DNA from: Asterochloris sp. CNOR1
Taxonomy: Eukaryota > Chlorophyta > Trebouxiophyceae > Trebouxiales > Trebouxiaceae
Assembly: GCA_963969365.1 (NCBI GenBank)
Contig: OZ017761.1
Location: 2,186,899 to 2,250,898, forward strand
DNA: 64,000 nt
Reading direction: 5' to 3'
Shown here: positions 1-64,000 of the stretch, piece after piece
Layout: every line of letters begins with the position of its first letter
How positions within the stretch are numbered: the stretch's first letter is position 1
Notes under the pieces: generated by a model
The model's database searches: none
What the model saw: only the letters and a program-made list of their open reading frames with translations
Told to the model about the DNA's origin: nothing
Translations under genes and position numbers: made by a program

Positions 1-3000
1 GTTTGTTGGCTGGTGCCCTGTGCTCACCTGCCCCTGGGGTCAGCAAAGCAGAAGATGGTTACTGCCAGGAAGGCCACCCAGATGATGAGCATCAGGTAGG
101 CTCCGGCCGTGATAGGGTCAATGGTCAGGCTCCCCAGCTGCATCGTGGGGAGGCGCTGCAGGGGCTCAGCCAGCAGGGGGCCCACCGCCATGCCCACAGC
201 GCTGGCTGTCACAAAGGCTGCAGCAGCAGGCAAGATGGAGTGCATCTGTGAGATCGGTGCGGAGCAAAGTGCATGCCGTAGTAGGCATGCAGAGAATAGG
301 TGACTGCAACCTGTGCAATGAGCAACCCTGCCTGTGGAAACCACCGCTGTCGCTCAATATGGCCCTGCAGCAGCAGGCAGCAAAGGAGTGATCTTGTGAG
401 GTCACCGCAGAGCAAGTGCGTGCTGCAGCAGGCGTGCAGGAGTCGGGATACAGTGATAACTCGTGTCGGCCGCAAGGACCCATGTGGCTCAACACAGCCC
501 TGCAGCAGGAGGCAGGACAGAGTGCGTCTTTCAGGTTGGCGTGGGGCAGAGTGCATCCTGCAGCAGGCGTGCAGAAGTCCCGTGTGCAATGAGGTTACTT
601 GTCCTTTAGAACGGACCTCTGCAGCTTGACAGGGCCTTGCAGTTCAAAACCGCATGCCACAGCTGGCGTGCAGAGGCCGGAATGGGATGAGCACCCCTGA
701 TCGTTGAAGTGGACCCCTGGGTTTTGATGCAGCCCTGCTACACACCAGGTGTGCAGATGAAGCAGCAAAGCAGTGTTGAGGGTTGCCGTTTGGTGAAACA
801 TCTGAGATACAGCAAGCAGATATCAGGGTATGATCGCCTTTGATCAGAGCAGGTGACCATAGCATGATCTGTTAACAGCACAGAGCAGCCCTCAGGTGAG
901 GATATGCACAGCAAAGCGGCTCCTGCACGTGTTTGTTGGCGGCCTGGGCAGTAGTGTCAAAACTGTAGCCTGTGGCTGCTGAGCCGTGGAGCACCCACCT
1001 GAGCTGGCCTTTGTGCGTTGAGATTGAGGGGTGAAGTCAGCAATGTAGCGCCTGTTGACGGCCCGGGCCGAGCCTGCAAGCACAACACAGCAACCTTTAG
1101 AGGCGCCTTCAAGCTGCCACGAGATTCCAGACGCCAGACCTTGCTGATCTGGCTGCCTCGGCTGAACTGACAACCTCTGGCAGAGGGTGATGTTGCCATT
1201 AAGCATGACATCACAATAAGCTGAAAGCAGGGTGAGAGCAGCACCTTTGAGCACAGTGCAGCACATTGCCATACAATGCCACAACAGGTAAGGCAGAGCA
1301 CATGCCAGGATGCGGCAAGCTCTGCGCAGGCTTTATCGGCACCTAAGCTGCTGTTCTGCAAAAGGGTGTACATGCCATATGGGGTACTATCATGTGATAT
1401 CCTAAGATGTTTGGCATTGGGTCAACCCTCATGAGTCTATGGTGAATGGCAAAGTGCAGAGCCAGCCTGCGCAGAGCTGTGCACTCCTGGTGAGACAGGC
1501 AGAACTCACCAAAGCCGAGCACCAGTCTGGACGCCGTGAGTACCCAGACGCTCTTCAGGTCATAGCCGGCGCAGTAGAGCACATTGCCGGCCAGGCAGGC
1601 CAGGGAGCTGGTGATCAGGGGTGCTTTGAAGCTCGAGTTGGTCCACTTGGAGTAGACTGCAGCCAGACAGAGGCGTCTTGTCAGCTGCTGGCCGCAAGTC
1701 ACTGGACAGGCACAGTGCCGATGTGACGTGCACGCGTACCATGCAGCATCAGATATCAGCTTTGTGAGGTCTTCTCCGTGAGACAGAGCCTGAGGCGGCC
1801 GGGCAGGTGACACAAAAAGTGCCCATAGTGATAGAGGTGAGTCATCTGAGCCTGGTGTGAGCGCTGACATGGCCAGGCAGCCTCGTGTTGAGCAGTTTGC
1901 AACAGATTGCCAGGTTTGTTTTCCAGGAAGCCTGGGCCAGCAAGGTCTGCACCAGCCTGGCATGAACACAACAGGCAGTCTGAGCCAAATCGTTGCTCGA
2001 CAGCACACGATCTAGCCTGGCTCAGCAGCATCAGCATAGGCTGCCCTCCACTTGGCGTCTTGCAGAGCATGTCAAATTGAGCTGTTGCAGGTGAGGTGTC
2101 AGCCTGGCATGGAATGGAGGTGGCACTGTACTGCAGCAGAAGGCACTCAAGAAGCCGTGCTGCTGCAACACCTTGCTCCGCTCTGGCCGCGAACGGTGTC
2201 AGGGGGGCTTCACAGGGCCCGGCAGCACACTGCCGACGCGGCAGCACTGGCACTCACCCACAGTCCCTGGGATGGTGGCGACGTCTGCACTGCCTATCAT
2301 GTAGCCCGCGAGAGAGGCTGCAGCGCCCACATGCTGCAGGTAGTCTTGCATGGTGGGCAGCACCAGCTGATAGTTTGCCTGCAGGGGCCCATGCTGGTGC
2401 TGGTTGTGCAGAGCTGGTGTCAGGGCCAGTAGTGTGAAGGCATGTTTGAGGCGCAGCATGCCACTCCGCTGCAGCTGCTGCACACCAATGGGGCTGCTTG
2501 CACATTGCAGGCCTTGAGGCCCAACGCGATTCTGCCCATACAGAACACCACACTACTGCATTGCCATATGCAGGGCAGCTTACCATATAAAGTCCTGAGC
2601 TCACGCAGTTGAGGACCAGTCCCAGCGTGGTGGCCTTGGCCTGATTGTCTGCAGCCACCCAGCTCCACCTTGTTAGTGAGCTGGGGGCACAGCTTTGCTG
2701 GCATCATGTGGCATGTTGTCTGCATGTGATACATCCTGGCAAACATCTCACAGGCCTCTTGATGGCGGCGCCTGGAGAGGGACTTGCAAGGCTGTTCAGT
2801 ACCTGCATGCCGTCAAAGGTGCAGAGTGCTCCGCTGCATGTTGAGGCATCCAGTTGCCACAGCTCAAAGTGTCTCTCAGTGGCCTGACCAGAGAACAGCC
2901 ATGGCAGCAGCACGCGCATCCCTGACAATGCTGGGTACAAGCTTGAGCAGTGTGTGCAGCTGTGGCTGCAACCACGATAACCTGTACCCTCACCTGCGGG

Positions 3001-6000
3001 AGCAGGCTCCCAGATACCAGCCCTCCGCTCATGCCCGCTGAGGGCATTCACCAGGCTGGCATTGCGCTGCGCCCTCTGCCGCTGCTCCTTCATCTCAGAC
3101 AGGACATCCTCCATCTTGTGCAGCAGTTCACTGCCGTCTGACACCCCCACCTGCAGCAACAGGTTGCGGGGAGCTGCTCAGTCAAAGTGGTCTCACATGT
3201 TTCATGAACGCATTGCGACTTCGCACAGGGCAGGCACCTGCGCAGAAGGCCTCACAATGCAAATGTTGTGACTTGCTTTTTGTGGCGGCAGAGCCAACCC
3301 TGCAGCAGGCGCTGCTGCAAGCTGCCCGACCAAATTTGGTAAAGCAAGCAGCCAGTCCTGCATCAGCCCCTGCCGATTCGAGCAGCACCAAATCAGAATG
3401 CATGAAGGGGTGCTGGCCGGCCGCTGCAGCACTTTGCACATTTCTGTACCCAATCCTGCCTCCCAGGGAGGGTCACTGTGGCCCAGAGCACATGGAGTTT
3501 GGTCACAACACAGAGTATTGGGGCCCAACCAAGATTTACGAGGTACAGCAACCTCCGCATCACAGCTTCCGGCGCCATGTGAGCGCATGCGCATCCCCAA
3601 GCCGACGGCGTCCTCCCACAGCAGCACTCACTGACCTCCACGTCATGGCCCCCACGCCTCTGTAGCTGCCAGCGCCACTTGACCAGGCTGCGATGCATGC
3701 GCAGCACGCGGTCGCAGCTGTTCTGGGGGGCGCGCTGCATGCGGTCCAGATCATCTGCCAGGGAGGCGTCCAGAGTGGTGCCCTGTAGGTCAGGTATCAT
3801 TAGGTATCATTGGCCAACTTGAGGTTGCACATGCATCGCAACTCTTCTTGGGGGCTCACTGCTTCCAGTCCAGCTTGTCTGCCACAGAGCAGGGTGGTGC
3901 CCTGCAAGGCACCGCTGGCCAGCTGCATATGCAGTGGGGCGGAGCGACTGGGGAGTGCAGCATAACCCTCTGCCATGCAGGCAGTCAGCAAAGGTGCCCT
4001 TCAACACAGCGATCTCGGCAGCGACACAGAGTGCTGGTCGGGGGGCGCACTGCAAACAGGTTAGCTTGTCTGCCATGTATGGCAGTCCAGGGTATCACTC
4101 TACAAGGACCCATTGGCTAGCACAGCACATGACAGCAAAATGACCTGCAAAGTGGTGCTTCTTGGAGGAACCTGACTTTCTCGCGGGCAGCACAATTGCA
4201 CAGGTGGGTGCCATGAATCATGCCCACACAGGCAGCAGGCCACTAAGCGGGTGCTGAGCCTGGGTCGCTGGCTGACCAGCATGGCGTGCTGTGGTGCAAC
4301 GCCATTCAGAGGAGAGCATGCAGGCCCAACTTGTGCCACATGCAGCACTCAGGGCTGCACCTGCACCGTCTTCTGCCCATACTTGTGGGGGTGCTCAATC
4401 TCCAGCCCCAGGTAGCCCTCTCTTGGCTTCATCGTCTCCACATGCTTGGCAAACTTTCTGACTGCCTTGCGCAGGGCCTGCAGGGGTGAGGAAGGCTCTC
4501 ATCACACATGCGCTGTTGGAGCAAGATGCTATCAGGCAGCATGCAGCAGCTGTTCCAAGCTGCCAGAGCTGCAGCGGTACTGCAGCAAGGAGCTGGCTAA
4601 AGTTGACATGTGCAGCTCAGGGTGGCACTGATCATTGGTCCTCAGTTGCTGTTTGTGTGCAGACAGACAGCGGCTGCTAGCTGTGACGGCAATGGTGCCT
4701 CAAAAAATCTTTTGGCAATCAAAAGGGTCCACAGGTTGGCTGCCGGGCACATGCAGCTGGGCGCAAAACTCATAGATAGCTGTCAGCCACTGCAATGGCA
4801 AGGTCGGCAGAGGCAGGTAGATCACATGCAATACAGCAAGATTCAGGATCAGCTGCCGGCGCACCCGCATATTAATGCTCACAAACTCCAGGAGGTACGA
4901 GATTTCGACGGCTACATCATGCAGACGCTCGAGGTGTCCATCTACACTACGGACCATGTCAGCAGCATCCTCAGCACTCTGTGCATCCTGCTGGGGGGGC
5001 TTCATCTGCACAAGGGAGGCATGCTGGAGTGGTGCCTCTGACCAGAACAGAGCTGTGGTCCACTTACAGGCCCCATCAGTCACCCAGCAGCTCAGGAATG
5101 GTGATGGCTGTCGTCAACCACTTCATGAGCCCTCATTTGCTGCACATGCACTGTGACCAGGGGGACAAAGGTACAGCAGGCTGAATTGTGCACATGGCAG
5201 GGCAAGCCTGCTTCTGGACAAGGAAGCTGCCCAGCCACATGTACCAAGACAGTTGGTGGCAGTGCAGGTCCCATGCTTGGCGTGCAGGTGGTGATCGTCT
5301 CCCTCCTGCCTGGATGCCTGGCAGCAAACACTGCGCAAGGTGTGCGTAGTGGTCAAGGGCAGGCAGCGCATGCTGAGCATGAGGCTTGACAGCAGGACAA
5401 CCAGCTTCACACCTCAGGATTCAACAGGCCAGAACCCTTAGCAGCGTGCAGCCAAGTGGCAGGCTGACAACGAATGAGTCCCAGACCCCTGCTTACCAGA
5501 AGGACAACCAGCCTCGCACCTGGGGCGCGGCATGCTCAATGTCGCACAGAGTGGCGTCGATGTCTGCCTGTTTCTGCCTGTAGAACTCCATGGCTTTCTC
5601 CAGCTCAGAGGTCAGCGTGCCTGCAGGGTGGTGGCATTGGGTGTTGGCTGCTGAGACACAGGGCGGCTTGCCTGCAGATGCATCCTGCTAACAACATGCT
5701 GCACGCTGCCTGGAGCCCTGAGATTCAGGCCGCAAGCCTGAATGCATGGTGAGTGCTCACTGACGCCAGAGCAAGGGGTGACCGTCCCAAATTGAGCGCA
5801 GTACTGCACTGCGGGCGGCGCACCCGAAAAGTCATACTTCCTGTCCTTGACGGCCTGTAGCAGCCACAGCACATTGTCAGGGCCAGCCCTCAGCTTCATG
5901 GTGGCTGCATGCAAAGGAACAGCAAATGACATCTGGCAACCAGCACTGCAGGCAAGTCACCTGCTCATCGCTGCCATCCTCGCGGGCAGCTCTGATGTCC

Positions 6001-6167
6001 CTGATCCTTGCTTTCAAGACCAGGTAATCAAGGTACTTGTCCTGCCACTCATCTCGCCTGGTTTCCTCTACAGGGCAGACAGCGGATTCTCAGCCCAAAA
6101 GATGTAGCAAGCCGGGACATGAGCAGAGCCTTTCATGCTCACTCCAGGTCTTCTCAAAGTGGACCAT
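1..6167 (-). CDS. SPX-MFS vacuolar phosphate transporter (PHT5/VPT-like), 3' end beyond the window
   Basis: Likely moves inorganic phosphate across the vacuolar membrane, with an N-terminal SPX domain sensing inositol pyrophosphates; this role comes from the plant PHT5 family. Seen here: the start at 6167 gives MVHFEKTWKE, followed by the SPX helix DEWQDKYLDY. Exons 6143-6167, 5961-6067, 5824-5932, 5520-5620, 4865-5035, 4361-4477 and 3636-3782 keep phase and cover SPX, including LLEFVSINM and ALRKAVRKF. A linker exon is at 2994-3150. MFS exons are 2584-2648, 2258-2378 (GSADVATIPGT), 1510-1656 (SRLVLGFG), 999-1073 (ARAVNRRYIADF) and 28-217 (ASAVGMAVGPLLA, then a TM segment ending CFADP). Exon borders between about 2650 and 2990 are unresolved. 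The last exon shown ends with a donor at 28, so the remaining TM helices lie outside. The first exon is only 25 nt. An exon-echo of the exon at 3636-3782 lies near 3875-3905. Confidence 0.88.
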
Positions 6168-6716
6168 GCTGCTGTTACAGGGTAGTGATGGGAGCTCTCA
6201 GTGCAGCATGGGATGTGCCTCCGGATCCAGACTTCCTAGGTTGCTCACTGCATCTCCAGACCAGAACGTCCCAGCTTGCTGATTGCTCCTACAGTGAAAA
6301 CAATAAGCAGCCTACTCGCCAGGTAGCTGGGCGAATCTTGACTACGTTAGCTGCGCCCGCATGGAGCAAGGGCCAATTTGGGCTCTGTTTTCTGAGCCAG
6401 CCAGGCGGGTGCCACTGCAACAAATTCACCCTGACCAATCTTTCAAGTGAAGTTCAAGTGTAGTGAGCACAACAACAGAGGCTCACCAAAAGTTGACGAC
6501 CTTGCATGCCTGACAGTGCTTCAAGCAGACCCTTGCAAAGCACAGCATAGTAGGGGACACTGCGACTCAACAAAGATTGTCAGGCTGATTGACTGAGTCC
6601 AGTGCTAGCAGGTGCTTGATGCAGGGTCACTCAACGTTGGGCAGCGTCTTCACATCAGGCCTTGGACGGAAATGGTGCCTGTCTGAAGAGCCCTAAACAG
6701 CAACTGCTGTGGCACT
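6168..6716. other. Intergenic: upstream of the phosphate transporter, downstream of the Crinkler-like gene
   Basis: Both flanking genes are on the minus strand. The interval must hold the 3' UTR of the Crinkler-like gene and the promoter/5' UTR of the transporter. I see no further gene, repeat or RNA. Open frames on the plus strand lack any recognisable protein. Confidence 0.5.
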
Positions 6717-8520
6717 TCACAGCCATGTTGCGCGAGATCTGACTGTGTCACCAGCAGGCGACACCCTGTGACACAAGCCCTGCCACAACATGTCGCGTAT
6801 CCCTCCAGGGTCTGCACCAATTGCCGATGCGCTCAAGTATGTCCGTAGGTGGTCACGCTCCTCCTGGAACAGCTTCATCGCAACCGCCTCAGCAACCCTA
6901 GTCGAAGCCCACCGCACAGTGGTAGTGACAAAATCATCTTCCACATGTAGGTGCATGATCAGCTGGCTGACCGCTGGATGGGCGTTGAGGTTCCTCTCAC
7001 ACTCAGTGAGGATGCGCAGAGTGGTGCCGGCAATGGCATGCCCCAGAAAATTCTGGAAACATGCATCTAGCTTTTGCAGCACATATCGAGGGATGCCACC
7101 CCAGCGGTCAAAGAGGCTGCGTAGCAGGGCATCAGATGTCCGTGTCGACACTCCTGGTTGCATGGCATTGCGGCACGCAACCAGCTCCTCAAAGCTCCAG
7201 ATTGGCATGTACAGAAAAGTGAAGCCGTGCCAGTTGACGGCATCCTGCACATGAAACCACACACGCAACATTTGCAAAGCCAATGCAAGGCACAGGCGCA
7301 AGTGGCATGTCAACTGAGACAGCAGCCCTGTCTCCTGGTTGCCACAATCACCCAGTACACGTCACGGCGATCAGGTGCCGTGATGAGAATGGTGCGAGCT
7401 TCCTGGGCGTGCATAGGGCATACGTTGTCCACCAGGTACCTGCAGGGTCAAAGGAAAAGTTGAGTGGGATGCTGAGCATTGCAGTATCGGCATGGCAACA
7501 AAAGTCATTTGAACCAGATCTGTCGGGCTTTTGAAGCAGAGCCACTGTGCCCTTGTGGAGCCAGCACTCACCAGGTATCTGATCTGGCAAGTTCCGTCCG
7601 GGGGTTAGCCAGCTGGAAGGCTCCCTCATCACAGAACAAGAGGGGATCTAAGCCAAGCTGGTGATACACCACTCGCTGCCCTTGCAGAGCCAGGCGGTGC
7701 AACATCAAGTAGCCAAAATAAGTTTTGCCAATGCCTGCACCAGGAAGCCTGGCAACACTTGATGTGGTTGGCTAATACAGCCGAGCACGCATCAAGCAGC
7801 CGGCAAACAAACTCAGCAACGCAGTATCAGCTTGGTACCAACCTGGATGGCCCAGCAAGACAAGTCCCCTGTTCTCTGGGTTCCCAAAGTATGCCTTCAA
7901 CCTCGTTGCCAATGCTTCGTAACAGGCCCTGATCATGAAGCGCTCCACATGCAGAAAGGAGGTGCCCTCAGCCAGTTGCAAGCAGCCCTGTTTGTTGACG
8001 GTTGCTTGTGGGAGTGCAGCCCAGAGTTCCCGGGTTGCTGCAAAGGCAGGCTGCAGGCCTGCAGGTGGTACAGCCAGGTCAAACAGATCATGCTGAATTG
8101 GCGGCCAGCTAGGCTGGGACCAGGTCACACAGTAGATGGCCGCTACTCGAAGCAGACAATCTGCAGATGTGAAGGCACGGATGCCAAGTAGACAGGTAAA
8201 AGGGAGTGTGCCTAGCGCAAGAGGGAGCAGGCCACACATGATTGAAGTTGGTCCTTACCTGACATTGATCCTGGTCAGTCACTCTCTGCAGTCGAACTCG
8301 CCACCTGCACCTGGAAGAGGGCCTGAAGATCTTTTCAGTGTGTGACACTGTCAATCTCTTCTGCTGTCAGCTTTTTGTACCACTCCAGGCTGCCTGAGCT
8401 TATCCAATGTGAATGATGGTGGCCTTACCGCGGTGACGTGCTGCAGGCAACGCAAACAGAGCCGTGATCAGACAGAAGTAGACTGGCAAGATTGACGCCT
8501 TCGGACCTTTCTGTGGCCAT
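6717..8520 (-). CDS. Crinkler/RHS-type P-loop NTPase protein
   Basis: The central part matches the P-loop domain shared by Crinkler (CRN) and trypanosome RHS proteins. Function in algae is unknown; the family is linked to effector-type and retrotransposon-hotspot proteins. Resolved exons in phase: 7843 to about 8190 (EGTSFLHVERF, then ALATRLKAYF, ending in HP), 7572-7734 (Walker A GIGKTYFGY built across the junction, as HP plus GIGKT), 7352-7439 (WYLVDN, then ARTILITAPD and VYW) and 6717-7244 (FLYMPIWSFEEL, then RWGGIPRYVL, ending at a stop). The hallmark order is complete: Walker A, TWYLVD, PIWSFEEL, GGIPR. The 5' end is unresolved. An ATG at 8520 opens a 30-codon exon with a good donor at 8428, and another exon seems to end at 8259, but phases do not join. 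An ATG at 8239 is an alternative start. No typical CRN N-terminal ubiquitin-like domain is evident. Confidence 0.72.
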
Positions 8521-8557
8521 GTCTCCAAGGCCCCATTTGTAAATGCTCTAATCAATT

Positions 8558-11500
8558 TTGGCCCCTGTGCTAAAATCATTGGGTACCTTTGATCTCAGTC
8601 CACAGGCAGTCCTGATGGTTGTTAGAGGCCTGCTGCATGGCAGGGCAATGCCGTGGCATGCCCAGCCTGCACAAGACCAAGCCAGGGGACACCACAGGAC
8701 ACCACTACACATCAGGGTAGCAGCAGCCACAGAGCAGGCTCCAGCAGAGCAGGCAGCAAGGGCAGCCAATGCTGGGGGCTGCCCAATGAGTGTGCCTGGC
8801 GGAGCCTCAGCAGTGCCACTGCCAGAGGGCAGGCCTTTGGAGTATGTACCCATGAAACAGATGAAGCAGGGCCCCTACAGAATGACGATGGGCCTGGAGC
8901 CTATGCACCCCAGGTGGGGCGCTCCACATCTTAAATGTTGTGACTGGCTGCATGTTCATTGGTGCGGCCAGGCCATATGTACAGCTAGGTGTGCTCAACA
9001 GCAGCAGCAGCAGCCGAGCAGTGCATTTGCAATTGTCAGGTGACAGTGGGTTGGGCAGCGTCCCATCATGGCCTGGGCCAAGTCTGATCAGCAGGACTTG
9101 CCAGTACCTGGTTCCGGGGTGAGTGCCAATGCATGCATCTGCTTTGCGATGGCCTGGTGACCAACCTTGATAGCTGGCATCCAGTGGCTTCTTGACACGG
9201 CAGACAGGACGAACAGCCACAGTGTCATGCAGACGGAGTTGAAAGCTGCAATTTTGCTGCAGGGACTGGATTGAGATTGATGGCTTCTACGCTGAGGAGA
9301 TGGAGATGCGGCGAGACATCCTGCAGAACCACAGGGATGTGGTGCTGGCCGTCATGCCGCAGGTGAGACTCCCTGACAGCAATCAAGGATGGCAGCATGT
9401 CCAGGGATTCCCAGTGACAAGAGATCCTGCAGAACCCTGGAGACAAGGTGCTGGCCATCATGCCGCAAGTAACATTGTAAGACAGCCAGGGCAGGGGAAG
9501 CTTGGTCCGGTGTGTCAGCGGCATGGGCTCTGCAATGTCATTGAGAGATGATGCTGGCCTTCATGCTGCGGTGAGGGGTCATGATGGCAAGGGCCGGGGA
9601 TGTCAGGCGCAGTGCTTTCAGCAGCATGAGCACCAGCAGATCCAGCAGGGGATGGTGCCAGCCGTTTTGAGGCATGTAACACTATATGACACAAAAATGT
9701 CGGGGGATGGCTGGTGCAGTGAGCTGATTCAGTGGCAAGAGCTCCTACGCATGAGGGCTGCAGCATGAGTTTTCAAAGGGGAGCCTGTACTGGATCACAG
9801 TGACCCAACAGCAGCAGCCTAGAGCTCTGCAGCCCTCAAAGACCGGCAACCTGCTGCTTTCCAGCTAATTGTGCGCTCAAGTTCAGCCTCCAAGTTCAGC
9901 CTCGCTGCGAAGAGACGAGGGTGAACTGAGATGAGGTGCAGGTGATTCCCTGAGGCAACAGAGGGTTTAGGGTTTGGGCACGCCAGCGCCTCCTGTTGCT
10001 GGGGAGTGGGAGGCCCTGCACAACCAGTACAAAGTCGTGCTGGCAGGCAGGCCGCACATGAACCCTTTGACCAGCAAGTGGGTGCTTGCCCTGTGGGCAA
10101 GTGCTACTGCAAATCCAGCTGGATGTCACGCTGGCAGTCATGCTGCAAGTGAGCCACTTGGCCAGCCGGGCTGCGTCGAAAGTCTAGTCCTGAATTCGGG
10201 TGCTGTGTCAACAGTCTAGTCCTGAACTCGGGTGGCGGACGTCTGCTTGGAACCTCTGCGCCTGCAGAGGGGGCCTGCCAGAAGATGCTGGCATACCAGT
10301 CCGGACCTGTGCAGAAGCTCACAGCTGCCACTTGCTGCACAGGGGGCATGTGACATTCCCCGCCCCCTCAAGAGCACCGAAAATCGTTGCCACCCAAGGT
10401 TGACCCTGCTCCCCCTTCTGTGCCCAGGCAGAGGAGGCCTGCCAAGAGTTGCTGGAGATGCTGGCCGACCACTTGCCTGGCGAGTATCCTACCCTCTTCC
10501 AGAGAGAGGGCAGCACACTGGTGGCCACACTGACGGGGGAGAGGTTCCCGCTGGAGCCTGGAGCATCCAGCATGCACCCGTTGGAGGCCTGCGCGCGGCT
10601 AGTCCAGGTGGGCTCAAGTGGGTGGGCAGCAGAAGATTGTGCGAAAGTGCGCATGACGTGCAGCACCAGCTAGCAGCACCAGCTGAGGTGCGCTGGGGCA
10701 TGTATCTCGATGTGCCAAGTATTGCAGCATACTCATGAAGGAATTCACATGCGCCAGAGCTTCAGCCTGCCAGCCCTTCACACTGCCCAGCCCTGCAGAA
10801 GGGGCCTGCGCCTGACGCCCACAACTCCTCAAACCCTCTGCTGTGTCCAGACAGGTCTGCCCTTCCAGCTGCCAGCCCCTCACCCTCCCTGCCCAAGCCG
10901 TCAAGTGTGAGCTTGATTCAGGGACAGCCGCTGCATGTCAACATCTGCTGTCTTGACTGCGAGGTCCTCCTAGCTGAGGGGCCTCGACCTGCGCCTGCAG
11001 GAGGACCTGTGCCTGATGCAAGACGACCCCTCCACCCCCAACTCCATGAAGTTCACGGCAGGAGCAGTGCTGTTCCCCCAGCGCTGGAGCCTTCTGGAGA
11101 AGCTGGGCATGGACCTGCACCGCATCCATGACCCAGTGCCTCAGTATGAGCAGGAGGTCAGCCACATTGAGCCTGCGCCTTGTCATGGACTGTAGCATCT
11201 GTCCCCATGCACTTTGCATTTGCCACACCTTGCCTATTGCCCGGCTGCTGCCTGCTGGCAGTCAGCAGTGATGTGCTCACACTGACATCCTGTAACGAGG
11301 GGCAACCAGTTGCTGTCCCTGGTGCATTTTGCACTATCCGAACTTTGCTTATTGCCCAGCTGCTGCCTGGTGGAGGCCAGCAGCAACATGCTCATTCTGA
11401 CAGCCTGCAATGAGGGGCACTCAGTTGCTGTCCCTGGTGCAGGTCAGCCGCCCAGTGGACAGCTTCATGCGCTTGATGAAACCTGGCAAACCCTTCTGGC

Positions 11501-13276
11501 GGGCCAACTGGACCATCACAGACCACCCCGACCTATTTCAACCCCTGGTGGAGGATGACATCAGGTGCTGATCAGGAACTGATGGTGGCAGCGTCACTTT
11601 ATGCAGTGTGAAGCAAAGCACAAGTGCCCTGTGTCCCATCCTGAAAAATACAGGTGCTTGCGGGTGAGCACAAGAAAAGGCGCGCTGCTGTGTAGCTACC
11701 CAGTCAAAGCGCTCTCTGTGGGCCGCCCATTGATTTCAGGGGGGCTGAGTGTGTGAGTCAAACATGGTTTCCAAGTGTCAGACTTACAGCTGTCTGTGGG
11801 TGTTTGCACCCCGCAGCAAGGCGACCATGCAACAGAACGTAACGCTGGGCTGCCTTGTAGCAAGGGTCAATGCTGTGGCTGGCTGGCTAGCCTTGCCAGG
11901 CATCAGGCTTCGTAACCCAATGCTCCTGCCTGGCATAACCTGCTAGCTCATCTACCTGGCATTGCCAGGCAACATGCTTTGTCACCAAGGCACCCTGCTT
12001 GGCATAACCTGCTGGCTCATCTGAGTCTGCTGCTGTGCACAGCCATGACTTTAGGCAGGCCATGCGACACATCCATTGACTCGTTTGAGGCTGCTGCTGT
12101 GCAGGGCAATGACTTCAGGCAAGCCGCGCGAAGCCTTTACCCAGGTGACCTTCCCTGTCTCTTACTTGACTGTGTTCGGTTGACAGGCTACAGCCGGGGG
12201 GGCATCGAGTGTTTCAAGGACGCTTCATGGGTGGTGCACTGATTTCTTGCAATACAGGGCTGCTGCTGCTTGCTGCCGGCAGTAGAACTGAGACATTTTA
12301 GCTTCTGGCTTCCTGTTGGCTCACTTGGGTATGTGAATGCATGATGTATATGGTCAGGCAGCAGGCCCTGCCTACCTCAGGTAGGCAGGTGATTGCAAAA
12401 GCAATGGCGCCTTTTGGATCATGGCTTGGTGTTGGACGCGACTATGATGCAGAGGGAGGCTGCAGTCCTTGAAGTCTATTCGAATGCTCCAGGTGAGCAT
12501 GGAGCACACCCTCACTCAGAGCGGCCAGCTACTGTGCAGGTGACTGATGAGAATGCGGGCCAAACGCTGTGCACGCGGTGCGAGCGTGAGACCTTTACGC
12601 GCCTGCCCCGCACACAGGCCATCCTGTTCACGATCCGGACCTTCCTCCGCCCCCTGCACAAGTATGCAGCCAAGCCAGACGAGGCTGTACAGTTGGGCAA
12701 CGCGCTACGCAACCTGCCAGAGGACCTGGTGAGCCCCTTGTGTTCCTCCTGGGTCGATAGGCCTAGTCAGTGAGTGTGAATGCTGAAGCCGGAGGAGGCT
12801 GTGGAGCTGGCCAAGGAAATGCACAGTCCTGCCAGAGGTCCCTGGTCGGCCGCTTGATTGGGGGCTTAAAGCAGGGGACAAGCATGATGGGTGCCTGCAT
12901 GCCCTGGGTGCGTGAGCAGCCAAGCCAGCATAGGCTGTCTCGCTAAGGAAAGTACTGCATGACCTGTTGGAAGACCCAGCAAGCACTTGCATCTGCCACC
13001 TAGGCACATGTCATGACATTTCCAGGTGTTGCAGCCGTATGAGGTTTTGCATGCCCAGGCAGCAAGCTGAGGCTGACTGCCTGCCAGGCAGTACCGGCGT
13101 CCAGTTCCCTGACAGCTGTGTGCTGATGTAGGCGGACCATGACTGACACTGGTCCCCTGCAGGTGAACTACAAAACCATGGGACACATCAAGGAGCATGC
13201 CCAAAACTACCTGGATGCAGCCGTATTGAATGCTGAGGCCATCAAGGATGGCAAGACAATTGCCAAGGCAGCCTGA
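8558..13276 (+). CDS. DUF3445 / HDOD family protein (haem-dependent oxidative N-demethylase-like)
   Basis: Members of this family (HDOD alpha, DUF3445) are haem proteins proposed to demethylate amines oxidatively; the substrate here is unknown. In-phase exons: first exon ending 8913 (GPYRMTMGLEPMHP), 9263-9362 (DWIEIDGFYAEEM), 10428-10607 (LADHLPGEYPTLF), 11001-11156 (LFPQRWSLLEKLG, then HRIHDPVPQYEQE), 11443-11564 (KPFWRANWTITDHPDLF), 12540-12728 (ETFTRLPRTQAILFTIRT) and 13163-13276 (YKTMGHIKEH to stop). One short exon between 11564 and 12540 is missing; 11815-11863 fits the phase but is unproven. The start is uncertain: the frame is open from 8558 with in-frame ATGs at 8618 and 8786. The stretch before 8786 is Arg/Ala-rich and could be an organelle transit peptide. 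Its introns carry the richest set of exon echoes in the window and a short interstitial telomere repeat. Confidence 0.87.
9421..10152 (+). repeat. Three exon-echo copies of the 3' end of HDOD exon 9263-9362
   Basis: The exon ends with about 45 bp reading gacatcctgcag to gtcatgccgcag, then gtgag. The following intron repeats this at about 9421-9472 (catcatgccgcaagtaac), 9545-9573 (ttcatgctgcggtgag) and 10110-10152 (cagtcatgctgcaagtgag). Each copy is diverged, and copies 2 and 3 still carry a gtgag-like donor. They are in the same orientation as the exon and are not part of the coding phase. Confidence 0.75.
9962..9978 (+). repeat. Interstitial telomere-like repeat
   Basis: Two telomere units in a row (agggtttagggtttggg) sit inside an intron of the HDOD gene, 54 kb from the chromosome end, in the same orientation as the terminal array. 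Confidence 0.6.
11217..11442 (+). repeat. Tandem duplication of the acceptor region of HDOD exon 11443-11564
   Basis: Two diverged copies of about 115 bp lie head to tail. Both contain tattgccc(a/g)gctgctgcctg and both finish with cagttgctgtccctggtgca. The second copy supplies the splice acceptor actually used at 11443. The first contains an equivalent, apparently unused acceptor. Confidence 0.75.
11885..12130 (+). repeat. Two pairs of diverged tandem repeats in an HDOD intron
   Basis: Pair one is at about 11895-11955 and 11956-12023, each ending ggcataacctgct(a/g)gctcatct. Pair two is at about 12023-12068 and 12087-12130, each with ctgctgctgtgca, then catgactt or aatgactt, then aggca(g/a)gcc. 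I see no coding potential. Confidence 0.65.
12781..12975 (+). repeat. Two exon-echo copies of the 3' end of HDOD exon 12540-12728
   Basis: The exon segment at about 12661-12730 (aagccagacgaggctgt, later ctgccagaggacctggt) recurs at 12781-12845 (aagccggaggaggctgt, later ctgccagaggtccctggt) and, more decayed, at about 12910-12975 (aagccagcataggctgt, later gacctgttggaagaccc). Confidence 0.72.
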
Positions 13277-13732
13277 CCCACCTGTTTATGAGCCTGCCCA
13301 CCTGAACTCGCTGATTCTGGTTGGCGCATCCTGACGCCACTGGACTGGACCTATGCAGGCAGGCACTGCAGGGTGGTGTACAAGCTGCTTGATTGTAGAG
13401 TAAAGGGGCCTGCTACGACCTTCCTTGTGCATTCAGTCTGCCCCATGCCAATCTCTGTTGTGCACTGAGCCAATCTTGCCATGAGTATCTTGAGACAGTC
13501 CTCTCTCATATGTCATTGCAGCCTTGTCTTTGTATCTGCTGTGTTTACATCTGCTTGAAGTGCCTTGAATTGTTTCCCACACCCTTCTGAAATCAGGCAC
13601 TGAGCTCATGCTAGAATCTTACGATGGCAGCTGGCTTCACTCAGTGATGGTTGCTTGATGAGCAAGTGGCAACAAGCTGCTCATACTTTGGCAGGAGGTG
13701 CACAACCGTTGACCCCAGAGACTTCCACCTCA
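13277..13732. other. Intergenic 3' flank of the HDOD gene
   Basis: A T-rich stretch after the HDOD stop with no open frame I can support. It probably contains the 3' UTR. Nothing else recognised up to the SINE-like element. Confidence 0.5.
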
Positions 13733-14137
13733 GTGGTACCACCTTAGTGGTAAAGCACCAGACTGCAAATCTGGGGACCCAGGTTCGATTCCTTGGTTGC
13801 TGCACCCCAACCCAGGGTATAAATTGGGAAGCAGGAGGAGTTGGCATGCCAAATGCGAACATGTGCTCAAGAAGGCCGCTAGTACCATCAGATAAACTTC
13901 TTCTAACTAGACTTGACTCAGATTTCGGCCAGACACCTAAGGACTTGCTCACATGAGCCAACACTTGTCAGCACCGAGCTGACTGCAAGAACCTGATGCT
14001 CAAACTGAAATGAAGCTAACTAATGATGTGCTGGAGGCCAGGCACACTGATATGAAGCAAAGCCTAGTCATAGTCCTAAGCCCGTTCATTGAGGCTACGG
14101 ACTCTAAATGTAATCATCATCATCATCATCATCATCA
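13733..14137 (+). mobile_element. tRNA-Cys-derived SINE-like retroposon
   Basis: The 5' part (13733-13803) has a tRNA-Cys body. The anticodon stem-loop has GCA at 13765-13767 and a perfect 5-bp stem, the A-box-like segment ttagtggtaaag is at 13744-13755, and the B box ggttcgattcc is at 13782-13792. The acceptor strands do not pair (about 3 of 7 positions) and the D-arm region is partly doubled (cagtggtacc, then ttagtggtaa), so this is not a working tRNA. A unique body of about 300 bp follows and ends in an ATC trinucleotide tail at 14113-14137. A Pol III promoter head, an unrelated body and a simple-repeat tail is the SINE layout. I found no convincing target-site duplication, and only one copy is in the window, so mobility is inferred. 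Confidence 0.55.
14113..14137 (+). repeat. ATC trinucleotide microsatellite
   Basis: About eight ATC units in a row, forming the 3' tail of the SINE-like element. It lies upstream of the RSH start codon at 14398. Confidence 0.85.
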
Positions 14138-14397
14138 CCTGAGCTTTCACATGACACCATATCACTGTGCAGTGAGTCTGACGTTTGGTTGGGAAGCACC
14201 TCCAACACCGAGTCGTCACCTAACAGGGGGCCGTGCTGGTCAGTAATCGGTAACAAAAGCATTCGGCTGCTTTCATCCATCTGCAGCAGCCAGGTTATTT
14301 GCCAGGCACTGCCCTACATTTGCCTAGGCAGCCCTGAAACACGCGAGAGGTTTTCCTTCTACACTGGCACTGTGTTATATTGCACAACGCATCAGGG

Positions 14398-17300
14398 ATG
14401 AGCACCATCCTGGGCAGCAGCCCTGTTCTGCACTATGCTCCGCGAAGAAGTTCGTCAGGCAGCAGAGGGGATGGTGCCGGGCAGCGCAATCAGGTGCTGC
14501 CTTTTCAGCGGCCAGGGCGCCCCTCAGATGACGGCAAGTACGGCAGCAGTAGGAGAAGCAGCACTCCGACGGGGCGCTCCCTCCCAGGGACAGGCACTCC
14601 CCCGCTGCACCACTCCACCAGCCTGCCTTGCAACCGTTCCTCCGTGGACCAGCAGAAGTGTGCTCCCAGCCAGCGCCAGGAAGGGTTCAGCGTCACTGGC
14701 GCTGCCCCAGCTTCCCCCACCAGGGAGCTGGTGCGCAGCCCCTCTTTGCTGAGTAGACAACTGAGCAGAGACGGCAGCATGACGCAGGGAGACATGAGCA
14801 GAGTGAAGGTATGCCTTCCTGTGCACCTGGCAGCACGTCACCATATTTTGCTCCTTTCCCATGGTGGCCTCTGGCTCCACAGGAGCCTGCTGCATGCTCG
14901 GCTTTCGCTGCAGAGTTGTCATGCACAACTGGCGCTGCTGTGGCACACACCCTGCGCATGCACTTGGCACATGCATGCTGATAGCTCCTGAGATTGTCTG
15001 CCACGCTGCTGCGCTGCTGCCCCTGCAGGAGAGTTTGGAGCAGCTGCACGCCAGACCTGCAGTGAAACCTGCGACACAGCAAGGGCCAGTGCAGCCATGT
15101 GAGCTGCTGCAGACTCTCCAGGTATGCTGCTCCTGCTAGCACAGCGTGTTTGCTTTGGGATCATGAGATGCAGAGTCACTGGCGCCAGTCAATGTACTGT
15201 TGCCATGTATTAAAGGCGAATTGGCCAGCTCATGTCAGCCGTTGCCTTGCAATCGACTGACAGGGGCAAATGGCTGGACAGGGCACACAGCACAGTGTGC
15301 TCCCTAGAGCTTTTGCCACCGCTGAGCAATGTTGAAAGCCAGCAGATTGCGATTTGCATGACCTGGCGATTTTGCATGACTAATGAGCTTCCCCGTCCTT
15401 GCCAAGCACCTGGCCACTAGGCTCTTCCTTTTGCCGTACCTGGGAGGGACTTGCTGCTGCGTGCTTGGAGCACCAAACTTCAGGAAGCCAGTTCTGTGTT
15501 GTTCCAACTTCCTGGTGCCGGGTTGGGACCTGACAAGCCATGAGCCTTGCTCATGCATTCTGTAGCACAGCATGCGCTCCTGCACCCCGTGCTGGAGACA
15601 GGAGCTCCTGACATTGAAAAGCCACCATGACCACCCTCACGCTGCACACGGGTCCCCCACTTTCACATCTGGCTCGCCCCCCTTGTGCAGGCTGAGCTCC
15701 CAGTATTCCAAGAGCCAGCAGTAGTGCGAGCCTTTGAGGTTGCCTGCCATGCCTACGGCGGTCGCCAGCAGCAAGATGGGCAGCCCCTGCTGCTGCACGC
15801 AGTGGCCACAGCACGCGTTCTGGGAGAGATGGGGCTGGATGCTGATGTTGTGGCAGCAGGGCTATTGCAGGTGAGCTTGACATTTGACACAGCTGCAAGG
15901 GCTGGCTGCCAATGTCCTGGCAGCAGGGCTCCTGCAGGTGGGCTGGACAGCTGAATCAGGCTGCAGCTGCACCATGTGAGACATCCTGGCAGCAGCGCTT
16001 CTGCAGGCCAGCTAGATCCTGACACATGCCAGCTGCAATCTGGGAACTTGCTGGGTTAGGCGCAAAGGTCCCACAGGCAAGACTTCTGCTAGTAGGCTTG
16101 GCTTTTGGTACTGTCAGCTAGGCACTCACATCTTGGTAGGAAGGGGGCGGATGGCTGGTGCTGGATTGCTGCAGGCTCAGTGTGCTCTTCAGTGCTGTTT
16201 TGCTGGTGTGTGGTGGGTTGGCACAGGGAATTGTGTTAGACGCAGACATAACAGCACGTCTCCTGGAAAGCACTGGCGAGTAGGGATGCCAGCAAGGCAG
16301 GGCACAATGCTGAACAGTGGCCTCTGCAGCCCCAGAGCAGGCACAGGCCTGAAGTGCCGATAACCTCATAGCAGGGCACTGCTTGTCGGGGGGATCACAG
16401 CTGGCTGGCTTGGTGAGAAGGGCACGCTGTGCAGGGCTCCTGCAAGTGCACAACGTTTGCAGTCTGAATGGGTCTGCAGTATGTTGAAGTATGCTCCTGC
16501 CTGCATGTCACCCCTTGCTGCAGGGCACCAAGATTCCCTGCAGCATGTTCTTTGCTGTTTATGACAGCCATCCCCCACAGTGCACTTGTCTGCCCACAAC
16601 CCACTTGAGTGCCCAGCTGGATGTGATCTGCCTGCCACGTACAAGGCAGTGGCCTGCGTCAGCTGGCCCCCGAATGTGTGCTGTGCCACGCCGCAGGACG
16701 CGCTGAGCAGCTCCCCCATGACATTGGAGGACCTGCGGAGGGTGGCCTCACCTGCGGTCGTCAGCATGGTGAGCTTGTCGGCAAGTCTAAGGGCTGTTGC
16801 CGCCAGCAGTGGGCAGGCTGGCCAAGTCTGGCCTATGGGACGCGTCTAGAGTTTGTCAGCTTGCTTTCTTGCTGGCACTGCCTGACGCCCCCACTTGGAC
16901 AGCACCTTTCAGCTTCACCCAGTGCAGGAGCAACCTGTGCTGGTCTGACTGTCAGTCTCCGTTGACGCTTTCCTCATGCATTCTCTGCAGGTCAGCAGCG
17001 TGATGCGCATGAGCAACCTGTGCGATGTGTATCGCGAGACAGCCGCAGCCCCTGGGGGCACAGCGCTGGACCACGCCAAGCTGCGCGACACACTGGTCTG
17101 CATGGCTGACGTGCGCGTGGTGCTCCTGAAGCTGGCTGACCGGCTGCAGCTGCTGAGAGAGCTGGCGGCAGCCAAGGGGGAGGCGGCTGAGAGGCGACGG
17201 GAGACTGCTGCGCAAGAGGCCCTGCAGGTCTTCTCCCCGCTGGCCAACAGGTACAGCAAGGAGACCCTTCCAGGGTCTGGATGTGTGCGCATCTGCTGGG

Positions 17301-20300
17301 AACACCTGCGGGCGTGCCTCCTGCCGCCCAGCAGGCACATAGCCCTGAATTCCAAGGGGAGGCCTTACAGCAAGTCAGGCGTGTAGTGCATTCCTTTCCT
17401 ACAGCACTCACTTTAATGTTGCTGTACTGCATGGCTGACCGCACCGCCCTGTGACACTCTGCAGGCTGGGTGTGTGGAGCATCAAGGCTGAGCTGGAGGA
17501 TCTGTGCTTCCAGTTCCTGCACCAGGCCCAGCACAAGGTCCTGCAGCGTAAACTGCACGAGTCCCAGGACCGGGGGTCCATCGAGCGCATGCTGACCGAG
17601 CTGCACGAGTGCCTGCGGGCGCGAGGTGAGCTTGTGATGCTCTCAGGCTGCTGTGTGGCTTCAGGGCTGTGGTGTCACCTAAGCCGTGTCTGGCCAAGCC
17701 TATATGATGTCTGTCTGTGCAACCTTGACTGCTGTGATGGCCAGGGTGTTTGGCTTCATTCCAAGACATACTGACTGAGCTGGCCAAGTGCCTGCGGGCA
17801 TGTGGGGAGGGTCCTGTCTTGCATTTGGCCTTGTCTGTGTGGGACCACAAGGCAGGCATAGCCGCCACCACGGACAGCCAAGTCAGACCACATCCATGTT
17901 TTCAGGCATGCTCAATGCGGAGCTGACGGGCCGACCCAAGAATCTGTGGGGCGTGCACCAGAAGATGTGCCTCAAGGGGCACTCCCTGCGAGACGTCTAT
18001 GACGTCCGTGCAGTCAGGATCATTGTGGACACCAAGGCTGACTGCTACACTGCACTGCAGCAGGTGGGTTGGGAAGGTGTCTGTCAACAAAGTGGTGTGG
18101 CTTGGTGCACACTTGACGGCAAGCTTGCCTGCTGCACGGCACGAGTTACTGAAAGGGGCTGTTGTGAAGTGGGGGGATGTGCATCAGCCTGAAAATGTCT
18201 TGCCCTTGTCCGCCATTAAAAAACAGAGGCTTCTCAAGGACTTACATGAGCCTTGTGTTAGCATATCTGTGCACAGCACAGCACATGCAAAGCAAAAGTG
18301 CCAGGGCCTGCTGTGGCAATGAAGTGTGCTGCGGTCTTAGGTTGACCTGCATCACAGCGCTGATGTGACCTGCAGTCAGCTGCATGGTGGCATCAGTGCA
18401 AGTGAACACCCCTCATGTGAGGCAGTACTTATCTGTGACGTTACCTGGCGGCCTGCAGGTGCACGCCAGGTGGACGCCTGTCCCTGGACGTTTCAAGGAT
18501 TACATCAAAAACAAGAAGCTCAATGGTTACCAGTCCCTGCACACAGTTGTCCAGGTGGGGCTGCCTCTGATTGCGGTATGGCCCTATCAAGTGAGGGACA
18601 TGCCTGCATTTGATGCTGGGAAGGCTTTGGCGGAGTGTGTCCGCTGGCAGTGTGGGGTGTGATGCAGATGTGATGCTGGAGTTGATTGCAGGGTTCAGGG
18701 TATTGAAGCCTCAGCTAGTGGTGCAGCAGGCGCTTGGTAGCGTGCTCTGCTCTTGGCTGCTGGTACTACAGATGCTTGGTGGTGTCGCCTGACAAGGGCA
18801 CTCTGGCCGTGCTGCATGCTCAGGCTGTTGGGTTTTGTAGGCGCCAAGCAAGCTGATGTGACAGGCTCACCCATATCATGTTGCCTGCAGGGGGCTGATG
18901 GAGTGCCTGTGGAGGTTCAGATCCGGACTACCAAGATGCACTTCATTGCGGAGTATGGGCTGGCAGCACACTGGCGCTACAAGGAGGCAGACCGCGCAGC
19001 TGTGGCACAGTCGTCAGAGTTTGCTGAGCGCACCACAGGTGGGCTGACCCTCAGTTCCTGATTGCATTGTGCTGCATGTTGGGAAATGCTCTTTGCAGCT
19101 CCTCCAGTGGTTGCATGCTCGCTTGGCAGGTGGACCTCGTGGGCTGGGGTGGGCACTGACAGGCAGCGCTGGTCTCTGATTGTTGGTCAGCATGGCTTGC
19201 AGCCCCGCCCTGTCAGCTCTGCCTGTCAACATTCGCACTGGCTCTCGCAAAAGCCCGGCTGCATCTGCACGACAGGCACTCCAGCATGGCGCACCTGCCT
19301 CCCCCAAGACACTCCGAGCAGACCAGCTCTTTGCTCGCTGGCTGTCTCAGCATGTGCAGCCCGCTCAGGCTGACTTTTTGCTTGGTCAGTGCCATACATG
19401 TACAGCTGGCTCCCTTATGAAACTCCTTTTGGCCCTCTGACCCTGTCTCCACCCCTGCAGCCTGGGCGCGGTGGCTGCTGGCGTGGCAGATGGAGCTGCG
19501 GGACCACAAGTGCCGCCCCTCAGGCTCCCCCACAGGCAGCGGCGACTCAGCCCTGCGCTCCTTCGTGCACTCCCTGTGCGCCTTCCCCGAGCACCGCAGC
19601 GACTGCAAGTTCGCTGCCTACGTGCGCCAGGCCAACATCGCGCCGCAGCCCATCAGCCAGGTCAGCTGCTGTGCCTCAGCTCTGCCTACGTCTGCCTGGT
19701 AGTAACAAAGCTGAGTTGGCTTGCTGCTTTTTCCTTTTGGTCTGGTTACCAGCTGTCAGGGTGAGTGTCCAGCTGTCTGCGTTCCTTCTGGTGGGGCGAG
19801 CATCAGCCCATGCCCCAGAAACGCTGCAGCTGCTTGCCCTGCCCCATTAGCAGGCGCACAATCAGTCACCTGCTGCCGCTTGGGATTATGCTGCACGCCG
19901 GCGTGCTGCAGGAGGATGCAGCCAAGGCCCCAGTCAACATTCTGTTGACCTATTCGGTGAAGCAGGAGCGCAGCCCCCGCATCGAGAGCCTGCCCCCGGG
20001 GTGCACTCCTGCTAAGCTGGCAGGCCTGCTGCAGACAGGGCTGTTTGGGTCACCTGCGCAGTATGGCCTCAAAATGCTGGTGAGCCCCGCAACAGTCCAG
20101 TTTGCCATGCTGCAGCATGACAGTGTGGTGCGCGCTTGCTGCATGCTCGGCTCTGAGTGCAAGGCCAGCCTTGCAAGTGCATGCTCTGTGTCTGTGCCTC
20201 TGATCGCTGCAAGCAACACAAAGTGCCGGCACGCTTCTGACCTGCCATCCCAGCTTCCCCAACCGTTGTGTACCCCTCAGAACCTCACAGCCAACCTGCC

Positions 20301-20611
20301 ACCCCTTCCTGCTGTAGGTGAACTGTCTAGAGGTGGACTCCGACAGCACTGTTCCCTTGGAGCATGGAGACCAGGTGGAGGTTTGGGAGGCAGATCCCCC
20401 TCCAGGGCTGGTCCTATTGCCCAAGCCGGTGCGGCGCGTGCAACAAGTGGCGGCTGCTGCGGGGCAGCAGGCCAGCGAGCTGACGCGGGCGCTCAGCCGC
20501 ACTGCTCAGGGCATGCCCATCGACAGCTTGGGGAGAGTGTCGCTGGGCCAACCGCAGCAAGGGTGGCCAGTGTCGCGCAGCCGCAGCCTCCCTGCTGTGA
20601 CTGCAGGGTGA
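14398..20611 (+). CDS. RelA/SpoT homologue (RSH), predicted hydrolase-deficient (p)ppGpp synthetase-like protein, 802 aa
   Basis: RSH proteins make and/or degrade (p)ppGpp, in plants mainly in the chloroplast. Thirteen exons close in phase: 14398-14808, 15029-15121, 15691-15870, 16697-16768, 16991-17250, 17465-17625, 17906-18063, 18459-18554, 18891-19038, 19217-19384, 19461-19660, 19912-20079, 20318-20611. Residues 1-170 are Ser/Arg/Pro-rich, low in acidic residues, and fit a transit peptide plus linker. The pseudo-HD domain follows ([26 protein letters not shown]), then the synthetase domain ([48 protein letters not shown]). The C-terminus has a possible TGS-like fold ([11 protein letters not shown]). 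The HD metal motif, normally LLHD, reads LLQD across the 15870/16697 junction, so the metal-binding His is lost. The usual ALGxVH reads ALQQVH. The tail resembles plant RSH more than bacterial RelA. Introns carry echoes of exons 3 and 6. Confidence 0.9.
15905..16015 (+). repeat. Two exon-echo copies of the 3' end of RSH exon 15691-15870
   Basis: The exon end, gtggcagcagggctattgcag then gtgagc, recurs at about 15905-15945 (cctggcagcagggctcctgcag, then gtgggc) and 15972-16015 (cctggcagcagcgcttctgcag, then gccagc). The first copy keeps a usable-looking donor. Confidence 0.75.
17765..17815 (+). repeat. Exon-echo copy of the 3' end of RSH exon 17465-17625
   Basis: The exon end (ctgaccgagctgcacgagtg, then cctgcgggcgcgag) recurs in the following intron as ctgactgagctggccaagtg, then cctgcgggcatgtggg, about 180 bp downstream, without a clean GT donor. 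Confidence 0.72.
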
Positions 20612-21154
20612 TGGCGTGAAGGTCCCGCCTCATGGTGCTGCAGGCTGTGTGCTGTGGCTGGGGCCTAGTGCTGGACCCTGTACGGTCCTGTAGCCATTCG
20701 ACTGGCCTTTGCAATGGCTCCCCTCCCCACTAGGTTGCAAAGCTTGTGCTGGGAGCATGTACATGGCGTGTTAAGCCTGAAAGAGGGCAGCATGCAAGAC
20801 AGTCTGTGTGTGCACAAAGCAAGTCGACCCCATGCTATAGGGCGTGTCTCCATACCTCCTTTCTCTGCTTTGTATTGTATAGCAGCAGAAGCATTGTGTA
20901 TTATGTATCAGCCAAGCTTGAGAAGAGCAATATGACACACATCAGCCCTATGCAGGCAGGGTTGTACATTTGATGCTAGCTGCATTTAATCTGAACCAGC
21001 TAGGTGTGTGCTTGACTGCATTTGATGCATTCCAGTTCAACAAAATATCATGGAGTTAGCAGTGTCAAGAGCCAAATTGGTGGCAACGGGGTTCAGGAGA
21101 GGGATCATGACCTGCGACAACATCACTTGCCAACAGTGCAACCAGACAAATGCT
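20612..21154. other. Intergenic between the convergent RSH and POLQ genes
   Basis: Holds the 3' ends of both genes. The composition is more AT-rich around 20860-21000. No gene, RNA or repeat recognised. Confidence 0.5.
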
Positions 21155-24100
21155 TCAAACAGTCAAGGTCTTCATTTGGCCCCAGTTGGGGCCTGCACGC
21201 AATTTGATGGGGAGTGGGACTGATAGCGGCCAGGCTTCCTCCATGACCTGCCTGATGAGGACAGCAAACTCCTGCAACCTGCTCTTGTGCACCTCAAACA
21301 GCAGCTCATCATGGATCTGCAGAGCATTGGACATTCACAATTGGAGCCAGTATTGCTGAGGTGCCAGAAGGACCCAAAATTGCAGGCAGCGTGGGCATGT
21401 TGATATGATTGCAGAGGGACAAGCAGCAGCCAGTCACCTGCAGAACCAGGCGGCAGGGTGGGGGCCCATTGGCAAGGAGTGGCGGCTCGTGCTGCAGCTT
21501 GCGGTCCAGCACCCTCTGCAGGTTGATCATGGCCAGCTTGACAAGGTCCGCCGCACCTCCCTGCAAGGGCAACACACAGGTGCTCTGCGCAGCACTGCAG
21601 GTAAAGTCACACACATGCACTTACAGTCGCTCTTCTTATGCAGGGCCTGGCCAGGTCAGCTTTGCCACCCTGCAACACAGCCTAAGGTCCCTGACACAGG
21701 CTAATAAGGGGGCATTGAGCAGCTTGACCAGGTAGGGCAGCCCACCCTGCAACTGATCTGCCAGTACTTCACCAGCAGTGCAGCAGAGACTTTACTGAAG
21801 AACAGGCAGAAGCTGTTGATGGATCATGAAAGCCATACCAGGTCAGCTGCCCCGTTCAAGGCCAACAGGCAAAACATGTTTAAACAAGTCGACGATGTCA
21901 CATAGATCACATACTGTGTCAACTGCTACATGCAGCTTGAGCAGTCATCCACAGTCAAACACTATTTGCTCTTCCTTGGACTGTCACCTTCTTGCGCTGA
22001 GAGCGCATCCTTCACCAGAGCCAGAGGCATGCGCAGGATTCCTGCCCAGGGAGTGGCACTGAAAGAGTCTTGGTTGATTCGCTGCTCCAGCAGCCCAACA
22101 AACACGCACCTGGCAGACGGTGTTGATGGCCTTGCGCTCCGCCCCTGCCACCTCCTCACTCTTGTCAGATGTGATGTCAGGCAGCGGGCGCCGCCTCCCT
22201 GCCAGCGTGGTCACAAAGTGGTTCTGGCGGCAGCCATCCCTGATGGCATCCTGCCACCTCATCTGCAGCACAGCACTCGACACCTGTCAGCAGGATGCTG
22301 CGTAACAATAGCAGCTCTGTGTGCCTGACAATCCAAGTGGCAGCCTGGTCAGTTGGCAGCATGTGGCCACACAGCAGAGCTATGGGCCAGCTGCATAGCC
22401 GGTGCTCGGCGGCCTCCTGACTGCGCCCTGCCACCTCACCTGAAGCCCGTCACCGAGAGGATGCTCAGGCAAGGGCTGGTGATCAGTGGGCATCGCCGCC
22501 GCCCACACCCCGGCTGCTGGCGAGTGTCACCCCTGCCCATGGCCTGACACCCTCATCAGTAGCAGGCCAGGCCGTCACCACAGCCTCATTCCAGATTCTG
22601 GCAGGTAGGCAAGCAGGCTAGTGGGTGCGCTCTCAAGTGAAGAGCACCCACCACGCCAGGCAGGGACCTCATGAAAGTTGTGCGCTCATCTTGGGCCGCC
22701 TCCACGGTGCAGGACAGATCCTTGGACAGAGCCCTGGCACCCTTGCCGTAGAGCAGGCCGTATGCCAGCTGCTTGGCCTTATTGCGCACCTCGTCAGGCA
22801 CCTGCAAGAGGGGAGCAGCAGGCTCTCTCGGCAGGAACTCTTGTTACAGGACAACACCCCAGCGGCAGGCTACCTCCAAGCTTCCTGATTGTCCTGCGCA
22901 TATCGTCAGGCCACTGCAGCTCGGCAGCAGCTCTGTCAGGCCAGAGACGGCAAAAAAGCTGTAGCTGGTCAGTTGCCTGATCATGTTTGGCACCTTTGCT
23001 CACAGGTGAGGCAGCAGCTGCCGTGGTGGCCACAGCTCAGATCAGATCTGCTGTTGCAGCAGGTTAGGATGGGGGTCAGCCTATTGGCATTTCTGTGTGC
23101 CTGTCATGCACCTGCAAGGGGCAGTGAGAAAGCGCTGCCAGTCAGATACCTCAGGCAGCGCGGCTTTAGCCACCTGCTGCTGGGCTGCAGTAGCTTCTGT
23201 GATGCCAATGTCCGGCAAAGCGTCAGACCAGTTGGCTTTGAGCGGTGAACAGCCCACTGATCACCTACCTGGGCAAAATGCGCAACCTGTGATAGATTGA
23301 GTCCAGCTGCTGCCTGGGCATCACCTGTATGCCCAAATGACCCAGACAGCATAAAAAGGTGTCCAGCGGCGTCCGAACCCCACAAAGCAAGGCTACCCTC
23401 TGCCAACCTGCTGTACTGACTGCAATACTCACTTCTGCACCATCTGGTCAACTGCAGATGGCCCCAAACTCTAAAGCATTCACTGATCACTGCTGCAAAG
23501 CACCACCAAGGAGCAACTGTGGTCCAGCTCACACCTGCTCCGCATACTGTGGCATCCACTGCTGCGCCAGGTTGCTGAAGGGATCCATCTTTCCTTCCGT
23601 GAAGATGGCCACCAGCCCACAGTCCTGGCTGAGGTGGGCCATGATGCGCAACTCCAGCTGGCAGTAGTCAGCCGACAACAGCACGCAGCCGGCAGGGGCC
23701 ACAAAGGCCAGCCTGCAGGAGCAAGGGGCAGGCTGTGAGGGGCACGTGGGCAGGCACTGCTTGATCCCCCGTGTCCAGGTGGGCAGCATGCCTCGCCCAT
23801 GAGGGCAGCACTCTGAGAGCACTCAAGCAGGCAGGGAGTTGTAGAGCAGGGGAAGGTGACTGCTGCCAAACGCTCCCACGTGACAAGAGTGGTGCAGCAG
23901 TCATGACAACTTCCACAGGGAGGTCTGAGAGGAGCCTGTGCACCTCCTGCTTGCACGTTTCAGAGGAGACCTCATGCACTAAATAAGTGCTGAAGGCTGG
24001 CAAGAGTCCAACCTGCGAGCTACCAGGAGCTTGCTCCTCGCCTGCTTGTCAACCCACATTAGCTGCTGTCATTTTGGGCAGTGCAGCAATCCCACCTGGG

Positions 24101-27100
24101 GCCATCCGTCTGCCCTGCCTGCCACTCAAACTGGCTGCTAGTGTGACAGGTCAGCACAGACCCCACCTGGGGGCTACAAGGTGGCTGCTCCTCGCTTGCT
24201 CGCCGCCCTGGGGGGGTTGTTGTGTGGCTGCCAGGTCCACGCTGCGCTCGTGGGGCACTGTCTGCAGGTTGGGCTCATCCATGGCCAGCCTGCATAGGGG
24301 CACAGCAGCTCACACCTCAGTCACGTTGGGCATGAGGCTGGCTGCAGCCCTCTAAGTGGCCATCGCCAATCTGCAGCCCTGCAAACCTGGTTGGGCTGTA
24401 TGCAAATGCTTGTTACTGATTGGTCAAAGGCTGGCAGAGACCCTGTACACAACTGAATTCAGGAGGCCAGACAAGACCCATGCCAGTCTGCGCACAGTGG
24501 CTCGCTGACAGTCAGCACTGGGCATGCCTGCAGTCAAGCCATCAAAGCACTTCATCCAGCACCTGGGCCACAGGCTGCCCTGCTCCTGAAGACGGCACCT
24601 GGTGGCCCAAGACCCTCAAATCAATGGTCAACACCAGGCAGTGCTGATGATGTACTGCTTGATGTGCCCCAGGATACGCACCAGGCTGTCACGCAGCTGA
24701 TCATTGAGATACAAAAGCTGACCTTCAACTGCCCACAAACCCTGCTCCTGACGACAGGACCAGGTCCTGTTGGTCCCCAACCCTAATCTCACCTAGAGGT
24801 GTCATTGTTGCGTTACATGCTGCACCCCGCTATGCGCACTAGGCCACCCTTCTTGTAAAACCAATTGAGCACCTATTGGCGCTGCCAGTCTTACCTGGCA
24901 GTGCTGACAATGCACTGCTTCATGCGCCCCTCAATGCGCACCAGGCTGCCCCTGCTCCTGAACACAACACCTGGAGGCCCCGACCCTAATTTGCCTGACT
25001 CACCTGCCAGTGCCAGTGTTGCACTGCATGATGCGCCCCGCAATGCGCACCAGGCTGCCCTGTTCAAGGGGCTGCCCCGTGGCAGGGTCCAGGCCCCACA
25101 CGCGGCCGCCGCCTGCCAGGGCCATGTGGCGAGGGGTCTGCTGGGCGGTCTCCAGTAGGCTGCGGCGCAGTGCGTCTAAGGAGCGCCATTCCATGATCAG
25201 GTCAGCTACAGGGTGGTCAAGCTGCTTGAGCACCTGCAGTCAAATGCATTCCATTTATTGACCAAGGCAAGATAGTTCCTGGGTACAACGGTGCAGCAGT
25301 ATATTGGAGCAGCAGGGCGACACTTGGTCTTGAAACCCTACAGGCAAACACATGCTGCAGCAGTCAGGACCCTGTGCAGACAGCAGGGCGTGCCACTCCC
25401 TGATCAGGTCAAATGCATGAAGAAGAAGCTGCTCAGGCATCTGCAGGCGACCAGAGCTCTTTTCAGCAGGGCAGGGCATTGCCACCTCAGCAGCCAAGTG
25501 TCAGATGGGCCTTCGTGAGAGAGCAACAGAGTGGCAACAGCCCCGCAGGCAACCAAGCGCGGCAGTCGAATTTGTGCATGGCCAATACAGAGCACCACTC
25601 CATGCACAATCCTGCCAGAGGGTAGTCAAGCTGCTGCTGGAGAACCTTGAGGAAGCTGAGAGGGCATCTGGGGTCTTTGCAGGATGCTTGAGGGCGGTGG
25701 TGTTGTATCAGAAGCTGATCCAGTGCTGTGTCTAGGCAGGAGGCAAAGAGATTGCTCAGGTTTCCCACAGGTTGATTCAGCAGCAGCAGCGCCCGCAATC
25801 AGCAGCAGGCTTATGCTGAGCTATAGGATGCACAGTGTCACTGCCGCACATCAGATGTAGCTTTGTGCAGCTGGGGTGCAGCACACCGACACACTGCCGA
25901 AGGGGCACACATGCAGAGCCAGACTGCAACAATGGTGGCCAGAGCTCTTGGCTAGCCTTGCTCAAAGGGCATCTGGGAAGCCCCCGATCGTCATGACAAC
26001 AGACAGTACATTACCAGCCTGGGTGCAGCATCAGTGTGCCATGCACTTCACTGCATGGTGCAGCCCAATTGTCACTGGCAGCCCAGCAAGGAAGCCATCT
26101 GACCATTTGTCTCGGACTTGCCTCCTGTGCCCTGGGCACCCTGCTGGGGCCTGCAGTTTCAGTTGCTGCTCACAGCAGCTACTCAAGACAGACGCCAACA
26201 AGCAAGTCCCTTTTGGTGAGTCCTGGGCTGACAGTCACACCCAGCCTGGCTGGCAGAGGTATGCACAGCTGCTGCTCACAGTTAATGACGCATCTACTGA
26301 CCTGCTGATTGGTCTTTGGCTTGCCATTTGAGCCCAGGCACCCTGCCGGCACGTGCAGCTCCAGCTTCTTCTTCCCAAACAACAGGTCAGAGGTCTCCTG
26401 TGGGCTCCTGATGATGGCTTTGATCTCAAAGGTGTTGTAGCCATGACTTGGCAGCAGGGACCTGATCAGATTGCACAACTGGCCCGCGATGTCGTCTTGG
26501 CGGCGCTCCAGATAGACCCTGCAGGCACGCCAGCACACAGATCTCAGCTGTATGTCTTCAAACATGTGACAACAGAGGCACTAGCAGGGGAGCCTATTGC
26601 ACAGCTGCCCTCAGAATGGTCCCGGTGGGGCTGGTAGCAGAAAAATTTTGATGTGCTTTGTGGCGCTCAGCCTTGGCCCTTTGGACATGTCACCTTGCAA
26701 ACTTGGCACCTTTGGAATGCCGCCTGCCTGCCAGAGGGCTTGACAGGTTTCCTGACAGAAGCCAGCCTGCGCAACGCCTCTCGGCATCTGGGCTGCTGCT
26801 GATGTGTCCCTGGTAGGTCTAGGCAACTTCCCGGCACTACAGGCCGCATGCTATCCTGTACAAGCCCTGATTGCTTGTAAAGGGATGCGGCTGCTGTGCA
26901 CACACAAGGTGAGCCTGTCTGTATGCACAACATGACAGCCTCCCCAGACCAACTGAAGATGTTGTACCAATCACAGAGAGCAGCGAGGGCAGGAGTGATT
27001 GCAACGCTTCAGGACACCAGCTTCTCTGTGGACTCCAACTCTGATGCCTCCCACTCTCCAGCAGATTCATTGGCAATGGCTGTTCGAGCCCTCACAACAA

Positions 27101-30100
27101 ATAGACTGATTGGCCTCAGCATTGTGTGCCAGTCAGACACAAGGCCTGGTTGCACCCAGAGTAGGGCTCCTGATTCACCCAGGTGATCCTGGCAGGCTGT
27201 GTCCAGTGGCATTGCTGGGGATTTGCAACCACCCTGCATCCAAACTGTGAGCCAGAGCCACTTACGCTGCCTGCTTCATTGTCTGGCGATCCAGCACCAT
27301 GCCCTGCGACTCCATGGCAGCCAGCAGAGGCACGAGGGGCATCTCCACACCATGCAGGGCCTCCAGCATGCCTCCCTCCTGCAGCAGCAGCAGCCAACGT
27401 CGTGCCTTCTGCAGCATGCTGCCCACAATCTTCTGCCTCAAATCAATGCACTGCACTGTGGTGCAGCCTATTGGGGCCTGCAATGTGGTCAAAATGTTGC
27501 GCCGGTGCCGTGCAGAGGCTGCAGCTGGCGACTATGCACAGCCAGCGTCTGGCCCTCCTTCTGCAACAGCACCAGTGTACAGCAGCGGCAGCAGGCAGGG
27601 TCGTCCTCAAACCCCTAAGCCAGCTGCCCCATCCCTTCTCCTGCAACTGCAGCAGCCCCTGACTGAGAAACTTCTTCTTACTTTGGGGCCAGGGTTTTTT
27701 GACAGTTGTCTTAGATGCTGTGCTGAAAAGAGCAGGCGACCCAGGCAGCCACTTCACACAGTCCCTCCCTGTGACTACTTTCCAAAGTGGCTGCCCAGAC
27801 TGACCAATCTGCTTGGGTTTTTGTCGGTGCAGCACATGCAAACTGCATTGCAGGAAGGTGGCAAAGGCAGACAGCAGACACCAGAGGAAGCCTGCACCTT
27901 GTCCAAGCTGCTCAGACTGGCTTCTTATACTATGCAGCACATGCAATGTGCACTGCAGAAAGTGCTGCAGGCAGACGGAGGACAGGATTTTCGAGCCTTG
28001 TCAATGCGCCCACATGGGTCTCATCAGTGCAGCACATGCAAGGTGCTTTGCAAGTGCGGCCGGTGGATGAAAAAGGAGACAAAGCTCTCACCCTGAGCTT
28101 GACCTGCAGCACCCTGTCCGCAGCCTGGCTGAGCAGTGCAAAGCTGCATGTCCGGATCGCATTTCCTGCAGCGCAAACACATGCCTATCTGGAAGCTTTC
28201 TCAGTTTGCTGCAGCTCAACCGCTGCAGAGAAAGCAGGGCCCCCAGCTCTGCAGGCACAGCGCAAAGAGTCACATGGGGTCTGCGCTGTAGCAGTGTCAT
28301 CAAGTGGCCAGCCGACACGGCCAGACACATGAAGTCGATCAGGTAGGCTCCAGGCAGGGTGTCCCCGGTAGCCCACCGCTGGTTGCCATGGTGCGAGTGC
28401 ATCTCCCAAGGACGCCTGCCACCTGGGCAACAGCTGAGGAGCTGCTTAGCTCTGCTACCAGCTTCTCCAGCCTCTTCTCGGCCTTGCTGCTGCTGTCTGC
28501 GTGGTCGTCATGGGCATTCTTGCAGTCAGGGTCCACCAGGTAGGCTGCAATGCGCACGTCGACCAGGCGCCCACCCAGGCTAAGGTTGCAGCCCTCATCT
28601 GCAGTCAAATGGCAACATGTTTGGTTGCAGACCGGTTCTGTAGTCCAAAAAGTTTGTCCCATGTGCTGCCTATGAAGCACTTGCAGCAGCATCTGTCACC
28701 GCCGATGAAGGCAGCAGGCTTCATCTGCAGACTGAAAAGACAAGTAGTGCGATCTGGCATGGTCGCTCTCAGCAGGCAGCTGCAAGCTAGGAGCAGGCTG
28801 CAGGCGTCATTGGCAGCCATGGTGGAGGAGGTAACAGGCAGACTGCATGTTCATGTGTTGGGACAGCAAGAAACTTCGCAGCCTGTCACTGGAGCAGCTG
28901 TAGAACTTGACACGTATATCTTGCTGGAGATGATTTCTGGGCTGCTGAAATCTTGCCAAGTGGCATATTGATTGCCACAACATAGCAGAAGCACTGACAG
29001 GATTGTGCTGCAGTACCAAGCACTCACCTGCCAACAATCACCCGTGAGTCTGCGAGACAGGCTGACATGCTAGCTACGTGCTGTCTTGCCTAAAAGGTGA
29101 TCTCTGAAATTCTGGTCCCACCTGTCCTGGCTCGGATGAGCTCTCACACCAGGCAGGGATGCGGCAGCTGATGCCTCACCTACAATTAGAGCCTTGAGCT
29201 GGCCCTTTAGGTCGAAGCAGACCTTCTCAGGCACCTTCTGCTCGGTGCTGTCACCACCCTGCAGCATATGCCCCACAGCGGCCTGCATGGCAGCCGCCTC
29301 CTCTGCTGGTGGCTGGTCGCTGCTGGAGTGCCGCAGGCGCACGTAGTACGCTGCCTCACGGTTCCAGGTCACAGCGATGCCAGCCACTGCCAGCGTGACG
29401 CCCTGAGCCTTCCTCCCTGCAACAGCAATGTTCACAGTGACTAGGGGCACAATGGGGTGTCCCCATGTAGCGTGGACGGGGACATCAGCAGACAGCTCCA
29501 CAGCAGCCAGCAAGAGGCAAACTCACATGAAGCCTCTGCTGTCAATCCTGCTTCTTGAGTGCAGTCTGCAGTGTTACCGCACGCAGCAGCCGCCGGAGAG
29601 TACCTCGCGGTGCAGCAGCCCGCTCTCTGCTGCCTGAGATCTGGCTGACCATGTGCAGCACAGCACAAGATGTCAGTGGCGTGATCGAACAGTGCCCAGC
29701 CAAAGATGCCGGCTGGTTTTGTCGATCCCACTGTTGGAGCTCTCACTTGCCAAGTCTTGCAGCCCGTGGCGTTCAAAATGGGAGAAGCGCTGGCACACAT
29801 AGGAGGACAGTGTGCAGGGAAGCTGGCGGCTATGGCAGGGTCTGAAAGCCAGAACGGCCCAGACCATGCTGCAAGGCATGTGCCCTCCCTGACTTAGCGC
29901 AAACAGGTCACCTGTGTCACCAGCACCCGCATTCTGGACCTCTGTCCTGCAACGGCGCACGTCAAGCTGGAAGGCCCAGCGGGGTTGCCTCCGCCACAGT
30001 TGCAGCAAGGCCTCCAGGGTTGGTAGGCTTGCAATGTATAGCAGCCCCTGCAGTGCACCAGCAGCGTACTTTGATGCCGAGAAAGCCGGCAGCCAATGAT

Positions 30101-33100
30101 TTTTTGAGCAGTGGTCTCCCATGTTTACTGGCACCTTGCGGGGACAGGCCACTTGCGCCGGTGCTGAGACAGCAGGCAGCACACAATTTCCAAAACAGAT
30201 GCACTTAAAGGTCCCACAGCACTGCATGCAGCACCATAACACTGGCAGCCCCAAGACGCCAAGGTGAGTCCTTCATGCACAGTCTCGAGACCACCACAGT
30301 GCTCACCTTCTGGTCTGCCTTGATCTGCTGAGGCAGCGCCGCAGTGACAGCCTCATCGTCCTCAGGAGGGTCATCGGGGCCCTGCTGCCTCCGCTTCAGG
30401 AGATCATGCTCCTCAGCAGCCTCCGCATTTGCATCCTCTTGCTGCTTGACCTTCTCCTCCTGCGGCCAGCATCAGGCAACATGGCAGCGTGAGGTCCTGT
30501 TCAGTCAAGGACCGGTCTGGGAGCCAGGCTGCTTGTCCACCCAATTCCACTGCTTGGCAGCAGTGAAGCTGGCCCAGGCAGCCCCTCCCTCAAGACAAAG
30601 AGGAACGAACACCTGGCCGACAGTTTTGCGAGTCTGCCTGCGAGGCACATCCATTCCACAGCCAGCACAAGGCACTGCATGCTATGCTTTTGGAGCTTCT
30701 ACCCTTGGCTGCATATGCCTGCATCTCTGCTCCTTACTAGCTTCTGGGGTACCTGTACCTTGCATTCTGGCAGCCGGACCTTGGCATGGGCGCACAGGCA
30801 CGCATTGGCTGCCTACACCTTGGCCTAAGCTCACTGGCACACTTGGGCAGCTCAGAAGGCTGCTCATGCAGAGCCCCACTAGCACCAGCGTCTGGCCTGC
30901 CTCAAGAAGCTCCAGGCACAGGCCACAAGCAGCCTCCACGATAAGCAACACAAATTGGTGCAGCAGATCTGCCCAAGAAGAGCAGTGTGCATGGCAAAGC
31001 TGAGCATGGGTCTGGATGCAGACTGTCAGTGCAGGTGCCCAACAGCAACAGTCTCCACTGGCTCTAGGTGCGGAGCTTACATCCCCACAGGCAGCCTCCA
31101 GCAGCCGACACGGTAACTGACACAACTGGGTCAGCAACATCAGCCTATAGGAGGGTAGAGCGCGGCTCAGCGAGGTGAGGGCTCACAGACAGGCTGCTGG
31201 TGCAAGCGCCCACTGGCACCAGCTGTTGGGCTGTCTGCACAGGGCCTGGAGGCGACACACAGACAGGTGACCTGGACTCATGCCTTCGAGCAGCCCTGGC
31301 TGTGAACAATGCAACAGACAGACAGCTGGTGTTGGATACCTACTGGCTCTAGGCCCTGACCAGTCCAGCATGCTCTTGAGGCCACATGCGTGCTTGTGCC
31401 TGCTGACACCTGCCCTTGAGCAGTCTTGATCACTCGAAATCACAGGTAGATGATCACCCACCAGCACTAGCCTCTGGGCAGCGTTCACCAGCTGCTTGGC
31501 ATCCTTTTGCCAGCGCGATGCCATCTTGGGGTTGCTCCCATCAGGGTGCCCTGTGCAAACAAGCAGCGACCTATTGAGAATATCCAACAACAATTGGAGA
31601 ACAGCAGGGCAAGACAGCCTGAGGACTGCCACCTGATGGTGCTTGAGAAGTTGCTCTGCTTGACCTGAGCTCAGCACGATGTATTGCAGACATGCAGGCT
31701 CTGAAAGCAGCTCCACAGCAGACGGGATGATCACAATAATTGCTTCTTGGTCTCATTGCTGACCCAGCTCCCTGCCAGCTGCTCAGGCAAGTATGTCACG
31801 GCAAACGCATGTACACCTGGCAGCTGTGGTGTAACTAGCTGCTCTCTGCCGTTTGTTAGGCATTTTGTGGCATGCCAAGCATGTATGCCTGACCAGGAAA
31901 CACCTGACTTCAGCAGCTTGTGAAACTACCCAAGGCTGTCCATCTGCAACCTGCCCATGCAAGTGAGGCATGCGCAGCACCCACAGCATGGCAGGAGTGT
32001 CTCACCCGATTTCAGATTTTTGGCGATGTCATCAGGCTCGCTCGCCGCAAGCTGCTCAGGTGTCAGGATGCCACAGTTGTACAGGATGCGAGCCCTACTG
32101 GCCTGGACTCCTGGTACAGTCATTAGTGCCACCAGCTCCTCTCGTGTGCCAGCTTCAATGCGCCTCTGCAAGCAGAGTTCCATTGCTGGGCCCCTGGCGT
32201 CCATAGCTGGTGACACCAAGGGGACAACATCGGCAGCAGCAATGTGAAGGCCTACTCAGCTCATTCATGACAGTCCAGCCCTTGTCTGACAGAGACCAGC
32301 TTCACCCTCAAGGTGCGTGTTGCGGCTTGTTTTGCCTCAAGCTCACGTGCAACTGTGACAGTAGGGCCTCAATGTCTGACCAGCCCTTGCCGCGAGAGAA
32401 AGCCGCCAGGTCACTGGTGAACTGCGCTGCGGTCTCTTTGAACCTCTTGAGCTCCCCCACGCCGAGGTCATATTTCTTGTCAAGGGAGGCCACTTTGGCA
32501 GCGGCGTCCTGCGCAGTCATGTCCTTCTGTGAGAGAGGCACCTGCAGAGCAGCAACAAGGTGTTTGAGAAAGCAGGAGATGAGCCTTGAAGCAGCATCCT
32601 GCACAGTCCTGCCATCTTCTGACAGCTGCACCTGCACTTCACCAAGGGGCACTGTTACATTGTGGGACTTGTGGTGGCAGCATCATCCTTCAGGGTCACC
32701 TCATCTGCAGCCAGGGACAGCTGCACAGCAGCAAGCGGCTCCTCTCATTGAGAATCCCTCTGAGGCAGCAGGCTGTAGTGCAGAAAATGTCTTTGACTGT
32801 GAGGTGCACCTGTCTGACAAGAAGGGCAGTGTCCTGTGAGGGGAGTCAGACCTGAAGACGGGTTGATCTGCAGTCTTGAGATTCTGTGCTGCACAGCAAC
32901 ATGATGCACTGTCTTGTTGCAGAGGGCTACCCATGACTGCATCTTGTAAAATTGCTGTTCCAATGTCAGTAAGACCAGCACAGCAAGAAGGGCATCAAAC
33001 ATGATGTGCAATCTGCCTGCAACAGCAAGAGGTGACCAGGAGCCTAGCCAGACTCTGCGACTGTGCACAAGCTACTCGCAGCTGTAAGCAGGCTAGTTTT

Positions 33101-36100
33101 AGCATGGTACTCATGTCAAGCCAGTTTCTGCTACGCTTTGAGGAGCTGACTGCATCGTGCGCACATTGTTTACCCACAAGACAGCGCTGTAAAGCAAGCT
33201 CCTGCAGCTACTTGCAGGACAGGGCTTACATTGCAAAAATCTTGCTCACCCACCTCACAGCTGCGCAAGCCAGAGTGCTTCAGCACATTGTTGGGCAGGG
33301 CTCACCTCGCGCACAATGTCCGTCAGCACCATGGCAGCATAGAACCGCATGTAACGGTGCTGCTCGCCCTTTTTGATGGGAATAGATTGGTGGACATGGC
33401 CGCACAGAGCCTGGTGGTTGAGCCCAAGACGCTTTCTCATCAGGTTGTCCTCCTTCTGCAGGCAGGGGCAAGAGCACCATGAGCAGCAAGCTTGCTGTTT
33501 CACATGTGACTTGCCAGATGTGCTGTTGTACTGTCGTTGCAGGCAAAGGCAGCATATGCCCAACAGCAAAGGCGATAGGCAGTAAAGCAAACACTGCTTC
33601 GTGCCTGTCTGGCTTCTGCTGGGACAGGCATGTCCACTTCACCTTCTGTTACATCTCGTGAGAGACCTGTGTGTCAAGTGATACTTGCAATTGTGAGAAA
33701 GCTTGCTCTGGGCCCCCAGACCAAAGGATTGTCATGGAGCATTGCTGCAGCACATGCTTGCTGCAGCACAAATAGAATTCTAGCTGCAAGGTCGTGTGCC
33801 AACACATGAACCCCATAGATCCTTGCAATCAGGTAAAACTTCACGCATGCAAGATGCCACGCCGGCAAGTTGCCCCGCAACTGACATCTTGACATCTGTA
33901 ATGGCAGCATGCACCCTTCGGCCACGAAGGACACCAGCATACTCTCTCAGCTGGTCCAAGCTCTGGGCGTGAGCGGAAGGCAGCATGGCAAGCCAGGAGG
34001 CTGCAGGCCTTAACACAGAGGTCCCGTCCCTGTCTTAACACAACAGGAGCTGGTGTTACCAGAAGGCCCAGAAGGGTGCGCCAGTGTTTGTCATCCATGA
34101 AGCCATCCTTGTTGATCCAGGGCAGATCAGGGACGATCATGTCTGTGCTGGTGTGGCCCTTTGTGACCTTCTTGGTGGTGATAGGTACCACCACATAGCA
34201 GAGGTGGAGGGGGAAGGTGTCGCCCAGGCAGATGCTTGTGCGGGTGTCCTCCAGTAACTGCAGGCCCAGCAATTGCAACTGCTTAGCCTTGCCAGGCCAG
34301 GTTGGGTTACCAGAAATACCGTAAGTCTGGAGTGGTGCCCCGGTCAGGCAGCATTCCTCAAGCACCTTGTCCTGATTGTCAGCCTGATGTGGAAGTGCTT
34401 GGATTGAGAGCTGTAGTCAGTCATCACCGCAGCTGACTTGCCTGGGCAGTCTTCACAATGCAGAAGTCTGTCGCAGCCCCTCCACCTGGGACACCTCGCT
34501 CCCTGTGTGAGCTTTGCAGCCCCAGTACAGTGCCTGCTCACAGCAGCATGAGTTTTTGCATGCATGGCTCTCACTCAAGCAACATGCACCTCAGCGTGAG
34601 GTTCCTGAGTATTATAACATGCAGGCCTTAGGTGATTGGCAAGTCCACTTGCTTGCGTTGGCACGCACCACATTACATATGCCCGCGTGCACCTGCTCAC
34701 CTCAAGCACCTTGCTCCCCAGGGTGAGGCCCATGTGCGACGCGGCCAAAGCCTTGCCAAAGTCTGTGACCTCGTAGTCTGGGTTGTCGGGGGTGCCACGA
34801 GGGATAAGGACTCCTGACCCCGTGAGCCGCTTCCTCACTGGCTCCACGCACCTCAGCAGGGTCTGCACAAGCCAGGGCAGCATGTCAAGGCCAGCAGTTT
34901 CACAGGGCAGACAAGGCTAAGTGTTATGAGCAATGACGATGCTAGATCCTGACAGCAGCAGCTACACGTCTGGTCTATGCAGGCTCAGGCTGCGCCCATC
35001 AGGGCCAAAGACGCATTCCAGCTGCTCTGAAACTGGCTGTGCCACAGCATATCTCAGAAAGTGGCACTAGTAAGCAGGAGCAGCATGTGGCGAGCAGCCT
35101 GTGGCACTGGTAAGCAGGAGCAGCAAGTAAAGCCTGCACCTTCAGTCCTAATGGCGTAAGCCTCATTAGCAGGGCCAGCTGCAGCATGTCAACAACTGCA
35201 GCCAGAGCCCTGATGCGATTTGAGCCACCTGGAGCAAGCGCTTTGCACAGACAGGCCCAAAAGCGACATGGGGCTCACATAGGTGCTAGCTACAGCTCTG
35301 CCATCAGATAAAGGTTTCCGCAATCCACATCGCTTGCGACAAGCAGGCCCCTGTCTGCTGGCCTGCGCTGGCAGACTGAGGGGCATGGCAAGAGCCAAGA
35401 TGCTCCTACCATGCAGCACGAGGGCTGCTCTACCTCTGATGGCATGCGGGTGGCCATGAGGGTGCTCCTGAGGAAGAGCATGATGTCTGCGGGCTTGGTG
35501 CAGAGGCCAGAGTTGACGGCGTCTGTGATGGCTCTGTCCACTCCCTCCTGTGCCATCAGAGCACTGCCCACAGCCTCCAGGTCTGCCTGCAAGCAGACGC
35601 ACCAGAGTCTCATGAAGGACACAACATTGTCTGTCAGATAGAGGGCCCAGTGTAGCACTGCTCACAGCCTCCAAGCCCTCCTGCAGACAGCACAACCTCA
35701 GGACTTGGGTCAGGTTAGCTGCGGAAAGACAGACAGGAACGCTGCACACAGCTTTCAGATGTGTCTCAGGTCAGGCTTGCAGGCAGCTGCTTCCCAAACT
35801 TGTCCAGCTTTGGGAGTCAGAAAGCCCACCTTGATGAGGTATTCTGCATCCTTCCGCCGCTGCTCATTCCTTATCCCTGCAAGGATGACAGCTTCGCCAG
35901 TAATGTCCATTCCTTTGCGCCCTGCGCGCCCCGAAATCTGCTGCATCTCAGAGATTGTCAGGAGCTTGGGCTCCCCATCATACTTTTTCAGGTCCCTATA
36001 GGCAACATGCAGCACTGCTCAAAGATGCGACATTGCTCTGAGAAGGCGCCACAACTGGTGCACAGGAGCACAGCACAGCAGCTGCACAGTTCCCAAGATC

Positions 36101-39100
36101 CTCGCAGGCATACTGACTGTTTTGCATATGCCATTGCAACTTGCACATCTGGTCAGGTTCCTATGGGCGATTCACCATTACTCAAGTGGGACGGAACAGC
36201 AGCATGCCAGCCACACCAGCTGCCGAGTCTTGTAAGGTTTCTGGATGAAACAGTGCCTGGCACACACGATAGTGTCCAGTGTGTCAGGCCATGGACAACG
36301 CTGTGGAACATGAAGCCCTGGGAAGCCCAGTCTTGCTAGCAGGCACAGGCCTCACACGTCCCTTCAGCAACTCCAATGACTCAATACCATGCTGAGCACA
36401 AGCTGCATTCAGTGCTTGATTGGGCCCACTATCACAATTTGACCTGATGAGAGGGCGCACCTGAATATCACCCGCCGGACAGGCAGGTTGGTCCCCACTG
36501 TCAGGGTGGAGGTGCAACAGATGACAGAAATGGCACCAGCCTGGAAGGCATGCTCCACAAGGTGCCTCTCCTCAAAGCTGAAATCTGCAGAAAGCAGGTG
36601 TTTTGGAGTCAGTGGAAGTTGCCAGCACCAAGGCTGCGACACACAGCAGCAGTTTCAGATTCGCTCCACAGGATGACGCTTTGTCAGCCGCAGACTGCAG
36701 CAGGCAGGTGGGGTAGGGAGGCAGGCGCCGCGCTGCATGCCAGCAGCATGTTGGGTTGTTCAATGGGTACTCGTAACTGCCGTGCTTCATACATACAGCA
36801 TGTAGTAGGTGGCATGAGCGTTGCCCAGACAGGCAGCATTGCAGGGCTCAAAACGGTTGCAAGTTGATGCCCTTCACCATCACTGTTGCTTGCATGCAGC
36901 AGCTCTTGCAGATGCCTGGAGTGCACTACGGAGGGCCTCACCGCCGTGATGGAAAGCAACTCCTTTCTGCATGACTGCCGCCAGCTTATCGCTGTACTTG
37001 CTCTGCAGACTCCTAGCCTTCTCCACCCAGGTGTCACGCCCTGACTGGCTCCAGTACTGGCTGTGCTGCAGCTTCTTGGGGGCAGCCTCAACATGCCTGG
37101 AAAGATATTCTGCAGTGCTTATGGTGCCCTGCAGCAGGTTATTGGGTGCCTGAGCAGCAAGCTGACCATTTGTCACATGCAGGGCACATGTTACACCCCA
37201 CCAACCACCATGTCCTGCAGCATGTCAGCCAGCACACCAAACATGCAGTGGGTCCAGCCCACAGCCTGCCACAGAGTACATGCTACACCGCTGTCAGACC
37301 AATGGTCTGCAGCCCTGCACGGGGAGCATTGGATTCTGTGGGTACCTTGGCCTGCAACCTGCAGTGGGCCCAGCTCACAGCTTGTTGCGAGGCAAAGCAA
37401 TGCCAGACAGGCCTTCAGGGAGAACCAGCAAGGATGGCCGTGGCTTGGCTGCAGAAGTTTGTTGGCTACAGTCAGCCCTGGTCAATGTATGCTTCACATG
37501 CCCGCCTCAAGCGTCGTTTATCCTGAGGTGGCAGCCCAGTGTTGCAGGTGAAGACAAAGCAAGCGCGACACAGGCCTTACAATGTGCAGTCTTTTGCAAG
37601 GTAGGATGTACACGGGCATGCAGCACATCGAACCCACCACCGAGCACCCTAGAGCCAGCTGCAGTATATGGTCTTTTGCGGGCAACTCCGGCTCTTTGCC
37701 TCACAGACTCAATCTGCATTACGCGCAGGGTACAACACTGCAGTGTCCAGCACCTCCTTTCGGGCAGAAAAGCTGGTTGCAATTGTGCACAGCTTACACG
37801 TCAAGGTGGCAGAAACTTGCCAGCCTTTGGGGAACCGGTCAGTGCTTGCCCAGCACTTGGATAGACTGAGCCACAGGAGGCAGACTGTGCAGTTGCAGGC
37901 AATCCACTAGGCACTTCGGGTCTGGGCCACTTGACTGGCCTCTTCCTATCAAGTCATGTGGTGCCAATGCGATGACCAACAGTTGCAGCCACAAGGGCCA
38001 CAGTTGCTCACCCACTGGGTGCTGCAGAACACCAGGACTGAGCCGCCCTCCCCAAGTGTGTCGTCCACTGCACATCGGCACTGCTCCAAGACAGCGTCAT
38101 CTGGCTTTCTTGTCTTGACCATCTCCGAGTGCATTGCAGGCAGCACGCGCTTGATGCCGCTGCCATCTGTGATGTGGGGTTGAGAGAGTACATTGCCATC
38201 CAGCATCATCATGGTGAGGGGCACAGCCCTGAACAAGACAGTAGACAGAGGGTGACCAAGCAAGTGGCCATGAGGATGCCATGCCCAAGTATTGGGCAGC
38301 TTTAGCAATTCTGGGGGCGAGGATGTCCATTTGCCAGAACAGCGCCAAGACTGCTCTCTTGCAGTGTGTCGCAGACACCTCTAGCCCATGTGACATGCAG
38401 TATACTGGAGCTGCCTGCTTGCACATGTCATCTCAGCCTCCCCCCTCAGCCGCCCTGTCAGCTGTTTTGCACTTTCTTGCGCATGAAGCAGTCCAGCATA
38501 GCTGCATTGGGGAAGCAAGTCTGCAGCCTGCAGCGTGTGTGTTGGCCCAGATAATGCCATCAAAGATACCGCAGGCCCTCTGGCCTGCAGTCTATGACGT
38601 GTTCCCCTGCCGGCAGCCACGCTGTCAGCTGAGCTGCACCCTCTGCAGACTGTTCGACCAGGAGCCGACCTGCAGTCTGTGACGTACACCTCTGCCCCCA
38701 GCCACTGCCTCAGCTCATCCACATTCTGCATTGTGCCCGACATGGCCACAATCTGCAGCCTGCTGGTGTGGAGGTCCTCAGCATCCTGGCTGACCTGCAG
38801 ACACAAGGGGAAGGTTGAGCATGTCTCAGGCCCAGAAAGGCTGCCCGCAAATTGCTCTTCATGTCATGACACACACAGCTGGACCCTGCCTTGCATGCTA
38901 CAGCAGCAGGCAGTCAAAGCACAGTGGCTAGCCAATAGAAGGCTTCAGCCACCCTTCTGTAGCTGCGCTGCCCAGTGTGAATGCAGAGCTAAAGGCCTTG
39001 GCTGAGTGCGCTGGCACCCATCACTGCATCCCTGACAGCATCCTGCATGCTGCCTGCCTGCTGAGTATCAGGCAAGGCACACCGTGTGGTCGTGCTGAGT

Positions 39101-42100
39101 CGCCTGCTGCTTCTCCAGGTAGCGCAGCATGGACAGCATCAGCTCCAGGCGAGGTCCCCGCCCAGAGGTGGACACCTACAGCCAAGACAGGGACAGTCAA
39201 GAGACTGCACAGCAGGCTCTGCTGCTGCAGGGGCCGCTATGCATCAGATGGGGCCTGCGAACTGCAGCAGAGGCGTGCCGCTCAGGACAGATGCTGCGGG
39301 AAAGCATGAGTAGCCATGACTGTGGCTGCGGGGTCGAGTAAGCAGGTCAAAAGACTCTAACTCACCGCAGAGCAAGCAGGAACAATCTCTCCAGGCTTGG
39401 CATTCACCTGCAGAAGAGCTCTGGCAGCAACAGGTAGTGCCCTTGCATCAGTCAGGCACACCAGTTGCAGCTGATCTTTGGCACATATGATAGTGACTGG
39501 TATATGTGGCCCTTGTGCAGGTTGTGCGCAGATTTCAGCAGGACCCACAACATCCAGTATGCTTTGTCGAGACAAGGAGATATTTTTGACAGGTGAGCAG
39601 TCAGCTGCTCACAGAAGCAGCTTGGCAACCTTGACGCAGCCCTGTTCCAGGACCCACACAGGCTTGCAGACGCACTGCCTAGCCCCTGCAGCAGCCAGCA
39701 GGCTCATCATGTGCAGCTCGTCAGCCATTTGCAGCCCAGGCACTTCAGGACCTCCTCCTTCAGTGCAAGCACTGACATGAAACGGCGGGCAAAACCATCT
39801 GGTGCACACCCATCAAGACCTGGAGGTTGACCTGTGCCTGGCAGGCAGGTTGACCATGTGCGGATCGTCCTCCGCCATGCACCGCAGGCTAAGCTGTAGT
39901 CACCTCTGTGCCAGTTTCACATCCAGCTGCAACCAGCCACACAGTCAGAGGCTCACCATGTGCAGCTCGTCCACGACCATGCAGCCCAGGCGGTGTAGTT
40001 TGCCCTCCTCCTTGAGGCGCCTGATGAGGGGATAGGCCTTTTCAATGGTGCACACAATGACAGCCACTTGGCTGTCAATCTTGCCCACAAAGTGGTGGCC
40101 ATAGTGTTGCTTCACCGTCCTGCAGCGCCAGGGCAATGATGTCCGAGTGCTTCCAGCCTGATGAGCATGTCAGGGACTGTATCAGACGGCCCTAGCCCCA
40201 CTGTAGCTCCTGAGCGCCTCAGATGGACAAATTGAACAGTTTCTAGAACGAGGTGGGGGTTTGGCAGCAACACGCAGCATTGTGTATGTGTATGGTTTGC
40301 GTGCCCTAGTTGTGAACCTGTTGTGCAGCCAAATTTGCAGCGCCAGGCAGGCCTCACCTGCTGCTGGCGCCAGAAATGCGCTGTAGCCCTGTGCACATGC
40401 TTTGAACTCAGGCTCGTAGCAGTGGTCGGGGCTCACTTGTTGAGAGGGTCAAAGACAGGCTGCAGCCGGTGCACCTGCTCGTCGCAGATCTTCACATAGG
40501 GTGTGACAAAGATGCAGAACTTGTGGGTCTGCGCCACTGTGCGCAGGATGAGCGCGTGCGCCACCGCACTCTTGCCGGAGCCTGTGGGTGCGCTGATCAC
40601 CAGGTTGCAGCGGTTGCGCTCCACCTTTGGCATCATTAGGCAGTCAGCCTGTGGCAGCAGGACAGCACTAGCTATGAAGACGCAGTGCTTCTTGAGGTGT
40701 CAGCCAAGTGTCTGTCAGGTGCTTGCAGGCACAATACATGTGGTAGGCCTACAGCAGCACCTGGGCATACAAGAGCTGCATCACCGGTCTACGAGCCATC
40801 TCAAAGTGTGCAAAGCATGCACACCTGGGCGTCTGGCGCTTCTGCGCTAGCTGCTGTTGATGCTTTGGCAGCAGATTGCATGAGGCAGGTGCAAAATGCA
40901 CTGACGTGCATTCTAGCCTAGTCTCAACATGTGGAAGATGCCATCTGCCCCGCATCAGGCCAACAGGGTGCTAGCCATACGGGACACCATCAGTCATGGC
41001 CTAGCCGCCCTCAGTCGGGACAATGGATCCACCAGCAGCTCAGCAATACCCCGCTTGGATGCCCACACAACGACAGCCCTGTCACAACATCTTCCTCCGC
41101 CCCTGAACTGAGCTTCTGACAGTCCACGTACATTGATTTGCTTGTGCGGACAGCAGCACGCACCTGCCAAGGGTGGCAGTTGCCCTTGAGAATCCTCTGC
41201 GCTGCCTCAGGCGCCTCAGGCACAAGGTCGCTCAGTCTCAGCGACAGGTGCTGGGGTGGCGCCTCTGCCACCTCAACATCGGCGTCTGCCCTGTCAGGCG
41301 CCCTACACAAGAGGCGTAACAGTGTGGGGCCTATGTCACTTGCTGTCAGAGCCTGCAAGATTGGCAGGCCACAGAACAAACGGTGCACAGGCCACGGCAC
41401 CAGGCACCAGTCTGTCAAATGGGGCTTTGATACAGCGTCTAAGCTCAAAGTATGGTCTTTCCAGCCGCAAGACAGCTGCTTCCAAGACAAGTGCCTTTTA
41501 GAAACCGTGAAGCGTCAGCTTCTGGCAGGTCAGGGTACGTAAAAGTTGGCATTGCTGCGTCCTCAGCAGCTTCTGCAGCTGCCTTCAGTGCCTCCTGTAG
41601 CCCACTCAGATCAGGCATGAGGCCAGCCAGTGGCAGCCGTATCAACTTCAACCACACCCCACTGCAGCCACATGCAGCCCAGGGATCTTCGACATTAGCC
41701 ACCTGTTGCCAGCAACAGGCGCACTGGAGGGCCCTGGCGCCCCGGCCACAGCATCCCAAGCGCCGCCGCCTGCAGCCGCCTGAGCAGCAATGGGTCCCTC
41801 TGTGCCCAGCAGGCTGGCTCTCCCTGGCCTTAGCCCATGGGGGTCGGGGTCAGGCCTGCTGAGGAACCCCCACATTGTGCCAGCAGAGCTGCTTGCTGGC
41901 GCCCCGCTCTGCTGACCACCAGCAGCCTGAGCAGCCGCTGCTGGTGCAGCAGTGCCCCTGCCTGAAGGACTGCCTGTTCCCTGCTGGTGAGGCCAAGCAG
42001 GTGCAGCCACCTCAGCTGAAGCAGCGCCAGCTGCTCCCTGCTGCCAGCGCCCGGCTGGGGCAGCCCCCATTGGATCGTCCATCAGCGGTGGCGGCTCCCC

Positions 42101-45100
42101 AACCTCTGTGGGAGGCTTCACTGTTGCCTGCAGCCCATAAGGTATCGCAGCCCCCGCTGCCACCTGTAGCAGCTCTGCCGGCGCATCATTTGCGGGCTCA
42201 TCCCCAGAGGTGGCCATCCACAGTGGCAGGGCATTCACACTCAGTTGCCCGCCCCAGGGCTTTGAGGCTTGCTCATGGGGGCCACCCTGTGGCAGCTGCG
42301 GCGCAGCGTCAGCCTGAGGGGCCTGGATGCTGGAGCCAGCCCGGGGGAGCTGGGGCCCAGCTTGTGCGCTAGCAGCCAGTTCACTGGTGCCAACCTGCTG
42401 AGGCTGCTGACAAGCGGCGCCTGCTTGGCTGTCATAGGCAGCCTTCTGCTGTTGTGCCTGAGCATGTGCCCGTGCAGCCAGGCCAGCAGTGGCAGCCTGC
42501 GGCCGCTGCAACTCCCCAAGTTGCCCTGTTGCCAGGCCATTGCAGTCAGCCTGTCCCCACTGCGCCTGAGCACCCTTGGCTGCAGCCTGGCCCACAGACA
42601 TAGCCTGATGCCGCTGAGGCTTTAAGTGTGCACCTCCAGACTGGCCCCCTGAGCTGCATTGCAGGCGGGAGGGCTTGCTGGCGCCCCTGCCAGCCTTAGC
42701 AGGGCCAGGCGACTTGCGAGCTGGAGTCACAGGCTGCGCGGGCCGCACAGCCGCCACCGGAGACCCAGCGGCAGGAGCTGGAACTCGCTGCTGCTGCGGC
42801 CCGACTGCAGCTCTCTTGCCCTGGCCCTGCCTGGAGCTGTCGTGGGCAGCGTTGCCGCTGTCTGTCCTGCTGGAGACGCCGGCCTCAGCAAATGCCGCCT
42901 CTGGCTGCTTCCGCTTCCCCAGACCTACAGCGCCGCCTGCTGACTGCTGCTGCGGCCAGGGTCCAGCCCTGGGGTAGGCAGCAGGCGTCAGGGACATGGC
43001 CGCAGCGACACCCATCCTCATGGCTGTCTGACACAGCGCCCCACTGCCCAAGGAGCTGGGCCCCGGGGCAGGCATGGGCAGGGCAGCAGCCTTGTCCAGC
43101 TGCTGCTGCTGCCCCTGCCCAGCTTGGGGCGGTGTGGCCATCGCTTGTGCTGTAGCAGATGCCATGATACTGGTCGCAGCAGGCACCCCCTGGAGCCTCC
43201 GGGCAACAGGTCTGGCGGTTGCGGCCAGCCTGGCCGCAGCACTATCTGCGTACAGGCTATGTGCAGGGGCCTCGGCCGCTGCAGAAGCAGACGCTGGCAC
43301 TGTCTGCCTGGGAGCCTGCCTACCGCCAGATGAACTGCCAGCAGCAAGCTCCTGACACGCAGCTGCTGGCTGGGCCACTGGCTGCGCACTGCCTGCCTGT
43401 GCCACCTCGTCAGGCTGCAATGCTTTGCCTGGCTGTGAAGCCAGGCTTGGCAGCGCCCACATAATCCCGTCCTGAGTGTGCAGCAGCCCCTGGCTGCCAC
43501 CTGACCCGCCTGGTAGGCTGCCAGCTCTGCTGCTGGTAGGTGTGTCAGGCACCGTGTCTTCAGGGGCTGCCTCTCCTGTAACTGGGCTCCTCAGAGGAGC
43601 AGGCTCCTGGTGCTGGGAAGGAGCGCGCCGGCTGCTGCTGCTGCTTGGCTCAGCCAACACCTGCTGATGGACATGCTGCTGCTCTGCAGCCCCTGGACGT
43701 GCCTGTCCTGTCAAAGGGCTTCCTGAAGGAGCCGGTTTCCGCTGCTGACCCTGGCTGAGGGCGTCCACCGCGTTTCTGCTGTTGCTGACTGCAGGCAACC
43801 ACTTTGGAAGGCTGTGCTGCCCTTTTGCAGCCTCTGCTGTGGCCTGCTCCTGCTGCGGTGGTGAAAGACGGGCGCCAACTGGGCTGCTGATGCTGCTGGC
43901 GGCAAGCAACCCCTCCTGCTGGAGTCCATGCTTCTCTTCAGGACCTGTGTCTGCCACAGCTTTGCTGGGGCGGGCACAGGAGCGTTGCGCAAGCGGTGCC
44001 ACCCCTGGATGAGACCTGCTGCTGCCCAGGAGGATCTGAGGATTGCCTGCAGGCAGTTACATGATCAGGGTCGTTCAAGAACAGCCGAGATTGCACAAGA
44101 TGCTGCAGGCACACTAGCAACTGCAGTTGGCTTCTCCAGCAGACAGCTGTAGACACTTGCAATGCAGCAGTCAAGACAGCAGGACAGCTCTGCAGGTGCT
44201 TTACAAGAGCCACAGGGACGCCCTTAGCACAGTCAAGCAGCGGCGTAGGAGGTGTCAAGTCTAGGGCGACTGCCATACCCTGAAGTGACCCCACAAGCAG
44301 GTTGGTGGCCTGCACACAGCTTCTCTGCAGCAGGCCTTGCTGGATGGACTTGCCTGACGCTGGTGCAGCGCCGGCTGCTGAAGAGGGCTTGCCTTGCTCC
44401 AGCTGCATCTGTCGCATCTGGATAGATGCTGCCACTGTGTCTGACGCAACGCCATTCCGGGAGATCTGTTGCTGCTGTGGTGCAGGTGCAGCCTGCTCAG
44501 AGGATGGCTTGAGGCTCAGGGGGTTGCTCGCTGCCCTTATGCCACTGGCGCAGGCCTGCAGGCAGTTTGGACCAGGCAAAGATGCAGTGTTTTATAAGCG
44601 CCATCGTGTGCAACACCCCTAGTCAGGGGTGCGTCACTTTCCTTGCATGACTGCAGCCGAGCATGGCCTGCTGTGTAGTCCAAAACGCTGCGTCAGGCAG
44701 ATGCACCCAACCCTGTCTGCATGATTTGCTGTGCAGCCAAGGAGAGAGATGCAGGTGATGTGCATGTCCTTCAGGCTGCTGCGCACCCATGGAGAGGATT
44801 GCTGGTGCATATGCATGCTCACCAGGCTGGCCTCTGGCAACCCAAACCATTCATGCTGCTGCTGCGCTGTGAATAAGAGGCACGGCAACATAGAGGCCAG
44901 GGCAGACGCATGCGCACCATGCTGGCCTGAGGAACTGCTGGAATATGACAGCTGCGCATCCCCTCCTGCTGCTTAGCCTGCCTGGTCACAGCCTCAGCGT
45001 GCTTTGCCTTCTTGCTGGGGTGTGCCCCCTCAGCCCTTTCAGCTTCCAGGTGCTTGCGGTAGCATTGGCCACTGAGCATCTCAATCAGGCGGTCCTTGCA

Positions 45101-45400
45101 CCTGTTCATCTCCCTGCAGTCCAAGGCAGCTGGCGGCATGCTGCACTGTGCTGGCACAGGCGCACCACTTACGAGGCAAATGCATCTGATACATATGGGA
45201 TGCGGCAGCTGCATGCACCTGAGTCTTCTGGCCCTTGCCAGCTCCTCGTCGGTCATTGGCCTCTTGCTGCCCCTGTGTTTTGCGCTGCCAGCATGTTCCG
45301 CTGCTCCCTGGATTCTTGCAGCATTGGAGGCTGCAGCTGCATCAGCAGTACCCCTGACAGAGGAATCAGCGAGCTTCTGGTCGCCTGCAAGCTCTTGCAT
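21155..45400 (-). CDS. DNA polymerase theta (POLQ/TEBICHI): N-terminal superfamily 2 helicase plus C-terminal family-A polymerase
   Basis: Polymerase theta performs microhomology-mediated (theta-mediated) end joining of DNA breaks in the nucleus. The start is ATG at 45400. N-terminal exons 45219-45400, 44918-45113, 44157-44555 and 44035 to about 41657 hold phase; the last is an open frame of about 790 codons, Ala/Gln/Pro/Ser-rich and probably disordered. Helicase: HPWQ (41164-41302), motif I APTGSGKS (40437-40648), motif II VVDELH (39957-40119), motif III MSGT (about 38760), GVAFHHGG (about 36950), [11 protein letters not shown] (about 36490) and [11 protein letters not shown] (about 35900). 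The Hel308-like ratchet follows down to about 31440. Polymerase exons in phase: 26302-26518, 25004-25233 (to GTGR), 24167-24289 (DEPNLQTVP), 23535-23712 (motif [15 protein letters not shown]), 22652-22801 (motif [15 protein letters not shown]), 22110-22262, 21438-21560 and 21155-21316 (motif [10 protein letters not shown]). Many middle exons are placed only by similarity. Intron echoes are frequent. Confidence 0.9.
24010..24125 (-). repeat. Exon-echo copies beside POLQ exon 24167-24289
   Basis: On the plus strand, the 3' border of the exon reads cccacctgggggctacaagg, then tggctgctcctcgcttgctcg. Partial copies occur at about 24010-24055 (gagctaccagg, then agcttgctcctcgcctgctt) and 24085-24125 (cccacctggggccatccgtc), both in the intron on the 3' side of the exon. 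Confidence 0.62.
24630..24968 (-). repeat. Three exon-echo copies on the 3' side of POLQ exon 25004-25233
   Basis: The exon border (plus strand 25004-25057: ctgccagtgccagtgttg, then atgcgcaccaggctgccc) recurs at 24893-24968 (atgcgcaccaggctgccc kept exactly), at 24795-24856 (atgcgcactaggccaccc) and at 24630-24700 (atacgcaccaggctgtca). Divergence rises with distance from the exon. Confidence 0.78.
25385..25660 (-). repeat. Two exon-echo copies on the 5' side of POLQ exon 25004-25233
   Basis: The exon's 5' border (plus strand about 25190-25236: gatcaggtcag, then gtcaagctgcttgagcacct) recurs at about 25398-25445 (gatcaggtcaaatgcatgaa, then aagctgctcaggcatctgcag) and about 25600-25655 (agggtagtcaagctgctgct). 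Translated on the minus strand, the second copy gives [15 protein letters not shown] beside the exon's [14 protein letters not shown]. Confidence 0.75.
39690..39890 (-). repeat. Two exon-echo copies of the POLQ helicase motif II exon end
   Basis: The true exon end (39957-40000, encoding VVDELHM) has two diverged relatives on its 3' side: at about 39690-39750 the minus strand reads [11 protein letters not shown], and at about 39850-39885 it reads [11 protein letters not shown]. Both keep the same spacing to a gtgag-like or related donor region. Confidence 0.72.
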
Positions 45401-46391
45401 GGAGCAACGCTTGGCTACCGGCCGCTAACAGATGAAAGTCGTTACACATGAACTTCCAGACGAACACAGTCCCAAAGCATGGCAGATGGGCCGCTCTGCA
45501 TTTCTTGCTGTGATGGTGTGTCAGATAGGAGGTGTGAGTGACTTGACTCTGTGCTTTTGCAGTCCATGACTAGCTGCTCCACAATGACATTTGCAACGCC
45601 CTACTGACATGGGCACAAGTTGACGTCCAAAGAGAATAGGACGGTCCTACCAGGACCCTGTGTTGCGCCTCAGAACAAAATATTAGAGAGGCAGGGCAAG
45701 CAAACAACTTGCTCCATTCTGCCTTAGAAGTAAGTACACTTTGCACACAATGAGTGACCCATGAAGCTCCCTTGGCTTAGAGCGTGGGCTGGTGATTCCA
45801 GCCCTGGCAATGGCTGCACTGCAGTATAATGCTGCCATGGCCTGAAGCTGGGGGAGTCTGACGGGACAGACTGTATTCCCTCCCTTAGACACTCCCAGCA
45901 ATATTGCTGCCAAAAACATGCGCATGAGCAGACTCCTGCTTTGAAGCCATCCAGACAAAGTCATTGTCCGCAAGGGTCGCCTTCAGATCTCTTAAGGCTA
46001 ACTTTTATGTCCACCTGTGCCTCAGCATACCCATTGACCATCTTGAGCAAGCGGTGTTGTATTTAGAGGGGTACAGCTGAGACATCTGGTTCAGTGCGTA
46101 TGGAACGGTAACTCATGGTTATGTGACGCTGCAACAAGAATGCTTCAGAAAAGCTGGCAGCACACAGCCACTCGAGTAGACGATTAACCTGTTCTCATCC
46201 AAAAAAAGACGCTCTGAGAGAGCTAAGTGATGACATTACAGACTACTCCCAAACAGTTCATATACACGTGTACCCGTGCCACAAACAGCTGAAATGTTTG
46301 CGACTCACAACACAGAGTAGAGGATCACACAGAAGCTTGAGGTGATGTTGCAGGTCAGACATCACCCTTCATGAAGCGTGGCCTTAGTAGA
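45401..46391. other. Intergenic: promoter side of POLQ, 3' side of the surface-protein gene
   Basis: About 1 kb, AT-richer than the genes, between two minus-strand genes. It should hold the POLQ promoter and the surface-protein 3' UTR. No open frame or repeat I can support. Confidence 0.5.
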
Positions 46392-47596
46392 CTAAATACA
46401 CACACAGAAGCCACCATTGCCAGAGGCACACAAAGCACAGCTTGAAACATAGGGGTTTGAGGCCCCAGCGGTACACAATGCCGTACATTGGAGTGTACAC
46501 TCTGAACAATAGCTCTCAGGAGGTGTTGGGGTTGCAGGTGAAGAGGATTCTTCTTCTGCAACAAAAAATCAACATTTGGCAAAACAAACAAGAACACACA
46601 CAAATATTGGCATGATGCACACCTGCAGCTGCTTCCGCATTGATGACGTTGTCGACGGTTTGCGTGGTGGCTGCACTGCATGGGCCGACACTGCCCAGTT
46701 GCTCAAAGCCGTCTTCTTCCACTGCTTCACAGGAAGCTGTGAGAGGAATCAGACAATTCCCTGCGTACTCATAGTAGTATGAGGATTCGGCAAGAACAGA
46801 GCAGCCTTGAGTGTTGGTCTCAACCACAACAATGGACTCTATTTCCGCTTCATTTTCTGGGTAAGTAGCACAACATGCAGCCAATGATGGCGGTGTTGGC
46901 GTCGGCAGTGGCTTTGCCGGCAGGACAATGGGCATTGCAGGAGAGGGGGTCGGCACTGGCGTTGGCGTCAGCGGAGCTAGCGTGGTAGGAGGTGGGGTTG
47001 GCACTGGCGTGGGCGTCAGCGGAGCTAGCGTGGTAGGAGGTGGGGTCGGCACTGGCGTGGTCGTCAGCATGGCCACCGTGGTAGGTGGTGGAGTCGGCAC
47101 CGGCGTGGGCGTTGGACTGACCGGCACTGGCACTGGCTGGGCTGTGAGCGTAGCCGGCTCAGCTGTAGACACAGCGCTCGTAGTGGACGGCACCCGCTTC
47201 GGTGTGATAGCCAGCCCAGATGTCGGCTTTAAGCGCGCACTGCTAGCGGGCTGTGGTGCAGGAAGCACAGCACCAAGCTGAGGTCTTGGGGCTGGAGCTG
47301 GACCGTATGCTGCAGACCAGATGGTGCCAACCTCAGCATGTGACGAGCACCTTGGACATGCGAATGACCTTCCCAGATATAGCGACTGTTGCAGTGATTA
47401 AGTGGCTGGCAGATTGATGCAGTGACTGCCAAGGCGCAACGTCATCAAGTGTGCTCAACGGAGGGTTCAAGTCACACATGAAGTTCCTGTCTGGGGGGAT
47501 GAAGTGGACTTAATGCCTTGGCTCACCGACTGATGGGATGAAGTGCATACTGATGATGATCTGAATCAGGCCAATGATGCTGAGTTGCCCCACCAT
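46392..47596 (-). CDS. Secreted Pro/Thr-rich, Cys-rich cell-surface or wall protein, 306 aa
   Basis: Three exons close in phase: 47527-47596, 46623-47309 and 46392-46555 (stop TAG). The first exon is a hydrophobic signal peptide (MVGQLSIIGLIQIIIS). A Pro-rich spacer follows, then a 16-residue Pro/Thr repeat (PVPTPPPTT core) encoded by a 48-bp DNA repeat. After that comes a globular segment containing CCATYPENEAEIESI and SSYYYEYAGNC. The Cys-rich tail (YCSECTLQCTALC, then CALCASGNGGFCVCI) ends the protein. The layout (signal peptide, stiff Pro/Thr rod, disulfide-bonded heads) resembles algal hydroxyproline-rich wall glycoproteins. No enzyme domain or membrane anchor is visible, and I do not recognise the Cys pattern. 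Function is inferred only from architecture. Confidence 0.75.
46953..47096 (-). repeat. 48-bp coding minisatellite, three units
   Basis: Three head-to-tail units, each starting with ggcactggcgt on the plus strand, encode a repeated 16-residue Pro/Thr block in the surface protein. Units one and two are nearly identical; the third is diverged. Confidence 0.82.
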
Positions 47597-49059
47597 GACC
47601 TGCAGCAGCAATATTCATCAGAATGACTGCACAGAATGTCTTTCTCTGTCTTGCTAGCAGCTGAGTGTAGATCAGTGTTGCACTGTCTAGCTGGCAAAAG
47701 ACAGAGCAGCTTGTGATAGTACTTAAACAGCATGGCTGGATGGAAAGCCATGAACGACAAGCCCTCTTTGATGCTCTGCTGAGTCTGATAACGCACTTTT
47801 ATTGCGTGCAGTTGATCCAAGCACACCTGAAAGACCTGCGTCTATCTGAGCACAGATCAGACGAAGAGGGTTGTTGCGGCGCGATCTCAGGCCTATATTG
47901 GTCTCGTGCCCAGTGGGGGCACGCAGCAAGTGTCGCAAGCGGACGCCGGTACTGAAAGAATGGATCGTTAAAGTGGGGACCCGTTTGTTGCCAACTTCTC
48001 GAAGATACAACAAAGCCAATTAAACAAATGCTGATTGAATCACACCAGCAAGAGGTCTTTTTGGCGGCAAGGACAACCTTTTGGGTGTCCTTTTCAAGAT
48101 GAGCAAAATGAAGTCTCCTCAGCACCTAAGTCTTGCTCTGTTGTGTCTCTGGAGCTGAACAATGAGTATCTGGTGACAGTCTATTACTTGCACCAAGCTG
48201 TCACCTCAGCTCATCATTGCTGTCAAAGTCAATTTTGTTGCAAGTGCGCTGTGCACTGTGAGTCGAGCGCAACTCGAGAGCTTGAACCTTCTCCTGCATA
48301 GGGCCCGCCCTCCATCAGACCCATAGCACACTGGTTGCAGGGGCCATTTTAAATGGGTGAAGTGCATGCAGCACTGCACTGCAGGCAAATGAGGTACAGA
48401 ATGGACTTGCCTGTATCCAGAAAGCCTTGTATGTTGAGTGCTTGCTGTCCGCTTTCTGCACTGCAGAGCTCAGACCTACAGGAGTTCGGGATGCGTGAGG
48501 CAGTGTACAGAATCAGTCTTTGCTGGCTGCTGCCGGACCAGGTTACAATCTGATGCTGGGCCATTCCAGCACTGCCAGGTAGCACTAGCTGGCCATAGCA
48601 ACTCCCTGTCCCATGAGACACTGCAGATGCACAGCCAATGCAGTGCTGCTAGCTCGCCGACACCAGCTGCCTGAGCACAGGTGTGTGCACTGCATGCAAA
48701 GGCCATCACCCTCACTTCAGAAGTGCCAGAGGGCATCCTCAGGCTCGCACGCTCTCAAACCATTCTCACTTCAGCAGAAAATGTGCTGCTGCTCAGCAAG
48801 ATATAGCGCTGACACAACTCCAACTGCTGTGGCTCCATGACATCTCCATGGCATCATCTGGAGGACAGGACAGGGAAGGAAATGGGAACTACATCACATG
48901 CACCGAGCCTGGGATCACCAACCTGGGGACTGTTGAGGTGGGCATCGTCAGCCGGCTGCACGACGGTGTCGAGGACACGGGCGCAAAGCTAGAAAGCGTA
49001 GGAGGCTTGCATGTACGCTGTCAGGCAGGGTGAGGTGGGTGCAACTGCAGCAATTTAGC
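47597..49059. other. Divergent promoter region between the surface-protein gene and NOC4
   Basis: About 1.46 kb between two divergent start codons. Scattered open frames on both strands lack recognisable protein. A non-coding 5' exon of NOC4 could end near 49050, where ctgcag precedes the ATG by about 10 bp. No repeat or RNA seen. Confidence 0.5.
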
Positions 49060-52000
49060 ATGCGCGTGCTCAAGCGCAAGCACGACTTGGCCGAGCAGGA
49101 GGATCGCAATGTCTCCCTGCTGGCTGACCCCTTGCAATATCTCACTGAACTGCCCAGCCTGCTGCAACATGCTGCTGACGGCTCAGATGAGGTAGGCACC
49201 TACTTCCTGCTGTGCAGCAGTTTTTTCTGGCCCAGATGGCTGTACGTGTCTGCAATGCTTGCAGGAGGAGCAGTTGACGGCTCTTCATCAGCTGAAGCTC
49301 TTCTTCCTTGGGGCGGCAAAGGAAGGACTGCTGCACAAGGTAGATGCAGGTGCAAAGTGTTTGCTGAGCTGCTGCAGCAGAGATGCTCTGACTCACTGAT
49401 GTCTGCAGGAGGCCGGGAGCAAGGAGGCAGCTTCAACTGCTCAGGCATGGCTCAGCAAGAGGTACAGGCAATATGTAGACTTGCTCAGCCAGCTTCTGAC
49501 GCAAGGGCCAAGCACTAGCATCCAGGTGGGGCCCTTGCCTTAGCTTTCTGCTTGGGGCTACACCCAGTCAAGTGCATGTCACGATGCAGCGTTCTCTGGT
49601 CTTTGAAAACACTGACGCCCTTGCATTTCTTCTGAGCAGGTGGCAGCGCTGCACAGTGGCATGGCAGCCGTGCGCAGCAAGCACACAGGAACATTTGACA
49701 ATCTTCTGTATGCCCGCCTCCTGAGAGCAATTCTGCGCGCACCGCCTCCAGATGCGGCGGCCCCTTTGCAAGCCTTGATTTCCAAGTACACCGAGTGTAT
49801 GGACGTCAGGTGGGGACCTTGATCTGCTCAGTGCAGTTGAACGACGTACACTGCAGTGAGGTCTCACATGCCCGCAAGTTTCAGGGCTGTGTTCAGGCCA
49901 GGGGGACAGTAATGAGATGCCCTGCAGCCTCAGGCGTGGCTGACCGCGCAAGCTGGCTGTTGTGATGCTGTTGTTGTTGCATAGGCAACCTTCCCCATGA
50001 TGAGACAGGCTGCTTTCTTCATCAGCTGTGGCCAGGGGACTGCTTCAAGGTCACCGAGGTAAGCCCAGGCATGTGTCCCAAGCCCTCTGGGGGCACCCTG
50101 CTGGTGTGTTCAGCACTCTCATGCCCAGCATGAGCAGGGTACCAGCTAAGGTGATGATTCCAGGCTGCAGCCTGAAGACCAGAGCTGTACCTGCAGATTC
50201 TACACTCTCAAGGTGTTGAGCAAGGAGTCGACCCGATTGGCAGATGCTGAGGAGGCGAACCCTTCTCATGCAGCAGCTTCAGGTGTGCTATTTGTCCCCC
50301 CTTTGCTCTGCCTCTGGATTTTGAGGCTATGGTTACTGATAAGCAGCTTTAGCTGCATTCTGGCTGCTGAACCAATACCATGTGTTGCCAGCAGAGCGTT
50401 TCAGAGCCTGCCAAGCAAGCAATGTGTCTCCGCTAGCAGCACATTCACTGAGTGGCTCCTTGCTTGGTGTACAGGCAAGCTGCAGGATGTGGTTGAAGTT
50501 CTCTGGAGCCTCATGGCCGCCCTGCCTGCCTCAGCTGGCGGCAATGAGCGGGAGCAGCCACAGTCATGGTGTGGCGCACTAGAGGTAACTGCCTACTGGA
50601 GAGTCCATGTTGTTGCAAGCACAGAGCAGGCCTGGCACGCATGCTGGGGGTAAAGTCTGCGCTGTGCACAGTCCCCACCTGCAGAGCCCTCCTGCAGTGC
50701 TCTGCACATTTTTGACTGGGTGTTGGCACCATCAGGGCTTGGACCCTGACTGCATATGGCATCAGGTGGTCACAGCTGACAGCAGCTTGCACAGCACAGC
50801 CATCAGCCTGGCTATGCTGGGCACATGGGCAGCTATGACGGCTTAATTCTGTGCAGCTGACAGACACCACCGCTGCACAGTTGGCTGCCCACCAGGCTCA
50901 TCAGGAAGGTAACACAATCGATGTTCTGCTGCTCTGAGAGGCCTGCCCTGCATACAGCCTGCTTGCAACATCTTCAATGGTGCCTTCCGATGACAGGGGG
51001 CATGTCTGCAGCCTGGTCTGCGGTAGGTGCTCCTTGCTGACAGATGCAACAGAGCGATGTAAGGAGACCTGAGGTGGGAGATGCCTGCGTTTCTAGACAC
51101 CAGCAGCCGTTTGGCCCCAGAAGACAGTGCCAGTCTGACACCTGCCACCTCTGCTGCAGAGTGGAGTCGTGAAGCCTGGAAAAGACGCCAGTGCCGGGCC
51201 AAGAAAACGCCGGAAGCAGCTGCGGGAGCAGGCAGAGGGCGTGGACGCTGAGGCACTGCTGGGCGGGGTGCAGTGGGCCAACTCTGCAGCCCATCGACGG
51301 GCCTTCAGGTGCTGCACTGGTCTTTCTTGATTTGTTCTGCTCGTAGCAGAGCAGGCTGGCAAGAGCAGCCAGGGGAAGCCACTGCTATGTCATGACTTGA
51401 CTGGAGGGCCTCACTGAAATGCCAGGCATCATATAACATGTGTCTGGTGATGCTGTCGAGTCATGCTGGGAGATGCAGCAGGCCCTTCCCGCAGCCCAAT
51501 GGGATGTCTTCAGGTGCTTCTGACATGGATCCTGCCTAGTTGCATGCTGTATTGTCTGGCACTGCCGATGGGGCCAGGCTCTTACATCCCAGCATTGGCC
51601 AGACAGGGCAGACTGCTTCGTGAACAGGAGGGCTGTGTGCCTGATGCAGCCTGTTGTTGCAGTGTGTCCTCTGCCCTGGGAGTTGGCTGGTGGCACATCA
51701 TGGCCACCTGATATCGCAAGCTGCCTGCACTCTTTTACTTACCGCACCTTGCTTGTACCAGATCCCTCATGGTCCTGCTCTGCAATGTATGGACCTATGC
51801 CTGCCTTTGCCTAAGGGTACCCATGCCTTGTCCCGCTGCTGTGGCTGCTACACTCCCATAAATCCTGTTGCTAAGCTGGCAGGAGCCAGCACTGCTCTGG
51901 CCACAAAAGGGTGTGAATGCAAACCTGGTGGCCTTCGATGCTATCTGCCCCCTGTCCTGGCCTGCAGCACAAGTTGTCTCGCCTGCCTGTGCCTAACCCT

Positions 52001-53987
52001 TCCAGATAGGACACGGCGCCACTTGGGTTCCTGCACAACTGCATGTGCTTGTCTCGTGCCACCCAACACCCTGCGCTGCAGCGGCGCCTGACTTCTACGC
52101 CTGGCCCTGTCTGATGCCACCAACGGTCGATGCAAGCTGCCTGCACCACCAAGCTCCTGCCTCCGGCCTGCGCTGCAGCGATGCTTGGCTGGCCTTCCTG
52201 CGCCTGCCCCTGCCCGCCGTCACCTTCAAGCGCGTCTTGCTGCGCCTGCACACCACCGTGCTCCCCGTGCTGCCCAACCCCCTGCTGGTGGCCGACTTCC
52301 TGACTCGCAGCCTGCAGCGTGGGGGCATGGCTGGCATGTTGGCCTTGAACGGCATCTTTGTCCTGGTCACCCAGCATGGGCTGGAGTACCCAGATTTCTA
52401 CACCTGCCTTTACAACTTGCTGGAGGTGAGGCCGCCTGCCTGTTTTGCTTAGCGGGCAGCTTGCCCTGCCCTGCCCCTGCCTTTTTCCAACATGCTGAGG
52501 CCGCACAGGCTTTCCTAGACGAGACCAGGCAGTCGTTGCGATGCCAGCAGCTGCGCTTGCATGTCTTACTATTGTGGAGTCTGTTCAAAGCTGATATGGG
52601 CAACAACTGCTTGCACAAGCTGGTGGTGGTGAGACTCACCACAGGTCACCAAGGCTGTTCGGCCAGCTTGCAATATCACAAGTTTACCAAGACTGGTTGG
52701 CCAACTTGTAAATTGGGCACAAGGGTTGTCTTGACCTGATTTGCAGCTGCTTCTGGATTCTGAATTCATGCTGTGAATCCATGCTATTACTGAACAGCGG
52801 CGTTCTGCGCTGCTGGCCAGGCAGTGTATCTCTCTCCTGCTGCCTGCTTTTGGAAAGAGCCTCAAAGGCATCCAAATTCTGTACATTGTGTCCCAGCAAC
52901 ATCTCACTATCCTGCAGGCCCCTGTGCTGCTGGCCAGGCACCGCGTCAGGTTCCTGGAGCTGGCTGATATCTTCCTGGCCTCGGGCATGGTGCCCGCCTA
53001 CACCGCAGCAGCCTTCATCAAGAAGTTTGCCCGCCTAGCGCTTACTGCCCCGCCAGCAGGTGAGGAAGGGGCAATCTGCGCTGTTGGCTGGCTGAGAGAA
53101 GGAGACATTCACTGGCATGTATCCTTGAGCTGTGTGAAGTGCAGAAGCTGTGGGCCGAAGCCTGCTCACCAGGGCTTGACCATAGACCAGCCCAACAACA
53201 GGGAGAGTTGCGGACAGCACACATTCAGCCCAGCTTAGGCTGCAGCATTGTACCCCTGCTGCACTGCATCAGGGGGCCTGCATGCAGAGCAGGGGCTGCT
53301 GAGCAGAACTCTGCTTGCCTGTCAGTAGGCTGATGGCCTGTCTGAGCCACAGCTCTTAAGTGCGTCTTTGCCCAATCATAAGAACATCACTCAGTTTGTT
53401 CAAAGGCCCGACGTCACACTTTGCCCCTTCTGATTGCAGGTGCAATTGTCTGCATGGCCTTCATGCACAACCTGCTGCGCCGCCATTCCGCCTGCAATGT
53501 GCTGCTGAACCGCCCGCATGGAGCTGCGCCCTCACTCACAAAGGCCAGCGAGCGGCAGGCCACGCCCAACTTGGACGTAGCCAGCGTGGCAGGCCCTGAC
53601 ACGCCTGACCTGGCGCAGCATGAGGACCTGCTGTCTCTAGCCCAGCTGGCAGCACACACTGATGGGCATGATGTGTACAACTTAAGGGAGCACGATCCTG
53701 CACTCAGTCGTGCAGTGGAGAGCTCTTTATGGGAGGTTGAGGCTCTCCGGAGCCACTACTACCACCAGGTGGCCACTTACACTGCCATCTTTAACAAGGA
53801 CTTGACTGACAAGAAGCGCTCAGCTGAGGTAGACACGAGTGGGTTGCTGTCCGCCTCTTACAGTGGGCTGGCCAAGGCAGAGTTGGACCGCAGATTGAAG
53901 GCCGTCCCTGTGGCCATCTATGCAGAGGCACCACAGACTCTCTTTCATGACGCTGCCCAAATTTTCCCTGGCTGGAACATTGCTTAA
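49060..53987 (+). CDS. NOC4: Nucleolar complex protein 4 (NOC4/NOC4L), 591 aa
   Basis: NOC4 works with NOP14 in nucleolar maturation and export of the small ribosomal subunit. Ten exons close in phase: 49060-49191, 49265-49339, 49409-49525, 49640-49809, 50197-50282, 50475-50584, 51160-51308, 52179-52425, 52918-53059, 53440-53987. The C-terminal CBF/Mak21-type domain is clear: SDAWLAFLRLPLPAVTFK, then LLVADFLTRSLQRGG, TQHGLEYPDFYTCLYNLLE and FIKKFARLALTAPPAG. The family signature ESSLWEVEALRSHYY follows, and the end is FPGWNIA. Exon 7 holds a basic segment (PRKRRKQLREQ) that could serve nucleolar targeting. Length is close to plant NOC4. The ATG at 49060 is the first in frame that gives the expected short N-terminal helix region; a further 5' exon cannot be excluded. 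The last codons and stop are duplicated downstream in a 177-bp tandem repeat. Confidence 0.92.
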
Positions 53988-54300
53988 GACATGATAGCTC
54001 TCACCTCATGCTGAACAACTTGACATGTATTACATCCGTAATTGTCATTCCGGCAAATATATGGTCAGTACTTGAATCCAGAGACGTTACAATTGGATTT
54101 GGTGGCACTAGATCATCCATGGGATGACGCTGCCCAAATATTCCCTGGCTGGAACATTGCTTAAGACATGATAGCTCTCACCTCATGCTGAAAAACTTGA
54201 CATGTATTACATCCGTAATTGTCATTCCGGCAAATATATGGTCAGTACTTGAATCCAGAGACGTTACAATTGGATTTGGTGGCACTAGATCATCCATGGG
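53947..54300 (+). repeat. 177-bp near-identical tandem duplication spanning the NOC4 stop codon
   Basis: Two head-to-tail copies (about 53947-54123 and 54124-54300) both contain gacgctgcccaaa, the end of the NOC4 reading frame with taa, and the tail tagatcatccatgg. I see only two base differences (aaattttcc/aaatattcc and ctgaacaac/ctgaaaaac). The second copy ends 9 bp before the stop codon of the convergent reductase gene. Confidence 0.92.
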
Positions 54301-54308
54301 TGAGGCAC

Positions 54309-57300
54309 TCACTTCTTACTGCTGAAGTAGTCGCCAGTCTCCAGAACAATCCTGCATAAACAGCTGCTTGTGTCAGAATGTCTAATCTGGCGTCGGTGGA
54401 AAGGGAAGAACTGCAGAGGCAGGTCTCTGCTAGACACAGCTGCTTAACACCTCTGTTGACACTGATGGTAATGAGAATAATGAGGCATTTGATGCATGCA
54501 ACAACACAGCATCTTGATTGCAACGAGTCCTGCCTCTCTTGCAGATGCCTGAAACCAGTTAGCAAGCTTGGGCCATTCTTGAGGCACAGACATCTCCACG
54601 GGCACGGCAAGACGCGAATTCATGGCGTCGCAGAAATGCATGCAGGCCCAAGTGCAATGCCCCACCTGTAGCGAGCCTTGCCGCTCTTGAGGTGCTCCAG
54701 AGCCTCATTTACCTTGCTGAGTGGGAAGGTCTCCACCATGGGCTTAATGTCATGCAGGCCAGCAATCTTTACCATGTTGCGCATGTCCCTGCGCCCACCT
54801 ACAGCGCTACCGGTGATCCTGCACACAGGTCACTTGGCTAGTTGAAGCATGCAACAGTCAAAAAACCATGCAACAGTCGAAGCGCCCTTGCACCTGTTTA
54901 CACTGCCAGCAGAATGGTGCAGACCGCTTCAGCTGGCTGGAGCATGCAACAGTCAGGAGGTGCTGCAAGGTTATCAGCCCTGCCCCAGGCTGCTGTGCGT
55001 CTTGGCTGACAGCACAACCAGCAGCCACACCTCAAGTTGCATGTCTGTGCCTAGTTACAGCAGTGCCTATTTACATCGCAGCCAGCAACCCTGCAGGAAG
55101 ACCATTGCAGGGTCATAGGTAAGCTTGACTGTGCCCAAAAGGCAGCTCACGAATGCTGCCTGCAAACTTGCACTGAGGAGGGGCTGAGCAGCTGAGGAGA
55201 GATCGTGTGGCTGTTTCACGGGAGTGTGCACGTACCACTACCAGTGCTGCTGACACTCTACCTGGCCTAGTGACAGGTGATGGCAGCAGCATTCACTTGT
55301 CGCAGGTACTGTGACGTGCTGCAGTCCCACCTTCTGCCAACCATCCCTGCTCCTGCCCCTGATGCACATGCTCACAACCCAGGCCACCCTGCACAAAACC
55401 TACATGTGATGCCTGATGCCAACTTCTGCAGCATCCTGCCTTGCACGCCCAGCACACCATTCACAGTGCACTGCTCTAGGTCCTCAGAGGGTCCAGCCAG
55501 CACCAGCGTATCAGCAATGCAATATATCAGGTATGCCAGACAACTCACGATCGCTGTGCCAGAACCAGGTCAAACGCCAACACGCCCTTGAGCTCATCTG
55601 TGCCACCGCCCAGGTAGACCAGGGTGCCGTCAAAGCCAATGGCATTTACTAGTTTCTTGGGCTCGATGCCACTGCAGCAGGGAACATGGACTGTTAGTAG
55701 AGCGCCATTCTGATGACATCTGTTCAAAGTTTGTGCCACTTTCCTGCTTGAGCGGGCCTTCAGCGTGTCATTCTGCAGAAAAGGCTTGCTGATAAGCAAG
55801 ACTCACAGGTTCATATTTGTTGCACCCAGAGCGAGTGGCACTGCGCCTGACAGGCAGGCGTATGTTCTTGAGGTCAGGCCAGCGCTATAAGGTATGAGAC
55901 TGGTTCAGCATGGTGTCATTGACAGGCCAGCAGTCTTACGAAGTAGCAGGCTGGTGGTGTGGCTGCTCCTTGCACAGTGTCACATGCTTGATACCCATGC
56001 TGAGGCCCCTCACATGTGCAAAGAGCCATGCCCCTCATGTTTTATGCAGCTCAGCGAGTGTGTCTCTGCAGCATGCACACAATGGTAGGCGCGAATGAGC
56101 CTCAGGAGCGATCTGCATCTGCGACAGGGTCCACATTGCTGTGCTCACCCGGCAGACCCTGACACAGGAGACTCGTACAGCCTGACTTGTCCTGTCACAT
56201 CTGCAAGGACGCGCATTTCACACGAGGTACTCACCCGGGAGTCGTGTTAAGGATGACGTCCAGAGATTTCTCAGGCACCTTGTCAATGGACATGAAGTGT
56301 TGGGCGCCAAAGCCACGGGCCTCCTTCTCCTTGCTGGAGCTGCCGCTGATGGCAGTCACCTGCAAGGCAGCAGGCATGCCAAGGTGCTTGTGTGTGATGG
56401 TCACCATGTGGCCCTGAGCTGGTGATGCTACTGGCTGTAAGACATGCAGGCCAGCAGGTGTGAGGGAGCAGGTGCCACGTAAGCAAGCCAAGGTTGCTCC
56501 ACTCCTGCTGGCTGTGGCTGACAGGCAACAGGCCATTGTGACTCATAACCACACATTAGGAGAGACAGCCCACAGATTTGCCAGCTGCTCTGCTTTCTGG
56601 CGACATGCAGGACCCCAGGCACACGAGTGGGTGCATAAGTCATTTTGGTAGCTGTGTGACGCAGAGCAGCAAACAACTGAGCCGAGGCTGGCAAGCTCGG
56701 CTGACCCACCATGCTAAAATGATGTGCAGGCATGATGGGAGGCGGCTGCAAAGACTCAGCCAGTCGTGACAGCTCAGTGGCAGCTCCAACGGTCATGAAT
56801 GCCCCCAAAAGTGCGACCATTTGTAATGCAAAACAGGTTGTGACAGCAAGCTCACCTCTGCACCCAGCTTGGAAGCAAACTGCAGCGCCAGGTGTCCAAG
56901 GCCACCCAGTCCAACCACTCCAACCTTAGTGCCTGCAGCGCAGTGTGGAGCAAGGTTGAGAGCTTATGAAGTTGCGCTTCAGTCTGCTGGCCTCATTGCT
57001 TGTAGCACTGCAGCAGACACAACACAGTCTGGAGTCAGAGGACCCGCTGCTGATCCCTGCACACTTCCCACAGGACTCCAGTCGCAGTCAGAGGAAGGCT
57101 GACAGGAGTTGCATTGTGTCCCAGTCCTGATCATATCCCAGGCAGTGCAGAGCAGCAGATAGTGGAAGACAGTGTATGACGGGCGTCACTGCGTGCAATT
57201 AATGCACAATGCCTAGCTTGGTTGATGCCTCCGGCACACGCGAACGGCTTCCACTTGTTGCTGAGCCTCAGTGGAACATCAAGAGTGCAGCTCCATATGA

Positions 57301-59403
57301 ATATGAAGCAGCCTCATCTTGCTGCTGTGTGATAAGGTCTCCTGAGCTGTGCAGATGCAAGGAGCGCGGCAGTGCCAAGGGCGGCGAGCCCCTCTTGGAC
57401 CAGAGTAACACCACAAGACAGCAGCGCTAAACAGATACTATGCACCGGCTGCGAGCTCCAAGGTTCATCCAACAACATATCTGCTGTTGACTGTACTGCA
57501 GGGGATTGCTTTCTGCTGTTGAGCAGCACCAGGAGGGCTCTAGCTCGATGTCAATCTGTAATACTCACCCCATCATGACTGTCCATCACTGAGTTTGTGC
57601 TGCACTGTCCACAGAACAGCAGCTTGCAGGTCTTGCAGGAGTGTTGCGTTCAGGTGCAGAATCATAGGACTGCACCTGGCTCACATGTCTGTGAACGGGG
57701 CTGAGCCAGCTGAGGACAGCCACATGATTGCAGTGAAGCACTCCAGCGGCAGGCTCGAAGGCACACTGCGCTTCAGTGCGCAATAGAGTGATTACTCACG
57801 GAGGGACCAGCCTGGCGCAGGGAATCTCCCCCCTGACCATCAAGCACTGTAGAGAGCAGGGAGCAAACCCCACCTGGCACCTGGCTCGACACATATGCAG
57901 GTGGGCACTCATGTACACAGGCACCACCCATGCGGTGTAGGACCCTCAAATGCTTTGCACAAGGTGCAGACCCACTGCTGGCCGTATAGAGGCGCACCTG
58001 CCGTGACATATCTGTGGATGGGACTCCACACAGTCACGCCAGCGCACAGCAAGGGGGCAGCATCCTGGCTGCTCATCTCCTCAGGGATCTTGACTGCCAG
58101 GGCACCCATGGCACGGAACTTCTCTGCAAAGCCGCCACGGCTGCCATTCATGATGGTTCCAGCGCCCTTGGGGCAGACATTCTGCAAGGTGACAGGTGTG
58201 TGGTCAGATGACATGGTGCGACCCTCTTGCCCATCAACAAAGCTGGCCCGACTTTGACGCTTGGTGCTGGAACAGAGTACTGTAGGCATATGTTTGAGGG
58301 GTGTGGCGAGCAGGCTGCCGCCCATACCAGCTACAGGCCAACATTATAGGCTGTGCAGGTATACATTGGCATCTGCTACATGGTGCTGCTTTGCAGCCCT
58401 GCAGGTCCTTCTCTCTGCGCCTTGTTGCTGGCAACTTGTGTCACCACAGGCTTGGAAGTGGACTGCATGCCTCCAAAATGCAGAATGGAAGCCGGCTTTG
58501 GAAGCCAGCAGTGTTTGACTCACGTCTTTGCCTACGACACAGTTGTCGCAATTCATGCAGCACGCCTTGAACCAGCCGTAGCCAACCTGCAGGGCAAGCA
58601 GCGCCATCAGGCAGGGTGCTGCATGGTTGGTGGCAAACAGGAAAGCAGCTGGATGGCTTGGGCCCATATGTCAGGGACAGCCGCCCTGCAATGCCACTCC
58701 AAAGCCTGCTGCACACACACAGACTGGCAGCCAGGAACATCAGGCAAGGTCTGCCAGTGCATGTAGCCGCCGCTACAAGAGGTCCATCGCATCAACAGCA
58801 GTGCATGCACACTCACTCGATCGCCCTTCTTGAGGTCAGTCACAGCCTTGCCGACCTGCTCCACAACACCAATAATTTCGTGGCCAGGCACCTACGCAGA
58901 ATTCGTGCAGGTGTTATGAGGATGGCCTCATGCTTCAAAAGCAGGAAACATACATGCTAAAAACATCCTTCAAGGGACTCACAAAGGGGTACTGGCATGG
59001 GCCCTGCAGGACACACGGCAGCCTGTTAGCTGTCTGCAGGGGCACTCAGGAGGCTAAGCATGCAGATCATGACTCACCCAGTCCTCCGCCATCACATGCA
59101 GGTCTGTAGGGGACAGGCAGTGTGTCAGCAGCGTTGATGCTGGCTGGCAGCGGCAATAACCATGCACAGGGCGACAGTTGCATTATTACCAGAGTGGCAG
59201 ATGCCATTGTGTGTGACCTTGATCTCTGCATGCATTCCAGCCAGAGAGTCAACACCATGTTGATGCCAGCAAAGCGAGTGGAGATCGGTGCTGTACTCAC
59301 CGATGTCCTCAGGGCCCAGTGCTTCGGCCTCGTACTCCCAGTCCTCCAGCTTCTCGCCCTTCTTCTTGCATGCCAAGCAGCGGATGTTGTCAATGGGGGC
59401 CAT
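54309..59403 (-). CDS. Zinc-dependent alcohol dehydrogenase, cinnamyl-alcohol-dehydrogenase type, 342 aa
   Basis: A medium-chain, probably NADP(H)-dependent aldehyde/alcohol oxidoreductase; the physiological substrate is unknown. Twelve exons close in phase: 59301-59403, 59190-59225, 59078-59103, 58983-59003, 58817-58891, 58524-58586, 57998-58181, 56856-56932, 56235-56359, 55549-55671, 54666-54818, 54309-54351. Catalytic zinc ligands are present: Cys in GICHSD, His/Glu in PGHE, and Cys in [11 protein letters not shown]. The structural zinc site is CMNCDNC plus a later Cys (NVC). The Rossmann loop is [14 protein letters not shown]. Family signatures [11 protein letters not shown] and [12 protein letters not shown] are near the end. 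The start at 59403 ([16 protein letters not shown]) gives a slightly Cys-rich N-terminus. Exons of 21, 26 and 36 nt are unusually small. No targeting peptide is obvious. Confidence 0.92.
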
Positions 59404-59728
59404 GTTGCTGTGCCTGTTGAGGGGCAATGAGTGCTGTAATATAGAAGGAAAGGTGGAGGAAGCAAGGGCAAATTGATCATGCTGGCGGCTTAGGAAGGGG
59501 AAGCAGTTACACGACCATACTTTCCAACGCCAGTGTTCGGTTGCTGCACACCCAGGGTCAAGTCGGAGCCAGCACTCAACGCGATAGAGATTGCGCTGCC
59601 AGTGCTGGCCAAGGACAGTGGCTGCCCCCTGACCATGCAACTGAGCTGACAGGGCAGTATCAGCTATGTCACCAGCAACAGCGGCGAGACCACATCATTT
59701 GACAGGTAGAAATGCCCACTTTGCCGGT

Positions 59729-59800
59729 TCCCCGTTAGCACAGTGGTAGTGCGTTTGACTTGTAATCAAAAGGTCGGTTGTTCGATCCAGCCACGGCCCC
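59729..59800 (+). tRNA. tRNA-Thr(TGT)-like gene or tRNA-derived pseudogene
   Basis: Anticodon TGT sits in a loop closed by a perfect 5-bp stem (tttga/tcaaa, 59756-59770). The D arm gcacagtggtagtgc pairs fully (59738-59752). The T arm ggttg-ttcgatc-cagcc pairs with one G-U (59776-59792). A and B boxes are intact. The acceptor stem pairs only at the inner four positions (ccgt with acgg); the outer three (tcc against ccc) do not. Either the 5' strand has mutated or this is a tRNA-derived retroposon head. No CCA is encoded. It lies about 330 bp upstream of the reductase start. Confidence 0.55.
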
Positions 59801-61400
59801 TCAAGGGTGGAAGGAAATGGGCGAAACGTTTTGCTTGCCAACATTACCCGTCTGAGAGTGAAGAGCCTTAGGAAAGTAAAGGCCTTGCTGCCAGATATGC
59901 GCTGTAGCCTAGGTTGCCAGCAGGCTGTGTAAACAACTCTGAGATGTGCTCGCCTCTATCAGCTGCATAATGCAACCGGGCACCTCATGCGGGGTGCACT
60001 GTTGATGTGCAGCAGAGAAGCTATGGATCCCTCTGCTTTTGCAAGCATCAAGCATTAGGCTGCACGTCCACCCACAATCAGCTGGCAGCTTGGCCTTCAT
60101 GCAGCTGACACCGTCAATGTGACACTTGCAAACCCCGCTGAGGAGCATGCAGCGCCTCAAGTCGGCAACCCTCAGGCCAAAAGGCACAGACCTGCAAAAC
60201 ACTGATGTCGTCCTTGCAGAAAGGATTGTCAGGTCTGTCTACATTCAGCCACTCAAGTCGGCAACCCTCAGGCCAAAAGGCACAGACCTGCAAAACACTG
60301 ATGTCGTCCTTGCAGAAAGGATTGTCAGGTCTGTCTACATTCAGCCAGACCCCACATGCACCTGCAGGGGTTCAGCATTTCATGCAAAATCTTTGCCGGC
60401 TGCGCTTGGTGTTGGCGTCATTGCAAGTCCTCTGCAGGTTCAGGTAGATCAGCCAGCTCATTGATGCCAGGAACAAGGAGACACAGCAGCACCTGTCCGA
60501 CCTGGAGATCTGCACCCAGGCCTTCACCCTCCTGCTGGTTGTTGAGAAGGGCATGGATGGCAAACTTCTTTCCAGCAGAGTGCAAGGCCTGAGTGTTGCT
60601 CAGCTTTTGACAGACGAGACCTCCTGGCCAGTGCCATTTGCTCTGCAAGCAAGAGTTGCACCTGCAAGCTTCCTCTGCAGGCTTGTTCTATTAAGGCCAG
60701 CATATACAACTCAGTACCCGACTGCGGCGGCCTGCAGATCAGGAAGCTGCTGCCAAGGCACAAGAGCTTGCAAGTTGTGTTGGAGACGCTGATCTTGGTA
60801 GAGCCATGGGAACATGCATTTCAGGCCCTCCCTTTTGCAGGTGCTACATCAGACATGCAACAAGTCACCTTCATTTGGAGCACAGATTATCAGCCTTTGA
60901 AGGTCTCAACATAGCAAAGATGTCTTCAATGCTAACCCCCTATAGGCTGCCACAGTTTCAAAAGATGTCGGGCTCGTCCTATGTTGTATCGCCTCATGTC
61001 TTCAAGGAAGCTCTAGGCGTTTGTTCCAGATGCGTGCCACCTTAACTTGCGCCCTTCATCAATATTGATGCAGGTACCCCTGTACTGTGCCACTAAGCAT
61101 CAGTTATTCTCTTGAATTTCTGCGGCAGCGCCATCTATATAGGTCGATGGCACCTTCTGTCTAATGTAGAAGTTCAAACCAACATGGTAAAAGCTGGCAA
61201 AGGGTCAATGATGGGGTTGTGGGGGATGCCTTTTAAGGGCATGAAGCTGCAGTTCAATGTCTGCACTCTTGCTCATCACATTGGGTGCCAGGCGGACCAG
61301 TGTGGAGGAGTAGAAGTACTCCCATCTGGCCCCTGGGCTGCAGCTGCTCTAGATTTGCTGATCCACGCACGGCCTGAGTACTTGAGAGGACTGATGCTTT
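59801..61400. other. Subtelomeric stretch without a resolved gene
   Basis: Open segments exist on both strands but no chain of exons can be defended. The most coding-like piece is 60430-60640: the minus strand reads KKFAIHALLNNQQEGEG, while the plus strand reads QLIDARNKETQQHLSDLE, so even the strand is unclear. A 96-bp exact tandem repeat lies at 60156-60347. Confidence 0.4.
60156..60347 (+). repeat. 96-bp exact tandem duplication
   Basis: Two head-to-tail units (60156-60251 and 60252-60347) appear identical base for base. Each starts ctcaagtcggcaaccctcag and ends tctacattcagcca. The unit is 32 codons long and stays open through both copies on the plus strand and on the minus strand (NVDRPDNPFCKDDISVLQ). 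Which strand, if any, is coding is unknown. Confidence 0.95.
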
Positions 61401-61401
61401 G

Positions 61402-61570
61402 TGGTGGCCACTCAGTGGTGTGAAAGGCCGCCGGGCGGGATGTCTGATGGCGATGGATGCGTCACTGTGTGTGGAAGTGACATCACTACCACAACTGTGT
61501 GACATCACTACCACACAAAGTGACGCACCCATTGCCGTCAGACATTCCGCCTTGCCACCACTGATGACAT
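61402..61570. repeat. Imperfect inverted repeat / fold-back of about 170 bp
   Basis: The left arm core (about 61434-61483, ggatgtctgatggcgatgga, then tgcgtcactgtgtgtgg) matches the reverse complement of the right arm (about 61503-61553, ccacacaaagtgacgcaccc, then attgccgtcagacattccgcc) over about 51 bp with about 8 differences, three of which would be G-U pairs in RNA. Weaker pairing extends outward (cagtggtg against caccactg). The loop is about 18 nt and contains part of a short direct repeat, gtgacatcactaccaca. Confidence 0.75.
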
Positions 61571-63584
61571 GGCTAATGTCCCCGCTTCTCCTGCACGCAG
61601 CCACCAACTCTGCTTTAAGACTGCAGGACAGAGCAGCTGTCGGAGCCAGCCTCACCCTCCCCCCTCCCACCACCTCCCCCTCTCGAACAGCCTCTTCTGG
61701 TGGTTCTGCTGGCTGCAGTTGTGCTCCTGAAGATGCCATCTGCCCCCTAAACCCAAGCCAAGCAGTATCGTGCTGTGCAACGGTGGAAAGGGCTGCTAAC
61801 AGCAACCTGCCAATGGACCCACTTTTCAATCCCGGGGCAGTAAATTGACCTCCCAGAGTTGCGTAGTGGGGGCTGTCGCACGTTTGCATTTCCCTTCCTG
61901 CTGGCTATAGGCGGCAACAAGCATGCTGAAGGACGTGAACCTATGTTGGCAGATGAGCAGATTTTCACCTTCATCACAAACACATCGCTGCCTCCCACAA
62001 TTGGCGCTTGCGCTCGGCCCACCTGCTTGTCACAGGCAGCCAAGCAGAGCAGGTAGGCATGCACTGCAGGCATGTACACTGTGCCATGGCAGGCTTGAGG
62101 TAGGCTGCGGGCAGCATGGTGCAGATGCATGGAGTTGTGCACATCGCAGGCCTGCTCACTTTCAGGACGCCTCGCCACTGACGTCCGGCGACAAGTGAAA
62201 CTTCTGCTGTGACCTGATGGCAGCCTGTGGACTGCTTCCCTGCCACTGGTGGCACCTCCCTAGCACTGGGGGCGGCCTCAGGAGGTCACTGCCTGTGGCT
62301 GCTGCTGCATCTGCTGCATGGTGCCGACGTGGGTCGGCGCCTGCGGCGCTCTGGCCCGCCAGGTGCCCACGGGCCCTGGGACACCTGGAGGCACGTTGGT
62401 GTCAAGTCTGGGGCAGTGACAAGGCCCAGAACTGCCCCTGCCATCCCTGGGGTGCGGCTGCAGACAAGCCTGGGCATTGCCCAAAGAAAAGTTCTTGTCC
62501 CACGACGTGGCCCTGGCCAAGGCGGACACAGCAGTGCCAGGCTGGGGAGCAGCCTAACGTGCTCATCAGGGCACTTGGGCCCCTGTCTGCAGCTGCCTGC
62601 CACAGCCTGCCCCTGCTCTTGTGGGGGTGCTGGCCTGCAGGCTGCCAGGCAGGGTCTCGTGGCCTGCATTGGGGGCCATCCCCCCCTGCTGCACAGCATG
62701 CTGGTGCCTGCAGGCCAGGGTGATGCCTGACCTGCGCACCACTGGGCCCGCACATCCAGCCTGCCCCAGCTCTTGCAGGCTGCCAGACGGGGCCTGGGGT
62801 GTGATTTGAGGGCCATCCCCGCCTCCTGCCAAGTCTGGTGCTGCCCCAGGTGCCGGCCAGCCTCACTCTGACCTGACAAGCTGCCTTCTCAGAGCCCGCT
62901 CCTCTGCTTCCGGACAGCCCTTTTCCGTGAGGAGCACCGCCGGAGGCGGCCTGATCTGGTGGCGAGCTTCGTGCAGCACACCTTCTTTCTAACCTCCCCA
63001 ATGCAGCACAGCGTATGCCTCGCGGTGAGCCTCATGCAGCCTGGTGAAGCATGATCCATGTTGGGGCCTCCCTGTTCGAGAGAGTCCCGGCTCTGCAGGT
63101 CCCACCGTGCAGCCTCAGGATGAGGTGTGGCATTACTGGAAGGGGCACCATCCCAAGTCGTGGAGGACCAAGCCCAGCTGGCCGCTGGGGCTCTGTTCGA
63201 GAGGGCCCTGCCTGCCATTGCTACCACCAGACTTCAGCACTGCCATCACAGCAGACCAGATGCAGCAGCTGGTCACCTTGTATGTGGTGCCAGTGGTGCT
63301 TGCCAAGCACAAGATCAAGGCCATTGAACACCTCCAGAAGCTGCCCTCCCCTGCCACCACTGGCAGACAGCTGCAAATCAGGCTGCCACCAGTCAGGGTC
63401 CCATAGCAGCAGTGCCTAGAGCCAAGCAAGCTCCTGGTCAGAAGATTGCAAGGCTTAGCTTTTGAGAAGGAGTCGAAGTATTGGAAGCTGTCTCTTCAGA
63501 GGGTGGCCTGCCCACAGTTTGTGAGGCTGCATGCCTTCATCTGCCATGCCAGGCATGGCCCCCCTCCAGAAGGGCAAATGGGGA
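61571..63584. other. Subtelomeric GC-rich region without a resolved gene
   Basis: Contains long open frames on both strands that look like GC-bias artefacts (Ala/Gly/Pro/Arg-rich, no motif). A plus-strand segment at 61860-62040 (ADEQIFTFITNTSLPPTIG) and another at 63230-63400 (ADQMQQLVTLYVVPVVLAK) are somewhat protein-like, but I do not recognise them and cannot connect them. They could be relics of genes or transposons. Confidence 0.4.
62580..62850 (+). repeat. Diverged subtelomeric tandem duplication
   Basis: Two related stretches, about 62605-62690 and 62750-62825, share gctcttg(c/t), gcaggctgcca(g), gg(g/c)cctg and gggccatccc in the same order, with insertions between. No coding content assigned. 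Confidence 0.55.
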
Positions 63585-64000
63585 GGGTTTAGGGTTTAGG
63601 GTTTGGGGTTTAGGGTTTAGGGTTTAGGGTTCAGGGTTCAGGGTTCAGGGTTCAGGGTTCAGGGTTTTAGGGTTTAGGGTTTAGGGTTTAGGGTTTAGGG
63701 TTTAGGGTTTAGGGTTTAGGGTTTTAGGGTTTAGGGTTTAGGGTTTAGGGTTTAGGGTTTAGGGTTTAGGGTTTAGGGTTTAGGGTTTAGGGTTTAGGGT
63801 TTAGGGTTTAGGGTTTAGGGTTTAGGGTTTAGGGTTTAGGGTTTAGGGTTTAGGGTTTAGGGTTTAGGGTTTAGGGTTTAGGGTTTAGGGTTTAGGGTTT
63901 AGGGTTTAGGGTTTAGGGTTTAGGGTTTAGGGTTTAGGGTTTAGGGTTTAGGGTTTAGGGTTTAGGGTTTAGGGGTAGGGTTTAGGGTTTAGGGTTTAGG
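63585..64000 (+). repeat. Telomere, TTTAGGG array
   Basis: About 415 bp (roughly 59 units) of TTTAGGG reach the window edge with the G-rich strand pointing outward, so this is the right-hand chromosome end. The proximal 80 bp is a variant zone: one TTTGGGG, then five consecutive TTCAGGG units at about 63629-63664, then a TTTTAGGG. Another TTTTAGGG lies near 63720, and one irregular GGGGTAGGG step near 63972. The rest is perfect. Confidence 0.97.

Follow-up and report, generated by a model that had tools for sequence, protein, structure and literature searches.

Diverged same-orientation copies of exon edges in introns of Asterochloris sp. CNOR1: prevalence, arrangement and probable origin by tandem duplication

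The window analyzed here is a 64,000-nucleotide stretch of contig OZ017761.1 from Asterochloris sp. CNOR1. The initial annotation described same-orientation copies of exon edges in the neighbouring introns of four of its genes, named SPX-MFS, HDOD, RSH and POLQ. The RSH and POLQ assignments hold, whereas the 'HDOD' gene encodes a haem-dependent oxidative N-demethylase, HODM (PF11927, E 9e-72). The SPX match lies under the Pfam cutoff (23.2 vs 27.8 bits), and no MFS domain was found in this SPX-like gene by Pfam search.

Repeat finding recovers the copies, here called echoes, in the window (Table 1). In POLQ, the gene model took one echo segment (24895-24957) as an exon, although it is probably non-coding: the protein without it fits DNA polymerase theta better (181.3 vs 174.7 bits), and its fit to polymerase nu is no better or is worse. 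By eye, the linkers of the POLQ array look homologous. A MAFFT alignment of the HODM copies gave no information, since the stretches compared overlapped and fell out of register. The duplication in the CBF/Mak21-family gene spans the last 41 coding bases, including the stop codon, together with 3' flank, and may show what a newborn echo looks like.

Table 1. Echoes of exon edges and related repeats, in window coordinates.
Feature	Position	Strand	Remark
Acceptor-side echo of exon 3636-3782, SPX-like gene	3836..3889	-	ungapped match to 3712-3765, offset 124
SPX-like gene, copy borders	3901, 3998 (weak), 4099	-	scores 30.5, 13, 23.5
HODM reference monomer	9314..9380	+	tail of exon 9263-9362 plus the 18 bases of intron that follow, donor included
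HODM donor-side echo 1	9420..9486	+	offset 106; 75% identity
HODM weak donor-side echo	9520..9590	+	extent approximate; border near 9572, offset 209, score 16
HODM donor-side echo	9627..9693	+	offset 313; 61%, score 16
HODM donor-side echo	10009..10075	+	offset 695; 61%
HODM donor-side echo	10100..10166	+	offset 786; 69%
Acceptor-side echo, HODM exon start at 10428	10254..10291	+	offset 164
Two donor-side echoes, HODM exon 12540-12728	12779..12979	+	borders 12844, 12979; offsets 115, 250
Donor-side echoes, RSH exon 15691-15870	15899..16016	+	borders 15938, 16007; offsets 67, 136
Donor-side echo, RSH exon 17465-17625	17767..17809	+	offset 179
Acceptor-side echo, POLQ exon 22110-22262	22416..22453	-	offset 177, score 17.5
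Donor-side echo, POLQ exon 24167-24289	24008..24046	-	offset 154
Three donor-side echoes, POLQ exon 25004-25233	24623..24951	-	24883-24951, 24781-24849, 24623-24691; offsets 109, 211, 369
Acceptor-side echoes, POLQ exon 25004-25233	25387..25648	-	25387-25446, 25589-25648; offsets 207, 409
Donor-side echo, POLQ exon 26302-26518	26098..26166	-	extent approximate; border 26098, offset 203
Acceptor-side echoes, POLQ exon 32347-32541	32590..32734	-	32590-32645 (score 18), 32679-32734 (not in edge tally); offsets 90, 179
Weakest donor-side echo, POLQ exon 33306-33455	32952..33005	-	extent approximate; border 32952, offset 353, score 17
Two weak donor-side echoes, POLQ exon 34701-34862	34356..34601	-	borders 34573, 34356; offsets 127, 344; scores 18, 16.5
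Acceptor-side echoes, POLQ exon 35434-35586	35654..35774	-	35654-35690, 35738-35774; offsets 94, 178
Donor-side echo, POLQ exon 38670-38794	38584..38630	-	offset 85
Donor-side echoes, POLQ exon 39957-40119	39707..39889	-	borders 39854, 39707; offsets 102, 249
Young exact head-to-tail 177-bp duplication (99%), CBF/Mak21-family gene	53947..54300	+	
Repeat unit starts, HODM	9314/9420/9627/10009/10100		repeat finding
Repeat unit starts, RSH	15832/15899/15984; 17588/17767		repeat finding
Repeat unit starts, POLQ	24623/24781/24883/24992; 25180/25387/25589		repeat finding
Repeat unit starts, POLQ	32500/32590/32679; 35560/35654/35738; 38584/38669; 39847/39949		repeat finding

The sample comprised the window and 28 other 10-kb loci, 343 kb in total. 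Exon edges are predictions of self-trained gene models, and swapped introns, mirror sequence and reverse complement served as controls for exon-edge matches. The final 500 bases of the window were left out of the gene models and the listing of high-identity runs, and its final 1 kb out of the annotation-free count, the orientation controls and the splice-site, continuation, pooled-identity, word, spacing and edge tallies, so that the window edge tally covers the first 63 kb, with 126 exon edges and 63 introns. One locus, L013, holds a dense young array and has no echoes under the window-tally and multi-copy-edge criteria. It was excluded from the codon-position alignments (5 of 46), the continuation test, the pooled-identity and shared-word analyses, one whole-sample edge variant and the edge comparison in independent loci, which used the 27 remaining loci outside the window, introns of at least 280 bp and scores of at least 18.

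The exon-edge copies are real and general in the sample. Of 402 introns, 52 hold a copy of the neighbouring exon edge in the same orientation, 14 of the 63 in the window (at 17 of the 126 edges) and 38 of the 339 elsewhere, with echoes in 22 of the 28 loci. The copies reported initially are confirmed and, judging by the introns outside the window, are a property of this genome and not four coincidences. Echoes occur in 19-25% of introns of at least 280 bp and in 2 of 159 shorter ones. In the independent loci, copies of exon ends were found at 16 of 186 edges and copies of exon starts at 13 of 186, against 0.05 and 0.20 expected from swapped introns (29/372 vs 0.25 together). Neither reverse complement nor mirror sequence gave an exon-edge match in these 27 loci at a score of at least 18.

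The copies are arranged as expected of tandem duplication, adjoining their originals and, at scores of at least 18, in direct orientation only. A count made without annotation in the first 303 kb (segments 20-500 bp apart, score at least 18) likewise returned 244 direct, 0 mirror and 10 inverted segments. Exon ends are copied into the downstream intron in 25 of 554 cases vs 3 of 501 upstream, and exon starts into the upstream intron in 18 of 565 vs 3 of 506 downstream. At least two copies are found at 29 of 55 echo edges, the spacing often being regular (median 106 bp), and successive spacings agree within 20% in 20 of 48 cases, whereas random placement gives 4.7 (s.d. 2.1). The nearest copy scores best at 17 of the 29 multi-copy edges; the reported increase of decay with distance is borne out in part. 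The whole unit is filled, head-to-tail, by 13 of 33 high-identity segments and by 9 of the 11 runs of at least 50 bp, the tenth run being a multiple within one of the nine head-to-tail arrays, and decayed echoes fill only part of their offset. Direct orientation, placement on the exon's own side and array structure support the proposal that local tandem duplication recurs at exon borders, with one border kept for splicing and the rest absorbed as intron.

The comparison on which the initial interpretation depended, exon edges against intron interior, was run on the sample. Echoes are seen at 29 of 372 edges in the independent loci vs 10 of 494 for the intron interior (3.85-fold, p 9e-5); an earlier, smaller comparison gave 19/180 for exon ends, 11/184 for exon starts and 4/190 for the interior. 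The finding persists when only high-scoring exons are used and when L013 is dropped. In the whole sample, the excess is 2.5-3.8-fold for high-scoring exons and 2.3 and 1.6 for all predicted exons, where, at score 22, significance is not reached for both edges. At a score of at least 25, the independent loci give 5 of 372 vs 2 of 494, a 3.3-fold excess that is not significant; with only these 5 + 2 matches, these loci lend no support to a smaller excess among young copies. When single-base identity was pooled by distance, exon edges gave no signal and intron-intron comparisons only a tiny excess (0.0006), but this measure is too blunt because composition dominates it, and shared words were used instead. 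The 8-mer excess per window is 0.35 at exon ends, 0.40 at exon starts and 0.29 in the interior. Once detected echoes are removed, exon ends have no clear excess (8-mers, 1.07; spaced seed, 0.90) and exon starts retain some (1.39 and 1.19).

Uniformly placed duplications were simulated over five age ranges, of which 0.25-0.6 substitutions per site fitted closest. Under these ages the simulated identity is 0.786, each alignment has 1.25 gaps on average and homology continues into the intron in 18%. The observed identity is 0.787 (1935 sites, 412 of them mismatched), with 43 gaps over 41 alignments and continuation in 7 of 40 copies (7 of 47 having been dropped for too short an adjoining intron). 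Such low continuation is what old ages predict; ages spread uniformly from now into the past predict 51-57%, with an edge excess of 1.3-1.5-fold. A first uniform-age simulation under-predicted the edge excess (ratio 1.1-1.3), and other indel settings did not help. Old random duplication can give an edge excess as large as that observed, since the conserved exon stays available as an undecayed standard. In fact, the old-age simulation overshoots (10.8-fold), so that, as a rough estimate, a young component must be mixed in.

These results are best explained, with reasonable though not high confidence, by neutral, randomly placed head-to-tail duplication across exon borders, the copies being absorbed by splicing and then decaying. 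Short segments, with a unit spacing mostly of ~60-200 bp, would be duplicated head-to-tail at random places in genes. Where a segment crosses a border, splicing would keep the outermost one, the first donor or the last acceptor, so that the copy falls inside the intron, the protein is unchanged and the intron grows by one unit. Continued use of the outermost splice site would make such duplications tolerable. Some first duplicates would then be amplified into regular arrays, and copies would later decay neutrally. As the coding exon would serve as an undecaying reference, border-crossing duplications would outlast the visibility of those inside introns. We infer use of the outermost site, random placement, unit-wise amplification and mostly old events with a lower recent rate. 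The misfit of uniform ages means that a past excess of duplication, a true preference for exon edges or a faster loss of intron homology than modeled must be assumed. Divergence at exon third positions barely exceeds that at first and second ones, a poor fit to old ages unless synonymous sites are constrained.

A past burst of short tandem duplication that targeted exon borders is an unlikely alternative; a large share of long introns would then be arrays anchored on an exon that serves as their internal clock. It is similarly doubtful that exon borders are preferred duplication sites, for example through breaks or repair linked to transcription or splicing. The 3.85-fold edge excess in independent loci, where uniform-age neutral models predict 1.1-1.5, favors such a preference, but old uniform duplication yields an equally large excess and the 8-mer excess is similar at edges and interior. 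Moreover, full-unit young duplications occur also in intron interiors, exons and intergenic DNA, and the edge excess drops for all exons and loses significance at high scores.

Random duplication followed by neutral decay also accords with the appearance of the copies, which look neutral rather than functional. Mismatches in the 41 exon-copy alignments are even over codon positions 1, 2 and 3 (20.8, 19.5 and 23.5%; chi-square p 0.20), 35 of the 43 gaps are of 1-2 bp, and offsets divisible by 3 are the rarest (11/55, p 0.02). With such even mismatches and frame-shifting gaps, frame and amino acids are not kept as in duplicated alternative exons. The donor GT is intact in 10 of 26 copies, if anything below expectation (p 0.02 or 0.09, depending on the baseline), and the acceptor AG in 9 of 25 (raw count). 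Together with the POLQ protein, which matches polymerase theta better without its copy, these data agree with the initial view of the copies as non-coding and speak against the roles suggested for them as backup splice sites or alternative exons. Selection that keeps echoes as decoy or backup splice sites, alternative exons or splicing regulators is accordingly quite improbable, even though stops are few (3 of 588 codons, a raw count without a neutral baseline) and homology fades sharply outside the exon-derived part. It reaches into the intron in 5 of 23 copies on the donor side and 2 of 17 on the acceptor side, where each copy's own divergence predicts 17.9 and 13.0.

That echoes are an artefact of low-complexity introns, a common splice consensus or wrong gene models is very unlikely. 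Acceptors in the sample do share a strong common motif (CTGCAG|G) and the gene model took at least one echo as an exon, but the swapped, mirror and reverse-complement controls are nearly empty, local direct repeats also appear without annotation, and the result is stable both for exons that score high for coding and after removal of L013. Mobile elements inserted into introns, introner-like or other, which repeated units with splice sites in several genes resemble at first sight, are barely credible, as all three echo introns examined lack a second genomic place, matching their own locus alone in 56 Mb (E 0.001; the search skips very common words). Nearby insertion of cDNA from spliced RNA would fit homology that is mostly untraceable beyond the exon edge, but it is just as implausible: the copies run on into the next exon no more often than chance allows (2/23 and 0/17 copies at p<0.05), and they are direct and nearly always on their own side.

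Transposons or length statistics are the usual basis for inferring how introns lengthen. Here, the exon keeps the original sequence, which makes individual duplication steps readable, and the decayed exon-end copies in many long introns would form a fossil record of lengthening from which rates, unit sizes and ages of intron growth could be measured within one genome. The neutral reading would also supply a quantitative null for claims of intronic 'pseudo-exons', and the POLQ echo that a gene finder took as an exon is a warning for annotation. Should borders prove to be preferred sites, this would point to a link of transcription or splicing with DNA breakage; if a border-targeted burst were true, intron growth would be directional, buffered by splicing and datable intron by intron.

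Several known systems share features with these arrays. Intronic minisatellites and decayed tandem arrays have head-to-tail units, regular spacing and neutral decay, but here it is the exon edge that forms the first or last unit. Mutually exclusive exons that arose by tandem duplication leave exon-like copies in the neighbouring intron, whereas the copies here are partial exons without coding constraint or frame preservation. Introner elements are repeated units with splice sites inside introns and have many similar copies genome-wide; the three introns examined here belong to no such family. Exon-edge arrays as a genome-wide feature were not reported among the matches listed in a literature search, which covered titles and abstract beginnings, with many subscription papers outside its coverage. 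In the AGGT model of intron gain, a duplicated exonic AGGT creates a new intron, the duplicate of the gene segment being removed by splicing (PMC3443670); tandem duplication and splicing-out are alike, but here existing introns appear to be lengthened at their borders, in many genes and often as arrays. A potato RdRp gene presents a single recent case in which tandem duplication over an intron-exon border gave a new intron and turned part of the old exon into intron (PMC4974935). The border-crossing duplication and the fate of the exon part are the same, while here dozens of mostly old copies lie in existing introns. What appears unusual in this genome, the only one examined, is the prevalence, the exon-anchored arrays and the apparent shortage of young copies.

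In a sample of 343 kb (0.6% of the genome), made up of the window and 28 further loci of ~10 kb, 20 of which come from two contigs, decayed same-orientation copies of exon edges were found inside the adjacent introns ('echoes'). With a score of at least 18, the terminal 60 bases of exons matched the intron directly downstream in 25/560 cases, against 0.1 expected from swapped introns, and the first 60 bases matched the upstream intron in 19/569, against 0.3 expected; alignment of exons to their flanking introns with swapped-intron controls upholds, within the sample, the copies described in the initial annotation. Exon interiors treated likewise gave no match (0/252), and matches on the wrong side were rare (exon end with upstream intron, 3/501; exon start with downstream intron, 3/506), as were matches to introns one or two further away from the exon (0 to 0.6%). 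A count independent of annotation, covering 303 kb and distances of 20–500 bp, returned 244 direct segments versus 10 inverted and no mirror segments. Three echo-bearing introns had no match elsewhere in the genome in a search that skips very common words.

The genome, which has long multi-intron genes, comprises 56.4 Mb in 21 chromosome-like contigs; GC content is about 57%. Gene models were obtained with a hidden Markov gene finder self-trained on the sequence and retrained with four more loci (817 introns), which reached the splice consensus CAG|GTGAG for donors and CTGCAG|G for acceptors. The acceptor is very strong, with T, G and C before the AG at 93, 93 and 95% in the genome sample, values possibly sharpened by the self-training. 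The window models include a haem-dependent oxidative N-demethylase gene (HODM, E = 9e-72), RSH (RelA_SpoT, E = 3e-40), POLQ with helicase and polymerase halves, a zinc alcohol dehydrogenase and a CBF/Mak21 protein. RSH and POLQ had been named correctly before, whereas the SPX assignment is weak (23.2 bits versus a cutoff of 27.8).

Repeated features of the window and of one further locus (L013)
Position	Strand	Feature	Details
from 9420	+	HODM array	donor-side echoes
24623–24951	-	POLQ array	donor-side echoes of exon 25004–25233
24895–24957		POLQ echo	taken as an exon by the gene model
46939–47112		coding repeat	48 bp, 3.6 units, in a short predicted protein rich in proline and threonine
53947–54300		head-to-tail duplication	177 bp, 99% identity; covers the last 41 coding bases (stop included) of the CBF/Mak21-family gene and its 3' flank
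60156–60347		head-to-tail duplication	96 bp, 100% identity, mostly called intergenic
63584–64000		TTTAGGG array	marks the window as the telomeric end of contig C16
L013:6285–6773		dense array	78/157 bp, ~95% identity; gene model alternates exon and intron

Counting only exons with good coding scores and a score of at least 17, echoes were present in 52/402 introns, and 22 of the 28 loci outside the window had at least one. The share in the subtelomeric window, the discovery set, was about twice that of the other loci (14/63 versus 38/339, p = 0.024). Short introns were nearly free of echoes (70–150 bp, 0/52; 150–280 bp, 2/107), and the three longer length classes (>280 bp) had them in 22/117, 15/73 and 13/53. 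The 55 echo edges, 32 on the donor and 23 on the acceptor side, had a median best-copy offset of 147 bp (10th–90th percentile, 87–330). At least two copies occurred at 29 of them, where a chance second hit is expected in 12.6%. Spacing was often regular (106/103/104, 103/105/88, 94/92/105 and 108/89/108/127), with 20 of 48 neighbouring spacings agreeing within 20% versus 4.7 expected. The series look like decayed tandem arrays with the exon edge as end unit. By eye, the linkers between exon-like parts are also alignable among several copies of the POLQ array; in the HODM array the cross-border match among copies amounts to 18 bases.

The copies look non-coding, as the initial annotation had held. 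In 41 exon–copy alignments, drawn from all predicted exons, mismatches were spread evenly over codon positions 1, 2 and 3 (20.8, 19.5 and 23.5%, ~645 sites each), and 35 of 43 gaps were of 1–2 bases. Offsets divisible by three were the rarest class (11/55); stops were few (3/588 codons), a figure that stands without a neutral expectation. The suggestion that echoes provide backup splice sites is not favoured, because GT is intact in 10/26 donor copies and AG in 9/25 acceptor copies; GT may actually have been lost more often than under neutral decay (p = 0.02 or 0.09, according to the baseline chosen). Echoes can be miscalled as exons by gene models: when the segment so treated in POLQ was removed, DNA polymerase theta (8gd7) was matched over a longer stretch and with 181.3 instead of 174.7 bits, and the score against polymerase nu was unchanged (165.5 and 165.4).

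Local direct segments with an identity of at least 0.89 numbered 33, and 13 of them extend over the entire unit, i.e. lie exactly head-to-tail; of those of at least 50 bp, 9/11 do so and one more is a multiple inside such an array. Intronic, exonic and intergenic DNA all contain full-unit segments, and one sits at a gene end. The duplication at the end of the CBF/Mak21 gene, at whose ends no microhomology was seen by eye, may show the form expected of a newborn echo. Staggered breaks that are filled in and joined are a known source of such duplications in plants. The L013 array, excluded from several counts, is probably young.

Exon borders could be either targets of duplication or its preserved reference. 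Over 27 independent loci and introns of at least 280 bp, edges matched in 29/372 cases versus 10/494 interior windows (ratio 3.85, p = 9e-5, approximate as interior windows overlap); the outcome that the initial annotation named as refuting it, matches no commoner at edges than inside introns, did not occur in this sample. Intergenic windows matched in 2/100. Stretches within long exons matched in 9/108, in line with coding repeats. For good-score exons of the whole sample the counts were 26/242 ends, 17/242 starts and 22/778 interiors; with all predicted exons the contrast was weaker (25/255, 17/255 and 23/544). Neutral simulation with uniform placement and uniform ages gave an edge/interior ratio of 1.1–1.5, and homology continued into the intron in about half of cases. 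Continuation was observed in 5/23 and 2/17, versus 17.9/23 and 13.0/17 expected from each copy's divergence. This shortfall counts against neutral duplication; it slightly lowers our confidence in that explanation and slightly raises that in edge targeting, in which exon borders are preferred duplication sites. With old ages (0.25–0.6 substitutions/site, picked from five ranges tried), simulation came close to the data: identity was 0.786 (observed 0.787), each alignment had 1.25 gaps (1.05), and homology continued into the intron in 18% (17.5%), simulated continuation being scored slightly differently. The edge excess was then 10.8 (observed 3.85), which a small young component would lower. 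The excess of shared 8-mers per window was similar at exon ends (0.35), exon starts (0.40) and intron interiors (0.29), with practically none in reverse complement. Since old uniform duplication comes close to the observations and the 8-mer excess is similar inside introns, we see in the exon a preserved reference and not a duplication target. Edge targeting seems unlikely, and the echoes probably arose by random head-to-tail duplication across exon borders, with the outermost splice site kept and the copies decaying neutrally.

A rough two-class fit, with two of four coefficients set by eye from simulations, suggests a recent duplication rate several times below the older one; the apparent shortage of young copies would reflect a past burst or a wrong decay model. 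At third codon positions, exons differ from their copies hardly more than at the other two (41 alignments). Old copies and free synonymous sites should yield more, and the flatness points to either constrained synonymous sites or fast divergence of copies.

Tandem duplication is an established route to new introns (PMC3443670), and a potato case spans an intron–exon border (PMC4974935). A recurrent exon-anchored array as a common intron feature of one genome was not found among the papers that the literature searches listed. Compared with these two sources, the distinction here is that exon-anchored arrays recur across the introns of a single genome.
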